Below, piece by piece: positions 1 to 64,000 of a stretch of DNA of 64,000 nucleotides. Numbering within the stretch: the first letter of the stretch is position 1; each line of letters starts with the position of its first letter. The translations under genes and the position numbers were made by a program. This DNA is from Beijerinckiaceae bacterium. Its GTDB lineage: Bacteria > Pseudomonadota > Alphaproteobacteria > Rhizobiales > Beijerinckiaceae. The DNA is taken from positions 1-64,000 of the forward strand of contig JAIETL010000027.1 of the NCBI GenBank assembly GCA_019745195.1, given 5' to 3'. The notes under the pieces were generated by a model, which was not told the DNA's origin, made no database searches, and saw only the letters and a list, made by a program, of their open reading frames with translations.

Positions 1-178
1 TTGCGTTCGCAACCCAAACCTAACCGGCAATCGCCGATGACCACCCCTCAGCTACACCACGCTATGGGACACGACCCCTGGTTGCTTCGGAGCTGTTTGT
101 GACGTGCAAGACTTGTAGCATGAATGGACGATGACTGGGTCCAATTCCTTTGACGGAGAGCTCGATTAAAAAAGTTAG

Positions 179-586
179 ACGATATCAGCAGATTTTTATT
201 CCCGTTTGGTGTTGAATCAAATGGGGTATACGATGGTCTGGACCGATATCGCTCGCGCCGAGCATAATCAAGATCGCCTGCGTTCTCCAACCGATCTGCC
301 CGACCGCGATCTCACTGCGACCGTCGAAGCAGGCGATCGGCCCGATGTTGACGCTGTCGTGTTGAGCTGTGCGGATTGGCCGTCTCGCCTGCTCCACGAC
401 GATCTCGAACGACCGGTGGGGACGCTTGTCGTCAGCAACCAAGCAACGCTCCATTCCGTACTCGCGATGATCGAACCCACCGGCGCGGTGTCCGACCGTG
501 GAAGGTTGATGTCGAAACGAAACGGAGTTGGTGAGCCTGGCGATGATGTGGCTCCGCGGCGCCCCCTCGATGCCGGCCTGGCGTAG
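179..586 (+). pseudogene. Asp/Glu racemase-family C-terminal remnant
   Basis: The open frame has no convincing start or ribosome binding site. Its middle reads like the C-terminal active-site region of the Asp/Glu/hydantoin racemase superfamily (maleate isomerase, arylmalonate decarboxylase, EutA types): a DAVVLSC motif holding the second catalytic Cys, then about 25 residues later a VSNQAT motif and an RGRLM segment. The N-terminal half, with the first catalytic Cys, is not recognisable. After the RGRLM segment the frame drifts into sequence antisense to nothing known and stops just before the neighbouring flavoprotein gene. I read it as a decayed 3' fragment. The call rests on motif resemblance only. 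The flanking 1-178 is AT-richer than the rest of the window and I see no gene in it. Confidence 0.42.
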
Positions 587-590
587 CTGG

Positions 591-1862
591 TCAGGCGGCG
601 CTTCGTCCGGCCCGATCGGAGGCGCGGATCAAATGCCTGGCGATATCGTCGGCCAGGAATTCCGCATCCCGCGCCACTCCCGAGAACCGTCCCGAGCCCC
701 AGCTATGCAGCCAGGGCAGTCCAAGAAAATAAACCCCCTCGACGCCGGTGACGCCGCGATGATGCACGGGATGGCCCGCGCCGTTGAAGACGGGCGCATC
801 GAGCCAGCGGAAGTCGGGCTGGAAGCCGATGCACCAGATGATCGAGGCGATGCCTTCGGCTGCCAAATCGAGCGTCGCGGGCTCGCTCGCCGGCTCCCAG
901 ACCGGCGCGTAGACGGAGGGCGGCGGCGCAGCGATGCCCTTTTCGGCGATCCATTTGTCGATGGTGGCGTTGATGCCGTTATAGACGCGGTCGGCCTCGT
1001 CGAGCGACGCCTTGAGCGTCGGGCGGAAGCGCAGCGTCGCGCCGTCGAGCCCGTCGAGCAGGCCGTAGAGCTTCATGCCGTCGCGGGCGAACTGGCGCAG
1101 GTCGATATCGCGCCCGCCGTCGCGGCCGGTGACGTAGTGGTTGGTGTTGTCGCGCACGCCCTCGCGCAGCGGGTGCTTCTCGACCGGCATGTCGTAATAG
1201 CCCATGTCGGCGAGCCAGGTGACGACGTCGCGGCCGCGATAGAAGCGCGCGCAGCGCGGCGCGTCGCCGACCGCCAGATGCACCTTCCGGCCGGCGAGAT
1301 GCAGATCCTCGGCGATCTGCGCGCCGGACTGGCCCGAGCCGACGACCAGCACCGCGCCCTCCGGCAGGACAGCGGGATTGCGATACTGCTCGGAATGAAG
1401 CTGCAGGATCGCAGGAGGGAGCCGCTCGGCCATGCGCGGGATGATCGGCAGATGATAACCGCCAGACGCCACGACGATCCGGTCGGCGCTGTAGTCCCCC
1501 TCCGAAGTCGCGATCGCGAAGCCGGCCGTCGACCGCGCCACGCGCTCGACGCTGACGCCTTCCCGGATCGGCGGATCGACCTTCGCCCGGTAGGCTTGGA
1601 GATAGGCGACGATCTCATGTTTCAGCATGAAGCCGTCGGGGTCGTTCCCGGCATAGGGGTGGCCCGGCAACTGGCATTGCCAGTTCGGGGTGACGAGACA
1701 AAACGAATCCCAGCGCTGAGACGACCAAGAATGGCCGGCCTTGCGCTTCTCGAAGACGAGATGCTCGATGCCGCGCTGCTTCAGGCACCAGCTCATCGAC
1801 AGGCCGGCCTGACCGCCGCCGATGACGGCGACCGGGAGATGGCGGGTGGTAACAAGTGTCAT
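591..1862 (-). CDS. nitH: Nit1 cluster flavin-dependent oxidoreductase (MSMEG_0569-type)
   Basis: A 423-aa flavoprotein of the class B monooxygenase/FMO-like group, matching the MSMEG_0569 family that accompanies nitrilase-1 clusters. The FAD Rossmann motif GGGQAG lies at about residues 14-19. A second dinucleotide site, [10 protein letters not shown], lies near the middle, as expected for an NAD(P)H-binding domain. The start at 1862 is chosen because CGGAGGATCGCC precedes it at good spacing and it lies 16 bp after the stop of the upstream small gene; a start at 1907 would overlap that gene. This is the last gene of the minus-strand nit operon. The substrate is unknown. In cyanotrophic Pseudomonas the flavoprotein of the equivalent cluster is called NitH; the symbol is given by analogy. 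Confidence 0.85.
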
Positions 1863-1878
1863 GGCGATCCTCCGGGCG

Positions 1879-2166
1879 TCATTCGTCGAAGGCCTCGACG
1901 CGGACATGCGCGTCGGGCAGGGCGCGGAAGCGCGATCCAGTCGCCTCGATGCGGGAGAGCTGGCCGAGCGCCAGCGAGCAGGGATGGCCGTAGCGGGCGC
2001 GGACGCGTTCGCTGGCGGTGGTCAGGGCCGCGCGGCTGCGGCCGAGAAAGTCGGAGAGTTCGTAGCTCTCGCCGGGCTCGAAGTAGTCCTTGATGACGAG
2101 CGAGGGCGAATAGCAGCTCTCGGGCTGCCCGTCGGGCCAGCGAATGTGGAAGCGCATCTCAGGCAT
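1879..2166 (-). CDS. Small conserved Nit1 cluster protein (MSMEG_0570 family)
   Basis: A 95-aa protein beginning [13 protein letters not shown], which I recognise as the MSMEG_0570 family nitrogen-starvation response protein found only with nitrilase-1 clusters. It has no signal peptide or membrane segment. The sequence is a mix of short beta-like stretches ([23 protein letters not shown]) and a helical [22 protein letters not shown] segment. Its start overlaps the stop of the upstream glycosyltransferase gene by 8 bp, so translation is probably coupled. Biochemical function is unknown. It may be the gene named nitG in the Pseudomonas cluster, but I cannot confirm that, so no symbol is given. 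Confidence 0.8.
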
Positions 2167-3316
2167 AAGCGGCCTCGCGCAGTTCGCGATAGACGGGCAG
2201 ATGCGCGGCGGCGACAGTCTCCCAGCGATGTGGCGACAGCGCCCGCTCGCGACGGCGTTCGAGCGCGCGGCGCAACTCCGGCATCAGGACAGCGGCCATC
2301 GCGTTGGCGATCGAGCCGGGCTCCTCGGGATCGCACCAGACCACCTCGCCATCGGAAAAATGCTCGGTGAAGGGCGCGACATGGGAGATCACGACCGGCG
2401 TGCCGCAGGCCAGCGCCTCCAGCGCCACGAGGCCGAAGCCCTCCTTCACCGAAGCGAAGACCAGCGCATCGGCCAGCCGGTACAGCGCCGGCATGTCGCC
2501 TTGCATTTGGGGACCGGCCAGCACGACCGATCGGGCGGTTTCCGGAGCGGATGCGAGCTCGGCCTCGAACGCGGCCTGATAGCCGGAGTGCTCGAGCAGC
2601 GACGCCCCGCCCACGACGAGGAACTGCGCATCGGGCGCAATCGCGCGCAATTGCCGGAACGCCTGCAGCATGCGCAGCGTGTTCTTGCGCGCCTCGACGC
2701 CGCCGACCGCGAGCAGGACGGGACCGTCGCCCAGCCCGAGGCGTTGCCGCAGCGCAATCTCGCGGCCGTCGCGGCGGGGCGTGAAGATGCGCCGGTCGAC
2801 GCCATTGCCGACGATCGTCGCATCGAGCCCGAAATCCGTCCGCAGCGCGGCCTGCCAGAGCCGGCTGACGGTGAAATGCCGGTCGGCCGCCATGATCGAG
2901 CGGGTCTGCCAGGCCTCGATGCGCGGATCATCGAAGGCGTCGATATGATGGATTGTGCGGGCGAAGCCGGGGATCGTCCCCCGCTCCTTCAGCGTCGCGA
3001 GCGCATTGCCGGAAATCCCGTCATGGGCGTGGTACATGTCGAAGCGCCGATGCGCGGCGTCCTCGAAATGCGCGACATAGTCGCCGATCCGCGCCTGGAC
3101 GAGATTGGGCAACCCCGCGCCGCAGGCCGAGGCCGGCACGAGCGCCGTCTCGCAATCCGGCTGCCGGAAGAAGCGCTGGCCCGGCAGCGCCGGGGCATGC
3201 ACCACCGCCTCATGGCCGAGCGCCGTCAGCGCTTCGCCCAGCGCCAGCGCATGCACCACGCCGCCGCGCGGATTGGTCGAATGCGTCAGGATGGCGATGC
3301 GCAGGGACCGGCTCAT
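2159..3316 (-). CDS. GT4-type glycosyltransferase of the Nit1 cluster (MSMEG_0565-type)
   Basis: A 385-aa retaining GT-B glycosyltransferase. The N-terminal acceptor domain opens with ILTHSTNPRGGVVHALALGE, with the glycine-rich loop typical of family GT4. The C-terminal nucleotide-sugar domain carries the E-x7-E signature (EGFGLVALEALACGTPV). It fits the MSMEG_0565 family, which travels with nitrilase-1 clusters. The start is set at 3316 because its ATG overlaps the TGA of the upstream AIRS-like gene (ATGA), rather than at 3340. Cytosolic by sequence. Donor and acceptor are unknown; presence in the cluster suggests that a glycosylated nitrogen compound is made or processed. Confidence 0.82.
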   Translation of the reverse strand: MSRSLRIAILTHSTNPRGGVVHALALGEALTALGHEAVVHAPALPGQRFFRQPDCETALVPASACGAGLPNLVQARIGDYVAHFEDAAHRRFDMYHAHDGISGNALATLKERGTIPGFARTIHHIDAFDDPRIEAWQTRSIMAADRHFTVSRLWQAALRTDFGLDATIVGNGVDRRIFTPRRDGREIALRQRLGLGDGPVLLAVGGVEARKNTLRMLQAFRQLRAIAPDAQFLVVGGASLLEHSGYQAAFEAELASAPETARSVVLAGPQMQGDMPALYRLADALVFASVKEGFGLVALEALACGTPVVISHVAPFTEHFSDGEVVWCDPEEPGSIANAMAAVLMPELRRALERRRERALSPHRWETVAAAHLPVYRELREAAYA

Positions 3317-4293
3317 GCGGCGGCCTCCTGTGGCACGCATTGCAGCAGCGGGCGGGCCGCGACGTTCCAGATCGTCTCGCGCGTGACGCCGTCCGTGATG
3401 GCGATCTCCGAGCCCGCCGTGATCGCGCCGATATCGCCCGCCGCGATGCCGCGCGCGGCGAAGCGGCTGGTCACCGCTTCAACATCCGCAGGCGTGACCG
3501 CGAGCAGGTAGCCGAAGCTCGGGAAGGTCAGCAGCCAGCGCTCCGGAGCGACTCCGTCGGGCATGGGGATGGCGCGGATATCGATCTCGATGCCGACGCC
3601 GGAGCACTCCGCCAGCATGGCCGCCGTGCCGACGATCCCGCCCTGGCTGATGTCCTTGGCGGCACGGCTCAAACCCGCCTCGGCGATCTGCGGCAGCAAT
3701 TCGAGGTCGCCGCGCAGGCGGCTGGCTGGGGCTTCCGTCGCCGCCTCCCAGTTCGAGAAGGGCTCGCGGTAGCGCCCGCGCAGGTCGATGGCGGCGACAA
3801 GCCGGTCGCCGGGGCGCGCGTCGAACGAGGTCAGCAAGGCCTTGGCTCGCCCGAGCACGGCCACGGACAACTGGCTGCGATCGGTCCGCAGATTGCTGTG
3901 GCCGCCGACGATCGGCACGCCGAAGCGCTCCGAGGCCGCCCGCATCCCTTGCAAGATCGGCTCGGCCTTCTCGGCGCCATCGGCCCAGAGCGCGTCCACG
4001 ATCGCCGTGGGCCGGCCGCCCATCGCCGCGATGTCGGAGAGGTTGACCATCACGCCGCACCAGCCGGCGAACCAGGGGTCGCCGGCGACGAACTCGTTCA
4101 TGAATCCTTCGATGGCGAACAGCATGTGGCCGTCGCCATCGGGGATCGCGGCGCAATCGTCACCGACCGGCACCGGCGACGAACCCGACAGCCCGAGCCG
4201 CCCTGCGACGAGGCCTATATCCTCCTTCGCGCCAAAGCTGCGGCTGGCCCGCAGCGTGGCAGCCAGCGCCGCGAGATCGGGCCGGATCGTCAT
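3313..4293 (-). CDS. nitF: AIR synthase-like ATP-binding protein (Sll0787 family)
   Basis: A 326-aa member of the PurM/AIRS superfamily of ATP-dependent phosphotransferase-like enzymes (relatives: PurM, ThiL, SelD, HypE). The N-terminal half has the acidic metal/ATP segment SSPVPVGDDCAAI, then GWCGVMVNLSDIAAMGGRP, matching the superfamily pattern of conserved Asp/Asn and glycine loops. The C-terminal AIRS-C half includes KDISQGGIVGTAAMLAECSGVG. It corresponds to the Sll0787 family of nitrilase-1 clusters. The start at 4293 shares one base with the stop of the upstream acetyltransferase (TGATG). The real substrate is unknown; by family it should activate a carboxyl or amide with ATP. Confidence 0.85.
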   Translation of the reverse strand: MTIRPDLAALAATLRASRSFGAKEDIGLVAGRLGLSGSSPVPVGDDCAAIPDGDGHMLFAIEGFMNEFVAGDPWFAGWCGVMVNLSDIAAMGGRPTAIVDALWADGAEKAEPILQGMRAASERFGVPIVGGHSNLRTDRSQLSVAVLGRAKALLTSFDARPGDRLVAAIDLRGRYREPFSNWEAATEAPASRLRGDLELLPQIAEAGLSRAAKDISQGGIVGTAAMLAECSGVGIEIDIRAIPMPDGVAPERWLLTFPSFGYLLAVTPADVEAVTSRFAARGIAAGDIGAITAGSEIAITDGVTRETIWNVAARPLLQCVPQEAAA

Positions 4294-4838
4294 CACGCGG
4301 CCTTGCGCGACGGCAGCGCCTGAAAACCGATCTCGGGCGTGCGGCAGGGCGGGTAATGCGCGAGATCGGCCTGCATGCGCAGATGCGGATGGCCGTGGAG
4401 ATCGACAGCCGCCCGCACGTCCCAGTGCAGCTTCTGGAACAGCAGCGCGTTCTGGCTCTGGACATGGGCCAGGAACGTCTTCGCGCCCCGCGCATGGGCC
4501 GACGAGACGGCGAGCCGGATCAGCGTCGCGCCCAGCGCCCCGACGCGGCGATGGCCGGCCTCGACCGCCAGCCGCGAGCCCCACCACACACCCGGTTCGG
4601 CTTCGTGAATCCGCACCGTGCCGACGACGCCGTCAGCCGCCACGCCCCAGAGCGAGACCGCGACCAGCGGGATCGCATGAGCGTCGATGTCGTCGCGGTC
4701 GTCGCCGGAGAAGATGCCCTGCTCCTCGCAGAATACCTTCCGACGCAAGTTCGCCGCGCCAGCGCGCTCCCAGCTTTCGGTGGCGAATTTGATCCGGTAC
4801 TCGCTCGGCAGGAACGGCGCGAAGGGCTCGAAGATCAT
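4293..4838 (-). CDS. nitE: GNAT-type N-acetyltransferase of the Nit1 cluster (MSMEG_0567/Sll0786)
   Basis: A 181-aa GNAT-fold protein with an N-terminal FCEEQGIF segment and a central GVVGTVRIHE strand. The GSRLAVEAGHRRVGALGATLIRLA stretch gives the acetyl-CoA pyrophosphate-binding V-x-x-x-x-R/Q-x-x-G-x-G/A type loop. It matches the MSMEG_0567/Sll0786 family of nitrogen-starvation-linked acetyltransferases. The start ATG overlaps the TGA of the upstream radical SAM gene (ATGA). The C-terminal HLRMQADLAHYPPC tail is typical of the family. The acceptor is unknown, presumably an amine made or consumed by the other cluster enzymes. Confidence 0.85.
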   Translation of the reverse strand: MIFEPFAPFLPSEYRIKFATESWERAGAANLRRKVFCEEQGIFSGDDRDDIDAHAIPLVAVSLWGVAADGVVGTVRIHEAEPGVWWGSRLAVEAGHRRVGALGATLIRLAVSSAHARGAKTFLAHVQSQNALLFQKLHWDVRAAVDLHGHPHLRMQADLAHYPPCRTPEIGFQALPSRKAA

Positions 4839-5983
4839 GCGCAGCCCCCCGTCAGGCCGCGCTCATAGGTCGAGAGCGCCGAGCAGGCCCCGCATTTGGC
4901 GCAGCCGGCCTTGACGTCGACGGCCTTGAGCCCGCTCTCGACCAGCATCCGCGAGAGCGGGCCGAGAATGGAGTGCATGAAGGCGGCCGGCGGCGTCGCA
5001 TGGCTTTCCAGCGGCGTGCCCGAGATCGGCACGAAGGGCACGACGAAGGGATAGACGCCGATCGCCACCAGCCGCTCAGCGATGGCGAGGATCGCTTGCG
5101 CTGTGTCGCCGAGCCCGGCCAGAATGTAGGTCGAGACCTGCCCTCGCCCGAACACCGGCACCGCCGCCTCGAAGGCCGAGAAGTAGCGCTCCAGCGGCAC
5201 CTCGGCCTTGCCCGGCATCAGCCGCCGGCGCAGTTCCGGCGTGACCAGTTCCAGATGCATGCCGAGCGCATCGACGCCCGCCTCGCGCATGCGCCCAAAC
5301 CAGGCGTCGTCATCAGGCGGCTCGCATTGCGCCTGAATAGGCAGATTGACGGCCGCCTTGATGGCAAATGCGCTCTCGGCCAGGATCGCCGCGCCGCGAT
5401 CCTTGGTCGAGGGCGTGCCGGTCGTCATCACCATGTGCTTCACGCCGTCGAGCTCGACGGCGGCCTTGGCCACCTCCGCAAGCTGCGCCGGCGTCTTGCG
5501 TTCGACCGTGCGGCCCGCCGCCAGCGATTGCCCAATGGCGCAGAACTGGCAGGTTTTCGTGCGGCTCTGGTAGCGGATGCAGGTCTGCAACACCGTCGTC
5601 GCCAGCACGTCGCGGCCATGCAGCACCGCGATCTTCGAATAGGGCACGCCATCGGCCGTCTTCAGCCCGTAGAACTTCGGCTGGAGCGGGAACGAGACCT
5701 CGCCCAACACGAGCCCCTCGCGCGTGATCCGGCTTTTGCCGAAGGCGTCGGGCTGCTCGACCAGATAGGGGCTCTCGAAGGCCGGCGCGGTATGGACCGG
5801 AACCATCACGGTCATGCCGTCGATGGTCATCGCCTTGTGGTCGGACGGGCCTGCCCCGCCGCGCCGGCTGTCTGCCCCGGCCTTAGGATCGACCAGCCGC
5901 ACCCCGAAGGACTGCAACTCGTTGATCAGGCGCTCCGTCGGCAGGACCGTCAAAGGCATGGCGGTCGGGTTCATCTGCTCCAT
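4835..5983 (-). CDS. nitD: Nit1 cluster radical SAM protein (MSMEG_0568 family)
   Basis: A 382-aa radical S-adenosylmethionine enzyme of the MSMEG_0568 family. The cluster-binding cysteines are C135, C145 and C148 in [14 protein letters not shown]. This is C-x9-C-x2-C rather than the usual C-x3-C-x2-C, so the first loop is unusually long. A second set, C361-x2-C364-x2-C367, lies near the C-terminus and could hold an auxiliary Fe-S cluster. The ATG at 5983 is chosen because AGGAG lies 9 bp upstream. This start is inside the 3' end of the nitrilase gene, giving a 101-bp overlap. The reaction is not known; in cyanide-assimilating Pseudomonas the homologous nitD is part of the cluster. Confidence 0.86.
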
Positions 5984-6980
5984 GGCGGAGGCTCCTGTCG
6001 AGAGACGGGGTCTGGTAGGCCGGGCCGGAAGTCACCGCCTGCCCATGCATGGGCCGGGCCGGCCGGTCGTCGAGCAGCAGGCTCAGCAATTCGGGGCGGG
6101 CGTAGTGGCCCACCGAGTCCATCATCCGCTTGCGCTTGACGATCAGCGACATGTCGAGATCGGCGATGAGGATGCCCTCGCCCTCCGTCAGCGGCGGGAC
6201 GAGATGACGGCCGTCCGGCGAGACGATCGCAGTCATGCAGCCGCCGCGCAGGCCCTTGCGCAGGCCTTCATCGGGTGAAATCCGGGCGATCTGCCCTTCG
6301 GTCAGCCAGCCCGTGGCGTTGACGACGAAGCAGCCGCTTTCCAGCGCGTGATGGCGGATCGTGACCTCGATCTGCTCGGCGAAGATCGGCCCGACCAGCG
6401 AGCCCGGAAACTGCGCGACATGGATCTCCTCGTGCTGCGCCATCAGGGCGTAGCGCGCGAGCGGGTTGTAGTGCTCCCAGCAGGCGAGCGCGCCGACACG
6501 GCCCACCGCGGTATCGACCACTTTCAGTCCCGCGCCGTCGCCCTGCCCCCAGATCATCCGCTCATGGAATGTCGGGGTGATCTTGCGGCGCTTGAGCAGC
6601 AATTCGCCGGTGGCGTCGAAGATCAGTTGCGCGTTGTAGAGCGAGCCATGATCGCGCTCGTTGACGCCGAGCACGACGACCATGCCGTGGCGGCGGGCGG
6701 CGGCGGCGACCGCCTCCGTCACCGGGCCGGGTACGACCACGGCGTTGTCGTAGAGCCTGACATGCTCCCCGCCGGTCATCACCGGCGGATGGACGAAGGA
6801 GAAATAGGGATACCAGGGCACGAAGGTCTCGGGAAAGACCGCGAGCTTCGCGCCCTTGGCTCCGGCGTCCGCGATGGCGGCGAGCACGCGCTCCAGCGTG
6901 CCCGACCAGGAGTCGAGGTCGGGCGCGATCTGGATCGCCGCGACGCGGATGGTCGTGGCGGGGGTTGCGCTGCTCGCCAT
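5883..6980 (-). CDS. nitC: Nitrilase, Nit6803/branch 1 type
   Basis: A 365-aa carbon-nitrogen hydrolase. With the start at 6980 the catalytic Glu-Lys-Cys triad falls at E51 ([10 protein letters not shown]), K133 (KRRKITPT) and C167 ([13 protein letters not shown]); the [11 protein letters not shown] block is characteristic of true nitrilases that convert R-CN to acid plus ammonia. It closely fits the Nit6803 family. An ATG at 6980 follows in-frame TTG and GTG codons at 6986 and 6983; I prefer ATG, 10 bp after nitB. The C-terminal tail runs about 20 residues past the usual family end and overlaps nitD by 101 bp. Expected role: hydrolysis of a nitrile formed or taken up under nitrogen limitation. 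Confidence 0.92.
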
Positions 6981-6990
6981 CACCAAGGTC

Positions 6991-7473
6991 TCAGAGCGTC
7001 CAGGTGTTGAGGATGAAGGCGTTGTCGCGCCTGTGCAGCAGTATGCAGTCGAGCACGTCGAGCGGGCTGATCGGCTTGATGCCGGGGATCAGCGAGCCCT
7101 CGCCATGGCCGTAGAGCATCTGCAGGGCGAAGCGGCAGCAATAGACCTTGCCGCCCTCGGCCATGAACTTCTCGATCTGGTTGCCGAAGTTCTGCGCGCC
7201 CGGAAAAGGCTCGTCGCCGAGCTTGGGGAAGCCGCGCAGGATGCCGAGCGTCACGCCGGGGCCGTAGAGCAGCACCGATGTCTCGAAGCCCTTGCGCTGC
7301 AGGCGCAGCGCCTGAAGCAGGTTGACCAGGCCGATCGAGCCTTCGAAGGCGACGGTGTGGAAGGTGATCAGGGCCTTCTCGCCGGGCGTCGCCTTGACGT
7401 CCTCGAAGACCTTCTCCTCGTAATCGACCAGGAAATCGCCCTTCTTGTTGGCTTCCTTCGTGACGGCTGGCAT
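6991..7473 (-). CDS. nitB: Nit1 cluster protein MSMEG_0572/Sll0783 family
   Basis: A 160-aa protein beginning [20 protein letters not shown]. It has DsrE-like character: [23 protein letters not shown], then a strand-loop pair VLLYGPGV and a [21 protein letters not shown] region near the end. It matches the MSMEG_0572/Sll0783 nitrogen-starvation family. The start at 7473 has GAGG about 6 bp upstream; upstream in-frame codons to 7611 lie in the promoter region and are not used. It is the first gene of the nit operon, 10 bp before nitC. Function is unknown; by fold resemblance it could be a sulfur- or thiol-handling or ligand-binding partner of the nitrilase. Confidence 0.85.
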
Positions 7474-7525
7474 GACGCACCTCGTTTCTGGCGACCGCCG
7501 CGGTGGCGGGCTACCGGGGATCACC

Positions 7526-7541
7526 TGCAACGCGCGTGCCA
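7526..7541 (-). promoter_or_regulatory. Sigma-54 promoter of the nit operon
   Basis: On the minus strand the sequence is TGGCACGCGCGTTGCA, an exact match to the RpoN consensus TGGCACG-N4-TTGCW, with the preferred C before it. Initiation about 12 bp downstream of the -12 GC would leave a leader of roughly 40 nt before nitB (ATG at 7473). It is the only good promoter-like element seen between nitB and the divergent regulator in this orientation. It fits the nitrogen-limitation control reported for related clusters. Confidence 0.78.
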
Positions 7542-7573
7542 GATTGTATGGATCATCATTCGCCAGAAATTGC

Positions 7574-7605
7574 TTATTGAATGCATTCAATTCTACATTC
7601 AATAA
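7574..7605. promoter_or_regulatory. Nested palindrome, likely activator/repressor site
   Basis: TTATTGAATG (7574-7583) and CATTCAATAA (7596-7605) are perfect inverted repeats. Inside them TTGAATGCATTCAA (7577-7590) is itself a perfect 14-bp palindrome, so the CATTCAA half-site occurs twice on the plus strand and once inverted. It lies 33-64 bp upstream of the -24 element of the nit promoter. That position could suit an enhancer-binding protein, or the divergent MocR regulator. It is AT-rich against a GC-rich background. Confidence 0.6.
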
Positions 7606-7727
7606 GAGCAAGACCGTCCGGAAACCGTGATTGATATATGATCTGGCGCAATAAAATTCGGCACTTTATCCGCAGTAAGCACGATACGACTCGACCCTTC
7701 TCGTTGCCAGGGCGCCATGCAAATCGC

Positions 7728-7755
7728 GTGACAGCACAACGCGCTACATTATACA
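7728..7755 (+). promoter_or_regulatory. Sigma-70-type promoter of the MocR regulator
   Basis: GTGACA (7728-7733) and TATACA (7750-7755) are separated by 16 bp and would start transcription near 7762, giving a leader of about 40 nt to the ATG at 7802. The match to the consensus is fair at -35 and good at -10. Confidence 0.45.
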
Positions 7756-7769
7756 GTCAATCTTGACTG
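7754..7769. promoter_or_regulatory. Palindromic operator over the regulator promoter
   Basis: CAGTCAA-TC-TTGACTG is a perfect 7-bp inverted repeat with a 2-bp centre. It overlaps the predicted -10 box and start point of the MocR-type gene, a typical place for autorepression. The sequence is unrelated to the CATTCAA palindrome further upstream, so two different proteins, or two modes, may act in this intergenic region. Confidence 0.5.
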
Positions 7770-7801
7770 CTCCCGATTCTCCTGCCGCGAGCCCCGTTCC
7801 C

Positions 7802-9184
7802 ATGCTGGCCTGGACGCCCGATCTGACCGGCAGCGACATGCCGCGCTATCTCGCCATCGCCGACGCCATCGCGCAGGACGTGCAGGCCGGCCGTCTCGCC
7901 ATCGGCGACCGGCTGCCGCCGCAGCGCAAGCTGGCGCAGCGGCTCGGCGTGGATTTCACCACGGTGGCGCGCGGCTATGTCGAGGCGGCCAAGCGCGGGC
8001 TGGTGGAATCGCATGTCGGCCAGGGCACCTTCATCCGCCCTCCGCAGCCCCGACAGGCGCCGAGCCGGGCGCATGTGCCCTCCCCCGTCGATCTCTCGAT
8101 GAACCTGCCGCCGGAGCCCGACGACCCCGAACTGCTCGGGCGCATGAATGCGGGCCTCGTCGAGGTCGGGCGCGATCTCGTCTCGCTGCTGCGCTATCAG
8201 GGCTTCGGCGGCGCGCAGGCCGACAAGGACGCTGCCTCGAACTGGCTCGGACGGCGCGCACTGGTGCCGAGCCATGACCGGCTGCTGGTGACGCCGGGCG
8301 CGCATCCGGCGCTGCTCGGCATCTTCGGCCTGCTCGCCCGGCCGGGCGACACCATCCTGTGCGAAGCCATCACCTATCCGGGCTGCCGCTCGATCGCGGC
8401 CCAGCTCGGGCTGACGCTGGTCGGGCTCGAGATGGACGAGGACGGCGTGACGCCCGACGCGCTGGCCGATGCCTGCAAGCGCCATGCGCCGAAAGCGCTC
8501 TATCTCAACCCCACCCTGCATAATCCGACCACGCTGACGATCCCCGAACCGCGCCGCGAGGCCTTGGCCGCCATCGCCCGCCGCCACCGCCTGCCGATCG
8601 TCGAGGACGACGCCTATGGCTTCATCCCGGCGCACGGGCCCGCGCCTTTCGCGGCGATCGCGCCCGACCTGACCTGGCATATCGCGGGGCTGGCGAAATG
8701 CATCGGGGCGGGTTTGCGCGCGGCCTATGTCGTCGCGCCCGAGGCCAGGCAGGCCTGGCCCTTCGCGGCGGCGATGCGCGCCGCCACGATCATGGCCTCG
8801 CCGCTGACGGTAGCGCTGGCGACGCGCTGGATCGAGGACGGAACCGCCGACGCGATCCTGCGCTTCATCCGCGCCGAGGCCTTCGCGCGGCAGCAGATGG
8901 CGGCCGAGATTCTGCCCAAGGGCAGCTTCAGGGCCGATCCGCTCGCCTTCAATCTCTGGGCGCCCTTGCCCCCGGCCTGGACCCGCTCGGCCTTCATCGG
9001 CCAGATGCGGGCGACGGGCATCGGCATCGTCGCCAGCGACGCCTTCACGGTGGAGGGCGCGCCGCAGGAGGCCGTCCGCATCTGCCTCGGTGGCCCGATT
9101 ACCCGCGAGAGGCTGCGCGGCGCGCTCGAATTCATGGCGCACACGCTGGACGAGATGCCGGCCGCGACGTCGACGTTCCTTTAA
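7802..9184 (+). CDS. MocR-type GntR/aminotransferase regulator
   Basis: A 460-aa fusion of an N-terminal GntR winged helix-turn-helix (about residues 14-78, including RLPPQRKLAQRLGVDFTTVARGY) with a fold-type I aminotransferase-like domain. The aminotransferase part has the NPTLHNPTT loop, the EDDAYGF Asp motif and the PLP Lys at K299 (GLAKCIGAGLR). MocR regulators sense PLP and an amino compound. An in-frame TTG at 7763 is possible, but it sits on the predicted transcription start and inside the palindrome, so the ATG at 7802 is preferred; its ribosome binding site is weak. Divergent from nitB, it may control the nit operon, itself, or both. Confidence 0.85.
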   Translation: MLAWTPDLTGSDMPRYLAIADAIAQDVQAGRLAIGDRLPPQRKLAQRLGVDFTTVARGYVEAAKRGLVESHVGQGTFIRPPQPRQAPSRAHVPSPVDLSMNLPPEPDDPELLGRMNAGLVEVGRDLVSLLRYQGFGGAQADKDAASNWLGRRALVPSHDRLLVTPGAHPALLGIFGLLARPGDTILCEAITYPGCRSIAAQLGLTLVGLEMDEDGVTPDALADACKRHAPKALYLNPTLHNPTTLTIPEPRREALAAIARRHRLPIVEDDAYGFIPAHGPAPFAAIAPDLTWHIAGLAKCIGAGLRAAYVVAPEARQAWPFAAAMRAATIMASPLTVALATRWIEDGTADAILRFIRAEAFARQQMAAEILPKGSFRADPLAFNLWAPLPPAWTRSAFIGQMRATGIGIVASDAFTVEGAPQEAVRICLGGPITRERLRGALEFMAHTLDEMPAATSTFL

Positions 9185-9285
9185 TGCCGCCAACCACCGC
9201 GACGCGACCCGGTTAACGGGAGATCGCTGCTGGCCCGATCTTGAAGCGAGCGCAAATCACTATCGTCGCCGCGCATCGAATCGGT

Positions 9286-10569
9286 TCATGCCGGCGCGAT
9301 GGGGAGATGCGCCACCTGCGCGCCGACCTCGTAATAGGCCTCCCTGATGGTCCGGAAGGCCGGCATGACGACGCTGGAGACGGGCAACGGCATGCCTTCG
9401 ATATCGACCTCGCCGAGGATGAGACGCGCCAGCTCCCGGCCGAAGACTGTGCCCGGCGCGATGCCGCGGCCGTTATAGCCGCTGAAGCCGATCGCATTGG
9501 CGCCGAACATATGGAGCCTCGGCAGATGATCCGGCGTCATGCCGATCTTGCCGTACCATTCCGTCTCGAACTCGACCTCGCCGAGCTGTGGGAACAGCTT
9601 GCGGATATGGCGCCTGGCCCAGGCGCGGTGAATCGCGGTCCCGACGCCGCGCAGCGCGCCGCAACTGCCGACGATGAGCCGCCCCTCCGCATCGAGTCTG
9701 AAGCCGCTCAGGATGGTCTTGGTGTCCCATCCCGCGCCGCCGCCGGGCAGGATGGTCTTGCGGAGATTGTGGCTGAGAGGCTTCGTCGAGACATGGAAAT
9801 AGGGCAGATGGACCTGCTCTTCGCGGATCGCGGCGGTCGGCCCGGCCGAATAGGCATCGGTCGCCAGGATCAGCCAGTCGGCCCTGACGCTGCCGGCCGC
9901 AGTCTCGACCTGCCACGATCCGTCCGTCCGCGCGAACGAGGTCACGGCGCTGCCGGTGTGGATCGTCGCGCCCTCGCCGATCGCGGCGGCCGCCAGTCCG
10001 CGCGCATAGGCGAGCGGCTGGATCGTGCCGGCGCGGGGATCGAACAGCGAGCCGGTGAAACCGGATGCGCCCGTCCGCGCCTGCGTCTCGCCGGGGCCCA
10101 GGAGTTCGACCCTGGCGCCAAGCCGGCTCCATTGCGCCTGGCGCGCCTGCAACTGCTTCAGCCCGCCGGCGCCGACGGCGCAGTGATAGGTGCCGCAATG
10201 GTCGGCCTCGCATGCCATGCCATAGCGTCTGGCCAGCGCGAAAACCTCGCGCGGCGCTTCGCCGAGCAGTTCGATCAGGCGGTTGCCATGCACGGGTCCG
10301 AGCGTGGCGATCAGGTCGTCGGGCATCATCCAGAGTCCGGCATTGACATAGCCGGCGTTCCGGCCCGATGCGCCGAAGCCAATCTCGACCGCCTCCAACA
10401 CGATGACGGTCTTCCCGCCTTTGGCGAGATGCAGCGCGGCCGACAGCCCGGTATAGCCCGCTCCGACGATGACGACGTCGGCGGAAACGGCTCCGCGCAA
10501 CGCCACGGTCGGCGGCGGCGGCGGCGAGGAGAGTTCCCACAGCCCGTGCGATCGCTTGTCATCCAGCAT
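9286..10569 (-). CDS. DAO-family FAD amine/amino-acid oxidoreductase
   Basis: A 427-aa flavoenzyme of the DadA/PuuB/glycine oxidase (DAO) family. The FAD-binding VVIVGAGYTGLSAALHL motif has its GxGxxG at about residues 36-41; the E of VIVLEAVEIGFGASGRNAG follows, and that segment is the usual ribose/pyrophosphate site. It looks closest to gamma-glutamylputrescine oxidase-like enzymes, which start with a short N-terminal extension like that here. Start ATG 10569 is preceded by GGAG. The C-terminal FSGYNGRGIAPGTVFGRELA motif binds FAD. Last gene of the hyuA-hyuB-dehydrogenase-oxidase group; the substrate is probably a secondary amine or D-amino acid, but is not determined by sequence. Confidence 0.83.
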   Translation of the reverse strand: MLDDKRSHGLWELSSPPPPPTVALRGAVSADVVIVGAGYTGLSAALHLAKGGKTVIVLEAVEIGFGASGRNAGYVNAGLWMMPDDLIATLGPVHGNRLIELLGEAPREVFALARRYGMACEADHCGTYHCAVGAGGLKQLQARQAQWSRLGARVELLGPGETQARTGASGFTGSLFDPRAGTIQPLAYARGLAAAAIGEGATIHTGSAVTSFARTDGSWQVETAAGSVRADWLILATDAYSAGPTAAIREEQVHLPYFHVSTKPLSHNLRKTILPGGGAGWDTKTILSGFRLDAEGRLIVGSCGALRGVGTAIHRAWARRHIRKLFPQLGEVEFETEWYGKIGMTPDHLPRLHMFGANAIGFSGYNGRGIAPGTVFGRELARLILGEVDIEGMPLPVSSVVMPAFRTIREAYYEVGAQVAHLPIAPA

Positions 10570-10628
10570 GAATTCGCTCCGTTAGCGGATCTTGTCGGGG
10601 GCGATGGCCGAGTGGTGGCGCATCGGCC

Positions 10629-11441
10629 TCACGCCGGCGGATCGTCGGGATGGGCCATCTCGCAGAACTTGCCGCCAAGATAACGTCCGGCAGGCGAGGT
10701 TGGATCGAGCGCCGGCGCGGCGGCCTCGACCTTGGCGCGGAATGGTTCCGAACTGTCCTGCGGACGGAAGCCGAGATGGGCGGCGCCGCTGTTGTCGACC
10801 GCTTTTACTGTGTTGTCGGAGGTGCCGAAGGCGATGGTATGACCGACGAAAGGGGCCGTCAGAGCCGCTTCGACCAGGCGCACGCAATCGGCGAAGGAGA
10901 GCCAGGACCAGAGCATCCGGCGGTCGACCGGCTCGGGGAAGGACGAGAAGATGCGCAGGCACGCCGTCTCGATGCCGTGCTTGTCCCAGTAGAGCCGGCT
11001 CAGACTTTCCACGAAAGTCTTGCCGACGCCGTAGAGACAGTCGGGCCGTGCCGGCGCATCGACCGAAATCTGCGCGCCGATCTCGTGAAAGCCGATCGCG
11101 TGGACGGACGAAGCGTAGATCACGCGCTTCGCGCCATGTTTCCGCGCGCCTTCATAGATGTGGTAGGAGCCGCGGATGCTGGCGTCGAGAATGGTCTGCC
11201 AGTGCGTCTCGGTCGGCGCGCCGCCGAAATGGACGATGGCGTCGCAGCCTTCGGTCGCCGCAATCGTCGCCTCCATGTCGGCGAGATCGAAGACCGCCTC
11301 TTCCTCATGCGGGGCCAGCGGCCCGAGCGACGCACGGTCGGCCACGCGGATGGTCTTCGCCAAAGGCGCGAGACCGCCGCGCAATTGCGAACCGAGGCGG
11401 CCGGCCGCGCCGGTGATCAGGATACGGTCGTAACGCGGCAT
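10629..11441 (-). CDS. NAD-dependent uronate dehydrogenase-like SDR
   Basis: A 270-aa extended-type short-chain dehydrogenase. The N-terminal ILITGAAGRLGSQLR gives the GxxGxxG NAD site, VFDLAD lies near 50, and the catalytic Y-x3-K is in CLYGVGKTFVES with an upstream YASSVHAIGFH serine motif. Length and motifs fit bacterial uronate dehydrogenase (about 265 aa), which oxidises galacturonate or glucuronate to the aldarolactone. However, the neighbours are hydantoinase-type and amine-oxidase genes, so another sugar-like or acyl substrate is possible. It begins 85 bp after hyuB; AGGAGA lies about 12 bp upstream. Confidence 0.72.
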   Translation of the reverse strand: MPRYDRILITGAAGRLGSQLRGGLAPLAKTIRVADRASLGPLAPHEEEAVFDLADMEATIAATEGCDAIVHFGGAPTETHWQTILDASIRGSYHIYEGARKHGAKRVIYASSVHAIGFHEIGAQISVDAPARPDCLYGVGKTFVESLSRLYWDKHGIETACLRIFSSFPEPVDRRMLWSWLSFADCVRLVEAALTAPFVGHTIAFGTSDNTVKAVDNSGAAHLGFRPQDSSEPFRAKVEAAAPALDPTSPAGRYLGGKFCEMAHPDDPPA

Positions 11442-11526
11442 GCTGTCTCTGTCTCCTCATGAGGCGCGCCGCCGCGCCATGTGGGCGCGGAGGCGATCAA
11501 TGTGATCTCGATGCCGGCGGCGCGCA

Positions 11527-13242
11527 TCATCCGTTCGATGGCAGTTCGCCGCGTCTCAGCGCGACTTCGACCGCCGCGATCTCGGCCTCGGTGATGCCAT
11601 AGGCGGCGCTTGCCGCGTCGGCCGAGATGTAGCCGAGCGCGAGATCACGCAGCACGTCGGCGCGGTCGCGCCCGGCGGCCGGGCCGTAGCCGGCGCCGCC
11701 GGGCAGCGACAGCATGACCCTGCGCCCTTCTGGCACGGCCTGCCGGCCCTTGCCGGCCATCGCGGCGCCGTCGTCCAGCCGGATCTCGGTCGATGCGCCG
11801 TCGCCGCCGCCGAGGCGTCCGCGCGGCGCGTGCTTCACCCGGTCGAACATCGCCGAGATGTCGAAGATGTGGCCGTCGACCGCGCCGACCTCCATGAACT
11901 GGCCCAGCCCGCCGCGGAAGCGGCCGACTCCGCCTGAATCGGGCCGTAGCTCCTTGCGCCAGATGATGATCGGCCCGGCATGCTCCGTCGCCTCGATCGG
12001 CATGGTCATGACGCCCGATGGAAAGGCGGTTGTGTTCATGCCGTCGAGACCCGGACGCGCTCCCGAGCCGCCGCAGTTGAACATCAGGACTTCGGCGCGC
12101 CGCGCTCCCGCCAGCCGCGCAGCGTCCGAGGCCGGGCGGATCGAAGCCTGGAAGTTGCAGAGCGGGCCCGCGCCTTCCGCCGGAACGGTCCCGGGCAAGA
12201 GTTTGTCGAGCGCGTCGTAGACCGTGTCGGGGATGAGGTGGCCGACGACATGGCGCAGCGCCACGGGGGCCGGATGCAGCGCGTTGACGATGGTGTTTTC
12301 CGGCGCGGTGATGACGAAGGGCGCGAGCGAGGCGGCGTTGTTGGGGATCTCGGGCGCGATCGCGCATTTCAGCGCATAGCAGGCATAGGCCTTGGAATAG
12401 ACCATCGGGCAATTGATCCCTTTGGGATCGACGCCCGAAGAGCCGGCGAAATCAACGCGGATCTCGTCGGCCGCGATCGTGACCCTGACCCTGAGTTCGA
12501 TCGGCGTGGCGAAGCCGTCGCTGAGAAGCGAGCCCTGCGCCTCGCCGGGGTTGAGCGCCGCGATCGCCTCCAGCGTGGCGCGGCGCGAATTCTCGAGGAT
12601 GAAATCGCCGATCTGCTCCAGCCCGTCGAGCGCAAACTCCTCCAGCATGCCGACGAGCCTGCGATGTCCGACATCGTTGCAGGTCGCGAGCGCGAAAATG
12701 TCGCCGACGACCTGATCGGGCTCGCGGATGTTGCCGCGCACCAGCCTGATGAAGGGCTGGTCGACCTTGCCCCGGTCGGCGAACTTCATGATCGGGATAT
12801 AGAGGCCTTCCTCATAGACGGAATTGGCGTCCGCCCCGAAACCGCGTCCGCCGACATCGACGACATGGGCGGTGCAGGCGAAGAAGCCGACATGCGCGCC
12901 CCTGTGGAAGGACGGCGTCACCACCGTGATGTCGTGCAGGTGCCCGGTGCCCATCCAGGGGTCGTTGGTGATGTAGATGTCGCCGTCGAAGATGTTTTCG
13001 GGCCCGATCTCGCGGATGAAATGCGCGACCGCGTCGGCCATGGCGTTGACATGGCCGGGCGTGCCGGTGACCGCCTGCGCCAGCATCAGCCCGGCCCGGT
13101 TGTAGACTCCGGCCGAGAGGTCCCCGGCCTCGCGCACGGAGGTCGAGAAGGCCGTGCGGATCAGCGCCTGCGCCTGCTCCTCGACGATGGAGATCAGGCG
13201 GTTCCACATCACCTGCAGCGAAACCGTGGACAGCGTGGTCAT
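11527..13242 (-). CDS. hyuB: Hydantoinase B/oxoprolinase-type subunit
   Basis: A 571-aa HyuB-family subunit. The N-terminal VMWNRLISIVEEQAQALIRTAFSTSVREAGDLSAGVYN and the following FIREIGPENIFDGDIYITNDPW block are diagnostic. Such subunits pair with HyuA to open hydantoin, 5-oxoproline or related cyclic imides with ATP, or form acetone/acetophenone carboxylases. The gene lies 3 bp downstream of hyuA. No acetone-carboxylase gamma subunit is nearby, so an N-methylhydantoinase or oxoprolinase role is more likely. The exact ring substrate cannot be read from sequence. Confidence 0.88.
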   Translation of the reverse strand: MTTLSTVSLQVMWNRLISIVEEQAQALIRTAFSTSVREAGDLSAGVYNRAGLMLAQAVTGTPGHVNAMADAVAHFIREIGPENIFDGDIYITNDPWMGTGHLHDITVVTPSFHRGAHVGFFACTAHVVDVGGRGFGADANSVYEEGLYIPIMKFADRGKVDQPFIRLVRGNIREPDQVVGDIFALATCNDVGHRRLVGMLEEFALDGLEQIGDFILENSRRATLEAIAALNPGEAQGSLLSDGFATPIELRVRVTIAADEIRVDFAGSSGVDPKGINCPMVYSKAYACYALKCAIAPEIPNNAASLAPFVITAPENTIVNALHPAPVALRHVVGHLIPDTVYDALDKLLPGTVPAEGAGPLCNFQASIRPASDAARLAGARRAEVLMFNCGGSGARPGLDGMNTTAFPSGVMTMPIEATEHAGPIIIWRKELRPDSGGVGRFRGGLGQFMEVGAVDGHIFDISAMFDRVKHAPRGRLGGGDGASTEIRLDDGAAMAGKGRQAVPEGRRVMLSLPGGAGYGPAAGRDRADVLRDLALGYISADAASAAYGITEAEIAAVEVALRRGELPSNG

Positions 13243-13245
13243 GAT

Positions 13246-15369
13246 TCAGGCCTCCGCCATCTCGGCTGCGACCGCCTGCGGCGCAGGCTTCGATCCGTGC
13301 CTGACGATCTCGATACAGCCGTCGCTGCGGCAGGTCGCCGAACTGCCGGCCGGCACCACGATCGTGGTTTCGTCCTCGACGATGACGCAGGGGCCGGCAG
13401 CGACCCGGCCGACCGCGAGCTGCGCCCGCTGGAACACGCCCGCCGTCACTGGCGCGCCGAGGGCGGGGTCGAAGACCTCTCGCTGTGCGGTCGTCGTCAG
13501 CGGCGTGAGCGCGCCGAGCGCCTCGGCCTTCGCCGCAACCGCCTTCGCCGTGCTCGCATTGACGGCCCAGACGGTGATCTCGATGTCGAGGCCTTGCACC
13601 GTCCGGGAGAACAGCTTGGCGTATTCCGCCTCGAACAGGCCGCGATAGGCTTCGATCGCAGGGGCGACCGTCGTGACGTCGATCGGGATTTCCCAGCCCT
13701 GGCCGACATAGCGCATATAGACCCTGGTCTGCACGCCGAGCGGAGCCTGCGCGTCGCAGGAGCGGACGAAGCTCGTGGCCTCGCTTTCGAGTTCAGCCAG
13801 CAGATCGCGGACCGTCGCCACGTCGAAATCCTGCAGGCGCATATAGACGCTGCGCGTCGCCTCGAAGCTGAAGGGCGCGCGCAGGAAGCCGATGGCCGAG
13901 CCGACGCCGGCGCCCGGCGGCACCAGCAGGCGCTCGATGCCGAGCTTTTCGCAAAGCCGGCCGGCATGAAGCGGCGCCGCGCCACCAAACGCGATCATCG
14001 TATAGCCCGACAGGTCCTCGCCATTCTCGACCGCGTGGACGCGCGCCGCGTTGGCCATGTTCTCGTCGACGACCTCGACGATGCCGAAGGCGGCGGTCTC
14101 GTCGTCCATCCCAAGCCGATCTCCGATCGCCGCGCCGACCGCCTGCCGCGAGGCCGCGATATCGAGCGCCATGCTGCCGCCGGCGAAACCGGCCGCGTCG
14201 ATCTTGCCGAGCAGGAGGTCGGCGTCGGTGACGGCGGGCCTCAGCCCCCCGCAGCCATAGCAGGCCGGGCCGGGCTCGGAGCCGGCGCTTTGCGGCCCGA
14301 CGCGGATCTGGCGCATCGAATCGACCTGGGCGAGCGAGCCGCCGCCGGCGCCGATCTCGACCATGTCGATCACCGGGATCGAGATCGGCATGCCCGAGCC
14401 CTTCTTGAAGCGGTAGCTGCGCGCCACCTCGAAGACCCGGCTCGTCTTCGGCGTCTGGTTCTTGATCAGGCAGATCTTGGCGGTCGTGCCGCCCATGTCG
14501 AAGGACAGGACGCGGTCGAGACCGAAGCGCGCGGCGACGTCTGCGGCATAAATCGCCCCGCCCGCCGGCCCGGATTCGACCAGCCGGACCGGGAACTCGG
14601 CCGCGCCGTCGAGCGACATGATGCCGCCGCCCGAATGCATCAGGAAGATCGGGCAATCGGCGCCTTCGTCGCGCAGCTTCGCGGCGAGGCTGGCGAGATA
14701 GCGCTTCATCATCGGCTTGACGTAGGCGTTGGCGACGACCGTGTTGAAGCGCTCGTATTCGCGCATCTGCGGCGAGACCTCCGACGAGATCGAGACCGCG
14801 AGGCCGGGCATCCGCTCCAGCAGGACATCGCGCACCAGCCGCTCATGGGTGGGGTCGAGATAGGAGTGGATCAGCCCGACCGCGACGCTCTCATAGCGGG
14901 CTTGCGCGATCTCACCGGCCAGCGCCTCGACATCCGCGCGAGCCAGCGGGATCAGCGTCCTGCCGTTGGCTCCGACGCGTTCGCGCAGCGTGTAGCGCCG
15001 GTTGCGCGGCAGCAGCGGCAAGGGCAGCGTCAGGTTGAGGTCGTATTGCTCGAAGCGGCTCTCGGTGCGCATCTCGATCACGTCGCGGAAGCCTTGCGTC
15101 GTGATCAGCGCCGTCCTGGCGCCGCGGCGCTCGATCAGGGCGTTGGTCGCCAGCGTGGTGCCGTGGATGATCCGGCCGATCGCGGCGGGCGTAACGCCGG
15201 CCTTGGAGCAGACGCGGCGCATGCCCTCGATGATAGCGCGCTCGGGCGCATCATAGGTCGTCAGCACCTTGGCCGAAAAGCGCTCGCCGCCGATCTCCAG
15301 CACGACGTCGGTGAAGGTGCCGCCGATATCGGCGCCGAGATTGCCCGCAGACAGTGACGTGCCGCTCAC
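13246..15369 (-). CDS. hyuA: Hydantoinase A/oxoprolinase-type subunit
   Basis: A 707-aa ASKHA-fold ATPase subunit. The phosphate-binding loop ADIGGTFTDVVL is at the N-terminus and the second ATP motif LSFDMGGTTAKICLI is central. The IIHGTTLATNALIERRGARTALI block is typical of HyuA. The start is GTG at 15369, preceded by a weak AGGCGG; no ATG is available before the ADIGGTFTD motif. First gene of the minus-strand operon, divergent from a LysR regulator. Partner is HyuB. It couples ATP hydrolysis to cleavage or carboxylation of a cyclic amide or ketone. Confidence 0.88.
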   Translation of the reverse strand: MSGTSLSAGNLGADIGGTFTDVVLEIGGERFSAKVLTTYDAPERAIIEGMRRVCSKAGVTPAAIGRIIHGTTLATNALIERRGARTALITTQGFRDVIEMRTESRFEQYDLNLTLPLPLLPRNRRYTLRERVGANGRTLIPLARADVEALAGEIAQARYESVAVGLIHSYLDPTHERLVRDVLLERMPGLAVSISSEVSPQMREYERFNTVVANAYVKPMMKRYLASLAAKLRDEGADCPIFLMHSGGGIMSLDGAAEFPVRLVESGPAGGAIYAADVAARFGLDRVLSFDMGGTTAKICLIKNQTPKTSRVFEVARSYRFKKGSGMPISIPVIDMVEIGAGGGSLAQVDSMRQIRVGPQSAGSEPGPACYGCGGLRPAVTDADLLLGKIDAAGFAGGSMALDIAASRQAVGAAIGDRLGMDDETAAFGIVEVVDENMANAARVHAVENGEDLSGYTMIAFGGAAPLHAGRLCEKLGIERLLVPPGAGVGSAIGFLRAPFSFEATRSVYMRLQDFDVATVRDLLAELESEATSFVRSCDAQAPLGVQTRVYMRYVGQGWEIPIDVTTVAPAIEAYRGLFEAEYAKLFSRTVQGLDIEITVWAVNASTAKAVAAKAEALGALTPLTTTAQREVFDPALGAPVTAGVFQRAQLAVGRVAAGPCVIVEDETTIVVPAGSSATCRSDGCIEIVRHGSKPAPQAVAAEMAEA

Positions 15370-15541
15370 GGAAACCCGCCTTTCGCTTCATCCTGAGGGG
15401 TCGCCTGGTCAGCCGCCCGGTCCAGACCCTGCAAAAAACATGGCCGCGATCGACGATCACGTCTAATTATTTGATTGTCTCACGACGATTGAAATTACTT
15501 ATCTTCTGGCATGTGCCGCCGCTGTGGGAACCGAGGCCGCG
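15370..15541. promoter_or_regulatory. Divergent hyuA / LysR control region
   Basis: The 172-bp spacer between divergent hyuA and a LysR gene has an AT-rich core at about 15462-15505. CGACGAT occurs twice in direct orientation (15451-15457 and 15483-15489), three helical turns apart, which could be co-activator half-sites. I do not see a clean T-N11-A inverted repeat. A dual operator/promoter role follows from the layout only. Confidence 0.4.
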
Positions 15542-16441
15542 ATGCAGATCACGCTCAAGCAGATCGAGACCTTCGTGCGCCTCGCCTCGCTCAGGAGTTT
15601 CCGCCGCGTCGCTGAGCAGATGAACACGACTCAGCCGAACGTCTCCACCCGCATCGCTGCACTGGAAGCAGCCCTGAACCTGCGCCTGTTCGAGCGCGAC
15701 GCCGGTTCGGTCGTGCTCACCGACCAGGGCAAGACCGTGCTGCCGCTGGCCGCGCGCGCGCTCGAGGCGACCGAGGCGCTGCTCTACGCAGGCGACGCAA
15801 CAAGCCGGCAGTCGATCCTGAGGCTCGGCGTGGCGGAAACGGTCGCTCAGACTTGGCTGCATCGTTTCCTGCGCGAGATGGCGGTGCGCTTCCCCCATGT
15901 CGTGGTCGAGTTGACAGTCGATCTGACCTTCAACCTCCAGCGCGCGCTGATCGACGGTTCGCTCGATATCGCCTTTCTGAACGGGCCGGTCCCGGACCTC
16001 TCTATCGCCAATCTGCCGCTCGGTACGGTCGCGCTGCTCTGGGTCGCCGCCCCGCAGATCGCGGGGGCGTTGCCAGACCGCGTCGAGGCCGACGATCTCG
16101 CGCGCTTTCCCATTCTGACGCATGCGAGGAACACGCGGCCCTATGCCGAGGTGGTCGATTACTTCAACCGTCGCAGCCGCCGCCACAGCCGCCCGGTCTC
16201 GTCCAGCAACCTGGCGGCCTATCTGAACATGACGCTGGACGGGCTAGGCATCGCGACCTTGCCGTCGCCGCTGGTGGAGCGCTTCCTGCGGTCGGGCGAA
16301 CTCGTCGCCCTGGACTGCGACTGGGCGCCCACTCCGATGAACTTCACCGCCTCCTATGTCACGATGCCGGCGAGTCCGGTCGCGGAAGCGGCGGCGCGTC
16401 TGGCCGTCGAGGTCGCCGACTGGCAGCCCAACGCGGTGTGA
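15542..16441 (+). CDS. LysR-family transcriptional regulator
   Basis: A 299-aa LysR regulator. The N-terminal winged helix (residues 1-60) starts MQITLKQIETFVRLASLRSF, with the recognition helix in TQPNVSTRIAALEAALNLRLFER. The effector domain follows from about residue 90 (ILRLGVAETVAQTWLHRFL). The start at 15542 is preferred because GAGG lies about 5 bp upstream and the family starts there; a GTG at 15524 is in frame. Divergent from hyuA, so probably the regulator of the hyuAB-dehydrogenase-oxidase operon. The effector is unknown, likely a pathway intermediate. Confidence 0.88.
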   Translation: MQITLKQIETFVRLASLRSFRRVAEQMNTTQPNVSTRIAALEAALNLRLFERDAGSVVLTDQGKTVLPLAARALEATEALLYAGDATSRQSILRLGVAETVAQTWLHRFLREMAVRFPHVVVELTVDLTFNLQRALIDGSLDIAFLNGPVPDLSIANLPLGTVALLWVAAPQIAGALPDRVEADDLARFPILTHARNTRPYAEVVDYFNRRSRRHSRPVSSSNLAAYLNMTLDGLGIATLPSPLVERFLRSGELVALDCDWAPTPMNFTASYVTMPASPVAEAAARLAVEVADWQPNAV

Positions 16442-17047
16442 CGCCGGGATCGCGTCAAGGGCGCTGCGCACCCTCGGCCGCGCGACATGCTGACCGAACA
16501 CGGCCAGCCGGACACCAGACTGCCGATAGCGACGGGATCGGCAGTCGGCAAGTCATGGCAGGGCGTTGAGGACTGATGTAAAGGCGCGGGCTCCATACGC
16601 AGCGGCGTACTGCCTAAATTTTGATCTGTAAGATGAATGTTCAGCCGGCAATGTTTAGACTGCTTATCAATCACGCGTCTGCATACAAATTCATCACCGC
16701 AATAGCCTGCGACAGATTCGTCAATTTCTCGCATACTCACATATAATTTTGGATTACTTTGTATCAAGAATGTACCCGTATTGAATTCGATGCAGTCTAG
16801 GCACAATAATTCGCTATGCCATTTTTGCTGCAGCGCACCATTGATGTAATAGCGGCCAGTCGTTTGCTTCTGCCAACTCAACGCGGACCATCTCTCATCG
16901 GAGATTTGACGCTTGAATAGTGACCATTAACTTTGTTATTCGACAGTTAATATTTGCTTAAAATTTCGTCTTTCCCGTTAATATCGAGATGCCCTATGGT
17001 CTACTCCAGTCAAGCGAAGTTATGTCGCGTCAGTTATGGAGCCGATC
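16442..17047. other. AT-rich intergenic region upstream of bcsA
   Basis: About 600 bp without a supported gene. From roughly 16600 the base composition is clearly AT-richer than both flanks. A minus-strand open frame covers 16354-16881, but it runs into the antisense of the LysR gene, has no ribosome binding site and resembles nothing I know; it may be decayed acquired DNA. The last 130 bp hold the likely bcs control region: three copies of GTTAAT or its inverse (16925-16930 inverted, 16946-16951, 16977-16982), of which the middle one forms part of a CtrA-type box. Confidence 0.6.
16947..16961 (+). promoter_or_regulatory. CtrA-type box upstream of bcsA
   Basis: TTAA (16947-16950), seven bases, TTAA (16958-16961) is an exact match to the CtrA consensus TTAA-N7-TTAA of alphaproteobacteria. 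It is 86 bp upstream of the bcsA start, a distance compatible with a site at or near the -35 region. Flanking GTTAAT half-sites lie upstream (inverted) and downstream. The role is inferred from consensus and position, and the local AT-richness raises the chance of coincidence. Confidence 0.5.
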
Positions 17048-19270
17048 ATGGTTAGATCGATCACGTTTTTGTGTTGGATTGCTGCCGCGACGATTTTCGC
17101 GTTGTTTCTGACTCAGCCAACAGGCATCAAGCTGCAGTTTGCGCTCAGCGTGGCAATGCTCTCGATCATGTTCGTGATCAGCACGTTGCGCCTCAAGGGA
17201 GTATGGCGGCACATTTTCCTTGCGGCATCGTCGGTCATCATCATTCGCTATGTGCATTGGCGCCTGACGGAGACGCTGCCGAGCGTCACACAACTGTCAG
17301 ATTTCATTCCAGCACTGCTGCTTGTTGTTGCCGAACTGTATTGCATCGGCATGCTGGGCCTCGGCCTGTTCGTCAACGCGCAAGCAATAACCCGGCCAAG
17401 AGCGCTCCAGCTGCCGGACGATGAATTGCCGAGCGTCGATGTCTTCGTGCCCTCCTACAATGAAGAGCGCGATCTCGTCGCCGTCACGCTGGCGGCCGCC
17501 AAGGCCATGGACTACCCCAAGGACCGGCTGACCGTGTATCTGCTCGACGATGGCGGCACCGACGAGAAGGTGTATGCCGCCGACGAGGCCAAGGCGGCCG
17601 AGGCGCGCGAACGGCGCAGGTCGATGCAGGCGCTGTGCGTCGAGCTGGGCGTCCGCTACCTCACGCGCGAGCGCAACATTTCCGCCAAAGCCGGCAATCT
17701 CAACAACGGCCTGGCCTATTCGACCTCGGAACTCGTCGTCGTCTTCGACGCCGACCACGTGCCCTCGCGCGAATTCCTGCGTGAGACGGTCGGCCACTTC
17801 GCCGACGAGCCGAAGCTCTTCCTCGTGCAGACGCCGCATTTCTTCATCAATGCGGACCCGATCGAGCGCAACCTGTCGACCTTCAGCCGCATGCCGTCGG
17901 AGAACGAGATGTTCTATGGCGAGGTGCAGAAGGGGCTCGACAGCTGGAACTCCGCCTTCTTCTGCGGCTCGGCCGCCGTGCTGCGGCGCTCGGCGCTCGA
18001 CGAGGTCGGCGGCTTCGCCGGCGTCTCGATCACCGAGGATTGCGAGACGGCGCTCGAGCTCCATGCGCGCGGCTGGAAGAGCCGTTATGTCGAAACGCCG
18101 CTGATCGCAGGCCTGCAGCCGGAAACCTTCGAATCCTTCATCGGCCAGCGCTCGCGCTGGTGCCGGGGCATGATGCAGATCTTCATGCTGAAGAACCCGC
18201 TGTTCAAGCGCGGCCTGACCTTCGCCCAGAAGCTCTGCTACACCTCCAGCAACGTCTTCTGGCTGTTTCCGCTCTCGCGGCTGGCGTTCATGGTCTCGCC
18301 GCTGTTCTTCATCTTCTTCAACCTGCAGATCTACCACGCCTCGCCGCAGCAGTTCGTCGCCTACACGATGACCTACATCTTCGCGGTGATGATCATGCAG
18401 AACTATATGTATGGCCGTCTGCGCTGGCCCTGGGTCTCAGAACTCTACGAGTATGTCCAGTCCGTCTACCTGATCAAGGCGCTCGCCGGCGTCGTCGTCA
18501 ATCCGCGTGCGCCGAAGTTCAACGTCACGCAGAAGGGCGCCGTTCTGGACGACGACCATCTGTCGGGCCTCGCCATGCCGTTCTACGTCATCTTCGGCGT
18601 GCTCGCCGCAGGCGCCGCCTACACGGTGATGCGCTACATCGCCGAGCCGGCCTCGCGCGATCTGCTCCTCGTGGTCGGCGCGTGGAACCTGTTCAACCTC
18701 GTCATGGCCGGCATCGCGCTCGGCTGCGTCTCGGAGCGCCGCGAGCGCCGCAAGGTCCAGCGCCTCGAAACCAGCCGGGCCGGCGAACTCACCGTCAACG
18801 GCGAGACCGTCGCGGTGACGGTCACCGACGCCTCCATCGGCGGCGTCAAACTGGTCGCCAACGGCCTGTTCAAGCAGCCGATCGCGCCTGGCCGCCAGGC
18901 GGGAACGCTGCGTGTCGCCGGCTCGCTCCGCGACCAGCACTACGACGTGCCGGTCATCATCGCCTCCGCCATCAGCAATGAGGGCGAACGCGCCTATGGC
19001 ATCCGGTTCACCGGCATCTCCGGCGACCGCTACCGCCTGATCGCCGACGTCGCCTATGCCGACCTTTCCGCGATGCGCCGGATGCGCGACCGCAGGCACA
19101 AGCGGCGCAATCTCCTGCTCGTCAGCGCCGAGACTCTCGGCTGGGGCGTCAGCCAGACGGTGCGCGGGCTCTTCTTCGGTGTCTTCCGCCGCGGCATGCC
19201 GGTCGCGGCCGCCAAGGTTCCGATCAGCCGCGCGCCGATGGGGGCCGACGGCGTCCCTGTCCGGTCCTGA
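17048..19270 (+). CDS. bcsA: Cellulose synthase catalytic subunit (UDP-forming)
   Basis: A 740-aa inner-membrane GT2 processive synthase. N-terminal membrane segments come first (about 5-110), then the cytosolic GT domain with DDGG (167-170), DADH (234-237, UDP/Mg site), the FFCGS gate region, TED (329-331, catalytic base) and QRSRW (367-371, chain-holding motif). More membrane helices lie at about 405-560. A C-terminal PilZ domain has RxxxR at 568-572 and DASIGG at 594-599, the c-di-GMP binding signature, so activity should depend on c-di-GMP. ATG 17048 has GGAG 6 bp upstream; ATG 17036 has none. First gene of the bcs operon. Confidence 0.95.
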   Translation: MVRSITFLCWIAAATIFALFLTQPTGIKLQFALSVAMLSIMFVISTLRLKGVWRHIFLAASSVIIIRYVHWRLTETLPSVTQLSDFIPALLLVVAELYCIGMLGLGLFVNAQAITRPRALQLPDDELPSVDVFVPSYNEERDLVAVTLAAAKAMDYPKDRLTVYLLDDGGTDEKVYAADEAKAAEARERRRSMQALCVELGVRYLTRERNISAKAGNLNNGLAYSTSELVVVFDADHVPSREFLRETVGHFADEPKLFLVQTPHFFINADPIERNLSTFSRMPSENEMFYGEVQKGLDSWNSAFFCGSAAVLRRSALDEVGGFAGVSITEDCETALELHARGWKSRYVETPLIAGLQPETFESFIGQRSRWCRGMMQIFMLKNPLFKRGLTFAQKLCYTSSNVFWLFPLSRLAFMVSPLFFIFFNLQIYHASPQQFVAYTMTYIFAVMIMQNYMYGRLRWPWVSELYEYVQSVYLIKALAGVVVNPRAPKFNVTQKGAVLDDDHLSGLAMPFYVIFGVLAAGAAYTVMRYIAEPASRDLLLVVGAWNLFNLVMAGIALGCVSERRERRKVQRLETSRAGELTVNGETVAVTVTDASIGGVKLVANGLFKQPIAPGRQAGTLRVAGSLRDQHYDVPVIIASAISNEGERAYGIRFTGISGDRYRLIADVAYADLSAMRRMRDRRHKRRNLLLVSAETLGWGVSQTVRGLFFGVFRRGMPVAAAKVPISRAPMGADGVPVRS

Positions 19271-19355
19271 CCATCCAGCCTTCACGAGCGGGCCGAAACC
19301 GTCGGCCCGCCGGTCCACACCCTCCCATTCTCCTAGCATTCGCGGAGTGACGCCC

Positions 19356-21740
19356 ATGTTGTCCGGTCTCAAGGCATTGCTGCTCGCCGGCGTCGTGTTC
19401 TCGACGACGCAGGCCGCCCAGGCCCAGGTGACGAGCCAGGCCGATGCGTCTGCCACGAGGGCGCGCGCCACCGCGCCCCGCGTCGTGGCGAAACCGACGC
19501 TCGACGCGCCGTTCAGGCCGATCGCGGCGACGCGCGACGACCTCACCCTGCGCGGCGAGTTCGCGACCAGCGACCAGACCGTCTTCCTGTCCGCCCATGA
19601 TGCGCTCCGCGCCACCGCGTTCCGGGTCGGGTTCACGAACACCGTCTCGAACCTGCCGGAATCGTCGCGGCTGTCGGTCCGGATCAACGACCAACTCGTG
19701 GGCGAGGTGGCGCTCAGCGCGACCGCCGATCTCGGCCAGGCAGTCTTTCCGGTCTCCCCGGGCATGCTGGTGCCGGGCTTCAACTCGGTGCGCTTCTCGG
19801 TCAGCCAGCGCCACCGCGTCGACTGCAGCATCAACGCGACCTACGAACTCTGGACGCAGATCTCGCCGGCCCATACCGGGCTGGTGAACATCGCACCGGC
19901 GCCGGCCCTGCGCGGCGTGGCGGACCTGCCGATGCTGGCCGGGCTCGATGCCGGCCGCACACCGATCCGCATCCGCCTGCCGCTCGGCTATGATGCGCAG
20001 ACGCTCGACCAGGCGATGCGCGCGGCCAACGCCTTGATCCTGGCCGCGGCCATCAGCCAGCCCCTCATCGAGGTGGCGTCCGAGCCCGGCGTCGGCCCCG
20101 GCATCGACCTGATCGTCGGCGGCGGCTCCGCCGCCTCGGCCGGACAGAGGCTCGCGCCCGAACTCGGCCTGTTCGTCAACCGCGAGGGCGAGCGGTCGCG
20201 CACCGTAGTCTCGTTCATCGACACCCCCGAGGCCGACCTGAACCTGACGATCCGCCGCCTCGAGATCTTCTCGGCGCAGACCGAGCGGCCGGGCTCCAGG
20301 GCCGGCCTGCGCGCACTGGCCAACCTGAACGGTCGCAGGGTCGCCAACGACACCAGCCTGAGCTTCGCCGATCTCGGAATGGAGACGCGGCCCTTCGACG
20401 GTCATCTGCTCCAGATCAGCAGCAAGCTGATGCTGCCGCCCGATTTCTTCCCCGCGCCCTACGGCGCGGCGCGGCTGACGCTCGACAGCGCCTTCGCCGG
20501 CCAGGCGAGCCTCGCCCAGCGCATCAGCGTCAGCGTCAACGATCAGGTCGCGGCGATCGTCCCGATCATGAACCCCGGCAAGGGCGGGCTGAACGGCCGG
20601 ACGATCGAACTGCCGCTTGAGAGCTTCAAGCCGGGCGCCAACGTCATCACGGTGGAGGCCAATCTCAGCGACCCCAGGGCCGCCTGCGACGCGACGCTCG
20701 GCAACGCCTCCGGCGCCCGTCTCGCCATCGGCTCGACGAGCCGGATCAGCTTCGACAGGCTGGCGCGCGCGGCGTCCTATCCCAACCTCTCGGCGACGCT
20801 CGGCCATGGCTTCCCCTATGCCGAGGCCGGCAAGCCGCTGATGATCGGCGTGTCGAACCAGGACCCCGCCTTTCTGGACGGCGCGATGACGCTGGTGGCG
20901 CGGATGGTCGCCAGCGCGCAGGCGCCGATCCCGATAGCGTTCCGCTTCGGCAGGCTCGACAGCACCGAGCCCGGGATATTCTTCGGTTCGCCCGCCGAAG
21001 CGCCGCTCGATCCGGCGCGTCTCGGGCCGCCGGTGGCGCGGACTGCTCCACAACTGATCACCTCGGCCAATGCCGGCACCCTGTTTGCGGCGGCCTCGGG
21101 CGGAGCGACGCAGACCGACGCGACCTTCGCTGGCGTGCCTGACGCGGCGCAGCGGAACGCCACGGCTCCCGATGGGCTGATCGCCACGATGCGCGAGACC
21201 CTCGACCTCGGGGCCTGGGTGGCGGAAGCGCGCCAGTTCGCCAGTGGCGATTTCAGCCGCATCAATGCGTGGCTGCAGGATTTCGGCCTTCTGGAGAAGG
21301 CCCCCGGCATCGCGGCAACGCAGAACCTCGAGGCGACGGCCGACTCGCTGATCATCCGCCAGACGGCGCATCGCCCGGCGAACGTCACGGCGATCAAGGC
21401 CTTCTTCGACCCCGAGACCAGGCCGGTCGTCCAGACCGCCGTCCTCGGCGCCGACCCGGCGCAGTTCGCCGCATTGGTCGAGAAGGCGACGAGCGGACAT
21501 TTCTGGGCGCGCTTCAACGGCGAGGCGGCGCGCGTCAGGCTCGACGACTGGGGCCCGGTCAATCTGGGCGTCCAGCAGCGCGTCTATTCGGCGATCGGCG
21601 ACACGTCGCCCGGCAACATCAGGCTGGTCGCGGCCGGCTGGCTGTCGCTCAATCCGATGCACTACCTGACGATCCTCGGCTCGCTCGTGGCCCTGCTCGC
21701 CCTCACCACGGCGATCGCGCTGCGCACGAGGCGGGTGTGA
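19356..21740 (+). CDS. bcsB: Cellulose synthase periplasmic regulatory subunit
   Basis: A 794-aa BcsB protein. The Sec signal peptide at residues 1-24 (LKALLLAGVVFSTTQAAQA) is followed by a long periplasmic region with the alternating carbohydrate-binding/flavodoxin-like blocks of the family, and ends in a single membrane anchor (HYLTILGSLVALLALTTAIA) that packs against BcsA. The start is ATG 19356, with GGAG about 10 bp upstream. The 85-bp gap after bcsA lacks a terminator-like hairpin, so the genes are likely cotranscribed. It guides the glucan across the periplasm and is needed for BcsA activity. Confidence 0.93.
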   Translation: MLSGLKALLLAGVVFSTTQAAQAQVTSQADASATRARATAPRVVAKPTLDAPFRPIAATRDDLTLRGEFATSDQTVFLSAHDALRATAFRVGFTNTVSNLPESSRLSVRINDQLVGEVALSATADLGQAVFPVSPGMLVPGFNSVRFSVSQRHRVDCSINATYELWTQISPAHTGLVNIAPAPALRGVADLPMLAGLDAGRTPIRIRLPLGYDAQTLDQAMRAANALILAAAISQPLIEVASEPGVGPGIDLIVGGGSAASAGQRLAPELGLFVNREGERSRTVVSFIDTPEADLNLTIRRLEIFSAQTERPGSRAGLRALANLNGRRVANDTSLSFADLGMETRPFDGHLLQISSKLMLPPDFFPAPYGAARLTLDSAFAGQASLAQRISVSVNDQVAAIVPIMNPGKGGLNGRTIELPLESFKPGANVITVEANLSDPRAACDATLGNASGARLAIGSTSRISFDRLARAASYPNLSATLGHGFPYAEAGKPLMIGVSNQDPAFLDGAMTLVARMVASAQAPIPIAFRFGRLDSTEPGIFFGSPAEAPLDPARLGPPVARTAPQLITSANAGTLFAAASGGATQTDATFAGVPDAAQRNATAPDGLIATMRETLDLGAWVAEARQFASGDFSRINAWLQDFGLLEKAPGIAATQNLEATADSLIIRQTAHRPANVTAIKAFFDPETRPVVQTAVLGADPAQFAALVEKATSGHFWARFNGEAARVRLDDWGPVNLGVQQRVYSAIGDTSPGNIRLVAAGWLSLNPMHYLTILGSLVALLALTTAIALRTRRV

Positions 21741-22882
21741 TGTCCGCTTCGCCCTCCCCACGGCGCTGCCTGCTGGCAGGCGCGGCGCTCGCGCTCGGAC
21801 TGGCGACCGCCCAGACGGGCGCGGCGACCGACCGCAAGCCGCAGGCGGCGATCGGGCTGGCGGCGAGCACCACCGGCTCCGTGACCGCCAAGCGGCCGCG
21901 CGGCGCGGAACTGCTCGCCCGGCTCTGGCCGAGCTATCGGGACCGCTTCATCCGGCCTGACGGACGGGTCGTGGACAATGGCAACGGCAATATCTCCCAC
22001 TCCGAGGGGCAGGGCTACGCCATGGTCCTGGCGCTCGCCGCGCATGACCGGGAGACTTTCGAGCGCATCTGGAAATGGACGGCGAAGGAGCTCGGCGTCC
22101 GACCCGACGGGCTCCATGCCTGGCGCTGGCAGCCGGACGCGACCCCCAACGTCACCGACCAGAACAACGCCAGCGACGGCGACCTGCTGATGGCCTGGGC
22201 GCTCGGCGAGGCCGGGCTGCGCTGGGACGAGCCGGCCTACACCGCTGCGATGCGCAAGCTCACGGCGGCGATCTTCAAACATAATGTCACGGGCAGCCGC
22301 ATCGGGCCGGTGCTGCTGCCGGGCGCGAACGGCTTCCGCCCGGCCGACCAGCCGGACGGACCGATCGTCAACCTGTCCTACTGGATCTTCCCCGCCATCG
22401 ACCGGCTGCAGGCGATGGACACGACGCAGGACTGGGCGGCCTTGCGGCGCTCCGGCCTGGCGCTGCTGCGCGAGAGCCGGTTCGGGCCGCTCGGCCTGCC
22501 CTCGGAATGGGTCTCGATCGGCGAGAAGCGCGCGGCGTTCGCGACCAATTTCGAGCGCAGCTTCGGATACAACGCCGTCCGCATCCCGCTTTACGCGGCA
22601 TGGTCGCCACGGGTCGCGAGCGATCATCTGCGCCCTTACCTGACGATGTGGAACGCCGCCGACAACATCGGCCCGTTCGTGATCGACATCGAGGACGGCA
22701 AGGCGCGCGAAACGCTCGACGCGCCGGGCTACAAGATGATCTTCGCGCTGGCTCAATGCATCGCGCAGAACAAGGCCGTGTCTCCAGATTTAGTCACGAG
22801 ACAAAACGATCTCTACTATCCGGCGACACTTGGGTTGCTCAGTCTGTTAGCCATCAGTGAAAGGAAGCCGCAATGTCTTTAA
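21740..22882 (+). CDS. bcsZ: Endo-1,4-beta-glucanase, GH8
   Basis: A 380-aa secreted GH8 cellulase of the bcs operon. A signal peptide covers about 1-30 (RRCLLAGAALALGLATAQTGA). The catalytic acid Glu is E89 in ISHSEGQGYAM, and NASDGDLLMAWAL carries the conserved Asp of the family. Length is close to E. coli BcsZ (about 368 aa). The ATG shares one base with the bcsB stop (TGATG), so translation is coupled. It trims glucan in the periplasm during export; Agrobacterium celC is the equivalent gene. Confidence 0.93.
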   Translation: MSASPSPRRCLLAGAALALGLATAQTGAATDRKPQAAIGLAASTTGSVTAKRPRGAELLARLWPSYRDRFIRPDGRVVDNGNGNISHSEGQGYAMVLALAAHDRETFERIWKWTAKELGVRPDGLHAWRWQPDATPNVTDQNNASDGDLLMAWALGEAGLRWDEPAYTAAMRKLTAAIFKHNVTGSRIGPVLLPGANGFRPADQPDGPIVNLSYWIFPAIDRLQAMDTTQDWAALRRSGLALLRESRFGPLGLPSEWVSIGEKRAAFATNFERSFGYNAVRIPLYAAWSPRVASDHLRPYLTMWNAADNIGPFVIDIEDGKARETLDAPGYKMIFALAQCIAQNKAVSPDLVTRQNDLYYPATLGLLSLLAISERKPQCL

Positions 22883-24684
22883 AGTCATCGCTGCTCGTTG
22901 CGACCGCCATGGTGAGCTATTTTGGCTTCGCCATGGCCCAGACGGCCCCTCTCGTCATCTCGCCCGCCGGCCCGCCGGCCGCGCGGGAGCCGAAGTCGGC
23001 GGCGCCCGCCTTCGCACCGGCTCGCTCTCAGCCGGCGATCCCGCCGCGCGCCGAGCAGGGCTTCAAGCCCACGCGCCAGCAGCCGGCCGAGGCGAGGGGC
23101 CAGGCGGCAGCGCCTGCCCAGAAGGCGGTCGATGAGAGCGCGCTGAACTACTACGCCTCGCTCGGACAGACGGCGCGCGTCGCATCAGAGATCCGCCGGT
23201 TGAAAACGCTTCATCCGACCTGGCAGCCGCCGGCGAACCTGTTCGCGGCAGGCTCGCCGCAGGTTGACGAGAAGCCGCTCTGGGACCTCTACGCCGAAGG
23301 GCGGTTCGACGACCTCAAGGAGCAGATCGACGCGCTCAGGGCCGAGTTCCCGGACTATACGCCGTCGATCGACCTGACCTCCAAGATCAACATCGCCGAA
23401 CGCCGGCAGGCACTGGTCGCTGCCTCGCAGCAGCGCGACTGGGAACAGGTCGTCAGTCTCGCCACCGAAAGCCAGGATCTGCTGGTCTGTCGCGAGATCG
23501 ACGTTCTGTGGCGGCTCGCCGAGGCGTTCGCCTCGCTCGAGGACAAGGACCAGACGCTGTCGGTCTATCGCTACATCCTCGCGAATTGCGAGAATGCCGG
23601 CGAGCGCCTCGCTACGGTTCAGAAGGCGACCCTGGTGCTGCCGGAGGACGACGTCGCGAAGCTCATCGCCGCCGGCAAGCGCGGCCGGAACGGCGGCAAC
23701 GAGTTTGACGGCGTGAAGCTCGACATGGTCCGCCGGGACATCGGCGCGATCGCATCGGGTCAGTCCGCCCCGACCCCGTCCGAGCGCGACCTGAAGCTGA
23801 TCGAGGCATCGGCGCGCTCAGCCAAGGGCGCGGCGGATGCCGGACTGCTGGGCTGGTATGCCTTCCAGGCGAAGGACTACGCCAAGGCGCGCGACTGGTT
23901 CAAGCTCGGCTATGGCGCCTCCAAGGACGCCAAGCTGCTCGAGGGCCACATCCTCGCCCTGCGCAATCTGGGCGAGATCGAGCAGGCCCGGACGCTGGCG
24001 TTCCAGAACCTCTCGGTCGGCCCGCTGATCCGCAAGGCCTATATCGAGATCGCGGCTACCGAACTGCCCAAGCCGGATGCGGCGACGCTGCCCGCCGACG
24101 AGATGCGCCGCGTCGAGGAGATCGTGGACGGCGAGAAATCGGGCCTCGGCGCTCAGGCGCTGGGCTGGCATCTGTTCCACGCGAAGAAATTCGGCGATGC
24201 GCGCGCCTGGTTCGAGAAGGCCAACCGGTGGAAGGAGAGCGAGGAGAGCGTGCTGGGGCTGGCGCTCGCCATGCAACGGCTCGGAGACCGCAAGGCCTAC
24301 GCCTCCTTCATCGCCGAGAACAAGGGGCGCTACCAGGCGGTCGCGAGGCTGGCCGAGGTCGCCGTCAGCGAAAGGGCGGTCATCTCCGGCTCCGGCCAGC
24401 GCGGCGGCCGGCGCGGCGGCGGCGCGCCCTCGGGCGTCGTCAGGCAGGCGGTGAAACTCTACGAGTCCGGAAACTACAAGGAGGCGGCCGATCTGATGGA
24501 CCGCAACCAGCAGCGTCTCGACCCCAATATGAGCGCTCTGCGCGGCTGGGCCCATTTCCAGGCCAACAACTACCAGGAGGCCGAGAAAATCTTCAAGAAG
24601 CACAAGAACGTCAAGGGCGCGGAGCACGGCGAGTTCCTGTCCTACATCGCCGGGAAGAGCATCGCCCATCGCTGGTATCAGTGA
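22873..24684 (+). CDS. bcsK: Secreted TPR protein of the cellulose operon (BcsK-like)
   Basis: A 603-aa exported protein: signal peptide about 1-22 (SSLLVATAMVSYFGFAMAQ), a Pro/Ala-rich linker to about 85, then mostly helical TPR/Sel1-like repeats, e.g. the Asp-Ala-Trp-Phe motifs in YAKARDWFKLGYGAS, FGDARAWFEKANRW and YQEAEKIFKKHKN. It lacks the C-terminal outer-membrane beta-barrel of BcsC, so it fits the BcsK-type TPR protein that takes that place in type III bcs operons. A Gly/Arg-rich patch GQRGGRRGGG lies near 520. It overlaps bcsZ by 10 bp and has AAGGAA before the start. The symbol is given by context, not by detailed homology. Confidence 0.72.
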   Translation: MSLKSSLLVATAMVSYFGFAMAQTAPLVISPAGPPAAREPKSAAPAFAPARSQPAIPPRAEQGFKPTRQQPAEARGQAAAPAQKAVDESALNYYASLGQTARVASEIRRLKTLHPTWQPPANLFAAGSPQVDEKPLWDLYAEGRFDDLKEQIDALRAEFPDYTPSIDLTSKINIAERRQALVAASQQRDWEQVVSLATESQDLLVCREIDVLWRLAEAFASLEDKDQTLSVYRYILANCENAGERLATVQKATLVLPEDDVAKLIAAGKRGRNGGNEFDGVKLDMVRRDIGAIASGQSAPTPSERDLKLIEASARSAKGAADAGLLGWYAFQAKDYAKARDWFKLGYGASKDAKLLEGHILALRNLGEIEQARTLAFQNLSVGPLIRKAYIEIAATELPKPDAATLPADEMRRVEEIVDGEKSGLGAQALGWHLFHAKKFGDARAWFEKANRWKESEESVLGLALAMQRLGDRKAYASFIAENKGRYQAVARLAEVAVSERAVISGSGQRGGRRGGGAPSGVVRQAVKLYESGNYKEAADLMDRNQQRLDPNMSALRGWAHFQANNYQEAEKIFKKHKNVKGAEHGEFLSYIAGKSIAHRWYQ

Positions 24685-24765
24685 CGCTGGGCCGGGCGGC
24701 CCGTCACATCGCGGCTGGAGGCGCCGCGTGACAGCCGCCCGGTCCTGCCCGAACGCAGGGCTATC

Positions 24766-24797
24766 CTGCAGGAGAGGCCGACGGCCTGATCCTGCAG
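24766..24797. terminator. Stable hairpin between bcsK and the diguanylate cyclase
   Basis: CTGCAGGA (24766-24773) pairs with TCCTGCAG (24790-24797), with an inner AGGCC/GGCCT stem around a GAC loop. No T-run follows, so it is terminator-like or an mRNA-stability element rather than a clear intrinsic terminator. It may lower expression of the downstream cyclase relative to bcs genes. Confidence 0.5.
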
Positions 24798-24836
24798 CCG
24801 ACCATCAGGATGCGTGCGCCTTTTCGAGATGTCGCC

Positions 24837-24872
24837 ATGAGTGATCAGCCTTCGATGAGTGATCAGCCTTCA
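24837..24872 (+). repeat. 18-bp tandem duplication at the cyclase start
   Basis: ATGAGTGATCAGCCTTCG (24837-24854) is immediately followed by the same 18 bases with one change at the last position (24855-24872). It encodes MSDQPS twice and creates two start codons. One unit is in frame with the other, so copy-number change would not break the gene. Confidence 0.9.
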
Positions 24873-25523
24873 CGGATATCGGACGCCAAGCCCCCGCGCG
24901 CCCCGCGCAGGCCCGGCGCCAAGCGGATCAAGTTTGCCGTTCCCCCCGGCCTGACAGGGCAGCCGCGGCCGTCACGTCTGCTGCGGCTCGAACAGGAGCT
25001 TCAGGAGGCGAAAGCGCGCCTCGACGCCATGACGCGGCTGGCTTATCTCGACGAGATGAGCGGACTCGCCAATCGCCGCGCCTTCGACGACGAACTCCGG
25101 CGGACGATCGACCGGGCCACGCGATACGCCATGCCGGCCGTAGTCGCGGTTTTCGACATCGACCAGTTCAAGGCGATCAACGATCGCTATGGCCATCGCG
25201 CCGGCGACGCCGTGATCGTGGCGGTCGCGCAATGCCTGCGGACGCATGTGCGGGCGTCGGATTTCGTCGCTCGCACCGGGGGCGACGAGTTCGCGGTGAT
25301 CCTGTCGAACATCGACCTCGAGGACGCCGGCCAGAAGGTCGAGGCCCTGCGCCAGGCCTTCGGCCGGATCGAGTATCATTTCGCCGCCGAACCCGTGCAG
25401 GTTTCGGTTTCGGCCGGCTTGTCGGCGATCGAGGCCGGCTTCGGCCGGTGCCCCCTGCACGAGGCCGATCTGGCGATGTACCGCCAGAAGCGCGCCTCCA
25501 GGACGATCTATACCCTCGGCTAG
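24837..25523 (+). CDS. Diguanylate cyclase (GGDEF), soluble
   Basis: A 228-aa protein with a short Pro/Arg-rich N-terminus, a predicted coiled helix (LLRLEQELQEAKARLDAMTRL) and a complete GGDEF domain. LDEMSGLANRRAFDDEL starts the domain; the metal Asp is in VFDIDQFKAINDRYGHRAGD, and RTGGDEFAVIL has the intact GGDEF active loop. No RxxD inhibition site is evident just upstream of GGDEF. No signal or membrane segment is visible. It makes c-di-GMP, the activator of BcsA, so it is probably the dedicated local cyclase of this cellulose locus. The start is ambiguous because the first 18 bp are tandemly duplicated, giving a second in-frame ATG at 24855. Confidence 0.9.
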   Translation: MSDQPSMSDQPSRISDAKPPRAPRRPGAKRIKFAVPPGLTGQPRPSRLLRLEQELQEAKARLDAMTRLAYLDEMSGLANRRAFDDELRRTIDRATRYAMPAVVAVFDIDQFKAINDRYGHRAGDAVIVAVAQCLRTHVRASDFVARTGGDEFAVILSNIDLEDAGQKVEALRQAFGRIEYHFAAEPVQVSVSAGLSAIEAGFGRCPLHEADLAMYRQKRASRTIYTLG

Positions 25524-25807
25524 ACAAAAAGGCATTTGCGCCGGGCCGGCCGCCTGCCGCCGGGCCGGCTTCAGGCCGGCCCTCGTTCCGGTCGGGTGGA
25601 CCGGAACACATCTCGCATGAGCCCCGGCGCAGCGGACGGTCACCCCCGCAGCCGGCACTCCCTGCGGCCAAAAAGCAGACCGAGCGCAACATCCGCGACC
25701 TTGGCAGCGCCGGACTCTATGTTACCGTGTCCTCAGAGCGGTCCAAAAGCCGCCACCGGCTTCGCCGTCATCACCTTCGGCGCGGCCAGCACGCAGGGAG
25801 GAATACG

Positions 25808-27058
25808 ATGCGCAAGGCGCTTATGGCCGCTGTCGCGGCTTGCAGTCTGTTGGCGGCCTCGTCGGTCGCCAATGCTCAGGAAAAACTCAAGATCGGCGTG
25901 ATGGCGACGCTGTCGGGCGCTCTGACGTCCGGCGGCGAGGACGGCGTTCGCGGCGTCCAGATCGCGGCCAAGGAACTCGGCAACAAGCTCGGCGGACGCG
26001 AGTTCGAACTCATCGTCACAGCGACCGACGCCAGCCCGGATTCCGCGCTGCGCGCCGCCCGCAAGCTCGTCGAGCAGGACAAGGTGCAGATCATCATCGG
26101 GCCGCTCTCGGGCTCCGAGGGCATCGCCATGCGCGACTACAGCAAGACCGTGCCCAACCTCGTCATGATCAACGGCTCGTCTGGCGCGCTGGAAACCACC
26201 TTCGTCAACCCGTCGCCGAACTTCTTCCGCTTCAACAGCGACGGCGCGATGTGGATGGCGGGCCTCGGCGAATACGTGCTGAAGGACAAGGGCTACAAGA
26301 GGATCTCGATCATCGCCGAGGACTACTCGTTCCCCTACACGCAGGTCTTCGGTTTCGCGCTCGGCTATTGCCGCGCCGGCGGCCAGATCACGCAGCGTCA
26401 GTGGGTGCCGCTCGGCACCAAGGATTTTGGCTCGGTGATCGCCAACATCCCCGATGATGTCGACGCCGTCTTCCTCGGCCTCGGCGGCGGCGACTCGGTC
26501 AACTTCCTGAACCAGTACAGCCAGACCGGCGGCAAGGCCAAGTTCATCGGCGGTTCGATCATGGTCGACCAGACCGTGCTGTCGTCGAAGGGCGCGGCCA
26601 AGCGTCTGCTGGTCGGCACGCCCTCCTCGGGCGGCGTCGCCGACGCCTGGGACGATCCGCGCTGGAAGGCCTGGGTCAAGCTCTATCAGGAGAGCTTCCC
26701 GGCCGACAAGCGCTTCGCCAGCCCCTCGCTCTTCGCGACCAACTACTACAACGCCGTCAAGGCGCTGGCGATCGCGATGGACAAGGTCAAGGGCGACATC
26801 GCCGACGGCGGCGCCAAGCTGCGGGCCGAACTCGCCAAGGTCGAACTCGACGCGCCCAACGGCAAGATCAAGCTCGACGACAACCGGCAGGCGATCGCCA
26901 CGACCTTCATCACCGAAGTCGCGGAACTGCCGAACGGCGACCTGACGAACAAGTTCGTCCGCGCGGTTCCCGACGTGACGCAGACGCTGGGCCTGTCGCT
27001 CGATGCGTTCAAGGCGGTGGGCCTGCCGTCGCGCACCAATCCGGAATGCAAGCCGTAG
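25808..27058 (+). CDS. Branched-chain-type ABC transporter substrate-binding protein
   Basis: A 416-aa periplasmic binding protein of the LivJ/LivK type I fold. The signal peptide is 1-23 (MRKALMAAVAACSLLAASS...NAQ) and mature KLKIGVMATLSGALTSGGEDGVRG is the classic N-terminal strand-loop of HAAT binding proteins. The two lobes share the expected motifs VQIIIGPLSGSEG and DVDAVFLGLGGGDSV. A very strong Shine-Dalgarno (GGGAGGAA) lies 6 bp before the ATG. First gene of the long transport/catabolic run. The ligand is unknown; the downstream enzymes suggest an aromatic, heterocyclic or lactone/amide compound rather than an amino acid. The 284 bp upstream show no feature I can name. Confidence 0.9.
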   Translation: MRKALMAAVAACSLLAASSVANAQEKLKIGVMATLSGALTSGGEDGVRGVQIAAKELGNKLGGREFELIVTATDASPDSALRAARKLVEQDKVQIIIGPLSGSEGIAMRDYSKTVPNLVMINGSSGALETTFVNPSPNFFRFNSDGAMWMAGLGEYVLKDKGYKRISIIAEDYSFPYTQVFGFALGYCRAGGQITQRQWVPLGTKDFGSVIANIPDDVDAVFLGLGGGDSVNFLNQYSQTGGKAKFIGGSIMVDQTVLSSKGAAKRLLVGTPSSGGVADAWDDPRWKAWVKLYQESFPADKRFASPSLFATNYYNAVKALAIAMDKVKGDIADGGAKLRAELAKVELDAPNGKIKLDDNRQAIATTFITEVAELPNGDLTNKFVRAVPDVTQTLGLSLDAFKAVGLPSRTNPECKP

Positions 27059-27075
27059 GCGCCTCAAGCGTCCGT

Positions 27076-27111
27076 CGAAGGGGGAGAAACGCGAGATGCG
27101 CGCCCCCTTCG
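27076..27111. terminator. Hairpin after the binding-protein gene
   Basis: CGAAGGGGG (27076-27084) pairs perfectly with CCCCCTTCG (27103-27111), a 9-bp GC-rich stem starting 17 bp after the stop. No T-run follows. Such hairpins often protect the abundant binding-protein message and partly block read-through into the permease genes. Confidence 0.5.
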
Positions 27112-27223
27112 CCCCCTTCACACCCCGGCCTCTGGCGCCAGCGATCCGATATCGCGGCGCAAGGATGGTGGCTTGCCTGAAGAGGCAAAGCCTCTGCCGC
27201 CGGCCCCTGTTTCGCGAGGCGTC

Positions 27224-28114
27224 ATGAGTCGCGCAGTTGCGGTCTGCCACGGTCCATTCGGCAGGGTCTCGATCTATGATCTCGACCGCCCGCTGGTGCT
27301 GCACGCCCATCGCGAGGCGCACCTGATCTTCTTTCTCGAGGGGTCGCGCGGCCTCGTGAGCATCAAAGGCCGCTCGACGCTGGTCGATCCCTTCATGGGC
27401 GTCGCGATCAATCCCTGGGAGCCGCACAGTTTCCAGCCCGAACGCGCAGGCTCCTTTGGCCTCTTCCTCGTCGTCTATCTGAAGCCGGAATGGCTCGCGG
27501 CGCAGACCATGACACCGGCCGGAGCGCTCGCGTTTCCCGCCTCCGAGCTGGTCTTGACGCGAGAGCTCGCCTCTTGGCGTGACGAGGTCGTCGGCATGCT
27601 TATGTCTTCGCATCGCGAACTCAACCTGGAGCCGGTGCTGATGGCTCTGGCGCAGGCGTCGAGCGAGCCGATCGGCCTCGATCTCGCTTCCGCGCTGATC
27701 CATCTCGCGCCGAAAGGCGCGCTCGACCGCCGCGTGCTGCGCGCCCGCAGCCTCATCGAGGATCATCCGAGCCATGAGGGCGCGCTCGAACGCGTCGCCC
27801 GCGAGGCCGGGCTGTCGCGGGCGCATTTCTTCAAGCTCTTCCGCGAGCAGGTCGGCGTGACGCCGACCGTCTTCGCCAACACCGTCCGGCTCGACGCCGC
27901 GCTCGACCGCCTCGTCTTCTCGGGCGATCCGGTGACGCGTATCAGCCACGCGCTGGGCTTCTCCTGCCAGAGCGTCTTCACCCGGTTCTTTACCGCCCAT
28001 ATGGGCATGGCGCCGCGCGACTATCGCCGAGTCCTGCGGCGGGTCGGCCCGACGTCGCCACTTGCGAAGACGATCCTACCCGGCCAGATGGCGCTGAAGG
28101 CCTGCCATGTCTGA
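27224..28114 (+). CDS. AraC-family transcriptional regulator
   Basis: A 296-aa regulator. The N-terminal cupin sensor domain has RPLVLHAHREAHLIFFLEG and PFMGVAINPWEPHSF. The C-terminal double helix-turn-helix comes from about residue 195: ALERVAREAGLSRAHFFKLFREQVGVTP, then DPVTRISHALGFSCQSVFTRFFTAHMGMAPRDYRR. The ATG at 27224 has GAGG about 4 bp upstream; a TTG at 27173 is weaker. It sits inside the transporter operon, overlapping livH by 8 bp, so it is likely the pathway-specific regulator made together with the transporter. The cupin probably binds the substrate or an intermediate. Confidence 0.88.
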   Translation: MSRAVAVCHGPFGRVSIYDLDRPLVLHAHREAHLIFFLEGSRGLVSIKGRSTLVDPFMGVAINPWEPHSFQPERAGSFGLFLVVYLKPEWLAAQTMTPAGALAFPASELVLTRELASWRDEVVGMLMSSHRELNLEPVLMALAQASSEPIGLDLASALIHLAPKGALDRRVLRARSLIEDHPSHEGALERVAREAGLSRAHFFKLFREQVGVTPTVFANTVRLDAALDRLVFSGDPVTRISHALGFSCQSVFTRFFTAHMGMAPRDYRRVLRRVGPTSPLAKTILPGQMALKACHV

Positions 28115-29117
28115 TTTCGTCGCGCGCCGCCCGATCTGGTCGCTGGTCATCCTCGTCGCGGTCGCGCTTCTGCTCTGGCTCGTCTTCTCGGTCTGGACGC
28201 CGGGCATGGAGGCTGCGTTCGGCCGCAAGCGCGTCTTCCTGAGCGCCCTGTTCAACGGGATTACGCTCGGTGCGCTGTATTTCCTCGTCGCGAGCGGCTT
28301 CACGCTGATCTTCGGGCTGATGCGCAATGTCAACCTGGCGCATGGCTCGCTGTATCTGTTCGGCGGCTATCTCGGCTACAGCATCGGCGAACTGACCGGC
28401 TCCTGGCTGGTGGCGCTGCTGGTCGCCTTCGTCGTCGTGGGGCTGGTCGGCGTGCTGATGCAGGTCTTCCTGTTCCGCTGGATGGAAGGGCAGGACCTGC
28501 GGCAGACGCTGGTGACGATTGGCTTGTCGATCATCTTCGCCGACCTGCTGCTGTGGAGCTATGGCGGCGACACCTTTCAGGTGACGACGCCCGACTGGCT
28601 GTCAGGCCCCGTGACGCTGCCGCTCGCCGTCGCGCTGCGCAGCAATGGCGAGGCGGTGCTGATGACCTATCCGCTGGTGCGGATCGCGATCCTCGTCGGT
28701 GCGATCGTGCTGGGCGTGCTGATGTGGCTGGCGCTCAACCGCACGCGGGTCGGCATGCTGGTGCGGGCGGGCGTCGACGACCGCGACATGCTCTCGGCGA
28801 CGGGCGTGCGCGTACAACTCGTCTTCGTCATGGTCTTCGCTTTCGGGGCGGGGCTCGCCGGTCTCGCCGGCGTCGTCGGCGGCACCTTCCAGTCGCTGCA
28901 GCCGGGCGAGGACACCCGCATCCTTCTGTCATCGCTCGTCGTCGTCATCGTCGGCGGCATGGGCTCGATTCCGGGCGCTGCCGTCGGCGCGCTGATCGTC
29001 GGCCTCGCCGAGCAGTTCGGCTCGGTCTACATGCCGACCTATGCGGTGATGCTGACCTTCGTCATCATGGTGGTGGTGCTCGCGATCCGGCCGCAGGGCC
29101 TGGCGGCGAGGCGCTGA
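28107..29117 (+). CDS. LivH-type ABC permease
   Basis: A 336-aa inner-membrane permease of the branched-chain amino acid (HAAT) class. It has an extra N-terminal membrane helix (SLVILVAVALLLWLVFSV) and then the LivH core: FNGITLGALYFLVASGFTLIFGLMRNVNLAHGSLYLFGGY, the conserved N-L-A-H-G motif that defines the family. IVVIVGGMGSIPGAAVGALIVGLAEQF near the C-terminus is the usual coupling region. It overlaps the AraC gene by 8 bp and is followed 2 bp later by the LivM gene. It works with LivM, LivG and the fused LivF to import an unknown solute. Confidence 0.9.
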   Translation: MSDFVARRPIWSLVILVAVALLLWLVFSVWTPGMEAAFGRKRVFLSALFNGITLGALYFLVASGFTLIFGLMRNVNLAHGSLYLFGGYLGYSIGELTGSWLVALLVAFVVVGLVGVLMQVFLFRWMEGQDLRQTLVTIGLSIIFADLLLWSYGGDTFQVTTPDWLSGPVTLPLAVALRSNGEAVLMTYPLVRIAILVGAIVLGVLMWLALNRTRVGMLVRAGVDDRDMLSATGVRVQLVFVMVFAFGAGLAGLAGVVGGTFQSLQPGEDTRILLSSLVVVIVGGMGSIPGAAVGALIVGLAEQFGSVYMPTYAVMLTFVIMVVVLAIRPQGLAARR

Positions 29118-29119
29118 CG

Positions 29120-30205
29120 ATGGCCGTCGCGGACCTCAAGCTGGAGCAGCGCGCCCGCGCAACGGAGAGCCTCAGTGATTGGCTCGGACGGCGGGGAGCC
29201 GCGTTCTGGATCACCGCCGGGCTGCTCCTGGTGATGCCGGCGATAGCCAGCCCGTTCTGGCTGGTCCAGATCATCGCCTATGCGATGATTCTCGGCCTGG
29301 TGGCGCTGAGCCTGATGTTCCTGGCCGGCTATGGCGGCATCGTCAGCCTGATCCAGATGACCGTGGCGGGCTTCGCCGGCTATCTGGTCGCGATCCTGGG
29401 CGACAGCGCCATCGCGCAGATCAGCCTGAAATGGCCGTGGTGGACCGCCGCGCCCGTGGCTATCCTGATCGCGACTTTGTTCGGGACGCTCAGCGGCGCG
29501 CTCTCGGTCCGCACCGAGGGCATCTACACGATCATGATCACGCTCGCGATCGCCTCGGCGTTCTACTATCTGACGCTGCAGAACTACACGATCTTCAACG
29601 GCTTCAGCGGCTTCAACGGCATCGTTCCGCCGGTCTTCCTCGGCATCGACTGGGGTCAGAACCTGTCCTTCTACTATCTGACGCTGGCCTGCGCGACGCT
29701 GGCCTATGGCGCGGTCGTCTATGTTTCGCGCGCACCCTTCGGGCTGGCCCTGCAGGGCACGCGCGACAATCCGCGCCGGATGGCGGCGCTCGGCTTCGAC
29801 GTCGTCGCCCACCGGATCGGGGCTTACGCCTTCGCCTCGCTGATCGCGGCTTCAGCCGGCGTGCTGCTGGTCTGGTACCAGCGCCAGATCTCGCCCGGCA
29901 CCGCCGGCGTCGGCCCCGTCGTCGACATGCTGATCATCGCTGTCGTCGGCGGCCTGAGCCGTCCGATCGGCCCGTTCATCGGCGCGCTGGTCTATGTGCT
30001 GCTGCGGACCTTCTCGCTCGACGTGCTCGAGGGGCTGGGTCTCGACGGCCGGCGCTACCAGTTGCTGATCGGGCTCGGCTTCCTCGTCATCGTGCTGTTC
30101 TCGCCGGACGGACTGATCGGCATCTGGCAACGGCTGCGCGAGCGCTACCGCCGCAGCGCCGACACGCGCGACGCCCAGATGCGCAGCGGCGGAGGCTCGC
30201 CATGA
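29120..30205 (+). CDS. LivM-type ABC permease
   Basis: A 361-aa permease of the LivM family with about 9-10 hydrophobic segments. AYAMILGLVALSLMFLAGYGGIVSLIQMTVAGFAGYLVA is the diagnostic region, with a later GTRDNPRRMAALGFDVVAHRIGAYAFASLIAASAGVLL and the coupling segment IAVVGGLSRPIGPFIGALVY. It starts 2 bp after the livH stop and ends in an ATGA overlap with livG. Partner permease of the LivH-type protein in the same ABC importer. Confidence 0.9.
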   Translation: MAVADLKLEQRARATESLSDWLGRRGAAFWITAGLLLVMPAIASPFWLVQIIAYAMILGLVALSLMFLAGYGGIVSLIQMTVAGFAGYLVAILGDSAIAQISLKWPWWTAAPVAILIATLFGTLSGALSVRTEGIYTIMITLAIASAFYYLTLQNYTIFNGFSGFNGIVPPVFLGIDWGQNLSFYYLTLACATLAYGAVVYVSRAPFGLALQGTRDNPRRMAALGFDVVAHRIGAYAFASLIAASAGVLLVWYQRQISPGTAGVGPVVDMLIIAVVGGLSRPIGPFIGALVYVLLRTFSLDVLEGLGLDGRRYQLLIGLGFLVIVLFSPDGLIGIWQRLRERYRRSADTRDAQMRSGGGSP

Positions 30206-31026
30206 GCGCAGTCGCAGGCGCGATGGACCCGACCGCGACCCGCGAGCGCCTGACGGCAGCGGGGTCGGCCAATGCGCTCGAACTGCGCGGCGTCTCGCGG
30301 CTGTTCGGCGCGCTGGCGGCGCTATCGGATGTGACACTTTCGGTCAGGCCCGGCGAGCGCCGCGCCGTGCTGGGCTCGAATGGAGCCGGCAAGACGACCC
30401 TGTTCAACTGCATCACGGGCGATTTCGCGCCGAGCTCCGGCGTCATCCGCTTCTTCGGCGAGGACGTGACGTCGTTTCCGCCGCAGGAGCGGATCAGGCG
30501 CGGCCTGCGCCGCACCTACCAGATCTCCTCGCTCTTCGCCGGATTGTCGGTGCTTGACAACGTCTATCTCGCCTGCCGCGGCGTCTCGCGGAACCGGTTC
30601 TCGATGATCAGGCCGCGGCGCGACGATGCGCTGGTCCATGCAGCCGAGAGGCTGGTCGAGGCGGTTCATCTCTCGCCCGTCAGGGACAGGCTGGTCGGCG
30701 AACTGGCTTATGGCCAGCAGCGCCAGCTCGAGATCGCGCTGGCGCTATCGGGCGCGCCGCGCTTCATCCTCTTCGACGAGCCGGCGGCGGGCCTGTCGCC
30801 GACCGAGCGGCGCGACCTCGTCCATATCCTGACCTCGCTGCCGAGCCATATCGGCTACATCATCATCGAGCACGACATGGACGTGGCGCTGCGCGTCGTC
30901 GAGAGCGTGACGATGATGCACAACGGACGCATCTTCAAGGAAGGCCGGCCTGAGGATATCGAGACCGACCCGGAGGTCCAGGAGCTCTATCTCGGCGGTG
31001 GTCATGCCGGAGGCGGCCATGGCTGA
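30202..31026 (+). CDS. LivG-type ABC ATPase
   Basis: A 274-aa ATP-binding protein. Walker A is GSNGAGKTT; the Q-loop region contains RRTYQISSLFAGLSV as in LivG proteins. The signature is LAYGQQRQLEIAL, a relaxed form common in LivG, and Walker B is FILFDEPAAGLSP, with the switch His in IIIEHDMDVAL. The about 25-residue N-terminal extension before LELRGVSRLFG is longer than usual. It overlaps LivM by 4 bp and the next ATPase by 8 bp. It energises the importer with the LivF domain of the downstream fusion. Confidence 0.9.
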   Translation: MSAVAGAMDPTATRERLTAAGSANALELRGVSRLFGALAALSDVTLSVRPGERRAVLGSNGAGKTTLFNCITGDFAPSSGVIRFFGEDVTSFPPQERIRRGLRRTYQISSLFAGLSVLDNVYLACRGVSRNRFSMIRPRRDDALVHAAERLVEAVHLSPVRDRLVGELAYGQQRQLEIALALSGAPRFILFDEPAAGLSPTERRDLVHILTSLPSHIGYIIIEHDMDVALRVVESVTMMHNGRIFKEGRPEDIETDPEVQELYLGGGHAGGGHG

Positions 31027-33259
31027 ACGTCTCAAGGCCCCGCCCGGTGCCGGCGTCCCCATCCTGCAGATCGCGGGGCTCAACGTCTTCTACGGACGCT
31101 CGCATGCGGTACAGGGCGTCGATCTCACGCTGCACAGCGGCGTGCTGTCGGTCGTCGGCCGCAACGGCATGGGCAAGACGACCATGTGCAAGGCGATCAT
31201 GGGGCTAGTGCCGATCGCCTCGGGCTCGATCCGCTTCTTCGGCGAGGAGATCGCCGGGCGCGCGCCCGCCGAGATCGCGCGGCTCGGCATCGGCTACGTG
31301 CCGCAAGGGCGCAGGCTCTGGCGCTCGCTCACGGTCGACGAGCATCTGCGGCTGATGCAGCGGGGCAAGCGCGGGGCCTGGACGCCCGAGCGCATCTACG
31401 AGGTGTTTCCGAGGCTGGCAGAGCGGCGCAACAATGGCGGCGCGCAGCTCTCGGGCGGCGAGCAGCAAATGCTGGCGATCAGCCGCGCGCTCCTGATGAA
31501 TCCGCGCCTGCTGATCATGGACGAGCCGACCGAAGGCCTCGCGCCCGTGATCGTCGCCCATGTCGAGGAGATGCTGGTGCGCCTCGCCGAGCAGGGCGAC
31601 GTCGCGATCCTCGTCATCGAGCAGAATATCGGCGTCGCGACCGAAGTGTCCGACCCCGTCGCGATCATGGTCAACGGCCGGATCAACCGCATCATCGCGT
31701 CGGCCACGCTGGCGGGCGACCGCGACCTGCAGCAGCGCCTGCTCGGCGTCGGCCGTCACGGCCATGACGAAACGGACGGCGCGGCGGGCGGCGCGGAGAC
31801 GGGACGCGGTCCCTCGCCCGCCCCCGCTCCGGCCGCCGGCCCGACGCGGGTCTACAACGCCAACCCCGTCATCCCGACGCGCTGGTCTCAGCCCGTCCCG
31901 GCAGCCCGCATCGAGGCGCAGGCGCGCACGATCTCGCGGCCGACGCTGGCGACGCTGGACGGCCGCTCGGTCGGCGACCGGCGCGGCACGCCTGCGGTCA
32001 GCGCCGAGCCACATGTCATCGTCGTCGGCACGCTCGACACCAAGGGCGACGAGTTGCGCCATATCCGCGACCTGATCCGGGCCGAGGGCGTGCGAGCGCG
32101 GCTGGTCGACATCTCGACTTCGGGCCGGAGCGCCGGCGGGGACGTGACGCCGCAGGAGATTGCGCTCGCCCATCCGCGCGGCTCGGCCGGGATAGCGTCG
32201 GGCGATCGGGGGACGGCGGTCGCGGCGATGACCGAGGCGTTCGCGGCCTGGCTGCCGCGCCAGCAGGGCGTGTTCGGCGTGATCTCGGCCGGCGGCTCGG
32301 GCGCGACCGCGATGGTGACGCCGGCGATGCAGGCGCTGCCCGTCGGGCTGCCCAAATTGATGATCTCGACCATGGCCTCGGGCGACGTGCGCGCCTATGT
32401 CGGCGCGGCCGACATCACGATGATGCATTCCGTAACCGATGTGCAGGGACTCAACCGCGTCTCGCGGCTGGTGCTGGGCAACGGCGCGCGGGCGATGGCT
32501 GGGATGGCGAAGGCGCGGATCGCAGAGGTCTCCAGGCCTGCGCCTGCGCGGGGCGGCGAGCCCGAAAAACCGCTGGTCGGGCTGACCATGTTCGGCGTCA
32601 CGACGCCGTGCGTCCAGCAGGTCTCGAAGCTGCTGGAGGCCGAGTGGGAGCCGCTCGCCTTCCACGCCACGGGCACCGGCGGGCGGGCGATGGAGAAGCT
32701 GGTCGAGTCGGGGTTGGTCGGAGCCGTCATCGACGTCTCGACCACCGAGATCTGCGACATGATGATGGGCGGCCTGCTGCCGGCGACCGAGGACCGCTTC
32801 GGGGCGATCATCCGCACCCGCATCCCTTATGTCGGCTCGGTCGGCGCGCTCGACATGGTCAACTTCTTCGCGCCCGAGACGGTGCCGGAGCGTTATCGCG
32901 GCCGCAAGCTCTATCCGCACAATCCGCAGATCACGCTGATGCGCACCACGGCCGAGGAAAACGCCCGGATGGGGCGCTGGATCGGCGAGCGCCTGAACCA
33001 GATGGAGGGACCGGTGCGCTTCCTCATCCCGGAGCTTGGCGTCTCGGCGCTGGATGCGCCGGGACAGCCGTTCCACGACCCCGCGGCGGATGCGGCTCTG
33101 TTCCAGGCGCTGGAGCAGACGGTGCGCGCGAGTCCGAGCCGGCAGCTCATCCGCCTGCCGCATCACATCAACGACCCGGCCTTCGCGGCGGCAATCGTGC
33201 GGGAGTTCCGCGCGCTGCATGCCGGGCGGCGGCGCGAGCGCGCAGGAGGGCGGGCATGA
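31019..33259 (+). CDS. LivF ABC ATPase fused to Tm-1-like (UPF0261) domain
   Basis: A 746-aa fusion. Residues about 1-242 are a complete LivF ATPase: Walker [10 protein letters not shown] (47-55), signature LSGGEQQM, Walker [14 protein letters not shown] and the switch His region VIEQNIGV (Gln-Asn in place of the usual His). A Pro/Ala-rich linker covers about 243-329. From residue 330 runs a Tm-1-like/UPF0261 domain: [35 protein letters not shown], a [20 protein letters not shown] block and GMMFG-like [17 protein letters not shown] 31019 has GGAGG 6 bp upstream. The Tm-1 domain binds nucleotide in tomato Tm-1; its chemistry here is unknown. The fusion ties that domain physically to the transporter. 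Confidence 0.88.
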
Positions 33260-34137
33260 CCGCGTTCGACAAGAAGGCCCTGCTGAAGCGCTTCCGCGCC
33301 ATGGTCGCCAAGGGCGAACCGATCGTCGGCGGCGGAGCCGGCACGGGCCTCTCGGCCAAATGCGAGGAGGCCGGCGGGATCGACCTCATCGTCATCTACA
33401 ATTCCGGCCGCTACCGCATGGCCGGGCGCGGCTCGCTCTCGGGCATGATGCCCTATGGCGACGCCAACGCCATCGTCATGGAGATGGCGGCCGAGGTCCT
33501 GCCCGTGGTGAAGGCGACGCCGGTCCTCGCCGGCGTCTGTGGCACCGATCCGTTCCGCCGCATGGACGTCTTCCTCGACGAGGTGAAGCGCATCGGCTTT
33601 TCCGGCGTGCAGAATTTTCCGACGGTCGGTCTCATCGACGGCGTCTTCCGCAAGAACCTCGAAGAGACCGGTATGGGCTTTCGTCTAGAGGTCGAGATGA
33701 TCGCGCTCGCCAACGCCAAGGGCCTGCTGACCACGCCTTACGTCTTCTGCGAAGCCGATGCGCGCGCCATGGCCAAGGCCGGGGCCGACATCATCGTCTG
33801 CCATCTCGGCCTGACGACGGGGGGCGCGATCGGCGCGGAGACGGCGCTCAAGCTCTCCGACTGCCCGGCCCTTGTCGATGCATGGGCGGCTGCCGCGCTG
33901 GCGGTGAAAAAGGATGCGCTGATTCTCGTTCATGGCGGCCCGGTGGCCGAGCCGGCCGACGCCGACTTCATCATGAAGCACACGAAGCACTGCCACGGTT
34001 TCTACGGCGCATCCTCGATGGAGCGCCTGCCGGTGGAGACCGCGATCCGCGACCAGACGCAGGCGTTCAAGCGCATCGGGCGGAAGCCGGACGCCAAGAA
34101 GCCCGCCGCCAAGGCCGGCAAGGGCAAGAAGCCATGA
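33256..34137 (+). CDS. PEP hydrolase-family TIM-barrel protein (Tm-1 C-half homologue)
   Basis: A 293-aa TIM-barrel protein of the phosphoenolpyruvate hydrolase-like family (also annotated TIM-barrel signal transduction). The N-terminal [33 protein letters not shown] and later [16 protein letters not shown] and [23 protein letters not shown] blocks are characteristic. Plant Tm-1 carries a Tm-1/UPF0261 half followed by this same barrel; here the barrel is a separate gene in an ATGA overlap with the UPF0261-bearing gene, with AGGAGGG before its start. The C-terminal tail is Lys/Ala rich ([12 protein letters not shown]). The enzymatic activity is not established. Confidence 0.85.
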
Positions 34138-34145
34138 GGCCCCAT

Positions 34146-34283
34146 CCAACCCACGGCCCTCATCTTGAGGAGCGCCGCAGGCGCGTCTCGAAGGATCGTC
34201 CAGAAGGCTCCGGAGCGAGCTGGAGCATCCTTCGAGACGCGATTTCTCGCAAAATCGCTCCTCAGGATGAGGGCCGTGGGTGG
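34146..34283. repeat. Palindromic intergenic repeat, family A copy 1
   Basis: About 138 bp that folds on itself. The outer arms (left from 34146, right ending 34283) match over about 28 bp with two differences and include CCCACGG and CCTCATCYTGAGGAGCG. Inner arms GCGTCTCGAAGGAT and ATCCTTCGAGACGC are perfect over 14 bp. A second copy of the same family lies at 46240-46375. It fills almost the whole gap between the TIM-barrel gene and the flotillin gene. Confidence 0.9.
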
Positions 34284-34321
34284 CGGACCGGCAAGCCAGG
34301 TATCGACGGGAGGAAGATGAC

Positions 34322-37108
34322 ATGACGGGCCAACTGGTCGGATCGCTGATCCTCTGGCTGATCGTGGCGGTGATCGTCATCGCCATCGTCGTCTATCTGG
34401 TGAACTGGCTTTATCGGCGCTCCTCGAAGGAGGTCTCCTTCGTCCGCACCGGCCTGTTCGGCGAAAAGGTCGTCATCAATGGCGGCGCCTTCGTGCTGCC
34501 GATCATCCACGACGTCACCCCCGTGAACATGAACGTGCTGCAGCTCGCGGTGACGCGGGCCGGCAACGACGCGCTGATCACCCGCGACCGGATGCGCGTC
34601 GATATCGACGCGGAGTTCTATGTCCGGGTGAAGCCGGAGCGCGATTCCGTCTCCGTAGCCGCAGCGACCTTGGGCCGGCGCACGTTGCAGCCCGACCAGC
34701 TCCATGCGCTCCTGTCGGGCAAGTTCATCTCGGCGCTGCGCACCGTCGCCTCCGAAATGACCATGGAGGATATGCACGAGCAGCGCGGGTCTTACGTCCA
34801 GCGCGTCAAGGACGCCGCAGCCGAAGCGCTCGACCAGAACGGCCTGCTGCTGGAATCGGTCGCGCTGACCGATCTCGACCAGACCGATTTGCAGTATTTC
34901 AATCCGTCCAACCGCTTCGACGCGGCGGGCCTGACGCGGATCATCGAGGAGATCGAGGACAAGCGGAAGCTGCGCAACGACATCGAGCAGGATTCGATGA
35001 TCCGCATCCGCACCCGCAATCTCGAGGCAGAGCGGCAGGCGCTCGACATCGAGCGCGACAGCGAGGCGGCGCGGCTCGAACAGCAGCGCGAGATCGAGAT
35101 CAAGCGCGCCGTGCAGCGCGCCGAGGTGGCGCGCGAGCGCGCCGCGCGCGATACCGAAGCCGAGCAGGCGCTGATCCTCTCGCGCGAGGAGATCGAAAAG
35201 TCGCGCATCGCCAACGAGCGCGCGATCAGCGAGGCGCGCATCGCGTCCGACCGCGACATCCGCCAGCAGGAGATCGCCCGCACCCAGGCCGTCGAGCAGG
35301 CCGAGATTACCTCGCGCGAGCTGATCGAGAAGGCCCGCATCAGCAACGACCAGACGATCAACCTCGCCCGGATCGCCTCGGAGCGCGACATAAGGCAGAA
35401 GGAGATCGAGCGCACAAAGACGCTGGAGGCGGCCGAGATCGCCGCCCGCGAGGCGACCGAGAAAGCGCGCATCGGCCAGGAAAGCGCGATCAGCGCCGCG
35501 CGCATCGCCAGCGAGCAGGAGGTGCGCAATCGCGAGATCGAGCGGACGCGCGTGCTGGAGCAGGAGGACATCGCGGCCCGCGAGGCGGTCGACACCGCCC
35601 GCATCGCGCAGGAGGAGCGTGTCCGCGCGCTCGGCATCGCCCGCAACCGCGCGCTCGACGAGGCCGAGATCGCTGCCCGCGAAGCAGTCGAAAAGGCGCG
35701 CATCGCGCAGGACGACGCGATCACGGCGGAGCGCATCGCGCTGGAGCAGCGCAAGAGCCTGCTGGAGATAGAGCGCACGCAGACGGTCGACGCGGCGGGC
35801 ATCACATCCCGCGAGACGATTGAGAAGGCGCGCATCAGCCAGGAACGCGTCGTCGCCGGCGAGCGCATCGCTGCCGAACTCTCAACGAAGGAGCTGGAGA
35901 TCAAGCGCAACGCCGATCTCGAGGCAGCCGAATTGAAGCGCCGCGACACGGTCGAGCGGCGGCGTATCGCCACCGAACTTGGCCTCGACGAGGAGCGGAT
36001 CGACGCGGCGAAATCGCGCGAGATGCTGCAGATCGCCCAGAAGAAGGCGATCGAGGTCGCGGAAGAGGACCGCGTCATCGCGCTCGCCGCCAAGAAGGTC
36101 GAGCGCACCGACGCCGACGCCACGCTGCGACAGGCCGAGATCGCGGCGCGCCAGCAGATCGAGACCGTCGACATCGCGCGCGAACAGGCGCTGGAAGCCA
36201 GCCGCATCGAGCGGAAGCGTGCACTGGAGCAGCTCGAGATCGCGCGCACGCAGGCGCTGCAGGAGGCGCAGATCGCCTCAAACGAGGAGGTCGAGCGCGC
36301 CCGCATCTCGTCGGATCGCGGATTGGACGAGGCCCGGATCGGACGTCAGCGCGAATTGCGCAAGCTGGAGATCGCCCGCGAGCGTGATGTCGAGGCGGCA
36401 GCCATGGACAAGGCGATCGCGCTCTACACCAAGTCGCTGGAGGAATCGGCGGCGCAGGCCAGCGCCGAAATCGCCCGCGCCAAGGCGGTGGAGGCCGAGG
36501 AGCAGGTCAAGACGGTGCGCGAGAGCGAAAGCGCGCGACGCCGCAAGACCGTCGAGGTGCTGCTCGCGCAGAAGGCCGCCGAGGAATCCAACATCGCCGC
36601 GGCAGCCGACAAGGTCCGCCGCGCGGTCGAGGCCGAGGCGCAGAAGCTGCTCTACGAGGCCGAAAACGTGCTCTCGGACGGGGCGCGCTATGGCCTCTTC
36701 CGCCGCCGGCTGCTCGACCGGATCGAGGGCATCGTGCGCGAGAGCGTCAAGCCGATGGAGAAGATCGAGGGCATCCGCATCCTCCATGTCGATGGCCTCG
36801 GCGGCGTGGGCGGCAACGGCGGCGCAGGTGGAGCGGCGCGCTCGCCGACCGACGAGGTCATCGAATCCGCGCTGCGCTACCGCGTGCAGGCGCCGATGAT
36901 CGACCAGGTGCTGAAGGAGATCGGCATCGAGGGCGGCAATCTCGCCAAGATGGGCGGGCTGATGCGCGAGGCCTCCGACATGCAGCGCGTCGCCAAGGAC
37001 GCTCAACCCGCCAAGCCGAAGGATGCTGGCGAAGGCGGCGGCGCGGGACCGGGACCGGGACCGGGTCCGGCGCCTGCCCCGCGCCCCAGCCCTCGCAAGA
37101 AGTCGTGA
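34322..37108 (+). CDS. Flotillin/YqiK-family membrane scaffold with very long repeat stalk
   Basis: A 928-aa flotillin-like protein. One N-terminal membrane anchor (LILWLIVAVIVIAIVVYLV, about 9-28) precedes an SPFH/band-7 domain at about 30-215 (SFVRTGLFGEKVVINGGAF, VPIIHDVTPV-type strand, VALTDLDQTDLQYFNPSNRFDAAG). A charged Ala/Glu/Arg-rich helical stalk follows from about 215 to 750, then a C-terminal flotillin domain and a Gly-rich then Pro-rich tail. Residues 281-577 are seven near-identical repeats of 44 residues (one of 33). Typical flotillins are 500-650 aa, so the stalk is greatly extended. The start has AGGA upstream. It sits in the transport/oxidase run and probably organises a membrane domain for those proteins. 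Confidence 0.88.
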   Translation: MTGQLVGSLILWLIVAVIVIAIVVYLVNWLYRRSSKEVSFVRTGLFGEKVVINGGAFVLPIIHDVTPVNMNVLQLAVTRAGNDALITRDRMRVDIDAEFYVRVKPERDSVSVAAATLGRRTLQPDQLHALLSGKFISALRTVASEMTMEDMHEQRGSYVQRVKDAAAEALDQNGLLLESVALTDLDQTDLQYFNPSNRFDAAGLTRIIEEIEDKRKLRNDIEQDSMIRIRTRNLEAERQALDIERDSEAARLEQQREIEIKRAVQRAEVARERAARDTEAEQALILSREEIEKSRIANERAISEARIASDRDIRQQEIARTQAVEQAEITSRELIEKARISNDQTINLARIASERDIRQKEIERTKTLEAAEIAAREATEKARIGQESAISAARIASEQEVRNREIERTRVLEQEDIAAREAVDTARIAQEERVRALGIARNRALDEAEIAAREAVEKARIAQDDAITAERIALEQRKSLLEIERTQTVDAAGITSRETIEKARISQERVVAGERIAAELSTKELEIKRNADLEAAELKRRDTVERRRIATELGLDEERIDAAKSREMLQIAQKKAIEVAEEDRVIALAAKKVERTDADATLRQAEIAARQQIETVDIAREQALEASRIERKRALEQLEIARTQALQEAQIASNEEVERARISSDRGLDEARIGRQRELRKLEIARERDVEAAAMDKAIALYTKSLEESAAQASAEIARAKAVEAEEQVKTVRESESARRRKTVEVLLAQKAAEESNIAAAADKVRRAVEAEAQKLLYEAENVLSDGARYGLFRRRLLDRIEGIVRESVKPMEKIEGIRILHVDGLGGVGGNGGAGGAARSPTDEVIESALRYRVQAPMIDQVLKEIGIEGGNLAKMGGLMREASDMQRVAKDAQPAKPKDAGEGGGAGPGPGPGPAPAPRPSPRKKS
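35162..36052 (+). repeat. Coding tandem repeat, 44-residue (4 x 11) units in flotillin
   Basis: Seven units start with E/D-x-A-x-I-x-x-R-E at residues 281, 325, 369, 413, 446, 490 and 534. Each is 44 residues except the fourth, which is 33, exactly one 11-residue step shorter. The shared pattern is AREAxEKARIAQ, then I-x-x-x-RIA, then EIERTxx. Eleven-residue periodicity implies a right-handed (hendecad) coiled coil rather than a heptad one. Confidence 0.85.
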
Positions 37109-37120
37109 GGCGCTGAAACC

Positions 37121-37558
37121 ATGGCCCGCGTCTACGTCTCCAGTGTCATCGCCGCCCCCGCCGCCAAGGTCTGGGCCCGCGTGCGCGACTTCAACGGACT
37201 GCCGAACTGGCACCCGCGCATCGCCGAAAGCCGGATCGAGAATGGCGAACCGGCCGACAAGGTCGGCTGCATCCGCGCCTTCTCGCTGCGCAGCGGCGAC
37301 CGCCTGCGCGAGCAGCTTCTCGGCCTCTCCGACTACGACATGTTCTGCACCTATTCGATCCTCGATTCACCGATGCCGCTGACGAACTACGTCGCGACGC
37401 TGCGGCTGACCCCGATCACCGACCAGGAACGGACCTTCATCGAATGGTCGGCCGATTTCGACTGCGCGCCGGAGCGCGAGGCGGAACTGATCGAGGGCAT
37501 CGGGACCAACGTTTTCCAGGGTGGCTTCGACGCGCTCAAGCGCGCATTCGGAGGATGA
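37121..37558 (+). CDS. SRPBCC-family protein, copy 1
   Basis: A 145-aa START/SRPBCC (polyketide cyclase-like, Bet v 1 fold) protein: N-terminal strand VYVSSVIAAPAAKVWARVRDFNGLPNWHPRI, later GCIRAFSLRSGDRLREQLLGLSDYD, a C-terminal helix ending FDALKRAFGG. It has a hydrophobic ligand cavity by family. It is a paralogue of the next gene, with colinear motifs (DFNG-x-x-x-WHP, GC-R-F-L-GD, LREQLL). The position next to molybdenum-hydroxylase genes recalls coxG-type SRPBCC genes of cox clusters, although it has no membrane tail. Confidence 0.85.
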   Translation: MARVYVSSVIAAPAAKVWARVRDFNGLPNWHPRIAESRIENGEPADKVGCIRAFSLRSGDRLREQLLGLSDYDMFCTYSILDSPMPLTNYVATLRLTPITDQERTFIEWSADFDCAPEREAELIEGIGTNVFQGGFDALKRAFGG

Positions 37559-37562
37559 GGCC

Positions 37563-38015
37563 ATGCCTCACGTCGTCCGCAGCACGATCATCGACGCGCC
37601 GGTCGACCTGCTCTGGTCGGTGCTGCGTGATTTCAACGGTCATGACCGCTGGCACCCGATCGTGGCGCGCAGCGAGATCGAGCGTGGACATCCCTCCGAC
37701 AGGATCGGCTGCGTGCGCCGCTTCACGCTGCAGGACGGCAGCGAGCTGCGCGAGCAGCTCCTCACGCTGTCTGACCTCGAAATGACCTTCAGCTACTGCC
37801 TGCTCGACACGCCGATTCCGCTGTTCAACTACGTCGCCCATGTCCGGCTGCTGCCGGTGACCGACGGCAACCGCGCCTTCTGGCACTGGGAGAGCCGCTT
37901 CACCACGCCGCGCGGCCGCGAGGACGAGCTCGCCCGGATCGTTGGCGACGAGGTTTACACCAACGGCATCGAGGCGGTGCGCCGCCTGCCCGAACTGGCG
38001 AGGGAGGCCGTCTGA
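37563..38015 (+). CDS. SRPBCC-family protein, copy 2
   Basis: A 150-aa SRPBCC protein, clear paralogue of the gene 5 bp upstream: VVRSTIIDAPVDLLWSVLRDFNGHDRWHPIV, RIGCVRRFTLQDGSELREQLLTLSDLEMTFSYCLL, WHWESRFTTP. The start at 37563 is favoured over 37521, which lies inside the first copy; the sequence GAGGCC precedes it. A tandem pair suggests a heterodimer or two related ligands. Possible roles are substrate handling or maturation of the adjacent oxidase; function is not known. Confidence 0.85.
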   Translation: MPHVVRSTIIDAPVDLLWSVLRDFNGHDRWHPIVARSEIERGHPSDRIGCVRRFTLQDGSELREQLLTLSDLEMTFSYCLLDTPIPLFNYVAHVRLLPVTDGNRAFWHWESRFTTPRGREDELARIVGDEVYTNGIEAVRRLPELAREAV

Positions 38016-38016
38016 C

Positions 38017-38838
38017 ATGCTCGACGTGAGACATTGCGCGACGCTGGCGGAAGCGGCCGGGATCGTCTCCGGCGACCGGCAGGCCGTGCTGCTCGGCGGC
38101 GGCACGCTCGTCATGCGCGACGTCAACGAGGGCCGGCTGACGGAAGGCACGCTGCTGCGCGTCACCGATCCGGTCTTCCGGCGCATCGAGGCCGGCGGCG
38201 GACGCATCGAGCTCGGCGCGGGCGTGACGATGGGCATGATCCTGGCGAACCGCGACCTCGCCTTTCTCCACGCGGCGGCGCGCGCCATCGGCGGCCCTGC
38301 GGTGCGCAACATGGCCAGCGTCGGCGGCAACCTGTTCGCAGCCTCGCCCTATGGCGACTTCACGGTGGCGCTGCTGGCGCTCGATGCGCAGGTCGTTGTT
38401 CAGGCCGGATTCGGCTCCGGCCGCGCCGTGCCGCTGGAGGAATTTCTGGCCGCGCGCGAGCGCTCGGGACCCGCGCTGGTGACGGCGGTGCAGTTCTCGC
38501 GGCCTTCGAATCCGGGCGAGTTCCACTTCCGCAAGATCAGCCGCGTCAGGCCCAAGGGCATCTCGGTGCTCTCGATCGCGGCGCATCTGCCGCAATCGGG
38601 CGGGCGCATGGCGCAGGTGCGTGTCGCCTATGGCGCGATGGCCCCGACGCCGATCCGGGCGCGGGGCGTCGAGCGCGCACTCGAAGGCAAGAGCCTCGAC
38701 GCCGGCGCGATCCAGATGGCGAAGCAGGCGGCGCTCGAAGGCTGCCGGCCGGCGACGGACGCGATTGCCAGCGAGTGGTATCGCCGCGAGGTGCTGCCGG
38801 TCCATCTCGGCCGGCTGCTCGCCGGCGACGGACGCTGA
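38017..38838 (+). CDS. Molybdenum hydroxylase FAD subunit (CoxM/XdhB type)
   Basis: A 273-aa FAD-binding subunit of the xanthine dehydrogenase/CO dehydrogenase family. The N-terminal LLGGGTLVMRDVNEG carries the FAD pyrophosphate glycine motif, and VRNMASVGGNLFAASPYGDFTVALLAL has the TIGG/GGN-like second motif. A C-terminal CO_deh_flav_C part ends at the helix before GRLLAGDGR. It lies 1 bp after the second SRPBCC gene and 11 bp before the 2Fe-2S gene. It passes electrons from the Fe-S subunit to FAD and an acceptor. Confidence 0.92.
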   Translation: MLDVRHCATLAEAAGIVSGDRQAVLLGGGTLVMRDVNEGRLTEGTLLRVTDPVFRRIEAGGGRIELGAGVTMGMILANRDLAFLHAAARAIGGPAVRNMASVGGNLFAASPYGDFTVALLALDAQVVVQAGFGSGRAVPLEEFLAARERSGPALVTAVQFSRPSNPGEFHFRKISRVRPKGISVLSIAAHLPQSGGRMAQVRVAYGAMAPTPIRARGVERALEGKSLDAGAIQMAKQAALEGCRPATDAIASEWYRREVLPVHLGRLLAGDGR

Positions 38839-38849
38839 GGAGGGCCGAG

Positions 38850-39350
38850 ATGGCGAAAATTCCCGTCCAGTTCCGCCTCAACGGTTCCGACCGCGCCGCC
38901 TTCGTCGACGCGCCGGAGACCTTGCTCAACACGCTGCGGCGGGGCTTGGGCGATTTCGCACCCAAATATGGCTGCGGCCAAGGCGCCTGCGGCGTCTGCA
39001 CCGTGCTGATCGACGGCGAGCCGCATCTCTCCTGCCTGACGCTGTCCGTCGCCTGCGAGGGCAAGCGGATCGAGACCGCCTCGGGAATGGCGGACGGTCC
39101 CGATCTGCACCCGCTGCAGGCGCAGTTCATGGAGCATTTCGCGGCCCAATGCGGCTTCTGCACGCCCGGCATGCTGACGGTCGCGCGCGCGCTTCTGGAC
39201 AGGAACCCCAACCCGACCCGCGACGAGGTCATCGAGGCGATCAGCGGCAACATCTGCCGCTGCACCGGCTACGAGCCGATCGTCGCGGCCATTCTGGCGG
39301 CGGCCGGCTCCCCCGGCATGCGCCGCAGCGAGGGAGGCCGTCATGCTTGA
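38850..39350 (+). CDS. Molybdenum hydroxylase 2Fe-2S subunit (CoxS/XdhC type)
   Basis: A 166-aa iron-sulfur subunit. The plant-ferredoxin-type cluster is ligated by CGQGACGVC plus the following C of HLSCLTLS. The second [2Fe-2S] site has CGFC (QCGFCTPGML) and CRC (NICRCTGYEPI). Length and motif order are standard for the family. It overlaps the large-subunit gene by 8 bp. Transfers electrons from the Mo centre to FAD. Confidence 0.94.
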   Translation: MAKIPVQFRLNGSDRAAFVDAPETLLNTLRRGLGDFAPKYGCGQGACGVCTVLIDGEPHLSCLTLSVACEGKRIETASGMADGPDLHPLQAQFMEHFAAQCGFCTPGMLTVARALLDRNPNPTRDEVIEAISGNICRCTGYEPIVAAILAAAGSPGMRRSEGGRHA

Positions 39351-41094
39351 GATGCGCAAGGATCTCTTCGCCGACGAGCGCGACGACAATCTCAATGTCA
39401 TCGGCAAGGGCCTCCAGCGTCAGGACATGCCGGGCCACGTCACCGGGCTGACGCGCTATTTCGACGACCACGCTTTTGAAGGCCTGCTGCACCTCAAGGT
39501 CGTGCGCAGCCCCCATGCCAGCGCGCGCATCCGCTCGATCGACGTGGCGGCGGCCGCACGCGCGCCGGGCGTCAGGCGCGTGCTGCGCGCCGCCGACGTG
39601 CCGGTCAACAGGAACACGCTGCTGAGCCTGATCGGCTTCGGCAAGGACGACGAGCCGTCGCTGGCGGTCGACAAGGTGCATTACAAGGGCGAGCCGGTCG
39701 TCGCGATCATCGCCGACAGCGAGGCGCAGGCGCTCGCAGCGAAAAAGCTCGTCCGCATCGATTACGAGCCGATGCCGGCGGTGTTCGACGTCGAGGAGGC
39801 GCTGAAACCCGGCGCGCCGGTGGTGAATGAAACATATTCGGCTAACTACTTCGAGTATCACGAGCGCTTCGACCATCAGAAGCTGCGCTTCGGCGATGTC
39901 GAGCGGGCCTTGGCCTCGGCCGACATGGTGCTGGAGCACCGCTACCAGATGTCGCCGATCGAGCACGCGCCGACCGAGACCAACGGCTCGATCGCAGCGC
40001 CAGAACAGAACGGCCGCTTCGTCGTGCATTCCTGCGCGCAGGGGCTGTTCTTCGCGCTCGGCACGGCCGCTAAAATCGTCGCGCTCGAATCCAACCGACT
40101 GCATTTCATCGGCGGGACGGTGGGCGGCGGCTTTGGCGGCAAGGTCGATTCGCTGACCGAGCCGCTGGCCGTGCTCGGCGCGATGGTGACGGGCAAGCCC
40201 GTGCGCTTCGTGCTCGATCGCGAGGAGGAGATGCTCTACGGCTCGCCGCGCGGGGCCGAGCGCATCTACATCAAGGACGGGCTGATGCGGGACGGGCGGC
40301 TCATTGCCCGCCACATCCGCAGCTATTTCGACGCCGGGGCCTATACGCGGCTCTCCAGCTACGCCGCGATCAAATGCACCGCGCATTTGCCGGGCCCGTA
40401 CTGGATCCCCAACGTGGCGTCGGACGTCCATGTCGCCTACACCAATCGCTGCCCCTCCACCGCCATGCGCGGCTTCGGCATCACGGCGGTGGATTTCGCG
40501 CTGGAGGTCCAGATGGACCGGCTGGCGGAAGCCGCGCAGATGGACCCGATGGAGTTCCGCCTGCTCAACGCCTATCGCGACGGGGACATGAAGCCGCATC
40601 GGCGCAAAGCCTCGAACACGGCGCTGATCGAATGCGTCCAGGTCGCGGCCGAAAAGGCGAACTGGCCGATCTCGGAACAGGGCAAGCGCCAATCCTCGCT
40701 GACGGGCGGCGGTGTCGGCGAGCGGGGGCAGATCCCGGCCACCGTGCTCGACGCGCGCGGCCAGATCGGCCGGCCCGAGACGCGCAACTCCGGCCCGACC
40801 CAGACCCTGCCGGCGGGAAGCTCGCGAATCGCGCCGAGCAAGCAGCCGGTGATGGAGGGTGCGCGCGACGGCCGCGCCGCGCCGGCGCAGGTGCCGCGCT
40901 ATGAGGCTGCGAGACCCGCCGCCGCGCCGCTCTCGCCACCGCCCTACCAGCCTGCGCCGTCGCCCTATCAACCGGTAACGGGCCAGCAACCGCCGCCCTA
41001 TCAGCCCCCGCCTGCCCCTCCCGCGACTGCCGCCCCAGTGCAGACACAGCACGGCGCGGTCCGCTTCTCATCCGTTTTCGGCAGGAGGCGCTGA
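39343..41094 (+). CDS. Molybdenum hydroxylase large subunit, N-terminal part
   Basis: A 583-aa protein covering the a/b hammerhead domain and first molybdopterin-binding half of a CoxL/XdhA-type large subunit. Seen are RQDMPGHVTGLTRYFDD, the glycine motif GGTVGGGFGGK, and STAMRGFGITAVDFALEVQMDRLAEAAQMDP. Normal large subunits are about 750-800 aa; this one stops after about 440 recognisable residues plus a low-complexity tail rich in Pro, Tyr and Gln (repeated PPPYQP). It ends at a TGA 133 bp before the gene for the missing half. The CO-dehydrogenase active-site loop AYRCSFR is absent, so the substrate is not CO. Confidence 0.88.
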   Translation: MLEMRKDLFADERDDNLNVIGKGLQRQDMPGHVTGLTRYFDDHAFEGLLHLKVVRSPHASARIRSIDVAAAARAPGVRRVLRAADVPVNRNTLLSLIGFGKDDEPSLAVDKVHYKGEPVVAIIADSEAQALAAKKLVRIDYEPMPAVFDVEEALKPGAPVVNETYSANYFEYHERFDHQKLRFGDVERALASADMVLEHRYQMSPIEHAPTETNGSIAAPEQNGRFVVHSCAQGLFFALGTAAKIVALESNRLHFIGGTVGGGFGGKVDSLTEPLAVLGAMVTGKPVRFVLDREEEMLYGSPRGAERIYIKDGLMRDGRLIARHIRSYFDAGAYTRLSSYAAIKCTAHLPGPYWIPNVASDVHVAYTNRCPSTAMRGFGITAVDFALEVQMDRLAEAAQMDPMEFRLLNAYRDGDMKPHRRKASNTALIECVQVAAEKANWPISEQGKRQSSLTGGGVGERGQIPATVLDARGQIGRPETRNSGPTQTLPAGSSRIAPSKQPVMEGARDGRAAPAQVPRYEAARPAAAPLSPPPYQPAPSPYQPVTGQQPPPYQPPPAPPATAAPVQTQHGAVRFSSVFGRRR

Positions 41095-41236
41095 GATGGC
41101 CCATGCGCGCGCCAGAGCCAGCCTCAGCCCGTCGACCGAATGGCTCTTCCCCTCCCCACGAGGGGGAGGGGAAGAGTTTAGTCGCCCAGCCGTCAAGCAC
41201 GGCAGGCGGCGCAGGGAAGGAGCGCTGAGATGGCCC
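41088..41236. repeat. Hairpin insert flanked by 15-bp direct repeat
   Basis: GCGCTGAGATGGCCC occurs at 41088-41102 and again at 41222-41236, i.e. at the 3' end of one half of the large subunit and at the start codon of the other. Between them lies a perfect 14-bp stem (41144-41157 with 41163-41176, loop ACGAG) of C/T-rich sequence followed by TTTA. The arrangement looks like insertion of a palindromic element with duplication of the gene-start junction. Confidence 0.75.
41144..41176. terminator. Perfect hairpin between large-subunit halves
   Basis: CTCTTCCCCTCCCC (41144-41157) pairs fully with 41163-41176 around a 5-nt loop, then TTTA. Strong stem with a weak T-run. It may attenuate transcription into the second half or protect the upstream message. 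Confidence 0.55.
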
Positions 41237-42273
41237 GTCATGAGGGGCGCGGCATGGCCTCGGTCAATTATCCCATCGGCATGAATCTCGGCGGCGATCC
41301 GAGCCAGGCGCTGATCCATTCCAACCCGGACGGCAAGTTCACCGTCGCGCTCTCGGCCATCGACCTCGGCCAGGGCATGAAGCAGGTCTCGCGCCAGATC
41401 GCGGCCGAGACGCTGGGCGTGCCGATCGAGGACGTCCATGTCGACACCGCCGACAGCGACACCGGCCCCCACGACATGGGGTCCTTCGCCTCGCGCGGCA
41501 CGCATCGCATGGGCAACGCCATCATCGTGGCTGCGCGCGAGGCGCGCGGCGTGCTGCTGGAGGCCGCCGCCGAAGAGCTCGAGGTCGATGCCGGAGACCT
41601 CGTCACCGACGGGCGCGGCAACATCCATGTCCGGGGCGCGCCGTCGCGCGCGATCACGGTCAAGGCGACCGCGCAGGCCGCGCAGTTCAAGCAGGGCAAG
41701 ACCATCGCCGGGCGCGGCATCTTCCTGATCCCGCTTTCGGCCGTCGACGCCGAGACCGGCGAGATGAACCCCAACACCGCCTTCGCCCATGCCTGCCTCG
41801 TCGCCGACGTCGCGGTCGACGACGAGACCGGCGAGGTCGAGGTGCTGCGGATGACCAGCGCCTATGAGCTCGGCCGGGTGATCAACCCGCGCATGGTCGA
41901 GCAGCAGCTCGTCGGCGGCGCCTGGATGGGCATGAGCCACGCGCTCTACGAGACGCCGGAGCCCTATTATCCGAACCCGGAGCATGGCCCGCGCGATTTC
42001 AACGAGTATCTGATGCCGGGGCCGGGCGAGATCGCGCCCTACCATGTCACCGTTCTGGAGCGGCCGGCCCCGGACGGCCCCTATGGCGGCAAGGGGCCGG
42101 GCGAGATGTGCGCCAATCCCGTGCTGCCGGCCATCGCCAACGCCGTCTACAACGCGGTGGGCGTCCGCGTGGACGAGCTGCCGATCACGCCAGAAAAGAT
42201 CCTGCGCGGCCTTCAGGCCAATGGCGGCGTCAAGCCCGGCCCGCGCCGGGGCGGCCCCGTGAACTGGCGGTGA
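41230..42273 (+). CDS. Molybdenum hydroxylase large subunit, C-terminal part
   Basis: A 347-aa protein equal to the second molybdopterin-binding half of CoxL/XdhA. VNYPIGMNLGGDPSQALIHSNPDGKFTVALSAIDLGQG matches the Q-x-x-x-x-x-A-Q-G motif region. DTGPHDMGSFASRGTHRMGNAI is the cofactor-binding loop, and GGKGPGEMCANPVLPAIANAV holds the conserved catalytic Glu (PGE). It has its own good ribosome binding site (AAGGAG) and start, so both halves can be made as separate chains forming a two-piece subunit. The C-terminal NAVYNAVGVRVDELPITPEKIL is the normal family end. Confidence 0.88.
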   Translation: MARHEGRGMASVNYPIGMNLGGDPSQALIHSNPDGKFTVALSAIDLGQGMKQVSRQIAAETLGVPIEDVHVDTADSDTGPHDMGSFASRGTHRMGNAIIVAAREARGVLLEAAAEELEVDAGDLVTDGRGNIHVRGAPSRAITVKATAQAAQFKQGKTIAGRGIFLIPLSAVDAETGEMNPNTAFAHACLVADVAVDDETGEVEVLRMTSAYELGRVINPRMVEQQLVGGAWMGMSHALYETPEPYYPNPEHGPRDFNEYLMPGPGEIAPYHVTVLERPAPDGPYGGKGPGEMCANPVLPAIANAVYNAVGVRVDELPITPEKILRGLQANGGVKPGPRRGGPVNWR

Positions 42274-42277
42274 CGGC

Positions 42278-43162
42278 ATGGCGCTGAGGACGACTGTCGC
42301 CGGCATATCGAGCCCCGAAGACCTCTCGGAGGCGCTGACGGCTGCGATGTATCTTGCCGATGACGGCATCGCGACCGCCGGCTATCTCGCGTTGGCGCTG
42401 GGCAAGCCGCTGCTGCTGGAGGGCGCGCCCGGCGTCGGCAAGACGGAAGCGGCAAAGGCCATCGCAGGCATCCTCGGCCGCCAGCTCATCCGGCTGCAAT
42501 GCTTCGAGGGCATCGACGCCTCGGGCGCGCTCTACGAATGGAACTACCCGCGCCAGATGCTGGCCATCAGGCAGGCGCGCGAGGGCGAAACGCTCGACAT
42601 CTACCGCGACGACTTCCTGATCGAGCGGCCGATGCTCAGCGTGCTGCGCCGGCCTGAGTCGACGGTGCTGCTGATCGACGAGATCGACCGCTCCGACCAT
42701 GAATTCGAGGCGTTCCTGCTCGAATTCCTCTCCGATTTCTCGATCTCGATCCCCGAGCGCGGCACGCTGCGGGCCGCCGAGCGCCCGGTCGTGGTGCTGA
42801 CCTCGAACCGCACACGCGAGTTGCACGAGGCGCTGCGCCGCCGCTGCGTCTACCACTACATCGCTTACCCTGAGCCCGAGCGCGAGGCGCAGATCATCAT
42901 GCTGCGATCCTCGGCCGTGGCGGAGGGTACGGCGCGCGCCGTCGTCCATGCCATCGGCCTGCTGCGGCAGGAGCCGCTGGCGAAGCCGCCGGGCGTCGCG
43001 GAGGCCGTCGACTGGGCCGAAGCCGCGACCGCTCTGGCGCAGGCGGGCGCGACTTGGCCCGAAGCCTTCCGCCGCTCGCTCGGCACCGCAATCAAGGACG
43101 AGGAGGATTTCGCCCATCTACGCCCGCGCCTGGCGCTGATCATTCCGGGGCTGGCGGCATGA
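42278..43162 (+). CDS. MoxR-type AAA+ ATPase (CoxD-like)
   Basis: A 294-aa AAA+ protein of the MoxR family. Walker A is EGAPGVGKT, Walker B LLIDEIDRSD, and sensor 1 VVLTSNRTRELHEALRRRC. Its FEGIDASGALYEWNYPRQML segment is typical of the CoxD subgroup, which assembles the active site of molybdenum hydroxylases together with a VWA protein. It starts 4 bp after the large-subunit gene. The CoxD-like assignment comes from sequence style plus context. Confidence 0.9.
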   Translation: MALRTTVAGISSPEDLSEALTAAMYLADDGIATAGYLALALGKPLLLEGAPGVGKTEAAKAIAGILGRQLIRLQCFEGIDASGALYEWNYPRQMLAIRQAREGETLDIYRDDFLIERPMLSVLRRPESTVLLIDEIDRSDHEFEAFLLEFLSDFSISIPERGTLRAAERPVVVLTSNRTRELHEALRRRCVYHYIAYPEPEREAQIIMLRSSAVAEGTARAVVHAIGLLRQEPLAKPPGVAEAVDWAEAATALAQAGATWPEAFRRSLGTAIKDEEDFAHLRPRLALIIPGLAA

Positions 43163-43206
43163 GTCTTCTTCCGTCAGTTCAGGATAGCGCGGGAGGCGCC
43201 AACGTG

Positions 43207-43360
43207 CCCCCTCTCCCCTTGCGGGAGAGGGTTGGGGTGAGGGGTCGCGCGACGCTGATCGTGAGCCGGCCCATATCCGAAACGAGATTTCAACGACCTG
43301 CGCGACCCCTCATCCGTCTCGGCTTCGCCGACCCACCTTCTCCCGCAAGGGGAGAAGGGG
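43207..43360. repeat. Palindromic intergenic repeat, family B
   Basis: Composite element with outer arms that are each hairpins: CCTCTCCCCTTGCGGGAGAGG (43210-43230) and CCTTCTCCCGCAAGGGGAGAAGG (43336-43358). GGGGTCGCGC (43241-43250) pairs with GCGCGACCCC (43300-43309). It occupies most of the 208-bp gap between the MoxR and VWA genes. The right end GGGGAG lies about 10 bp before the VWA start and acts as its Shine-Dalgarno. Confidence 0.85.
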
Positions 43361-43370
43361 AGCACGCCCC

Positions 43371-44483
43371 ATGATCGCCCCCCTCCCCTCCGCCGCGCGG
43401 CCCTTCGTCGCCTTCCCGACGCTGCTGCGCCAGCACGGACTCGCCGTCGCGCCCGAACAGACGGTGTCCTTCCTCGCGGCCATCGAACTGCTCGGCCCGC
43501 GCGGCATCGAGCCTATCCGCAAGGCGGCGGTCGCCACGCTCGCGCCCCATCCCGAGCAGCGCGCGCTGTTCGACGCGCTGTTCGACATGCATTTCCTCGG
43601 AGCGGTCGCCGAGCCGGGCGAGGAGGATTTCGCGCCCGACGACGAGATCGCGGTGCAGGAGGATTCGGGCTCGCGCGAGATCCTGGTCGGCGAGGACATC
43701 AACGAGACCGGCCAAGCCGCGACCGGCGCGGAGGCGCTCTCCGTGCGGGCCCTCCAGCCGCTCGACGAGAGCGAAACCCTGCGCCGCTTCGTCCGCGCAC
43801 TGCCGGCCGCCCTGCCCCGCCGGCGCGGCTATCGCCATCGCGCGGCGCGGCGCGGGCCGGACGTCGATCTCGCGCGCTCCTTGCGCGCCGCGATCCGCCA
43901 TGACGGCGAGGTGATGAGCCTGAAGAAGCTCCGGCGCGTGATGCGGCCGCGCCCGATCCTGCTCCTGATCGACGTCTCGGGCTCGATGAAGCAGCGCAGC
44001 GACGCCAATCTCGCGCTCGCTCATGCGATCGTGCAGACGGCCCCGCGCGCCGAGGTCTTCACCTTCGGCACGCCGCTGACGCGGGTGACGCGGGCGTTGC
44101 GTCGCAAGCGCCGCGAACAGGCGCTTGCCGACGCGTCGGGGCTCGTGGCCGACTGGGATGGCGGCACACGGATCGGCGACGCGCTGCAGGCCTTCCTCGC
44201 CGTGCCGCGCTTCGCGGCCTATGCGCGCGGCGCAGTCGTCGTCGTGCTGTCGGACGGGCTGGAGCGCGGCGATCCGGCGGCGCTTGTCTCGGCCGTGACG
44301 CGGCTGTCCGCCCGCGCGCATCGCATCGACTGGCTGACGCCGCTCGCAGCCGATCCGGAGTATCGGCCGGAAACCGAGGCGCTGCGGCTGATCGGCCCAA
44401 GTCTCGCCAGCCTCGGCGATGGCGCGAACACGGCGCGGATCTGCCGGCACATCCTCTCGCTCGGAGGCGCGGCAGCGGCATGA
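43371..44483 (+). CDS. VWA-domain protein (CoxE-like)
   Basis: A 370-aa protein with an N-terminal helical part and a C-terminal von Willebrand A domain. The MIDAS metal site is DVSGSM in ILLLIDVSGSMKQRSD, with GGTRIGDAL and VVVLSDGLERGD as later MIDAS loops. This is the CoxE family, partner of the CoxD-type MoxR ATPase in maturation of molybdenum hydroxylases. An Arg/Lys-rich stretch RRRGYRHRAARRGPD lies before the VWA domain. It overlaps the next gene by 4 bp (ATGA). Confidence 0.9.
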   Translation: MIAPLPSAARPFVAFPTLLRQHGLAVAPEQTVSFLAAIELLGPRGIEPIRKAAVATLAPHPEQRALFDALFDMHFLGAVAEPGEEDFAPDDEIAVQEDSGSREILVGEDINETGQAATGAEALSVRALQPLDESETLRRFVRALPAALPRRRGYRHRAARRGPDVDLARSLRAAIRHDGEVMSLKKLRRVMRPRPILLLIDVSGSMKQRSDANLALAHAIVQTAPRAEVFTFGTPLTRVTRALRRKRREQALADASGLVADWDGGTRIGDALQAFLAVPRFAAYARGAVVVVLSDGLERGDPAALVSAVTRLSARAHRIDWLTPLAADPEYRPETEALRLIGPSLASLGDGANTARICRHILSLGGAAAA

Positions 44484-45361
44484 CGGGACTCGTCGATTCG
44501 CATTTCCATATCTGGCGGCAGGCCGACTTGCCATGGCTTCTGGGCCCGATGCAGCCGCGCATCTTCGGCCCCTACGAGCCGATCCGGCGCGACTACCTCG
44601 TGACGGAATATCTCGCCGATTGCCGGCCTTCGGGCATCACGGAGGCCGTCTACGTCCAGGCCAACTGGGACCCGGCGCGGCATCTCGACGAGGTCGATTG
44701 CGTCTCGCAGGCGTCGGAGGAATCGGGCTTTCCGATCGCCATCGTCGCCTATGCCGACATGCTCGCCGAGGATGTGCGCCCGCAACTCGACGCGCTCGCG
44801 AAAAACCCGCGCGTTCGCGGCGTGCGCATGCAGTTGCACTGGCACGAGAACACGCTCTATCGCTTCGCCAGCGGCCCCGACCTGTGCCGCGAGCCGCATC
44901 TGCAGGCAAATATCGGCCGTCTCGCCGATTACGGCTTCAGCTTCGATCTGCAGGTTTTCGCCGGGCAGATGGACGGCGCGGCCGAGCTTGCCGCCGCCTG
45001 CACCGACGTGACCTTCGTGCTGCAGCATGCCGGCATGCTGGAGGATGTTTCGGCCGATGGCGTCGATGCCTGGCGTCAGGGCATGAGCCGCCTCGCCGCC
45101 CGACCCAACATCGTCAGCAAGCTGTCGGGACTGGGCACTTTCCTGCGCCGCAACGACCCCGAGCATATCCGCTTCGTCGCGAGCGAAACGCTGGCGCTGT
45201 TCGGGCCCGAACGCTGCCTGTTCGGCTCCAATTTTCCGATCGAGAAGCTCTGGACCAACTGCGGCGATCTGATCGACGCCCACCGCGCCGCCGTGCCGGA
45301 AAGCGCCCACAGCGCCGTGTTCAACGAAACCGCGAGGCGGGTCTACCGCCTGAACGACTGA
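44480..45361 (+). CDS. Amidohydrolase-2 family hydrolase (COG3618-type lactonase)
   Basis: A 293-aa TIM-barrel hydrolase of the amidohydrolase-2/L-fuconolactonase-like family. The N-terminal DSHFHIW metal motif is followed by VQANWD, GVRMQLHWHEN, a central FVLQHAGM His, and CLFGSNFPIEKLW at the barrel end. Asn stands where many relatives have Asp, as in several lactonases of the group. Likely hydrolyses a lactone or amide intermediate of the pathway. The start is coupled to coxE-like by ATGA, and a metallo-beta-lactamase-fold gene follows 19 bp later. Confidence 0.85.
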   Translation: MTGLVDSHFHIWRQADLPWLLGPMQPRIFGPYEPIRRDYLVTEYLADCRPSGITEAVYVQANWDPARHLDEVDCVSQASEESGFPIAIVAYADMLAEDVRPQLDALAKNPRVRGVRMQLHWHENTLYRFASGPDLCREPHLQANIGRLADYGFSFDLQVFAGQMDGAAELAAACTDVTFVLQHAGMLEDVSADGVDAWRQGMSRLAARPNIVSKLSGLGTFLRRNDPEHIRFVASETLALFGPERCLFGSNFPIEKLWTNCGDLIDAHRAAVPESAHSAVFNETARRVYRLND

Positions 45362-45380
45362 AGAGACCGGGAGAACGATC

Positions 45381-46229
45381 ATGGCGCTCGAAATCAAGAT
45401 ACTCGACTATGGCGACATCGAGCTGGAATCGAGCTTCCTCGTGCTGGGCCGCGATTGCGGCCGCACCCGGAGGGTGCCGACCTACGGCTTCCTGATCCTC
45501 GGCGGCCCCTGGCCGGTCGTGGTCGATACCGGCTATCGCCACAACCAGATCATGGAAAGCCTCGGCATGCGGGGCCTGCAGTTCCACGAGAACATGATCG
45601 AGAACCAGCTCTCCCGGCACGGCGTGCGGATGGGCGATGTGCGCTACGTCATGCACACCCATCTCCATATCGACCATGCCGGGAAGGACGAGCTCTTTCC
45701 GATGAACACGACCGTCATCGTCAACCGGCGCGAGCTGGAATACTCGGTCTCGGGCCTGATGCACCCGCAATATCCGGCCCCCGACATCAAGCACCTGATC
45801 GACCGGCTGCATACGCGCGACGCGCTGCGCTTCGAGGATCTGGAACTCTCGGGAATGATCGAGCTGTTTCCCGGCTGCTATCTGGAGGCGGCCGGCGCGC
45901 ATACCGAAGGCTCGATGAACGTGCATGTCGACACGGCGGAAGGCCGCGCGATCATCTGCGGCGACGTGATCTACGACTTCAACGATCAGATCGTGACGCC
46001 CTTCCACGAGCTCCAGGGCAACGAGCCACGCACCACCGGCAATCACGGCGTCTCGAAGCGGGAGGAGAAGGCGGCGATCAAGAAGCTGCTCTCGACAGGA
46101 AAGTTCCTGCTGCCGGTCCACGACAAGCCTGCCAAGATCGCCCATGGCCAGGTCGTCGGCCGGATGGACATGGCGGTTCCCGGCCCGGTGGTGCAGTCGC
46201 TGCCGCCGCGCAACTGGTTCGCGGCGTGA
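45381..46229 (+). CDS. MBL-fold metallohydrolase (N-acyl homoserine lactonase-like)
   Basis: A 282-aa metallo-beta-lactamase-fold hydrolase. The dinuclear zinc motif HTHLHIDHAG has H94-x-H96-x-D98-H99, then a downstream GAHTEGSMNV His and ICGDVIYDFND Asp, and a C-terminal His in LLPVHDKPAK. It fits the AhlA/AttM-like lactonase family, which includes many catabolic lactonases. In this operon a degradative lactonase is as likely as quorum quenching. GGGAGAACGATC before ATG 45381 is the ribosome binding site. Confidence 0.87.
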   Translation: MALEIKILDYGDIELESSFLVLGRDCGRTRRVPTYGFLILGGPWPVVVDTGYRHNQIMESLGMRGLQFHENMIENQLSRHGVRMGDVRYVMHTHLHIDHAGKDELFPMNTTVIVNRRELEYSVSGLMHPQYPAPDIKHLIDRLHTRDALRFEDLELSGMIELFPGCYLEAAGAHTEGSMNVHVDTAEGRAIICGDVIYDFNDQIVTPFHELQGNEPRTTGNHGVSKREEKAAIKKLLSTGKFLLPVHDKPAKIAHGQVVGRMDMAVPGPVVQSLPPRNWFAA

Positions 46230-46239
46230 TTTCCGCGAT

Positions 46240-46375
46240 CCCACCCACAGCCCTCATCCTGAGGAGGCCGCGCAGCGGCAGTCTCGAAGGATGCTCGAGA
46301 AAGCTCCCAAGATATCTGGAGGCTCCTTCGAGACGCCGCTGCGCGGCTCCTCAGGATGAGGGCGGAGGGTGCGGG
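46240..46375. repeat. Palindromic intergenic repeat, family A copy 2
   Basis: About 136 bp between the MBL and SMP-30 genes. Left arm has CCCTCATCCTGAGGAGGC and GTCTCGAAGGATG. The right arm has CTCCTTCGAGACGCCGCTGCGCGGCTCC and TCAGGATGAGGGC. It shares the outer CCTCATCCTGAGGAG / CTCCTCAGGATGAGG and inner GTCTCGAAGGAT arms with the copy at 34146-34283, while the connecting bases differ. Confidence 0.9.
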
Positions 46376-46422
46376 AATGTCGCCAAAATCAAACGGCTCT
46401 GCCTGTTCAACGCGGTGCTCAC

Positions 46423-48036
46423 ATGACAACCCACACAGCCATCCGCCCCGCCTTCGAGGAGTGCATCGATCTCTGGGCGCCGGTGCGCCAGCTCGGCTCT
46501 GGTTTCGAGTTCTGCGAGGGCCCGATCTGGCACCCGCGCGAACAGCATCTGCTGTTCTCCGACATGCCCGGCGACGTCCGCCGCCGCTGGGACAAAGGCG
46601 GCGTCCGCGAGGTCAAGCGGCCGGCCAACAAATGCAACGGCATGACCTATGACGCGGACCTCAACCTGATCGTCTGCGAGCATGCGACCTCGTCGCTGAT
46701 CCGCGAGCGGCCGGACGGACGGCGCGAGGTGCTGGCCAGCCATTTCGAGGGGCAGGAACTGAACAGCCCCAACGACGTGGTGGTGAAGTCCGACGGGTCG
46801 ATCTATTTCTCCGACCCCTGGTATGGCCGCATGCCGGTCTTCGGCGTCGAGCGCCCGCGCCAGCTCGGCTTCCAGGGCGTCTACCGCATTCCGCCCGGCG
46901 GCGGCGAACCGCAGCTTCTGGTCGACCGCTATCTCTTCGACCAGCCCAACGGCCTGTGCTTCTGCCCGACCGAGGACCGGCTCTTCGTCAACGACACGGT
47001 GCAGCACAACATCCGCGTCTTCCCGATCCTGCCCGACGGGCGGCTCGGGCCCGGGCGCATCTTCGCCTCAGGGATCGTCGGGTCCGAGCCCGGCGTGCCC
47101 GATGGCATGAAATGCGACGCACAGGGCAATGTCTGGGTCTGCGGGCCCGGCGGCGTCTGGGTCTATACGATCAAGGGCGAGTTGATCGGCAAGCTGCGCG
47201 TGCCCGAACTCGTCGGCAACCTGACCTGGGGCGGGCCGGACTGGCGCACGCTGTTCCTGACCGCGACGCATTCGCTCTATGCAGTGGAGACCAGGATCGG
47301 CCCGCGCCGCGAACCCTATATGAGGGCGAGCGGCGGAGGGCGCGACCGCAGCGATTCTGCACCGCAGCCGGTCTCGGGCGTCAGGCCCGCCGCGACGGTT
47401 GCCGCCAGCGGCGCGAAGAAGGCAGCCGGCGGCTACCGTCTCGATCCCGCGCGCTGCGCCCTGATCGTTCAGGATATGCAGAACGACGTCGTGATGGATG
47501 GCGGGGCCTTCGCCTCGTCCGGCTCGCCGGAGCACTGCCGGCAGCAGAACGCCATCGCCAACGCCGCGCGGCTTGCTCAGGCCGCGCGGTCGCGCGGTAT
47601 CCCCGTGATCCATGTCTGGTTCGTGGTCGAGCCCGGCGCGCCTGGCGTCACCCTGAACGCGCCGCTCTTCGAGGGGCTGGCCGACGCCAAGGCGCTGGTG
47701 CGCGGGACATGGGGCTCGGCTCCCGTGCCCGGGCTGGAGGCGCAAGCCGGCGACCACATCGTCGAGAAGAGCCGGATGAGCGCCTGGGAGGGCACGCGGC
47801 TGGAAACCGTGCTGAAGGCGCTGGGACGCGACGTCGTCATCGTCACAGGCGCATGGACCAACATGTCGATCGAGCACACGGCCCGCACCGGAGCCGACAA
47901 GGGCTACTTCATGCTCGTGCCGGAGGACGCCTGCTCGACCATGACCGCCGAATGGCACGCGGCCTCGGTCAACTACGCGCTGCAGAATGTCTGCGTCGTC
48001 ACGGATGTCGATGCGGTGATCGCCGCCATCACTTGA
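46423..48036 (+). CDS. SMP-30/gluconolactonase - isochorismatase-like fusion
   Basis: A 537-aa two-domain protein. Residues about 20-300 form a six-bladed SMP-30/gluconolactonase/LRE propeller: GSGFEFCEGPIWHPREQHLLFSDMPG, NSPNDVVVKSDGSIYFSDPWYG, DQPNGLCFCPTEDRLFVNDT, with conserved Glu, Asn and Asp metal ligands. After a low-complexity linker (about 305-345), residues 346-537 are an isochorismatase/cysteine hydrolase fold: LIVQDMQNDVV (Asp of the triad) and VEKSRMSAWEGT (Lys). The nucleophile position reads TNMSIEHTAR, with Ser where Cys is expected. Last gene of the run. Expected reactions: lactone opening plus amide hydrolysis, the latter doubtful. Confidence 0.87.
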   Translation: MTTHTAIRPAFEECIDLWAPVRQLGSGFEFCEGPIWHPREQHLLFSDMPGDVRRRWDKGGVREVKRPANKCNGMTYDADLNLIVCEHATSSLIRERPDGRREVLASHFEGQELNSPNDVVVKSDGSIYFSDPWYGRMPVFGVERPRQLGFQGVYRIPPGGGEPQLLVDRYLFDQPNGLCFCPTEDRLFVNDTVQHNIRVFPILPDGRLGPGRIFASGIVGSEPGVPDGMKCDAQGNVWVCGPGGVWVYTIKGELIGKLRVPELVGNLTWGGPDWRTLFLTATHSLYAVETRIGPRREPYMRASGGGRDRSDSAPQPVSGVRPAATVAASGAKKAAGGYRLDPARCALIVQDMQNDVVMDGGAFASSGSPEHCRQQNAIANAARLAQAARSRGIPVIHVWFVVEPGAPGVTLNAPLFEGLADAKALVRGTWGSAPVPGLEAQAGDHIVEKSRMSAWEGTRLETVLKALGRDVVIVTGAWTNMSIEHTARTGADKGYFMLVPEDACSTMTAEWHAASVNYALQNVCVVTDVDAVIAAIT

Positions 48037-48114
48037 TCCGGAGCCGGTGGCGGACGGTTAAGGCTTAGCAGAGGACTTGCATGTCAGGCTTTGCCGAGCC
48101 ATCTCCGGACGCTC

Positions 48115-48864
48115 ATGAACTCGCACGCCGATCCGCATGCCGCCAACCCCGTCGCCGCGCCGCCGCTCCGGCCGGAGGCGTTCGCGCATGTCGATCACTG
48201 GGTCTTCGATCTCGACAACACGCTCTATTCGCATGAGAGCCGGGTCTGGCCGCAGGTCAACGAGCGCATCACGCTGTTCCTGCAGGAGCTTTTCGGCCTC
48301 GACGGGCTGTCGTCCTATGCGCTGCGGCAATACTACTACCATCGCTACGGCACGACCCTGAACGGGCTGATGACCGAATACCGGATCGACCCCGACGTCT
48401 TCCTCGATTTCGCCCATGACATCGATTTGTCGCTGCTGGAGCCTGATCCGGCGCTGGGCGAGGCGATCGCCGCCCTGCCCGGCCGCAAGCTGATCCTGAC
48501 CAACGGGTCGGTCGGCCATGCCCGCAATGTCGCCGGCAAGCTCGGCATCCTGCATCATTTCGAGGACATCTTCGACATCGTCCATGCCGGCTTCGTGCCC
48601 AAGCCCGAGCGCGCGACCTATGAGAATTTTCTGGCCAAACATGGCGTCGATCCCGGCCGGGCGGCGATGTTCGAGGACATCGAGAAGAACCTGATCGCGC
48701 CGAGCGCGCTCGGCATGAAGACGGTGCTGATCATCCCCAAGACGCCAGACCCGTTTCGCGAGGCCTGGGAGCAGGCCGCGATCGAGGCCGGCCATGTGCA
48801 TTACGTCACCAACGATCTGGCGGGGTTCCTGACGCCGCTTGGGACCGAGCGGTCACCGGGCTGA
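48115..48864 (+). CDS. HAD-superfamily pyrimidine 5'-nucleotidase-like phosphatase
   Basis: A 249-aa HAD-IA phosphatase. Motif I is WVFDLDNTLYSHES with the nucleophile Asp, motif II LILTNGSVGHA, motif III KPERATYENF and motif IV MFEDIEKNL. DNTLY and YYHRYGTTLNGLM are marks of the Sdt1/pyrimidine 5'-nucleotidase group. ATG 48115 is preferred to the TTG at 48091; the ribosome binding site is weak. It stands 78 bp after the catabolic run and may be a separate transcription unit. Cytosolic dephosphorylation of UMP/CMP or similar is likely by family. Confidence 0.85.
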   Translation: MNSHADPHAANPVAAPPLRPEAFAHVDHWVFDLDNTLYSHESRVWPQVNERITLFLQELFGLDGLSSYALRQYYYHRYGTTLNGLMTEYRIDPDVFLDFAHDIDLSLLEPDPALGEAIAALPGRKLILTNGSVGHARNVAGKLGILHHFEDIFDIVHAGFVPKPERATYENFLAKHGVDPGRAAMFEDIEKNLIAPSALGMKTVLIIPKTPDPFREAWEQAAIEAGHVHYVTNDLAGFLTPLGTERSPG

Positions 48865-48881
48865 GTTTCTTCGAAAGGAAT

Positions 48882-48903
48882 TTCGTTCGTCTTTACGAAC
48901 GAA
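48882..48903. promoter_or_regulatory. Perfect 9-bp hairpin upstream of metZ
   Basis: TTCGTTCGT (48882-48890), loop CTTT, ACGAACGAA (48895-48903). It lies 52 bp before the metZ ATG. It could be an operator or an mRNA leader element; I cannot match it to the SAM-II (metA/metZ) riboswitch, whose conserved pseudoknot sequence is not evident. Confidence 0.5.
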
Positions 48904-48954
48904 TGCGAAACTGATAATCCCCATATCCGTTATATCGAACGATCGGAATGGGCA

Positions 48955-50148
48955 ATGTCGGTGTCGAAGGACGAGATGGCGCGGCTGCGCCCCGAGACGC
49001 GGCTCGTCCATGCCGGCACGTTGCGCTCGCAGTTCGGCGAGACCTCCGAGGCGCTGTTCCTGACGCAGGGCCATGTCTACGACAGCGCCGAACAATGCGA
49101 GGCGCGCTTCCTCAACAAGGATCCGGGCTTCCAGTACGCCCGCTTCTCGAACCCCACGGTCGCCATGCTGGAAGCCCGCATGGCCGCCTTCGAGGGCGCG
49201 CAGGCCTGCCGCGCCACCGCCACCGGCATGGCGGCCGTCACGGCGGCGCTGATGGGGCTGACGCGCGCGGGCGACCATGTCGTGGCGGCGCAGGCGCTGT
49301 TCGGCTCCTGCCGCTATGTCGTCGAGGAGCACCTGCCGCGTTACGGCGTCGAGTCGACGCTGGTCGATGGGACCGACATCGCGGCCTGGCGCGCGGCGGT
49401 GCGCCCCAATACCAAAGTGTTCTTCCTCGAGAGCCCGGCGAATCCGACTCTGGAGGTGATCGACATCGCCGCCGTCGCTGCGCTCGCCAAAGAGGTCGAC
49501 GCCACGCTGGTGGTCGACAATGTCTTCGCCACGCCGATGTTCCAGCGCCCGCTCGAACTCGGGGTCGACTGCGTGGTCTATTCGGCGACCAAGCATATCG
49601 ACGGGCAGGGGCGATGTCTGGGCGGGCTGATCCTCGGCTCGGAAGAGTTCATCGCGACGCATATCCAGACCTATCTGCGTCAGACCGGGCCGGCCATGTC
49701 GCCCTTCAACGCCTGGGTGATGCTGAAGGCGCTTGAGACGCTGCCGCTGCGTGTCGGGCGGCAGGCGCAAAGCGCGGCCATCGTCGCCGACTGGCTGGCG
49801 GCGCAGGGCCTGCCCAAGGTCGTCTTTCCAGGGCGCGCCGACCATCCGCAGGCGGCGATCATCGCAAAGCAGATGAGCGGACCGTCCACGCTGATCGCCT
49901 TCGAGGTCGCGGGCGGCAAGGACGCCGTCTTCCGCGTGCTCAACGCATGCCGGCTGATCCGCATCTCCAACAATCTCGGCGACGCCAAGAGCCTGATCGT
50001 CCATCCCGCGACGACGACGCATCAGCGCTTCTCGCCCGAAGTGCGCGCCAGTATGGGCGTCGGCGACGGGCTGGTGCGGCTGTCGATCGGACTGGAGCAC
50101 CCCGACGATCTGATCGCCGATCTGGCGCAGGCGCTGGCGGCGGCGTGA
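48955..50148 (+). CDS. metZ: O-succinylhomoserine sulfhydrylase
   Basis: A 397-aa Cys/Met metabolism PLP enzyme. ETRLVHAGTLRSQFGETSEALFLTQGHVYDS is the family N-terminus, FARFSNPT-like YARFSNPTVAMLE follows, and the PLP Lys is K213 in SATKHIDGQGR. The QGR after the Lys and the FLTQGHVYDSAEQ loop are typical of the alphaproteobacterial MetZ subgroup, which makes homocysteine from O-succinylhomoserine and sulfide. It is a housekeeping gene, convergent with hemA and separated from it by a long palindrome. Confidence 0.92.
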   Translation: MSVSKDEMARLRPETRLVHAGTLRSQFGETSEALFLTQGHVYDSAEQCEARFLNKDPGFQYARFSNPTVAMLEARMAAFEGAQACRATATGMAAVTAALMGLTRAGDHVVAAQALFGSCRYVVEEHLPRYGVESTLVDGTDIAAWRAAVRPNTKVFFLESPANPTLEVIDIAAVAALAKEVDATLVVDNVFATPMFQRPLELGVDCVVYSATKHIDGQGRCLGGLILGSEEFIATHIQTYLRQTGPAMSPFNAWVMLKALETLPLRVGRQAQSAAIVADWLAAQGLPKVVFPGRADHPQAAIIAKQMSGPSTLIAFEVAGGKDAVFRVLNACRLIRISNNLGDAKSLIVHPATTTHQRFSPEVRASMGVGDGLVRLSIGLEHPDDLIADLAQALAAA

Positions 50149-50149
50149 C

Positions 50150-50285
50150 GTGTCATCCCGTGCGCGCTGCGGCGCGTAGCGCTGCTGCGCAGACACGGGA
50201 CCGTCAACAGAAAGTAGCGCCAATCACCGTGCGGTCCCGCATCTGCGCAGCAGCACTTCGTGCCGCAGCGCGTGCGGGATGACAC
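50150..50285. repeat. Long imperfect palindrome between metZ and hemA
   Basis: The arms, about 50 nt each, read toward each other: left GTGTCATCCCGTGCGCGCTG, GCGCTGCTGCGCAGACACGG and CGGGACCG; right CGGTCCCGCATCTGCGCAGC, GTGCCGCAGCGCG and GTGCGGGATGACAC. It starts 1 bp after the metZ stop and ends 5 bp before the hemA stop, so it is well placed as a bidirectional terminator or mRNA 3'-end stabiliser. It belongs to a different family from the elements at 34146, 43207 and 46240. Confidence 0.85.
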
Positions 50286-50290
50286 GGTCC

Positions 50291-51502
50291 TCAAGCCGCG
50301 AGCTTCAACCCGACCTGGCCCCAGATCGCGGTCAGCGCGCCGATCAGATGATCGATATCGCCGTCCGAATGCAGCGGCGAGGGCGTGATGCGCAGGCGCT
50401 CGGTGCCGCGCGGCACGGTCGGGTAGTTGATCGGCTGGACATAGACGTCGAAGCGCTCCAGCAACTCGTCGCTGATGCGCTTGCACAACACCGGATCGCC
50501 GACCATCACCGGCACGATGTGGCTCGGATTGGGCAGGTGCGGGATGCCGATGGCATCGAGCCGCGCGCGCACCGCCGCCACGCGCGCCTGATGACCCGCC
50601 CGCTCGGACTGGCTGGTCTTGAGATGGCGGATCGAGGCGAGCGCGCCCGCGGCCAGAGCCGGCGGCAGCGAGGTCGAGAAGATGAAGCCCGAGGCAAAGC
50701 TGCGGATGAAGTCGCAGGTCGCGGCGGAGGCCGCGATATAGCCGCCCATGATGCCGAAGCCCTTGGCGAGCGTGCCCTCGATCACGTTGAGACGATGGCT
50801 GAGCCCGTCGCGCTCGCTGACGCCGCCGCCGCGCGCGCCATAGAGGCCGACCGCATGGACCTCGTCGATATAGGTCATCGCGCCGAACTCGTCGGCGAGA
50901 TCGCAGAATTCCGCGATCGGGGCGATGTCGCCATCCATCGAATAGACCGACTCGAAGGCGATCAGCTTGGGCCGGCGCGGGTCGATCGCCTGCAGCTTGC
51001 GGCGCAGATCGTCGGGGTCATTGTGCTGGAAGACGACCTTGTCGGCTCTGCTATGGCGGATGCCCTCGATCATCGAGGCGTGGTTGAGCCCGTCGGTCAA
51101 GACGACGCAGCCGGGAATTCGCGCCGCGAAGGTCGAGAGCGAGGCCCAGTTCGACATGTAGCCGGAGTTGAACAGCAGGGCCGCTTCCTTGCCGTGCAGA
51201 TCGGCGAGTTCCTGTTCGAGCAGCACATGGTAGTGGTTTGTGCCGCCGATGTTGCGCGTGCCGCCGGCGCCAGCGCCGCAGCCGTCCAGCGCTGCATGCA
51301 TCGCGGCGAGCACGTCGGGGTGCTGGCCCATGCCGAGATAGTCGTTGGAGCACCAGACGGTGACCTCGCGCGGGCCACTCTCGCCATGGAAGGTCGCGCG
51401 CGGGAACTGCCCGGCCTTGCGCTCGAGATCGGCGAAGACGCGATAGCGGCCTTCCCTGTGCAGACCGTCGAGTTCCCGGCGGAAGAAGTTCTCAAAGTCC
51501 AT
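50291..51502 (-). CDS. hemA: 5-aminolevulinate synthase
   Basis: A 403-aa alpha-oxoamine synthase that condenses glycine and succinyl-CoA to 5-aminolevulinate. [34 protein letters not shown], the PLP Asp region [12 protein letters not shown] and the PLP Lys K247 in [13 protein letters not shown] are all present; length equals the Rhodobacter enzyme. It is the last gene of the photosynthesis operon, 29 bp after puhE, the usual position in alphaproteobacterial photosynthesis clusters, where it feeds bacteriochlorophyll synthesis. ATG 51502 is preceded by AAGGAGG. Confidence 0.95.
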
Positions 51503-51531
51503 CGGCAGCCTCCTTGCGGATCTCGTCAGTC

Positions 51532-52389
51532 CTACGCAACCAAAGACGAAGGTGAAATGGCACGCGGTGTCGCGGGTTCGGGAGCGATGCGGGCATGCGG
51601 CAGGACCGCCCGCGGCGCGGATTTCGGGACGACGCGCTCATGCGAGCGCAGGCCCCAGGACCAGAGACCGGCGACCGGCAGCGGCACCACGAGGAACCAG
51701 TGCTCGATGACGCCGAGCGCAGCCAGCGTCGCCAGCAGCACGAAGCCCGTCGCCAGCGCCGGATCGGCCAGCACCGCCTTGTGGACGAGCCAGGCGGTCA
51801 GCAGCGTCGACAGCGTCACGGAAAACGGGAAGAGCAGGTTCATCGGCCTGTTGCGGAAATAGCTCTTCAGATAGGCCAGATGCGCCGGCAGGAACTCGAC
51901 CGTGGTGTTGGGCACGCCGAGATAGATGTTGAGCTTGGTCGAGAGCCGCATCGCGAAGAGCAGGGCGAAGGTCATCAGCCCGAAGGGATTGGCCCCGCCC
52001 CAGGTCAGCAGGGCCACAAGCAGGAGCGACGCCAGCAGCGCCACTTCATGGTGCAGGATCGCCCGCGTCGCGAAGGCGAAGCGGGCGAGGCCGGTTGCGT
52101 CTTGCGGGCAGGGCTCGCGGCGCGGGCCGGTGAGATAGCCGAACAGGAAGGCCATCTCGTTCCAGCCCCAGAGCAGCACGGCGCAAAGCACGGCGAGATA
52201 GGCGCCGGTCGCGCCGGTCTGCTCGGCGGTCGCGGCGAGACCCCAGAGCGCCGCGACCGCGATCAGCGAGGCGGCTCCAAAACTCCAGCGAAAGGTCCGC
52301 CGCGGCAGACCGTCGAGATACAGGATCGCCCCGGTAGAAAACCACCAGGCGAACAAGGTCGCGACGATCGGCAGACCATAGGCGGTCAA
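51532..52389 (-). CDS. puhE: Photosynthetic complex assembly protein PuhE (DUF3623)
   Basis: A 285-aa polytopic membrane protein with about 7 hydrophobic segments: [32 protein letters not shown] is the DUF3623/PuhE start, and [20 protein letters not shown] and [18 protein letters not shown] are conserved blocks. The start codon is TTG at 52389 with AAAGGGA about 9 bp upstream; the next ATG is too far in. It sits between acsF and hemA, as in Rhodobacter and relatives. PuhE modulates reaction-centre/LH1 assembly and bacteriochlorophyll flux. The tail, about 35 residues ([20 protein letters not shown]), is Pro/Ala-rich and probably cytosolic. Confidence 0.9.
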
Positions 52390-52403
52390 GGCGCTGATCC
52401 CTT

Positions 52404-53474
52404 TCAGTAGGCCGGCTGCAGCCGGCTGGTGGCGGGGAGTTCGTTCTTGATCGTCGGCATCAGATAAAGCCGCGCCAGCGTCGCGCCGACCTGAGCCTGA
52501 TAACCGAGCTTTCGCAGCTTTGCGCCCTGCTCATCGGCCTCGGCGATCTTGAGGCTCAGGATGCGTACCCGCTCCAGCCCGGCGCGGAACTTCGGGTTGT
52601 CGGTGTCGAGCACCACGGGGAAGCACTGCTTCGAGATTTCCGAGGTGATGCGGAAGACCTCGTAGTCGTATTCGGTCGGGTCGATCTGCAGCGCCTTGTG
52701 GAACTCGGGGCGGACATGGTCGCGCACATACATGGTCGCGTAGACCGCCAGCAGGAAGAACCGCACCCAGAGCTTGTTGCCGCCGGCCAGCAGATGCGGA
52801 TTGGCCCGCATCAGCAGCGAGAAGGCCTCGCCATGGCGGAACTCGTCATTGCACCACTCGCGGAACCATTTGAAGATCGGGTGGAAGCACTTGTCCGGGT
52901 TTTTCTCCAGGTGGCGATAGATGGTGATGTAGCGGGAATAGCCGATCTTCTCGGAGAGGTAGGTCGCGTAGAAGATGAATTTCGGCTTGAAGAATGTGTA
53001 TTTCTTGGCCTTGGTCAGGAAGCCGAGATCGACGCCGATGTGGAATTCCTTCAGCGCGTCGTTGATGAAGCCGGCATGGCGGGCCTCGTCGCGGCTCATA
53101 TATTTGAACAGCTCACAGATGTCGGGGTTCTTGCCGCGCTTCCTCATCTCGGCATAGAGCACGCAGCCCGAGAATTCGGCCGTCAGCGACGAGATCAGAA
53201 AGTCGATGAACTCCTTGCGCAAGGGTTCGGGGATCTTCTCCAGTTCGAGCTTCCACTCGGCGTTGCGGGTGAAGTGGCCCTTGTTGGGGTCGCTCTTCAT
53301 CTCGGCGATCAGCGCGTCCCACTCCTCGCGCACCGACGAGACGTCGACCTTGTCGAGTTCCTCGAAATCGGTGGTGTAGAAGCGCGGCGTCAGCAGCGTG
53401 TCCTGCTGTGCCATCCGGGTGGATTCGTTGGGGGCCGCGCGCATCGCGCCGACCTGCATGGTCGCGGCTGTCAT
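52404..53474 (-). CDS. acsF: Mg-protoporphyrin IX monomethyl ester aerobic cyclase
   Basis: A 356-aa diiron oxidative cyclase that forms ring E of (bacterio)chlorophyll using O2. Diiron ligands fit [21 protein letters not shown] (129-134) and the second [13 protein letters not shown]. The [16 protein letters not shown] start matches the family, with about 20 extra residues at the N-terminus. The ATG at 53474 overlaps the stop of the small upstream gene (ATGA). Its presence indicates oxygen-dependent pigment synthesis; the anaerobic bchE is not in the window. Confidence 0.95.
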
Positions 53475-53791
53475 AGCTTGGTCCTTTCCGAGAAGCTGAA
53501 CTCGAGCAGCTCCATGAATTCGGCACGGCCGGAGATTTTCGTCCAGACCTGCTCCAGCCAGCTCGCGCGCGTCACCGTGGCGACGCGGCGAAAGGTCTGA
53601 ACCTCGCCATAGGGCACCTTGATCGGCTCGCCATGGACGACGACCTCGTCGCCCGGGCGGATCTTGATGTCGCCATCGAGCACGCAATGGGCGTGCAGGC
53701 TGTCGAAGGTATGTGAGACCTCGATGGTGCAGGGAACGTCGAACTGCTTCGGCTCGGCCATTGCGTGGTCCGTCAACGAGAGATCGGTCAT
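53471..53791 (-). CDS. Small conserved photosynthesis-operon protein between puhC and acsF
   Basis: A 106-aa soluble protein beginning [31 protein letters not shown]. No membrane segment or signal is visible; [15 protein letters not shown] resembles a small beta-barrel loop. It is found in the same slot (puhC-orf-acsF) in many alphaproteobacteria and is thought to aid the cyclase or complex assembly, but I know of no firm function. ATGA overlaps with both puhC and acsF imply tight coupling; an internal ATG at 53761 is possible. Confidence 0.78.
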
Positions 53792-54264
53792 GGACGCGTC
53801 TCGCGGGCGGGCAGGAACCGCGCGAAGGCGGCGGAATTGCTCGGTCCGAAGGCGTCCAGTTCGATCCTGCCCCCAGTCGTCGGATCGCTCAAGCTCAACC
53901 GGCCATTTTCCCGGCGCTCCAGTCGGAAAGGCTGTTCCTGGCCGATGCCGGCGATCTGCCGCTGGCGCGTCAGGCTGCGCATTGCGCCACGGATGAAACC
54001 GTCCTGGCTGACCGCCAGCGTGGCCAGTTCCGCGCCTCTCATGTCGCGCACCACGGCGGAGCCGTCGGCGCGGTCCTCGAAGCGCAGATCGACCTGCGCC
54101 AGCGTCGGGCTGTCCGGGATTCCGGTCGCGCCGATGCCGGTCTGGCGCGCAAGGCCGGCGACGCCGATCGTCGCCAGCACGAGCAGGCCCATGCCGATCA
54201 GGCTCCAGCGCGGTGGGGAGCCGCTGACGGCGGGGGCCTGCGTCTGGAGCGTAGCGTCGGTCAT
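53788..54264 (-). CDS. puhC: Photosynthetic complex assembly protein PuhC
   Basis: A 158-aa protein with one N-terminal membrane anchor ([20 protein letters not shown]) and a periplasmic domain: [26 protein letters not shown] and [19 protein letters not shown] are the PuhC motifs. GAGGAGG lies upstream of the ATG at 54264; an earlier start would extend into puhB. PuhC assists reorganisation of the reaction centre/LH1 complex. It lies 13 bp after puhB. Confidence 0.9.
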
Positions 54265-54277
54265 GCCTGGGTCCTCC

Positions 54278-54949
54278 TCAGCCCGCGGCGGCCATGCCGG
54301 CCGGCAGGCGCTGGTCGTTGCTGGCCTGCGCAGGCGCGACACGGATCGGCGTTCCCGCATGGGATGCGAGCGCGCGTCCGAGGATGCCGGCCACGGTCGC
54401 GGCGTCGGGAACCGCGCGCAGCATCGGCTCGGGTCTGGACAGGCGCCACGGCCTGACATGCGGCCAGAGGACGGCGTAGGACACCTTCTCGCCCGCTACG
54501 ATCGCGACGGGCAAGTCGCCATGGCCGCTGCGGGAGAGCCTGAGGCCCGCGCCGGCGATGACGGCGAAGGGCAGGTTGACCGTCATCGGCAGCGCGACGC
54601 CGAAGCGCATCACCAGACGCCGGCTGGTGATGGTGTAGACAGTGCCGCGCGCCGAGAGCCAGCCGAGCAGGCAGAGTGCGCCAATGGCGACCGCGCCTGC
54701 CGCCGCGACCCAGAGCATCGGCTTGACCGAGCCGATCAGGGCGGAGCCCTGAATCAGCGCCAGCGCCGGCTGGGCTACAACCAGCGCCGCGAAGTAGAAG
54801 GTCACCTCGCGGACATGGAAGGCGCGCCAGGCGAGGCCGCGCCAGTCTGGCGCGCCCTGCCAGAGGATGCGTTCGCCTTGTGGAGGCATCTCCGGCAGGC
54901 CCGGAACCGGCTCGAAGGCGAAATCGTCGTGGTTTTCGTCCCGGCTCAT
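54278..54949 (-). CDS. puhB: Photosynthetic complex assembly protein PuhB
   Basis: A 223-aa membrane protein with a PH-like (bPH2) part: FEPVPGLPEMPPQGERILWQGAPDWRGLAWRAFHVREVTFYF is the PuhB N-terminus, two membrane helices follow (about 48-66 and 75-98), then VYTITSRRLVMRFGVALPMTVNLPF, the PH-like core. The start ATG 54949 overlaps the puhA stop (ATGA). PuhB is a dimeric assembly factor for the reaction centre. Confidence 0.92.
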   Translation of the reverse strand: MSRDENHDDFAFEPVPGLPEMPPQGERILWQGAPDWRGLAWRAFHVREVTFYFAALVVAQPALALIQGSALIGSVKPMLWVAAAGAVAIGALCLLGWLSARGTVYTITSRRLVMRFGVALPMTVNLPFAVIAGAGLRLSRSGHGDLPVAIVAGEKVSYAVLWPHVRPWRLSRPEPMLRAVPDAATVAGILGRALASHAGTPIRVAPAQASNDQRLPAGMAAAG

Positions 54950-55722
54950 AGCAGCGGCTCCGCGCGCAGCGGCGTGGCGTAGAGCGTGCCCGCGCCGTAA
55001 TAGGCGCAGATCTTCTCCTCCTCGAGCCTCGTCACCGCGTCGGGCGTGCGCGTGCCCGGCACATCGGCGAACTGGTGCGCCAGCAGCGCATCGACGAAGA
55101 CCCGGCCGACGCCTGGCCGCGCACCCGCCGTGATGTCGCAGAAGGTGTTCGGCAGCAGGACGTTGCGGCCGCTGTCGAGCGCGACCTCGAAATAGCGGAT
55201 GATGCATTCCGAGCGATCGACCCAGAGATCGACGACCTTGCCTGCCACCTTGCGGTCGGCGCCGATCACGTCGAAGCCGCGCGGATCGGGCCCGCTGGAG
55301 ACGCCATAGCCGGTGGCGACGCGAACGGGGACGATCTTGAGATGGTTGTCATAGGTCATGTCGGGCATGTCGGCGCGCTCGGCCCAGGAGCCGGGTCCGA
55401 TCGAGTCCAGCATCGGATTGGCCGAGGTCGGCTGCAGCGGCGCGCCGGGGAAACGGGCGGTCGGCGTGCCCGGAACCGGCCGGGCGTCGCCAAGACCGTT
55501 GGGCGCCTGGATGCGTTGCCCGTTGGAGAGCGCGAAGGTCTTCGGCTCGGGATAGAAGATGAGCCGGTTGGCGAAAAACTTGCCCGGCTTGGTGTCGTGC
55601 TCCAGCGGGTAGCCCTCGCGCTGGGTCTCGCGCTGGAGATACACGATCAAGCCGGCGAAGAAGATCCAGAACAGCCAGATCGCGACTTGGGCGACGTCGA
55701 TATAGCCCATGATTTCACGCAT
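54946..55722 (-). CDS. puhA: Reaction-centre H subunit
   Basis: A 258-aa H subunit of the type II reaction centre. One membrane helix (VAIWLFWIFFAGLIVYLQRETQREGYPL) precedes the cytoplasmic PRC-barrel domain: FFPEPKTFAL-type YPEPKTFALSNGQ, VATGYGVSSGPDPRGFDVIGADRKVAGKVVDLWVDRSE and the FEVALDSGRNVLLP end region. ATG 55722 has AGGAGGG about 8 bp upstream. It caps the L/M subunits (not in this window) and gates proton delivery to QB. Directly follows lhaA by 22 bp. Confidence 0.95.
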   Translation of the reverse strand: MREIMGYIDVAQVAIWLFWIFFAGLIVYLQRETQREGYPLEHDTKPGKFFANRLIFYPEPKTFALSNGQRIQAPNGLGDARPVPGTPTARFPGAPLQPTSANPMLDSIGPGSWAERADMPDMTYDNHLKIVPVRVATGYGVSSGPDPRGFDVIGADRKVAGKVVDLWVDRSECIIRYFEVALDSGRNVLLPNTFCDITAGARPGVGRVFVDALLAHQFADVPGTRTPDAVTRLEEEKICAYYGAGTLYATPLRAEPLL

Positions 55723-55744
55723 TGGGGAGCCCTCCTGAAGGCTG

Positions 55745-57178
55745 TCAGCTCGGAAATTCCGCGAGGCCGAAGCGGGTTGACGGGGTAGCGCGCACGACAC
55801 CGGCGCTGCGGACAAGCGGGCCGATGGCGATGAGCGTGGCGAAGAGCAGCGCGATCTCGACATGGTAGACGACGCTGTAGGCGACGGATGGGTCGGCGAA
55901 TGCGGGGCCGAGCGACCCCTTCGCGGCCAGCATGGCGACGAGATCGCGCAACGCGCCGCCCGCCGCGATGGCGAGGCCGGCCGCGCTGGCCTGCACCGCA
56001 CCCCAGATGCCAACCGCCAAACCGTGCAGGCCGCCGCTCTCGATCGCCATGGCGGTGGTCAGCGTCGAGACGGCGAAGAGCCCGCCGCCGAAGCCGATCA
56101 GCACGACGCCGAAGCGGAACAGGTGCGCAGCGTCGATCGCGCCGGCGAAAATCACGCATGGGAAGGCGACGAGCCCGGCGACCACGCCGAGCGCCGCCAG
56201 CCTGTAGGGATCGACGCCAGCCGCGAGCGCGCGCGCCGCCAGCACGAAGGCGGCGAGCGAGCCGGCCGCCAGCAGCGCGGTCAGGATGGTGGTGCCCGAA
56301 ACGCTGAGGTTCAGCACCTGCGCGCCGAACGGCTCCAAAATGATGTCCTGCATGTTGAAGGCGGCGGTGCCGAGAGCAACCGCAATGAGGAAGCGCAGCC
56401 GCTTGCGGTCGGCCGCAAAGGCCGACAGCGCCGTGCGGAAGGCCGGCCGCGCCACGTCCGAGCGGGTCAGCGCCGGGTTTCGGGCCTCCTGCTTCCAGAG
56501 CGCGACGACGTTCAGCGCCATGGTGACCAAGGCTGCGCCCTGCACGACCTGGATGAGCCGCAAGGGGGAAAAGTCGCTGAGCAGCCAGGCGAAGGCGAGC
56601 CCCGACAGCACCATGCCGACCAGCAGCGTCACATAAAGCAGCGCGACGACGCGGGCGCGGGTCGCGGGCGTGGCGAGGTCGGTCGCGAGCGCGAGCCCCG
56701 CCGTCTGTGTGGTGTGGAGGCCGGCCCCGACCAGGAGGAAGGCGAGCGCAGCGCCCGCCTGCCCGATCCAGACCGGCCCGACGCCGTCTCCCGAGAGCAC
56801 CAGCAGCGCAAACGGCATGATGGCGAGGCCGCCGAACTGCATCAGCGAGCCGAACCAGATGTAGGGAACGCGCCGCCAGCCCAGCACCGAGCGATGCGTG
56901 TCCGACCTATAGCCGACCAGCGCACGGAAGGGCGCGAACAGGAAGGGCAGCGAGACCATCAGCGCCACGACCCAGGCCGGGACGTTCAATTCGACGATCA
57001 TCACCCGGTTGAGCGTGCCGACCAGCAGCACGGTCGCCATGCCCACCGAGATCTGGAACAGTGACAGCCTGAGGATGCGCCCGAGCGGCAGTTCGGGCGA
57101 GGCCGCATCGGCAAAGGGCAGCCAGCGCGGACCGATCCGCGTCATGCCTTTCACCAATGCGGCCGAGACCGGGTTCAT
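55745..57178 (-). CDS. lhaA: LH1 assembly protein, PucC/LhaA-type MFS transporter
   Basis: A 477-aa membrane protein with about 12 helices of the PucC/BCH1 family. Signature segments are LRLSLFQISVGMATVLLVGTLNRVMIVELNVPAW, FRALVGYRSDTHRSVLGWRRVPYIWFGS and FAGAIDAAHLFRFGVVLIGFGGGLFAVSTLT. The ATG at 57178 overlaps the bchM stop (ATGA). In this position, just upstream of puhA, the family member is LhaA, needed for LH1 assembly and possibly bacteriochlorophyll delivery to it. Confidence 0.92.
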   Translation of the reverse strand: MNPVSAALVKGMTRIGPRWLPFADAASPELPLGRILRLSLFQISVGMATVLLVGTLNRVMIVELNVPAWVVALMVSLPFLFAPFRALVGYRSDTHRSVLGWRRVPYIWFGSLMQFGGLAIMPFALLVLSGDGVGPVWIGQAGAALAFLLVGAGLHTTQTAGLALATDLATPATRARVVALLYVTLLVGMVLSGLAFAWLLSDFSPLRLIQVVQGAALVTMALNVVALWKQEARNPALTRSDVARPAFRTALSAFAADRKRLRFLIAVALGTAAFNMQDIILEPFGAQVLNLSVSGTTILTALLAAGSLAAFVLAARALAAGVDPYRLAALGVVAGLVAFPCVIFAGAIDAAHLFRFGVVLIGFGGGLFAVSTLTTAMAIESGGLHGLAVGIWGAVQASAAGLAIAAGGALRDLVAMLAAKGSLGPAFADPSVAYSVVYHVEIALLFATLIAIGPLVRSAGVVRATPSTRFGLAEFPS

Positions 57179-57875
57179 CTGGCGACCAGCTCCAGAGCCT
57201 GCGACTTGTAGAAGGCGCTCGAAATCCGCTGCGTGCGGCCGGGCCGCCAGCCGGAAAGCGCGGGCTCGGCGGCGATCCCGCGCGCCAGCGTGATCTCGCT
57301 GACAGGCTCGATCGCGGGCGCGCGATCCGAGCGCGGGAAGGCGCGGCCGACGATGTGCATCAGCGTCAGCGCGGGCGTGCGCGGTGCATGCGTGATCAGC
57401 AGCGAGGACGAGGTCCGCGCCGCCAGCCTTGAGAGCACGCGCACGATATCGGCGGCCTGGTAGTGGATCAGCGAATCCATCGCCACGACATGGTCGAAGC
57501 GTCCAAGGCCGGCATCGAGCATATCGCCCGAGCGGAAGGAGATCGCGCCGCCCTTGAGATCGCGGGGGCTGCGGTCCTGCGCCAGCGCGACCAGCGTCGG
57601 CGAGAGATCGATCGCGACGACATTCGCGCCGCGCAGCGCACAAGCGACGGCGAGTGCGCCGGTGCCGCAGCCGGCGTCGAGGATGCGCGCTCCGCGCAGG
57701 TCGTCGGGCAGCCACGAGAGCAGCGTTTCGCGCATCGCATCGCGCCCGGCCCGCACCGTGGCGCGGATGCCGCTGACGGGCGCGTCGGAGGTCAGCTTCG
57801 ACCAGGCCTCGACCGCCGTGCGGTCGAAATAGGTCTTCAGTTCGCTGCGGCGCTGGGCGTAGGTCGCGTCGGACA

Positions 57876-57876
<1 letters not shown>
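57175..57876 (-). CDS. bchM: Mg-protoporphyrin IX methyltransferase
   Basis: A 233-aa SAM-dependent methyltransferase. SAM motif I is ARILDAGCGTGALAVACAL, then NVVAIDLSPTLVALA; the FDHVVAMDSLIHYQAADIV block is typical of BchM/ChlM. It methylates the C13 propionate of Mg-protoporphyrin before the AcsF cyclase step. The ATG at 57876 shares one base with the bchL stop (TGATG); GTG 57879 is in frame but weaker. Confidence 0.93.
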
Positions 57877-62462
<4,586 letters not shown>

Positions 62463-62488
<26 letters not shown>

Positions 62489-64000
62489 CGTAAAGCGTCT
62501 CCACCGTGATCGGGCTTATTCCGCGTTCGCCTGCGTATGTCTCCGTGTTGCGCCGCGCCTTTCCGCGGACGAAGAAGGGGATTTTTTTCAGTTCGAGTTC
62601 GGCGTCCGGCGCCCAGGTAAGGACGAGGGGGCGGTCGGCAAGCGCCACCTCTCCGTCATTGCGAGCGGAGCGAAGCAATCCAGCGTCCAGCTCTACGTCC
62701 CCCTGGGTTGCTTCGTCGGCTACGCCTCCTCGCAATGACGGCTTGCCATGCCCGAGATGCGACGAGCCTGCTCCGTCGTGGAACTCGAAATCGTCGCGGA
62801 ACATGCCGAGCAGATGCTCTTCCAGGCCCATCATCAGCGGATGGACCCATGAGTCGAAGATGACGTTGGCGCCCTCGAAGCCCATCTGCGGCGAGTAGCG
62901 CGCCGGGAAATCCTGAACATGGACCGGGGCCGAGATCACCGCGCAGGGAATGCCCAGCCGCTTGGCGATGTGCCGCTCCATCTGCGTGCCCAGCACCAGT
63001 TCCGGCTGCAGCGCGGCGCAGGCCGCCTCGACCTCGAGATAATCGTCGGTGATCAGCGCTTCGAGCCCGAGCCGGGCAGCGGCCTCGCGCACGTCGCGGG
63101 CGAGTTCGCGGCTGTAGGTTCCCAGCCCCACGACCTTGAAGCCGAGTTCCTCGCTGGCGATGCGGGCGGCCGCGATCGCATGCGTCGCGTCGCCGAAGAT
63201 GAAGACGCGCTTGCCGGTGAGATAGGTCGAGTCGACCGAGCGCGAATACCAGGGCAGGCGCGAGGTCTCGTCGGCGAGCACGGCGGTGGCGTCGACACTG
63301 GCGAGCCGCGCCACCTCGGTGATGAAATCGCGCGTCGCGCCGACCCCGATCGGCACGCTGGCCACGACCGGCTGGCCAAAGGAGCGCTTGAGCCATTGCG
63401 CCGCGAGGCCCGCGATCTCGGGATAGAGCACGACGTTGAAATCGGCCTGGCCAAGTCTGGCGATGTCGGCGGCGCTCGCCTGCCAGGGCGCGGTGACGTT
63501 GACGTCGATGCCGAGGCTCGCCAGCAGCTCCTTGACGGCGCGGACATCGTCGCGATGCCGGAAGCCGAGCGCGGTCGGCCCCAGGATGTTGCAGCTTGGG
63601 CGCTTGCCGGGCTCGCGCGCCGGCTTGGCCACGCCGGGTTTGGGCATATGCGGACCGGCAAGGTTGCGAACGAGCTGGTAGAAGGTTTCGGCCGCGCCCC
63701 AGTTCTCCTTGCGCTGATAGGAGGGCAATTCGAGCGGTATCACCGGGATCGGCAGGCCCAAAGCGCGCGCCAGCCCCGCCGGATCGTCCTGGATCAGCTC
63801 GCCGGTGCACGACGCGCCGACCAGCATGGCGGCGGGCCTGAAGCGCTCGAAGGCGTCATGGGCGGCGCGCTGGAACAGGTCGGCGGTGTCGCCGCCGAGA
63901 TCGCGCGCCTGGAAGGTGGTGTAGGTCACCGGAGGGCGCTTTCCGCGCCGCTCGATCATGGTGAAGAGCAGGTCGGCATAGGTGTCGCCCTGGGGGGCGT
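62463..64000 (-). CDS. bchB: Light-independent protochlorophyllide reductase subunit B (5' end outside window)
   Basis: The last 511 codons of bchB; the frame is open to the window edge, and the true N-terminus (about 30 residues before [21 protein letters not shown]) is missing. NifK-like subunit of [41 protein letters not shown] with its cluster Cys, [15 protein letters not shown], and the C-terminal [21 protein letters not shown] with [13 protein letters not shown]. Between the catalytic core and the C-terminal domain, where relatives have a variable linker, about 29 residues derive from an inserted palindromic repeat. It is cotranscribed with and overlaps bchH. Confidence 0.95.
62654..62740. 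repeat. Palindromic repeat inserted in frame in bchB
   Basis: An 87-bp element. The outer arms CGTCATTGCGAG (62654-62665) and CTCGCAATGACG (62729-62740) are perfect over 12 bp; inner arms GAAGCAATCCAG and CTGGGTTGCTTC match with one mismatch. The length is a multiple of three and the minus-strand frame has no stop, giving [12 protein letters not shown]...GLLRSARND in BchB. The same CATTGCGAGCG...GAAGCAATC type is known as a dispersed intergenic repeat in proteobacteria. Confidence 0.88.

Follow-up and report, generated by a model that had tools for sequence, protein, structure and literature searches.

The row of genes at positions 25808-48036 of this Beijerinckiaceae contig joins an importer, a flotillin, a molybdenum (Mo) hydroxylase and several hydrolases, and raises the question of whether they form one functional unit and, if so, what their products do. 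Within the window (the whole stretch of DNA analysed, 64,000 nucleotides) we find 19 genes here, all in one direction on the plus strand; a preliminary description of this DNA had the shared direction, coordinates and strand right, yet counted 17 genes, and it overlooked both the AraC-type regulator (27173-28114) between LivK and LivH and the split of the Mo-binding subunit into two genes (39343-41094 and 41230-42273). Its domain set of importer, Tm-1, TIM barrel, flotillin, two SRPBCC proteins, Mo hydroxylase, CoxD/CoxE-type proteins and hydrolases agrees with Pfam. The features are as follows, with matching models or structures and their E-values in brackets.

25808-27058, +, LivK-type substrate-binding protein, HAAT family (Peripla_BP_6 3.9e-56)
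27173-28114, +, AraC-family regulator (HTH_18 1.4e-21)
28107-29117, +, LivH permease (BPD_transp_2 3.4e-33)
29120-30205, +, LivM permease (BPD_transp_2 1e-30)
30202-31026, +, LivG ATPase (ABC_tran 6e-27)
31019-33259, +, LivF-linker-UPF0261/Tm-1 fusion (ABC_tran 5.6e-26, UPF0261 8e-59, UPF0261_C 7.3e-91)
33256-34137, +, PEP-hydrolase-like TIM barrel (TBST), Tm-1 partner (PF09370 4.5e-129; PDB 2p10 2.4e-117)
34138-34321, no strand, 184-bp gap with a palindrome resembling, by eye, the repeat at 46244-46371
34322-37108, +, flotillin, 928 aa (Flot 2.1e-34, Band_7 1.2e-17)
37121-37558, +, SRPBCC protein 1 (Polyketide_cyc2 1.8e-28)
37563-38015, +, SRPBCC protein 2 (Polyketide_cyc2 2.9e-19)
38017-38838, +, Mo hydroxylase FAD subunit, CoxM-like (FAD_binding_5 3.6e-28)
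38850-39350, +, [2Fe-2S] subunit, CoxS-like (Fer2_2 8e-30)
39343-41094, +, CoxLn, N-half of the Mo-binding subunit, NdhL-like (MoCoBD_1 2.4e-65)
41062-41091, +, CoxLn terminal motif RFSSVFGRRR, conserved as RFSSxxGxRRR
41095-41229, no strand, 135-bp CoxLn-CoxLc gap with a small palindrome seen by eye
41230-42273, +, CoxLc, C-half of the Mo-binding subunit, NdhM-like (MoCoBD_2 1e-59)
42278-43162, +, MoxR-type AAA+ ATPase, CoxD-like (AAA 1.7e-12)
43371-44483, +, VWA protein, CoxE-like (VWA_CoxE 8.2e-52)
44480-45361, +, Amidohydro_2 hydrolase (PF04909 7.9e-38)
45381-46229, +, metallo-beta-lactamase-fold (MBL), lactonase-like hydrolase (PF00753 4.4e-11)
46244-46371, no strand, copy of a genome-wide palindromic repeat in the MBL/SMP-30 gap
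46423-48036, +, SMP-30/gluconolactonase and isochorismatase-fold fusion (SGL 6.3e-48, Isochorismatase 2.6e-47)

The cluster is a real, single unit, and it is a member of a widely shared bacterial set. The order of the 14 genes from LivF-Tm1 to SMP-30/isochorismatase is retained in 59 of 60 full-length relatives, and the genera that carry the cluster include Bosea, Bradyrhizobium, Xanthobacter, Phreatobacter, Jannaschia and Hoeflea. Bosea lupini LMG 26383, Xanthobacter tagetidis ATCC 700314 and Bradyrhizobium sp. BTAi1 are among the strains recorded as having it. An absence of co-occurrence in other genomes had been named beforehand as speaking against one functional unit, and the opposite was found: the full-length class I fusion occurs in 28 of the 199 genomes of the order and the Mo subunit is present in all 28 (p 4e-31 for these 28 full-length matches). 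Conversely, the Mo subunit (at least 63% identity) occurs in 31 of the 199, every one of which holds the fusion or its fragments, the matches in G024, G114 and G078 being fragments. Both parts are also present in G100, though about 175 kb apart. Counts in relatives rest on tblastn, as crude gene calling misplaced some frames in GC-rich loci. Since HAD (48115) and MetZ (48955), the next genes in the window, had no match at E 1e-15 in 80 loci, position 48036 is the true border. A title and abstract search of the open-licence PubMed Central literature found no paper describing this cluster.

The genes are packed less uniformly than the 'mostly 1-8 bp overlaps' first reported, with overlap at only 6 of the 18 junctions, gaps of 1-19 bp at seven and gaps of 114-208 bp at five. 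At least two of the long gaps look as if DNA had been inserted into a closely packed operon, because the one between MBL and SMP-30 carries the genome-wide repeat (80 matches across both strands, in about 40 places, with the 46244 copy as sole query) and the one between CoxLn and CoxLc, 135 bp here, measures 1-2 bp in all but 4 of 75 relatives; the remaining long gaps were assessed by eye only. Fe-ADH-like genes lie between LivK and AraC in 8 genomes of the order, and ALDH-like genes upstream of AraC in 4 (LivK lying outside the view); neither is present in the window's 114-bp gap. A sigma-70 consensus scan of 25400-45000 in this GC-rich genome returned 0 sites (shuffles mean 1.2).

The cluster seems to have come from joining two modules, each of which is also found on its own: module A, with the importer, Tm-1, PEP-hydrolase-like protein, flotillin and two SRPBCC proteins, and module B, with the split Mo hydroxylase, MoxR/VWA and Amidohydro_2. 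Importer, fusion, flotillin and SRPBCC pair occur without the Mo part (class II) in G085, G087, G092, G105, G050 and G131, accompanied by the TIM barrel in five of the six. Class II flotillins are shorter than the one here, and none of 6 class II fusions, a set separate from Variovorax, has the linker motif described below. A class II cluster on a plasmid of Variovorax paradoxus VAI-C resembles ours in its amidohydrolases, HAAT importer, LivF-Tm1 fusion, TIM barrel, flotillin and two SRPBCC genes, but has no Mo hydroxylase, MoxR, VWA, MBL or SMP-30 annotated in the stretch shown. The fusion carries the annotation 'ABC transporter permease' on that plasmid. Its second SRPBCC gene is long, as in G092; in five class II genomes the SRPBCC 2 counterpart has 500-511 aa, and in G092, the class II copy scanned, it is fused to a quinone-reductase-like domain (MDR reductase).

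This fusion would suit an explanation that we consider unlikely, namely that the SRPBCC pair links membrane and Mo enzyme by shuttling a quinone or hydrophobic substrate from one to the other, with flotillin only gathering that lipid. A parallel exists in Oligotropha carboxidovorans, for which the accessible part of PMC4240915 proposes membrane recruitment of CO dehydrogenase via CoxG and gives slower growth for a coxG mutant. However, the matches listed for our SRPBCC proteins up to E 5 comprise Polyketide_cyc families and a single weak match of another kind, but not Pfam COXG, and SRPBCC-annotated genes also accompany Tm-1 and the TIM barrel beside sugar importers, in a stretch without a Mo enzyme.

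Module B in turn is represented by eight sister clusters without flotillin (L227-L229, L231 and L244-L247), which share with the window a Mo hydroxylase split at the identical place, MoxR, VWA and Amidohydro_2, and in five cases also AraC and SRPBCC genes, these AraC proteins being 32-33% identical to the window's. They differ in having neither the Pro-rich CoxLn tail nor, in a 20-kb stretch, flotillin or the LivF-Tm1 fusion. L227-L229, the sister clusters whose neighbours were read, adjoin sugar-type importers, with 6PGDH-type dehydrogenases in two.

The enzyme itself has the FAD, 2Fe-2S and MoCo domains of the Mo hydroxylase (xanthine oxidase) family, and CoxLc carries GGKGPGE or GAKGPGE in 80/80, the Glu of which we take to be the catalytic, active-site residue. 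The best PDB chains for CoxLn and CoxLc are 3hrd_A and 3hrd_B, so that the nicotinate dehydrogenase NdhFSLM of Eubacterium barkeri is nearest for both halves and is split into NdhL and NdhM at the identical place; NdhL has 425 aa in 3hrd, versus 583 aa in CoxLn, and lacks such a tail. To our knowledge no MoxR/VWA, flotillin or Tm-1 genes lie next to those of NdhFSLM. The available portion of PMC10331938 gives NdhFSLM as a four-gene structure. The gene order also recalls the cox cluster of O. carboxidovorans: in both, maturation genes of the CoxD and CoxE type come after those for CoxM/CoxS/CoxL-type subunits, except that here the large subunit is split and no Pfam CoxG match is found. We rejected aerobic CO dehydrogenase as an identity, CoxLn scoring 154-160 bits with models whose cut-offs are 991 and 950. 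CO dehydrogenase has an active-site Cys loop, AYxCSFR; the matching CoxLn loop, placed by eye, reads TAMRGFG, with no Cys.

What sets CoxLn apart is a tail of about 131 aa that is 20% Pro, compared with 5% in the core. Its terminal motif was taken from the alignment before counting and counted with loose patterns: it is present in 75/75 loci (as RF, 1-8 residues and RR at the end), in 92/92 flotillin-bearing loci (88 distinct proteins) and in 0/12 loci without flotillin, 8 of which have MoxR and VWA and 5 SRPBCC. A degenerate DNA pattern for RFSS[VIM]FG matched the genome once, at this locus, and one tailed relative, in the 71%-complete genome L211, is without RFSS. All 109 tailed sequences form one clade (support 1.0); judged from this tree, the tail is of single origin and came in on the branch that also acquired flotillin, which makes their perfect association a single event. 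For that reason SRPBCC 2, MBL, SMP-30/isochorismatase or the fused linker would fit as tail partner about as well as flotillin, and the basic tail could also bind lipid directly.

The cluster could instead be an ordinary catabolic operon: the enzymes would be soluble and served by the importer, flotillin would do no more than help to keep the membrane fluid or the transporter stable, and the tail would be a handle for maturation by MoxR/VWA. The MoxR and VWA genes do directly follow CoxLc, and the accessible part of PMC4240915 describes CoxD and CoxE as factors in the maturation of CO dehydrogenase. Yet the eight sister clusters have both genes and no tail, and the tail follows flotillin instead, though through one evolutionary event, and we therefore hold this reading to be rather improbable.

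The flotillin matches SPFH/Band_7 and Flot above the Pfam cut-offs and is the sole Flot match in the genome, while reaching 40.7 bits against the cut-off of 700 for the curated FloT model NF058507. The coiled coil is enlarged in class I flotillins, with a long repeat array that is missing in the 7 relatives aligned that have no Mo enzyme. Across 16 genomes, the full length of CoxLn did not correlate with that of flotillin (rho 0.06). The HAAT (Liv-type) importer is complete, with a binding protein, two permeases and two ATPases. A urea transporter was considered and dismissed, LivK scoring 62 bits against the UrtA cut-off of 493 bits and the urea models lying far below their cut-offs.

Fused to the LivF ATPase are both UPF0261 domains (PDB 3wry 2.3e-96), the sole UPF0261 match in the genome. 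The linker motif NPxxP[TN]RW occurs in 64/64 named loci and in 19/19 class I fusions from the order, and in 0/7 other fusions; a strict expression found it in 35/64 loci, and the looser one giving 64/64 was picked after viewing the sequences. In plants, Tm-1/TBST is the protein that gives resistance to tomato mosaic virus. Co-evolution of UPF0261 with the PEP-hydrolase-like/TBST protein is reported in the accessible part of PMC5028733, and the two genes adjoin here as they do there, the difference being the fusion of UPF0261 to an importer ATPase. The accessible open-licence PubMed Central texts give no enzyme activity for Tm-1.

Taken with the class-specific CoxLn tail and enlarged coiled coil, this linker motif lends indirect support to the 'membrane platform' of the preliminary description. 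We suggest that the cluster's products probably form a membrane-bound assembly line catabolising a small molecule. Once the genes are induced, the molecule would be taken up by the HAAT-type (amino-acid/aromatic-acid) ABC importer, and the Tm-1/UPF0261 domain, covalently held on LivF, would work with the PEP-hydrolase-like TIM barrel in an ATP-dependent step. The split nicotinate-dehydrogenase-like Mo hydroxylase, matured by MoxR/VWA, would oxidise the substrate, and lactonase-type hydrolases (Amidohydro_2, MBL, SMP-30) would open cyclic esters. The operon's own flotillin would be the scaffold, the Pro-rich tail (RFSSxxGxRRR) tethering the enzyme to it or to the membrane that it organises. The membrane recruitment that PMC4240915 proposes for CO dehydrogenase of O. 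carboxidovorans, with its slower-growing coxG mutant, speaks for this reading too. For such a membrane-anchored catabolic metabolon, uniting importer, own flotillin scaffold and tail-tethered Mo enzyme, the sequences leave us evenly balanced between belief and doubt. Although speculative, we can also tentatively imagine a flotillin with enlarged coiled coil dedicated to this one pathway, with RFSSxxGxRRR and NPxxP[TN]RW as docking peptides that assemble importer and enzymes into a membrane body. If true, this would define client-recruitment motifs for bacterial flotillins. The cluster itself offers a natural example on which the proposed coupling of catabolism to a membrane scaffold can be tested, as its two short motifs are removable, and it gives a way into the chemistry of the Tm-1/TBST pair.

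As to the substrate, the preliminary description envisaged import, ring hydroxylation, lactone opening and amide cleavage, with N-heterocycles among the ligands to be screened; we considered this route for an N-heterocycle such as pyridine or purine. Nicotinate dehydrogenase (3hrd), as nearest structure for both halves of the Mo subunit, fits such a route, as does the resemblance of the isochorismatase domain to RutB and biuret hydrolase, with scores below their cut-offs. Amide cleavage is not supported, given Ser in 93/93 at what we take to be the catalytic Cys position (matched by eye); lacking that Cys, the domain falls outside the Cys amidohydrolases (RutB, CSHase). Ring hydroxylation of an N-heterocycle is weakened by the sugar-type importers beside the three sister clusters read, by an Amidohydro_2 protein whose nearest model is L-fuconolactonase (NF052480) and by an extra 2,5-dioxovalerate-dehydrogenase-like gene in four full clusters. 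We thus regard the N-heterocycle route as quite unlikely. With 95.8 bits against a cut-off of 400, the Amidohydro_2 protein is related to L-fuconolactonase and not a member of that family. It has the motif DxHxHxW in 75/75, and the MBL hydrolase, whose nearest solved structures are AHL and pyridoxolactone lactonases, has HxHxDH in 75/75. Given the Ser at the Cys position, lactone or sugar-acid chemistry seems likelier than amide cleavage. As counter-evidence, the relatives of LivK and of the Mo subunit point to aromatic or N-heterocyclic ligands over sugars; the best PDB chain for LivK is 4zpj, followed by 4ey3, whose presumed ligand we used for the LivK ligand class.

The interval 25808-48036 was found to contain 19 genes, all on the + strand, in a source genome that is Bosea-like; in our scan of named genomes the C-terminal half of the molybdenum-binding subunit (CoxLc) was 98% identical to a Bosea MAG protein. 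The preliminary description had the gene set and its co-directional layout right, but counted 17 genes and omitted the AraC gene and the split of the molybdenum subunit, both of which are found in the window. By Pfam assignment the content is as follows:

Genes 1-5, + strand: LivK, AraC regulator, LivH, LivM and LivG
Genes 6-8, + strand: LivF-Tm1 fusion, PEP-hydrolase-like TIM barrel and flotillin
After flotillin, + strand: two SRPBCC proteins
Molybdenum hydroxylase, + strand: FAD subunit, iron-sulphur subunit and two halves of the molybdenum subunit
After the molybdenum subunit halves, + strand: MoxR ATPase and VWA protein
Last three genes, + strand: Amidohydro_2, MBL hydrolase and SMP-30/isochorismatase fusion

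The 18 junctions comprise 6 overlaps, 7 gaps of 1-19 bp and 5 gaps of 114-208 bp. A palindromic repeat that matches the genome 80 times, counting both strands (approximately 40 places), has a copy inside the operon at 46244-46371. The 5' flank holds a diguanylate-cyclase-like ORF (24810-25523, by eye), and the 3' flank, within 48115-50148, a HAD hydrolase and then a MetZ-like enzyme (the latter by eye); searches of relatives' loci placed HAD and MetZ outside the conserved cluster. Searching the source genome gave no second Flot or UPF0261 match, and two XdhC_CoxI matches elsewhere.

The cluster is one unit, as had been proposed. A CoxLc-alignment scan of named genomes returned 366 relatives, the best 80 of which were taken for locus comparison. 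The order of all 14 genes from the LivF-Tm1 fusion to the SMP-30/isochorismatase fusion was kept in 59 of the 60 loci with enough flank, the single exception (L148) lacking a recognisable Amidohydro_2. Order was broken in 2 of the 20 truncated loci. One is L120, with Amidohydro_2 downstream of SMP-30/isochorismatase; the other is L144, in which the match to the SRPBCC 1 query is out of sequence at the contig end and SRPBCC 2 alone appears among the best hits there. Full-length fusion matches (at least 64% identity) occurred in 28 of 199 genomes of the order, and all 28 also matched CoxLn, the N-terminal half of the molybdenum subunit, at no less than 63%. Only three other genomes of the 199 (G024, G114 and G078) reached this CoxLn level, each with fragmentary fusion matches. 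The Fisher p of 4e-31 (28/28 versus 31/199) overstates independence because the genomes are related. One genome (G100) retains both halves of the system although ~175 kb separates them.

Among the loci from these best 80 relatives, the hydrolase motifs HxHxDH and DxHxHxW were each intact in 75/75, GGKGPGE/GAKGPGE in 80/80, and EGPxW in 73/74, the one exception coming from a shorter, 326-residue alignment. By sequence, the conserved unit joins an importer, a scaffold-type protein, a redox enzyme, a maturation pair and hydrolases.

The two parts also occur separately. Six genomes (G085, G087, G092, G105, G050 and G131) carry module A (importer, fusion, flotillin and SRPBCC pair, with the TIM barrel in 5/6) and no molybdenum enzyme nearby; G105 and G087 encode a tail-less sister molybdenum hydroxylase elsewhere. 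SRPBCC 2 is a 500-511 aa protein in five of the six, and the copy scanned (G092) has a quinone-reductase-like domain. A class II cluster (module A without the molybdenum part) is found on the Variovorax paradoxus VAI-C plasmid (L175:993-13443), with an aromatic-ring dioxygenase a few genes away. Module B without flotillin was found at eight loci (L227, L228, L229, L231 and L244-L247) as a split molybdenum hydroxylase, MoxR, VWA and Amidohydro_2, with AraC and SRPBCC in 5/8. The window cluster (class I) combines modules A and B and also has MBL and the SMP-30/isochorismatase fusion. In the annotation of six other plasmid records, sugar-type importers and annotated SRPBCC flank Tm-1/TIM barrel in three (L174, L178 and L179); one has the importer without annotated SRPBCC, one SRPBCC with no adjoining importer, and one neither. 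In the former three, Gfo/Idh/MocA and cupin genes adjoin the Tm-1, TIM barrel and SRPBCC trio, and a second, longer PEP-hydrolase-family protein is present.

New in the merged form is a Pro/Ala-rich tail on CoxLn (in the window 20% Pro versus 5% in the core), whose terminal RFSSxxGxRRR, followed by a visible stop codon, was found in 75/75 named loci with both halves (best 80 of 366); a degenerate DNA pattern for this motif has a single match across the source genome. Our master table lists 156 loci in which the CoxLn end is complete, some genomes being in both collections, and 104 of these have at least 4.5 kb upstream. Motif, flotillin and MoxR occur together in 92 of the 104 (88 distinct proteins), and the other 12 have neither motif nor flotillin, with MoxR in 8/12. 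One locus with too little upstream sequence to enter the 104 (L211) has a Pro-rich tail that still ends in RRR but lacks RFSS. Tailed sequences (>500 aa) form one clade (109/109 distinct cores, support 1.0); the 14 untailed ones fall outside it, and we take the tail to have been gained once, no loss being seen. Eight sisters with MoxR and VWA are tail-less, which makes a general maturation handle an unlikely role for the tail; five sisters with SRPBCC are tail-less, which makes a general SRPBCC dock unlikely. Of the candidate partners left, flotillin or its membrane domain is the strongest; SRPBCC 2, MBL or the SMP-30 fusion, which belong to the same class, are possible partners instead. We propose that the molybdenum enzyme would be held at the membrane via the CoxLn tail. 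In Oligotropha carboxidovorans, one account proposes that CoxG brings CO dehydrogenase to the membrane, the coxG mutant growing slower (PMC4240915).

Flotillin and fusion also carry class I features. A coiled-coil repeat array is in the 8 class I flotillins aligned and absent from 7 others, and the motif NPxxP[TN]RW in the importer-Tm1 linker was found in 64/64 named loci and in 19/19 class I fusions retrieved from genomes of the order, versus 0/7 other fusions, which have PNRW- or TRW-like remnants only.

Several pointers suggest a lactone or sugar-acid substrate. Amidohydro_2 is nearest L-fuconolactonase, MBL nearest lactonases and the SMP-30 domain nearest gluconolactonases; of the three sister clusters whose neighbours were scanned, all have sugar-type importers next to them, two have 6PGDH-type dehydrogenases and one has an epimerase. 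Four genomes (G037, G040, G080 and G115) have a 2,5-dioxovalerate-dehydrogenase-like ALDH upstream of AraC, its representative scoring 512 bits against a 750-bit cut-off. Separately, class I relatives often have an additional gene upstream of AraC, either this ALDH-like gene (the four genomes) or an Fe-ADH-like gene (8 order genomes). Examples from class I relatives are:

L032:955-2010: Fe-ADH-like gene
L048:413-1843: 2,5-dioxovalerate-dehydrogenase-like gene

The window itself has only a 114 bp LivK-AraC gap. Against such a substrate, 4ey3, an aromatic-acid binder, is among the PDB relatives of LivK, and nicotinate dehydrogenase is nearest to both molybdenum halves in the PDB. The amide-cleavage step envisaged earlier is not supported, because Ser replaces the amidase Cys of the isochorismatase-fold domain in 93/93 (81 by pattern, 12 by reading).

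Judged by titles and abstracts, we found no published description of the whole cluster, which is a real, widespread and apparently undescribed set of known parts, marked by a striking tail that is specific to the class. Co-evolution of the Tm-1/TBST pair has been reported, in a source that calls the UPF0261 domain uncharacterised (PMC5028733), and the molybdenum subunit is split, as in the window cluster, in the already known E. barkeri nicotinate dehydrogenase (PMC10331938). Outside the order the cluster is rare. Class-wide, 8/385 genomes had a CoxLc match at E <= 1e-60, two of them (G392 and G484) with sister enzymes only; phylum-wide, 16/398 matched at E <= 1e-100, all from the same class as the window, and five of these 16 (G105, G671, G711, G807 and G859) have a tail-less sister. 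Presence is patchy even within the genus, since a congener (G902) gave no match. The Shinella zoogloeoides plasmid p1_Teo12 (L173) carries a class I cluster that runs from LivK as far as the VWA gene or beyond, and the cluster can therefore be plasmid-borne.
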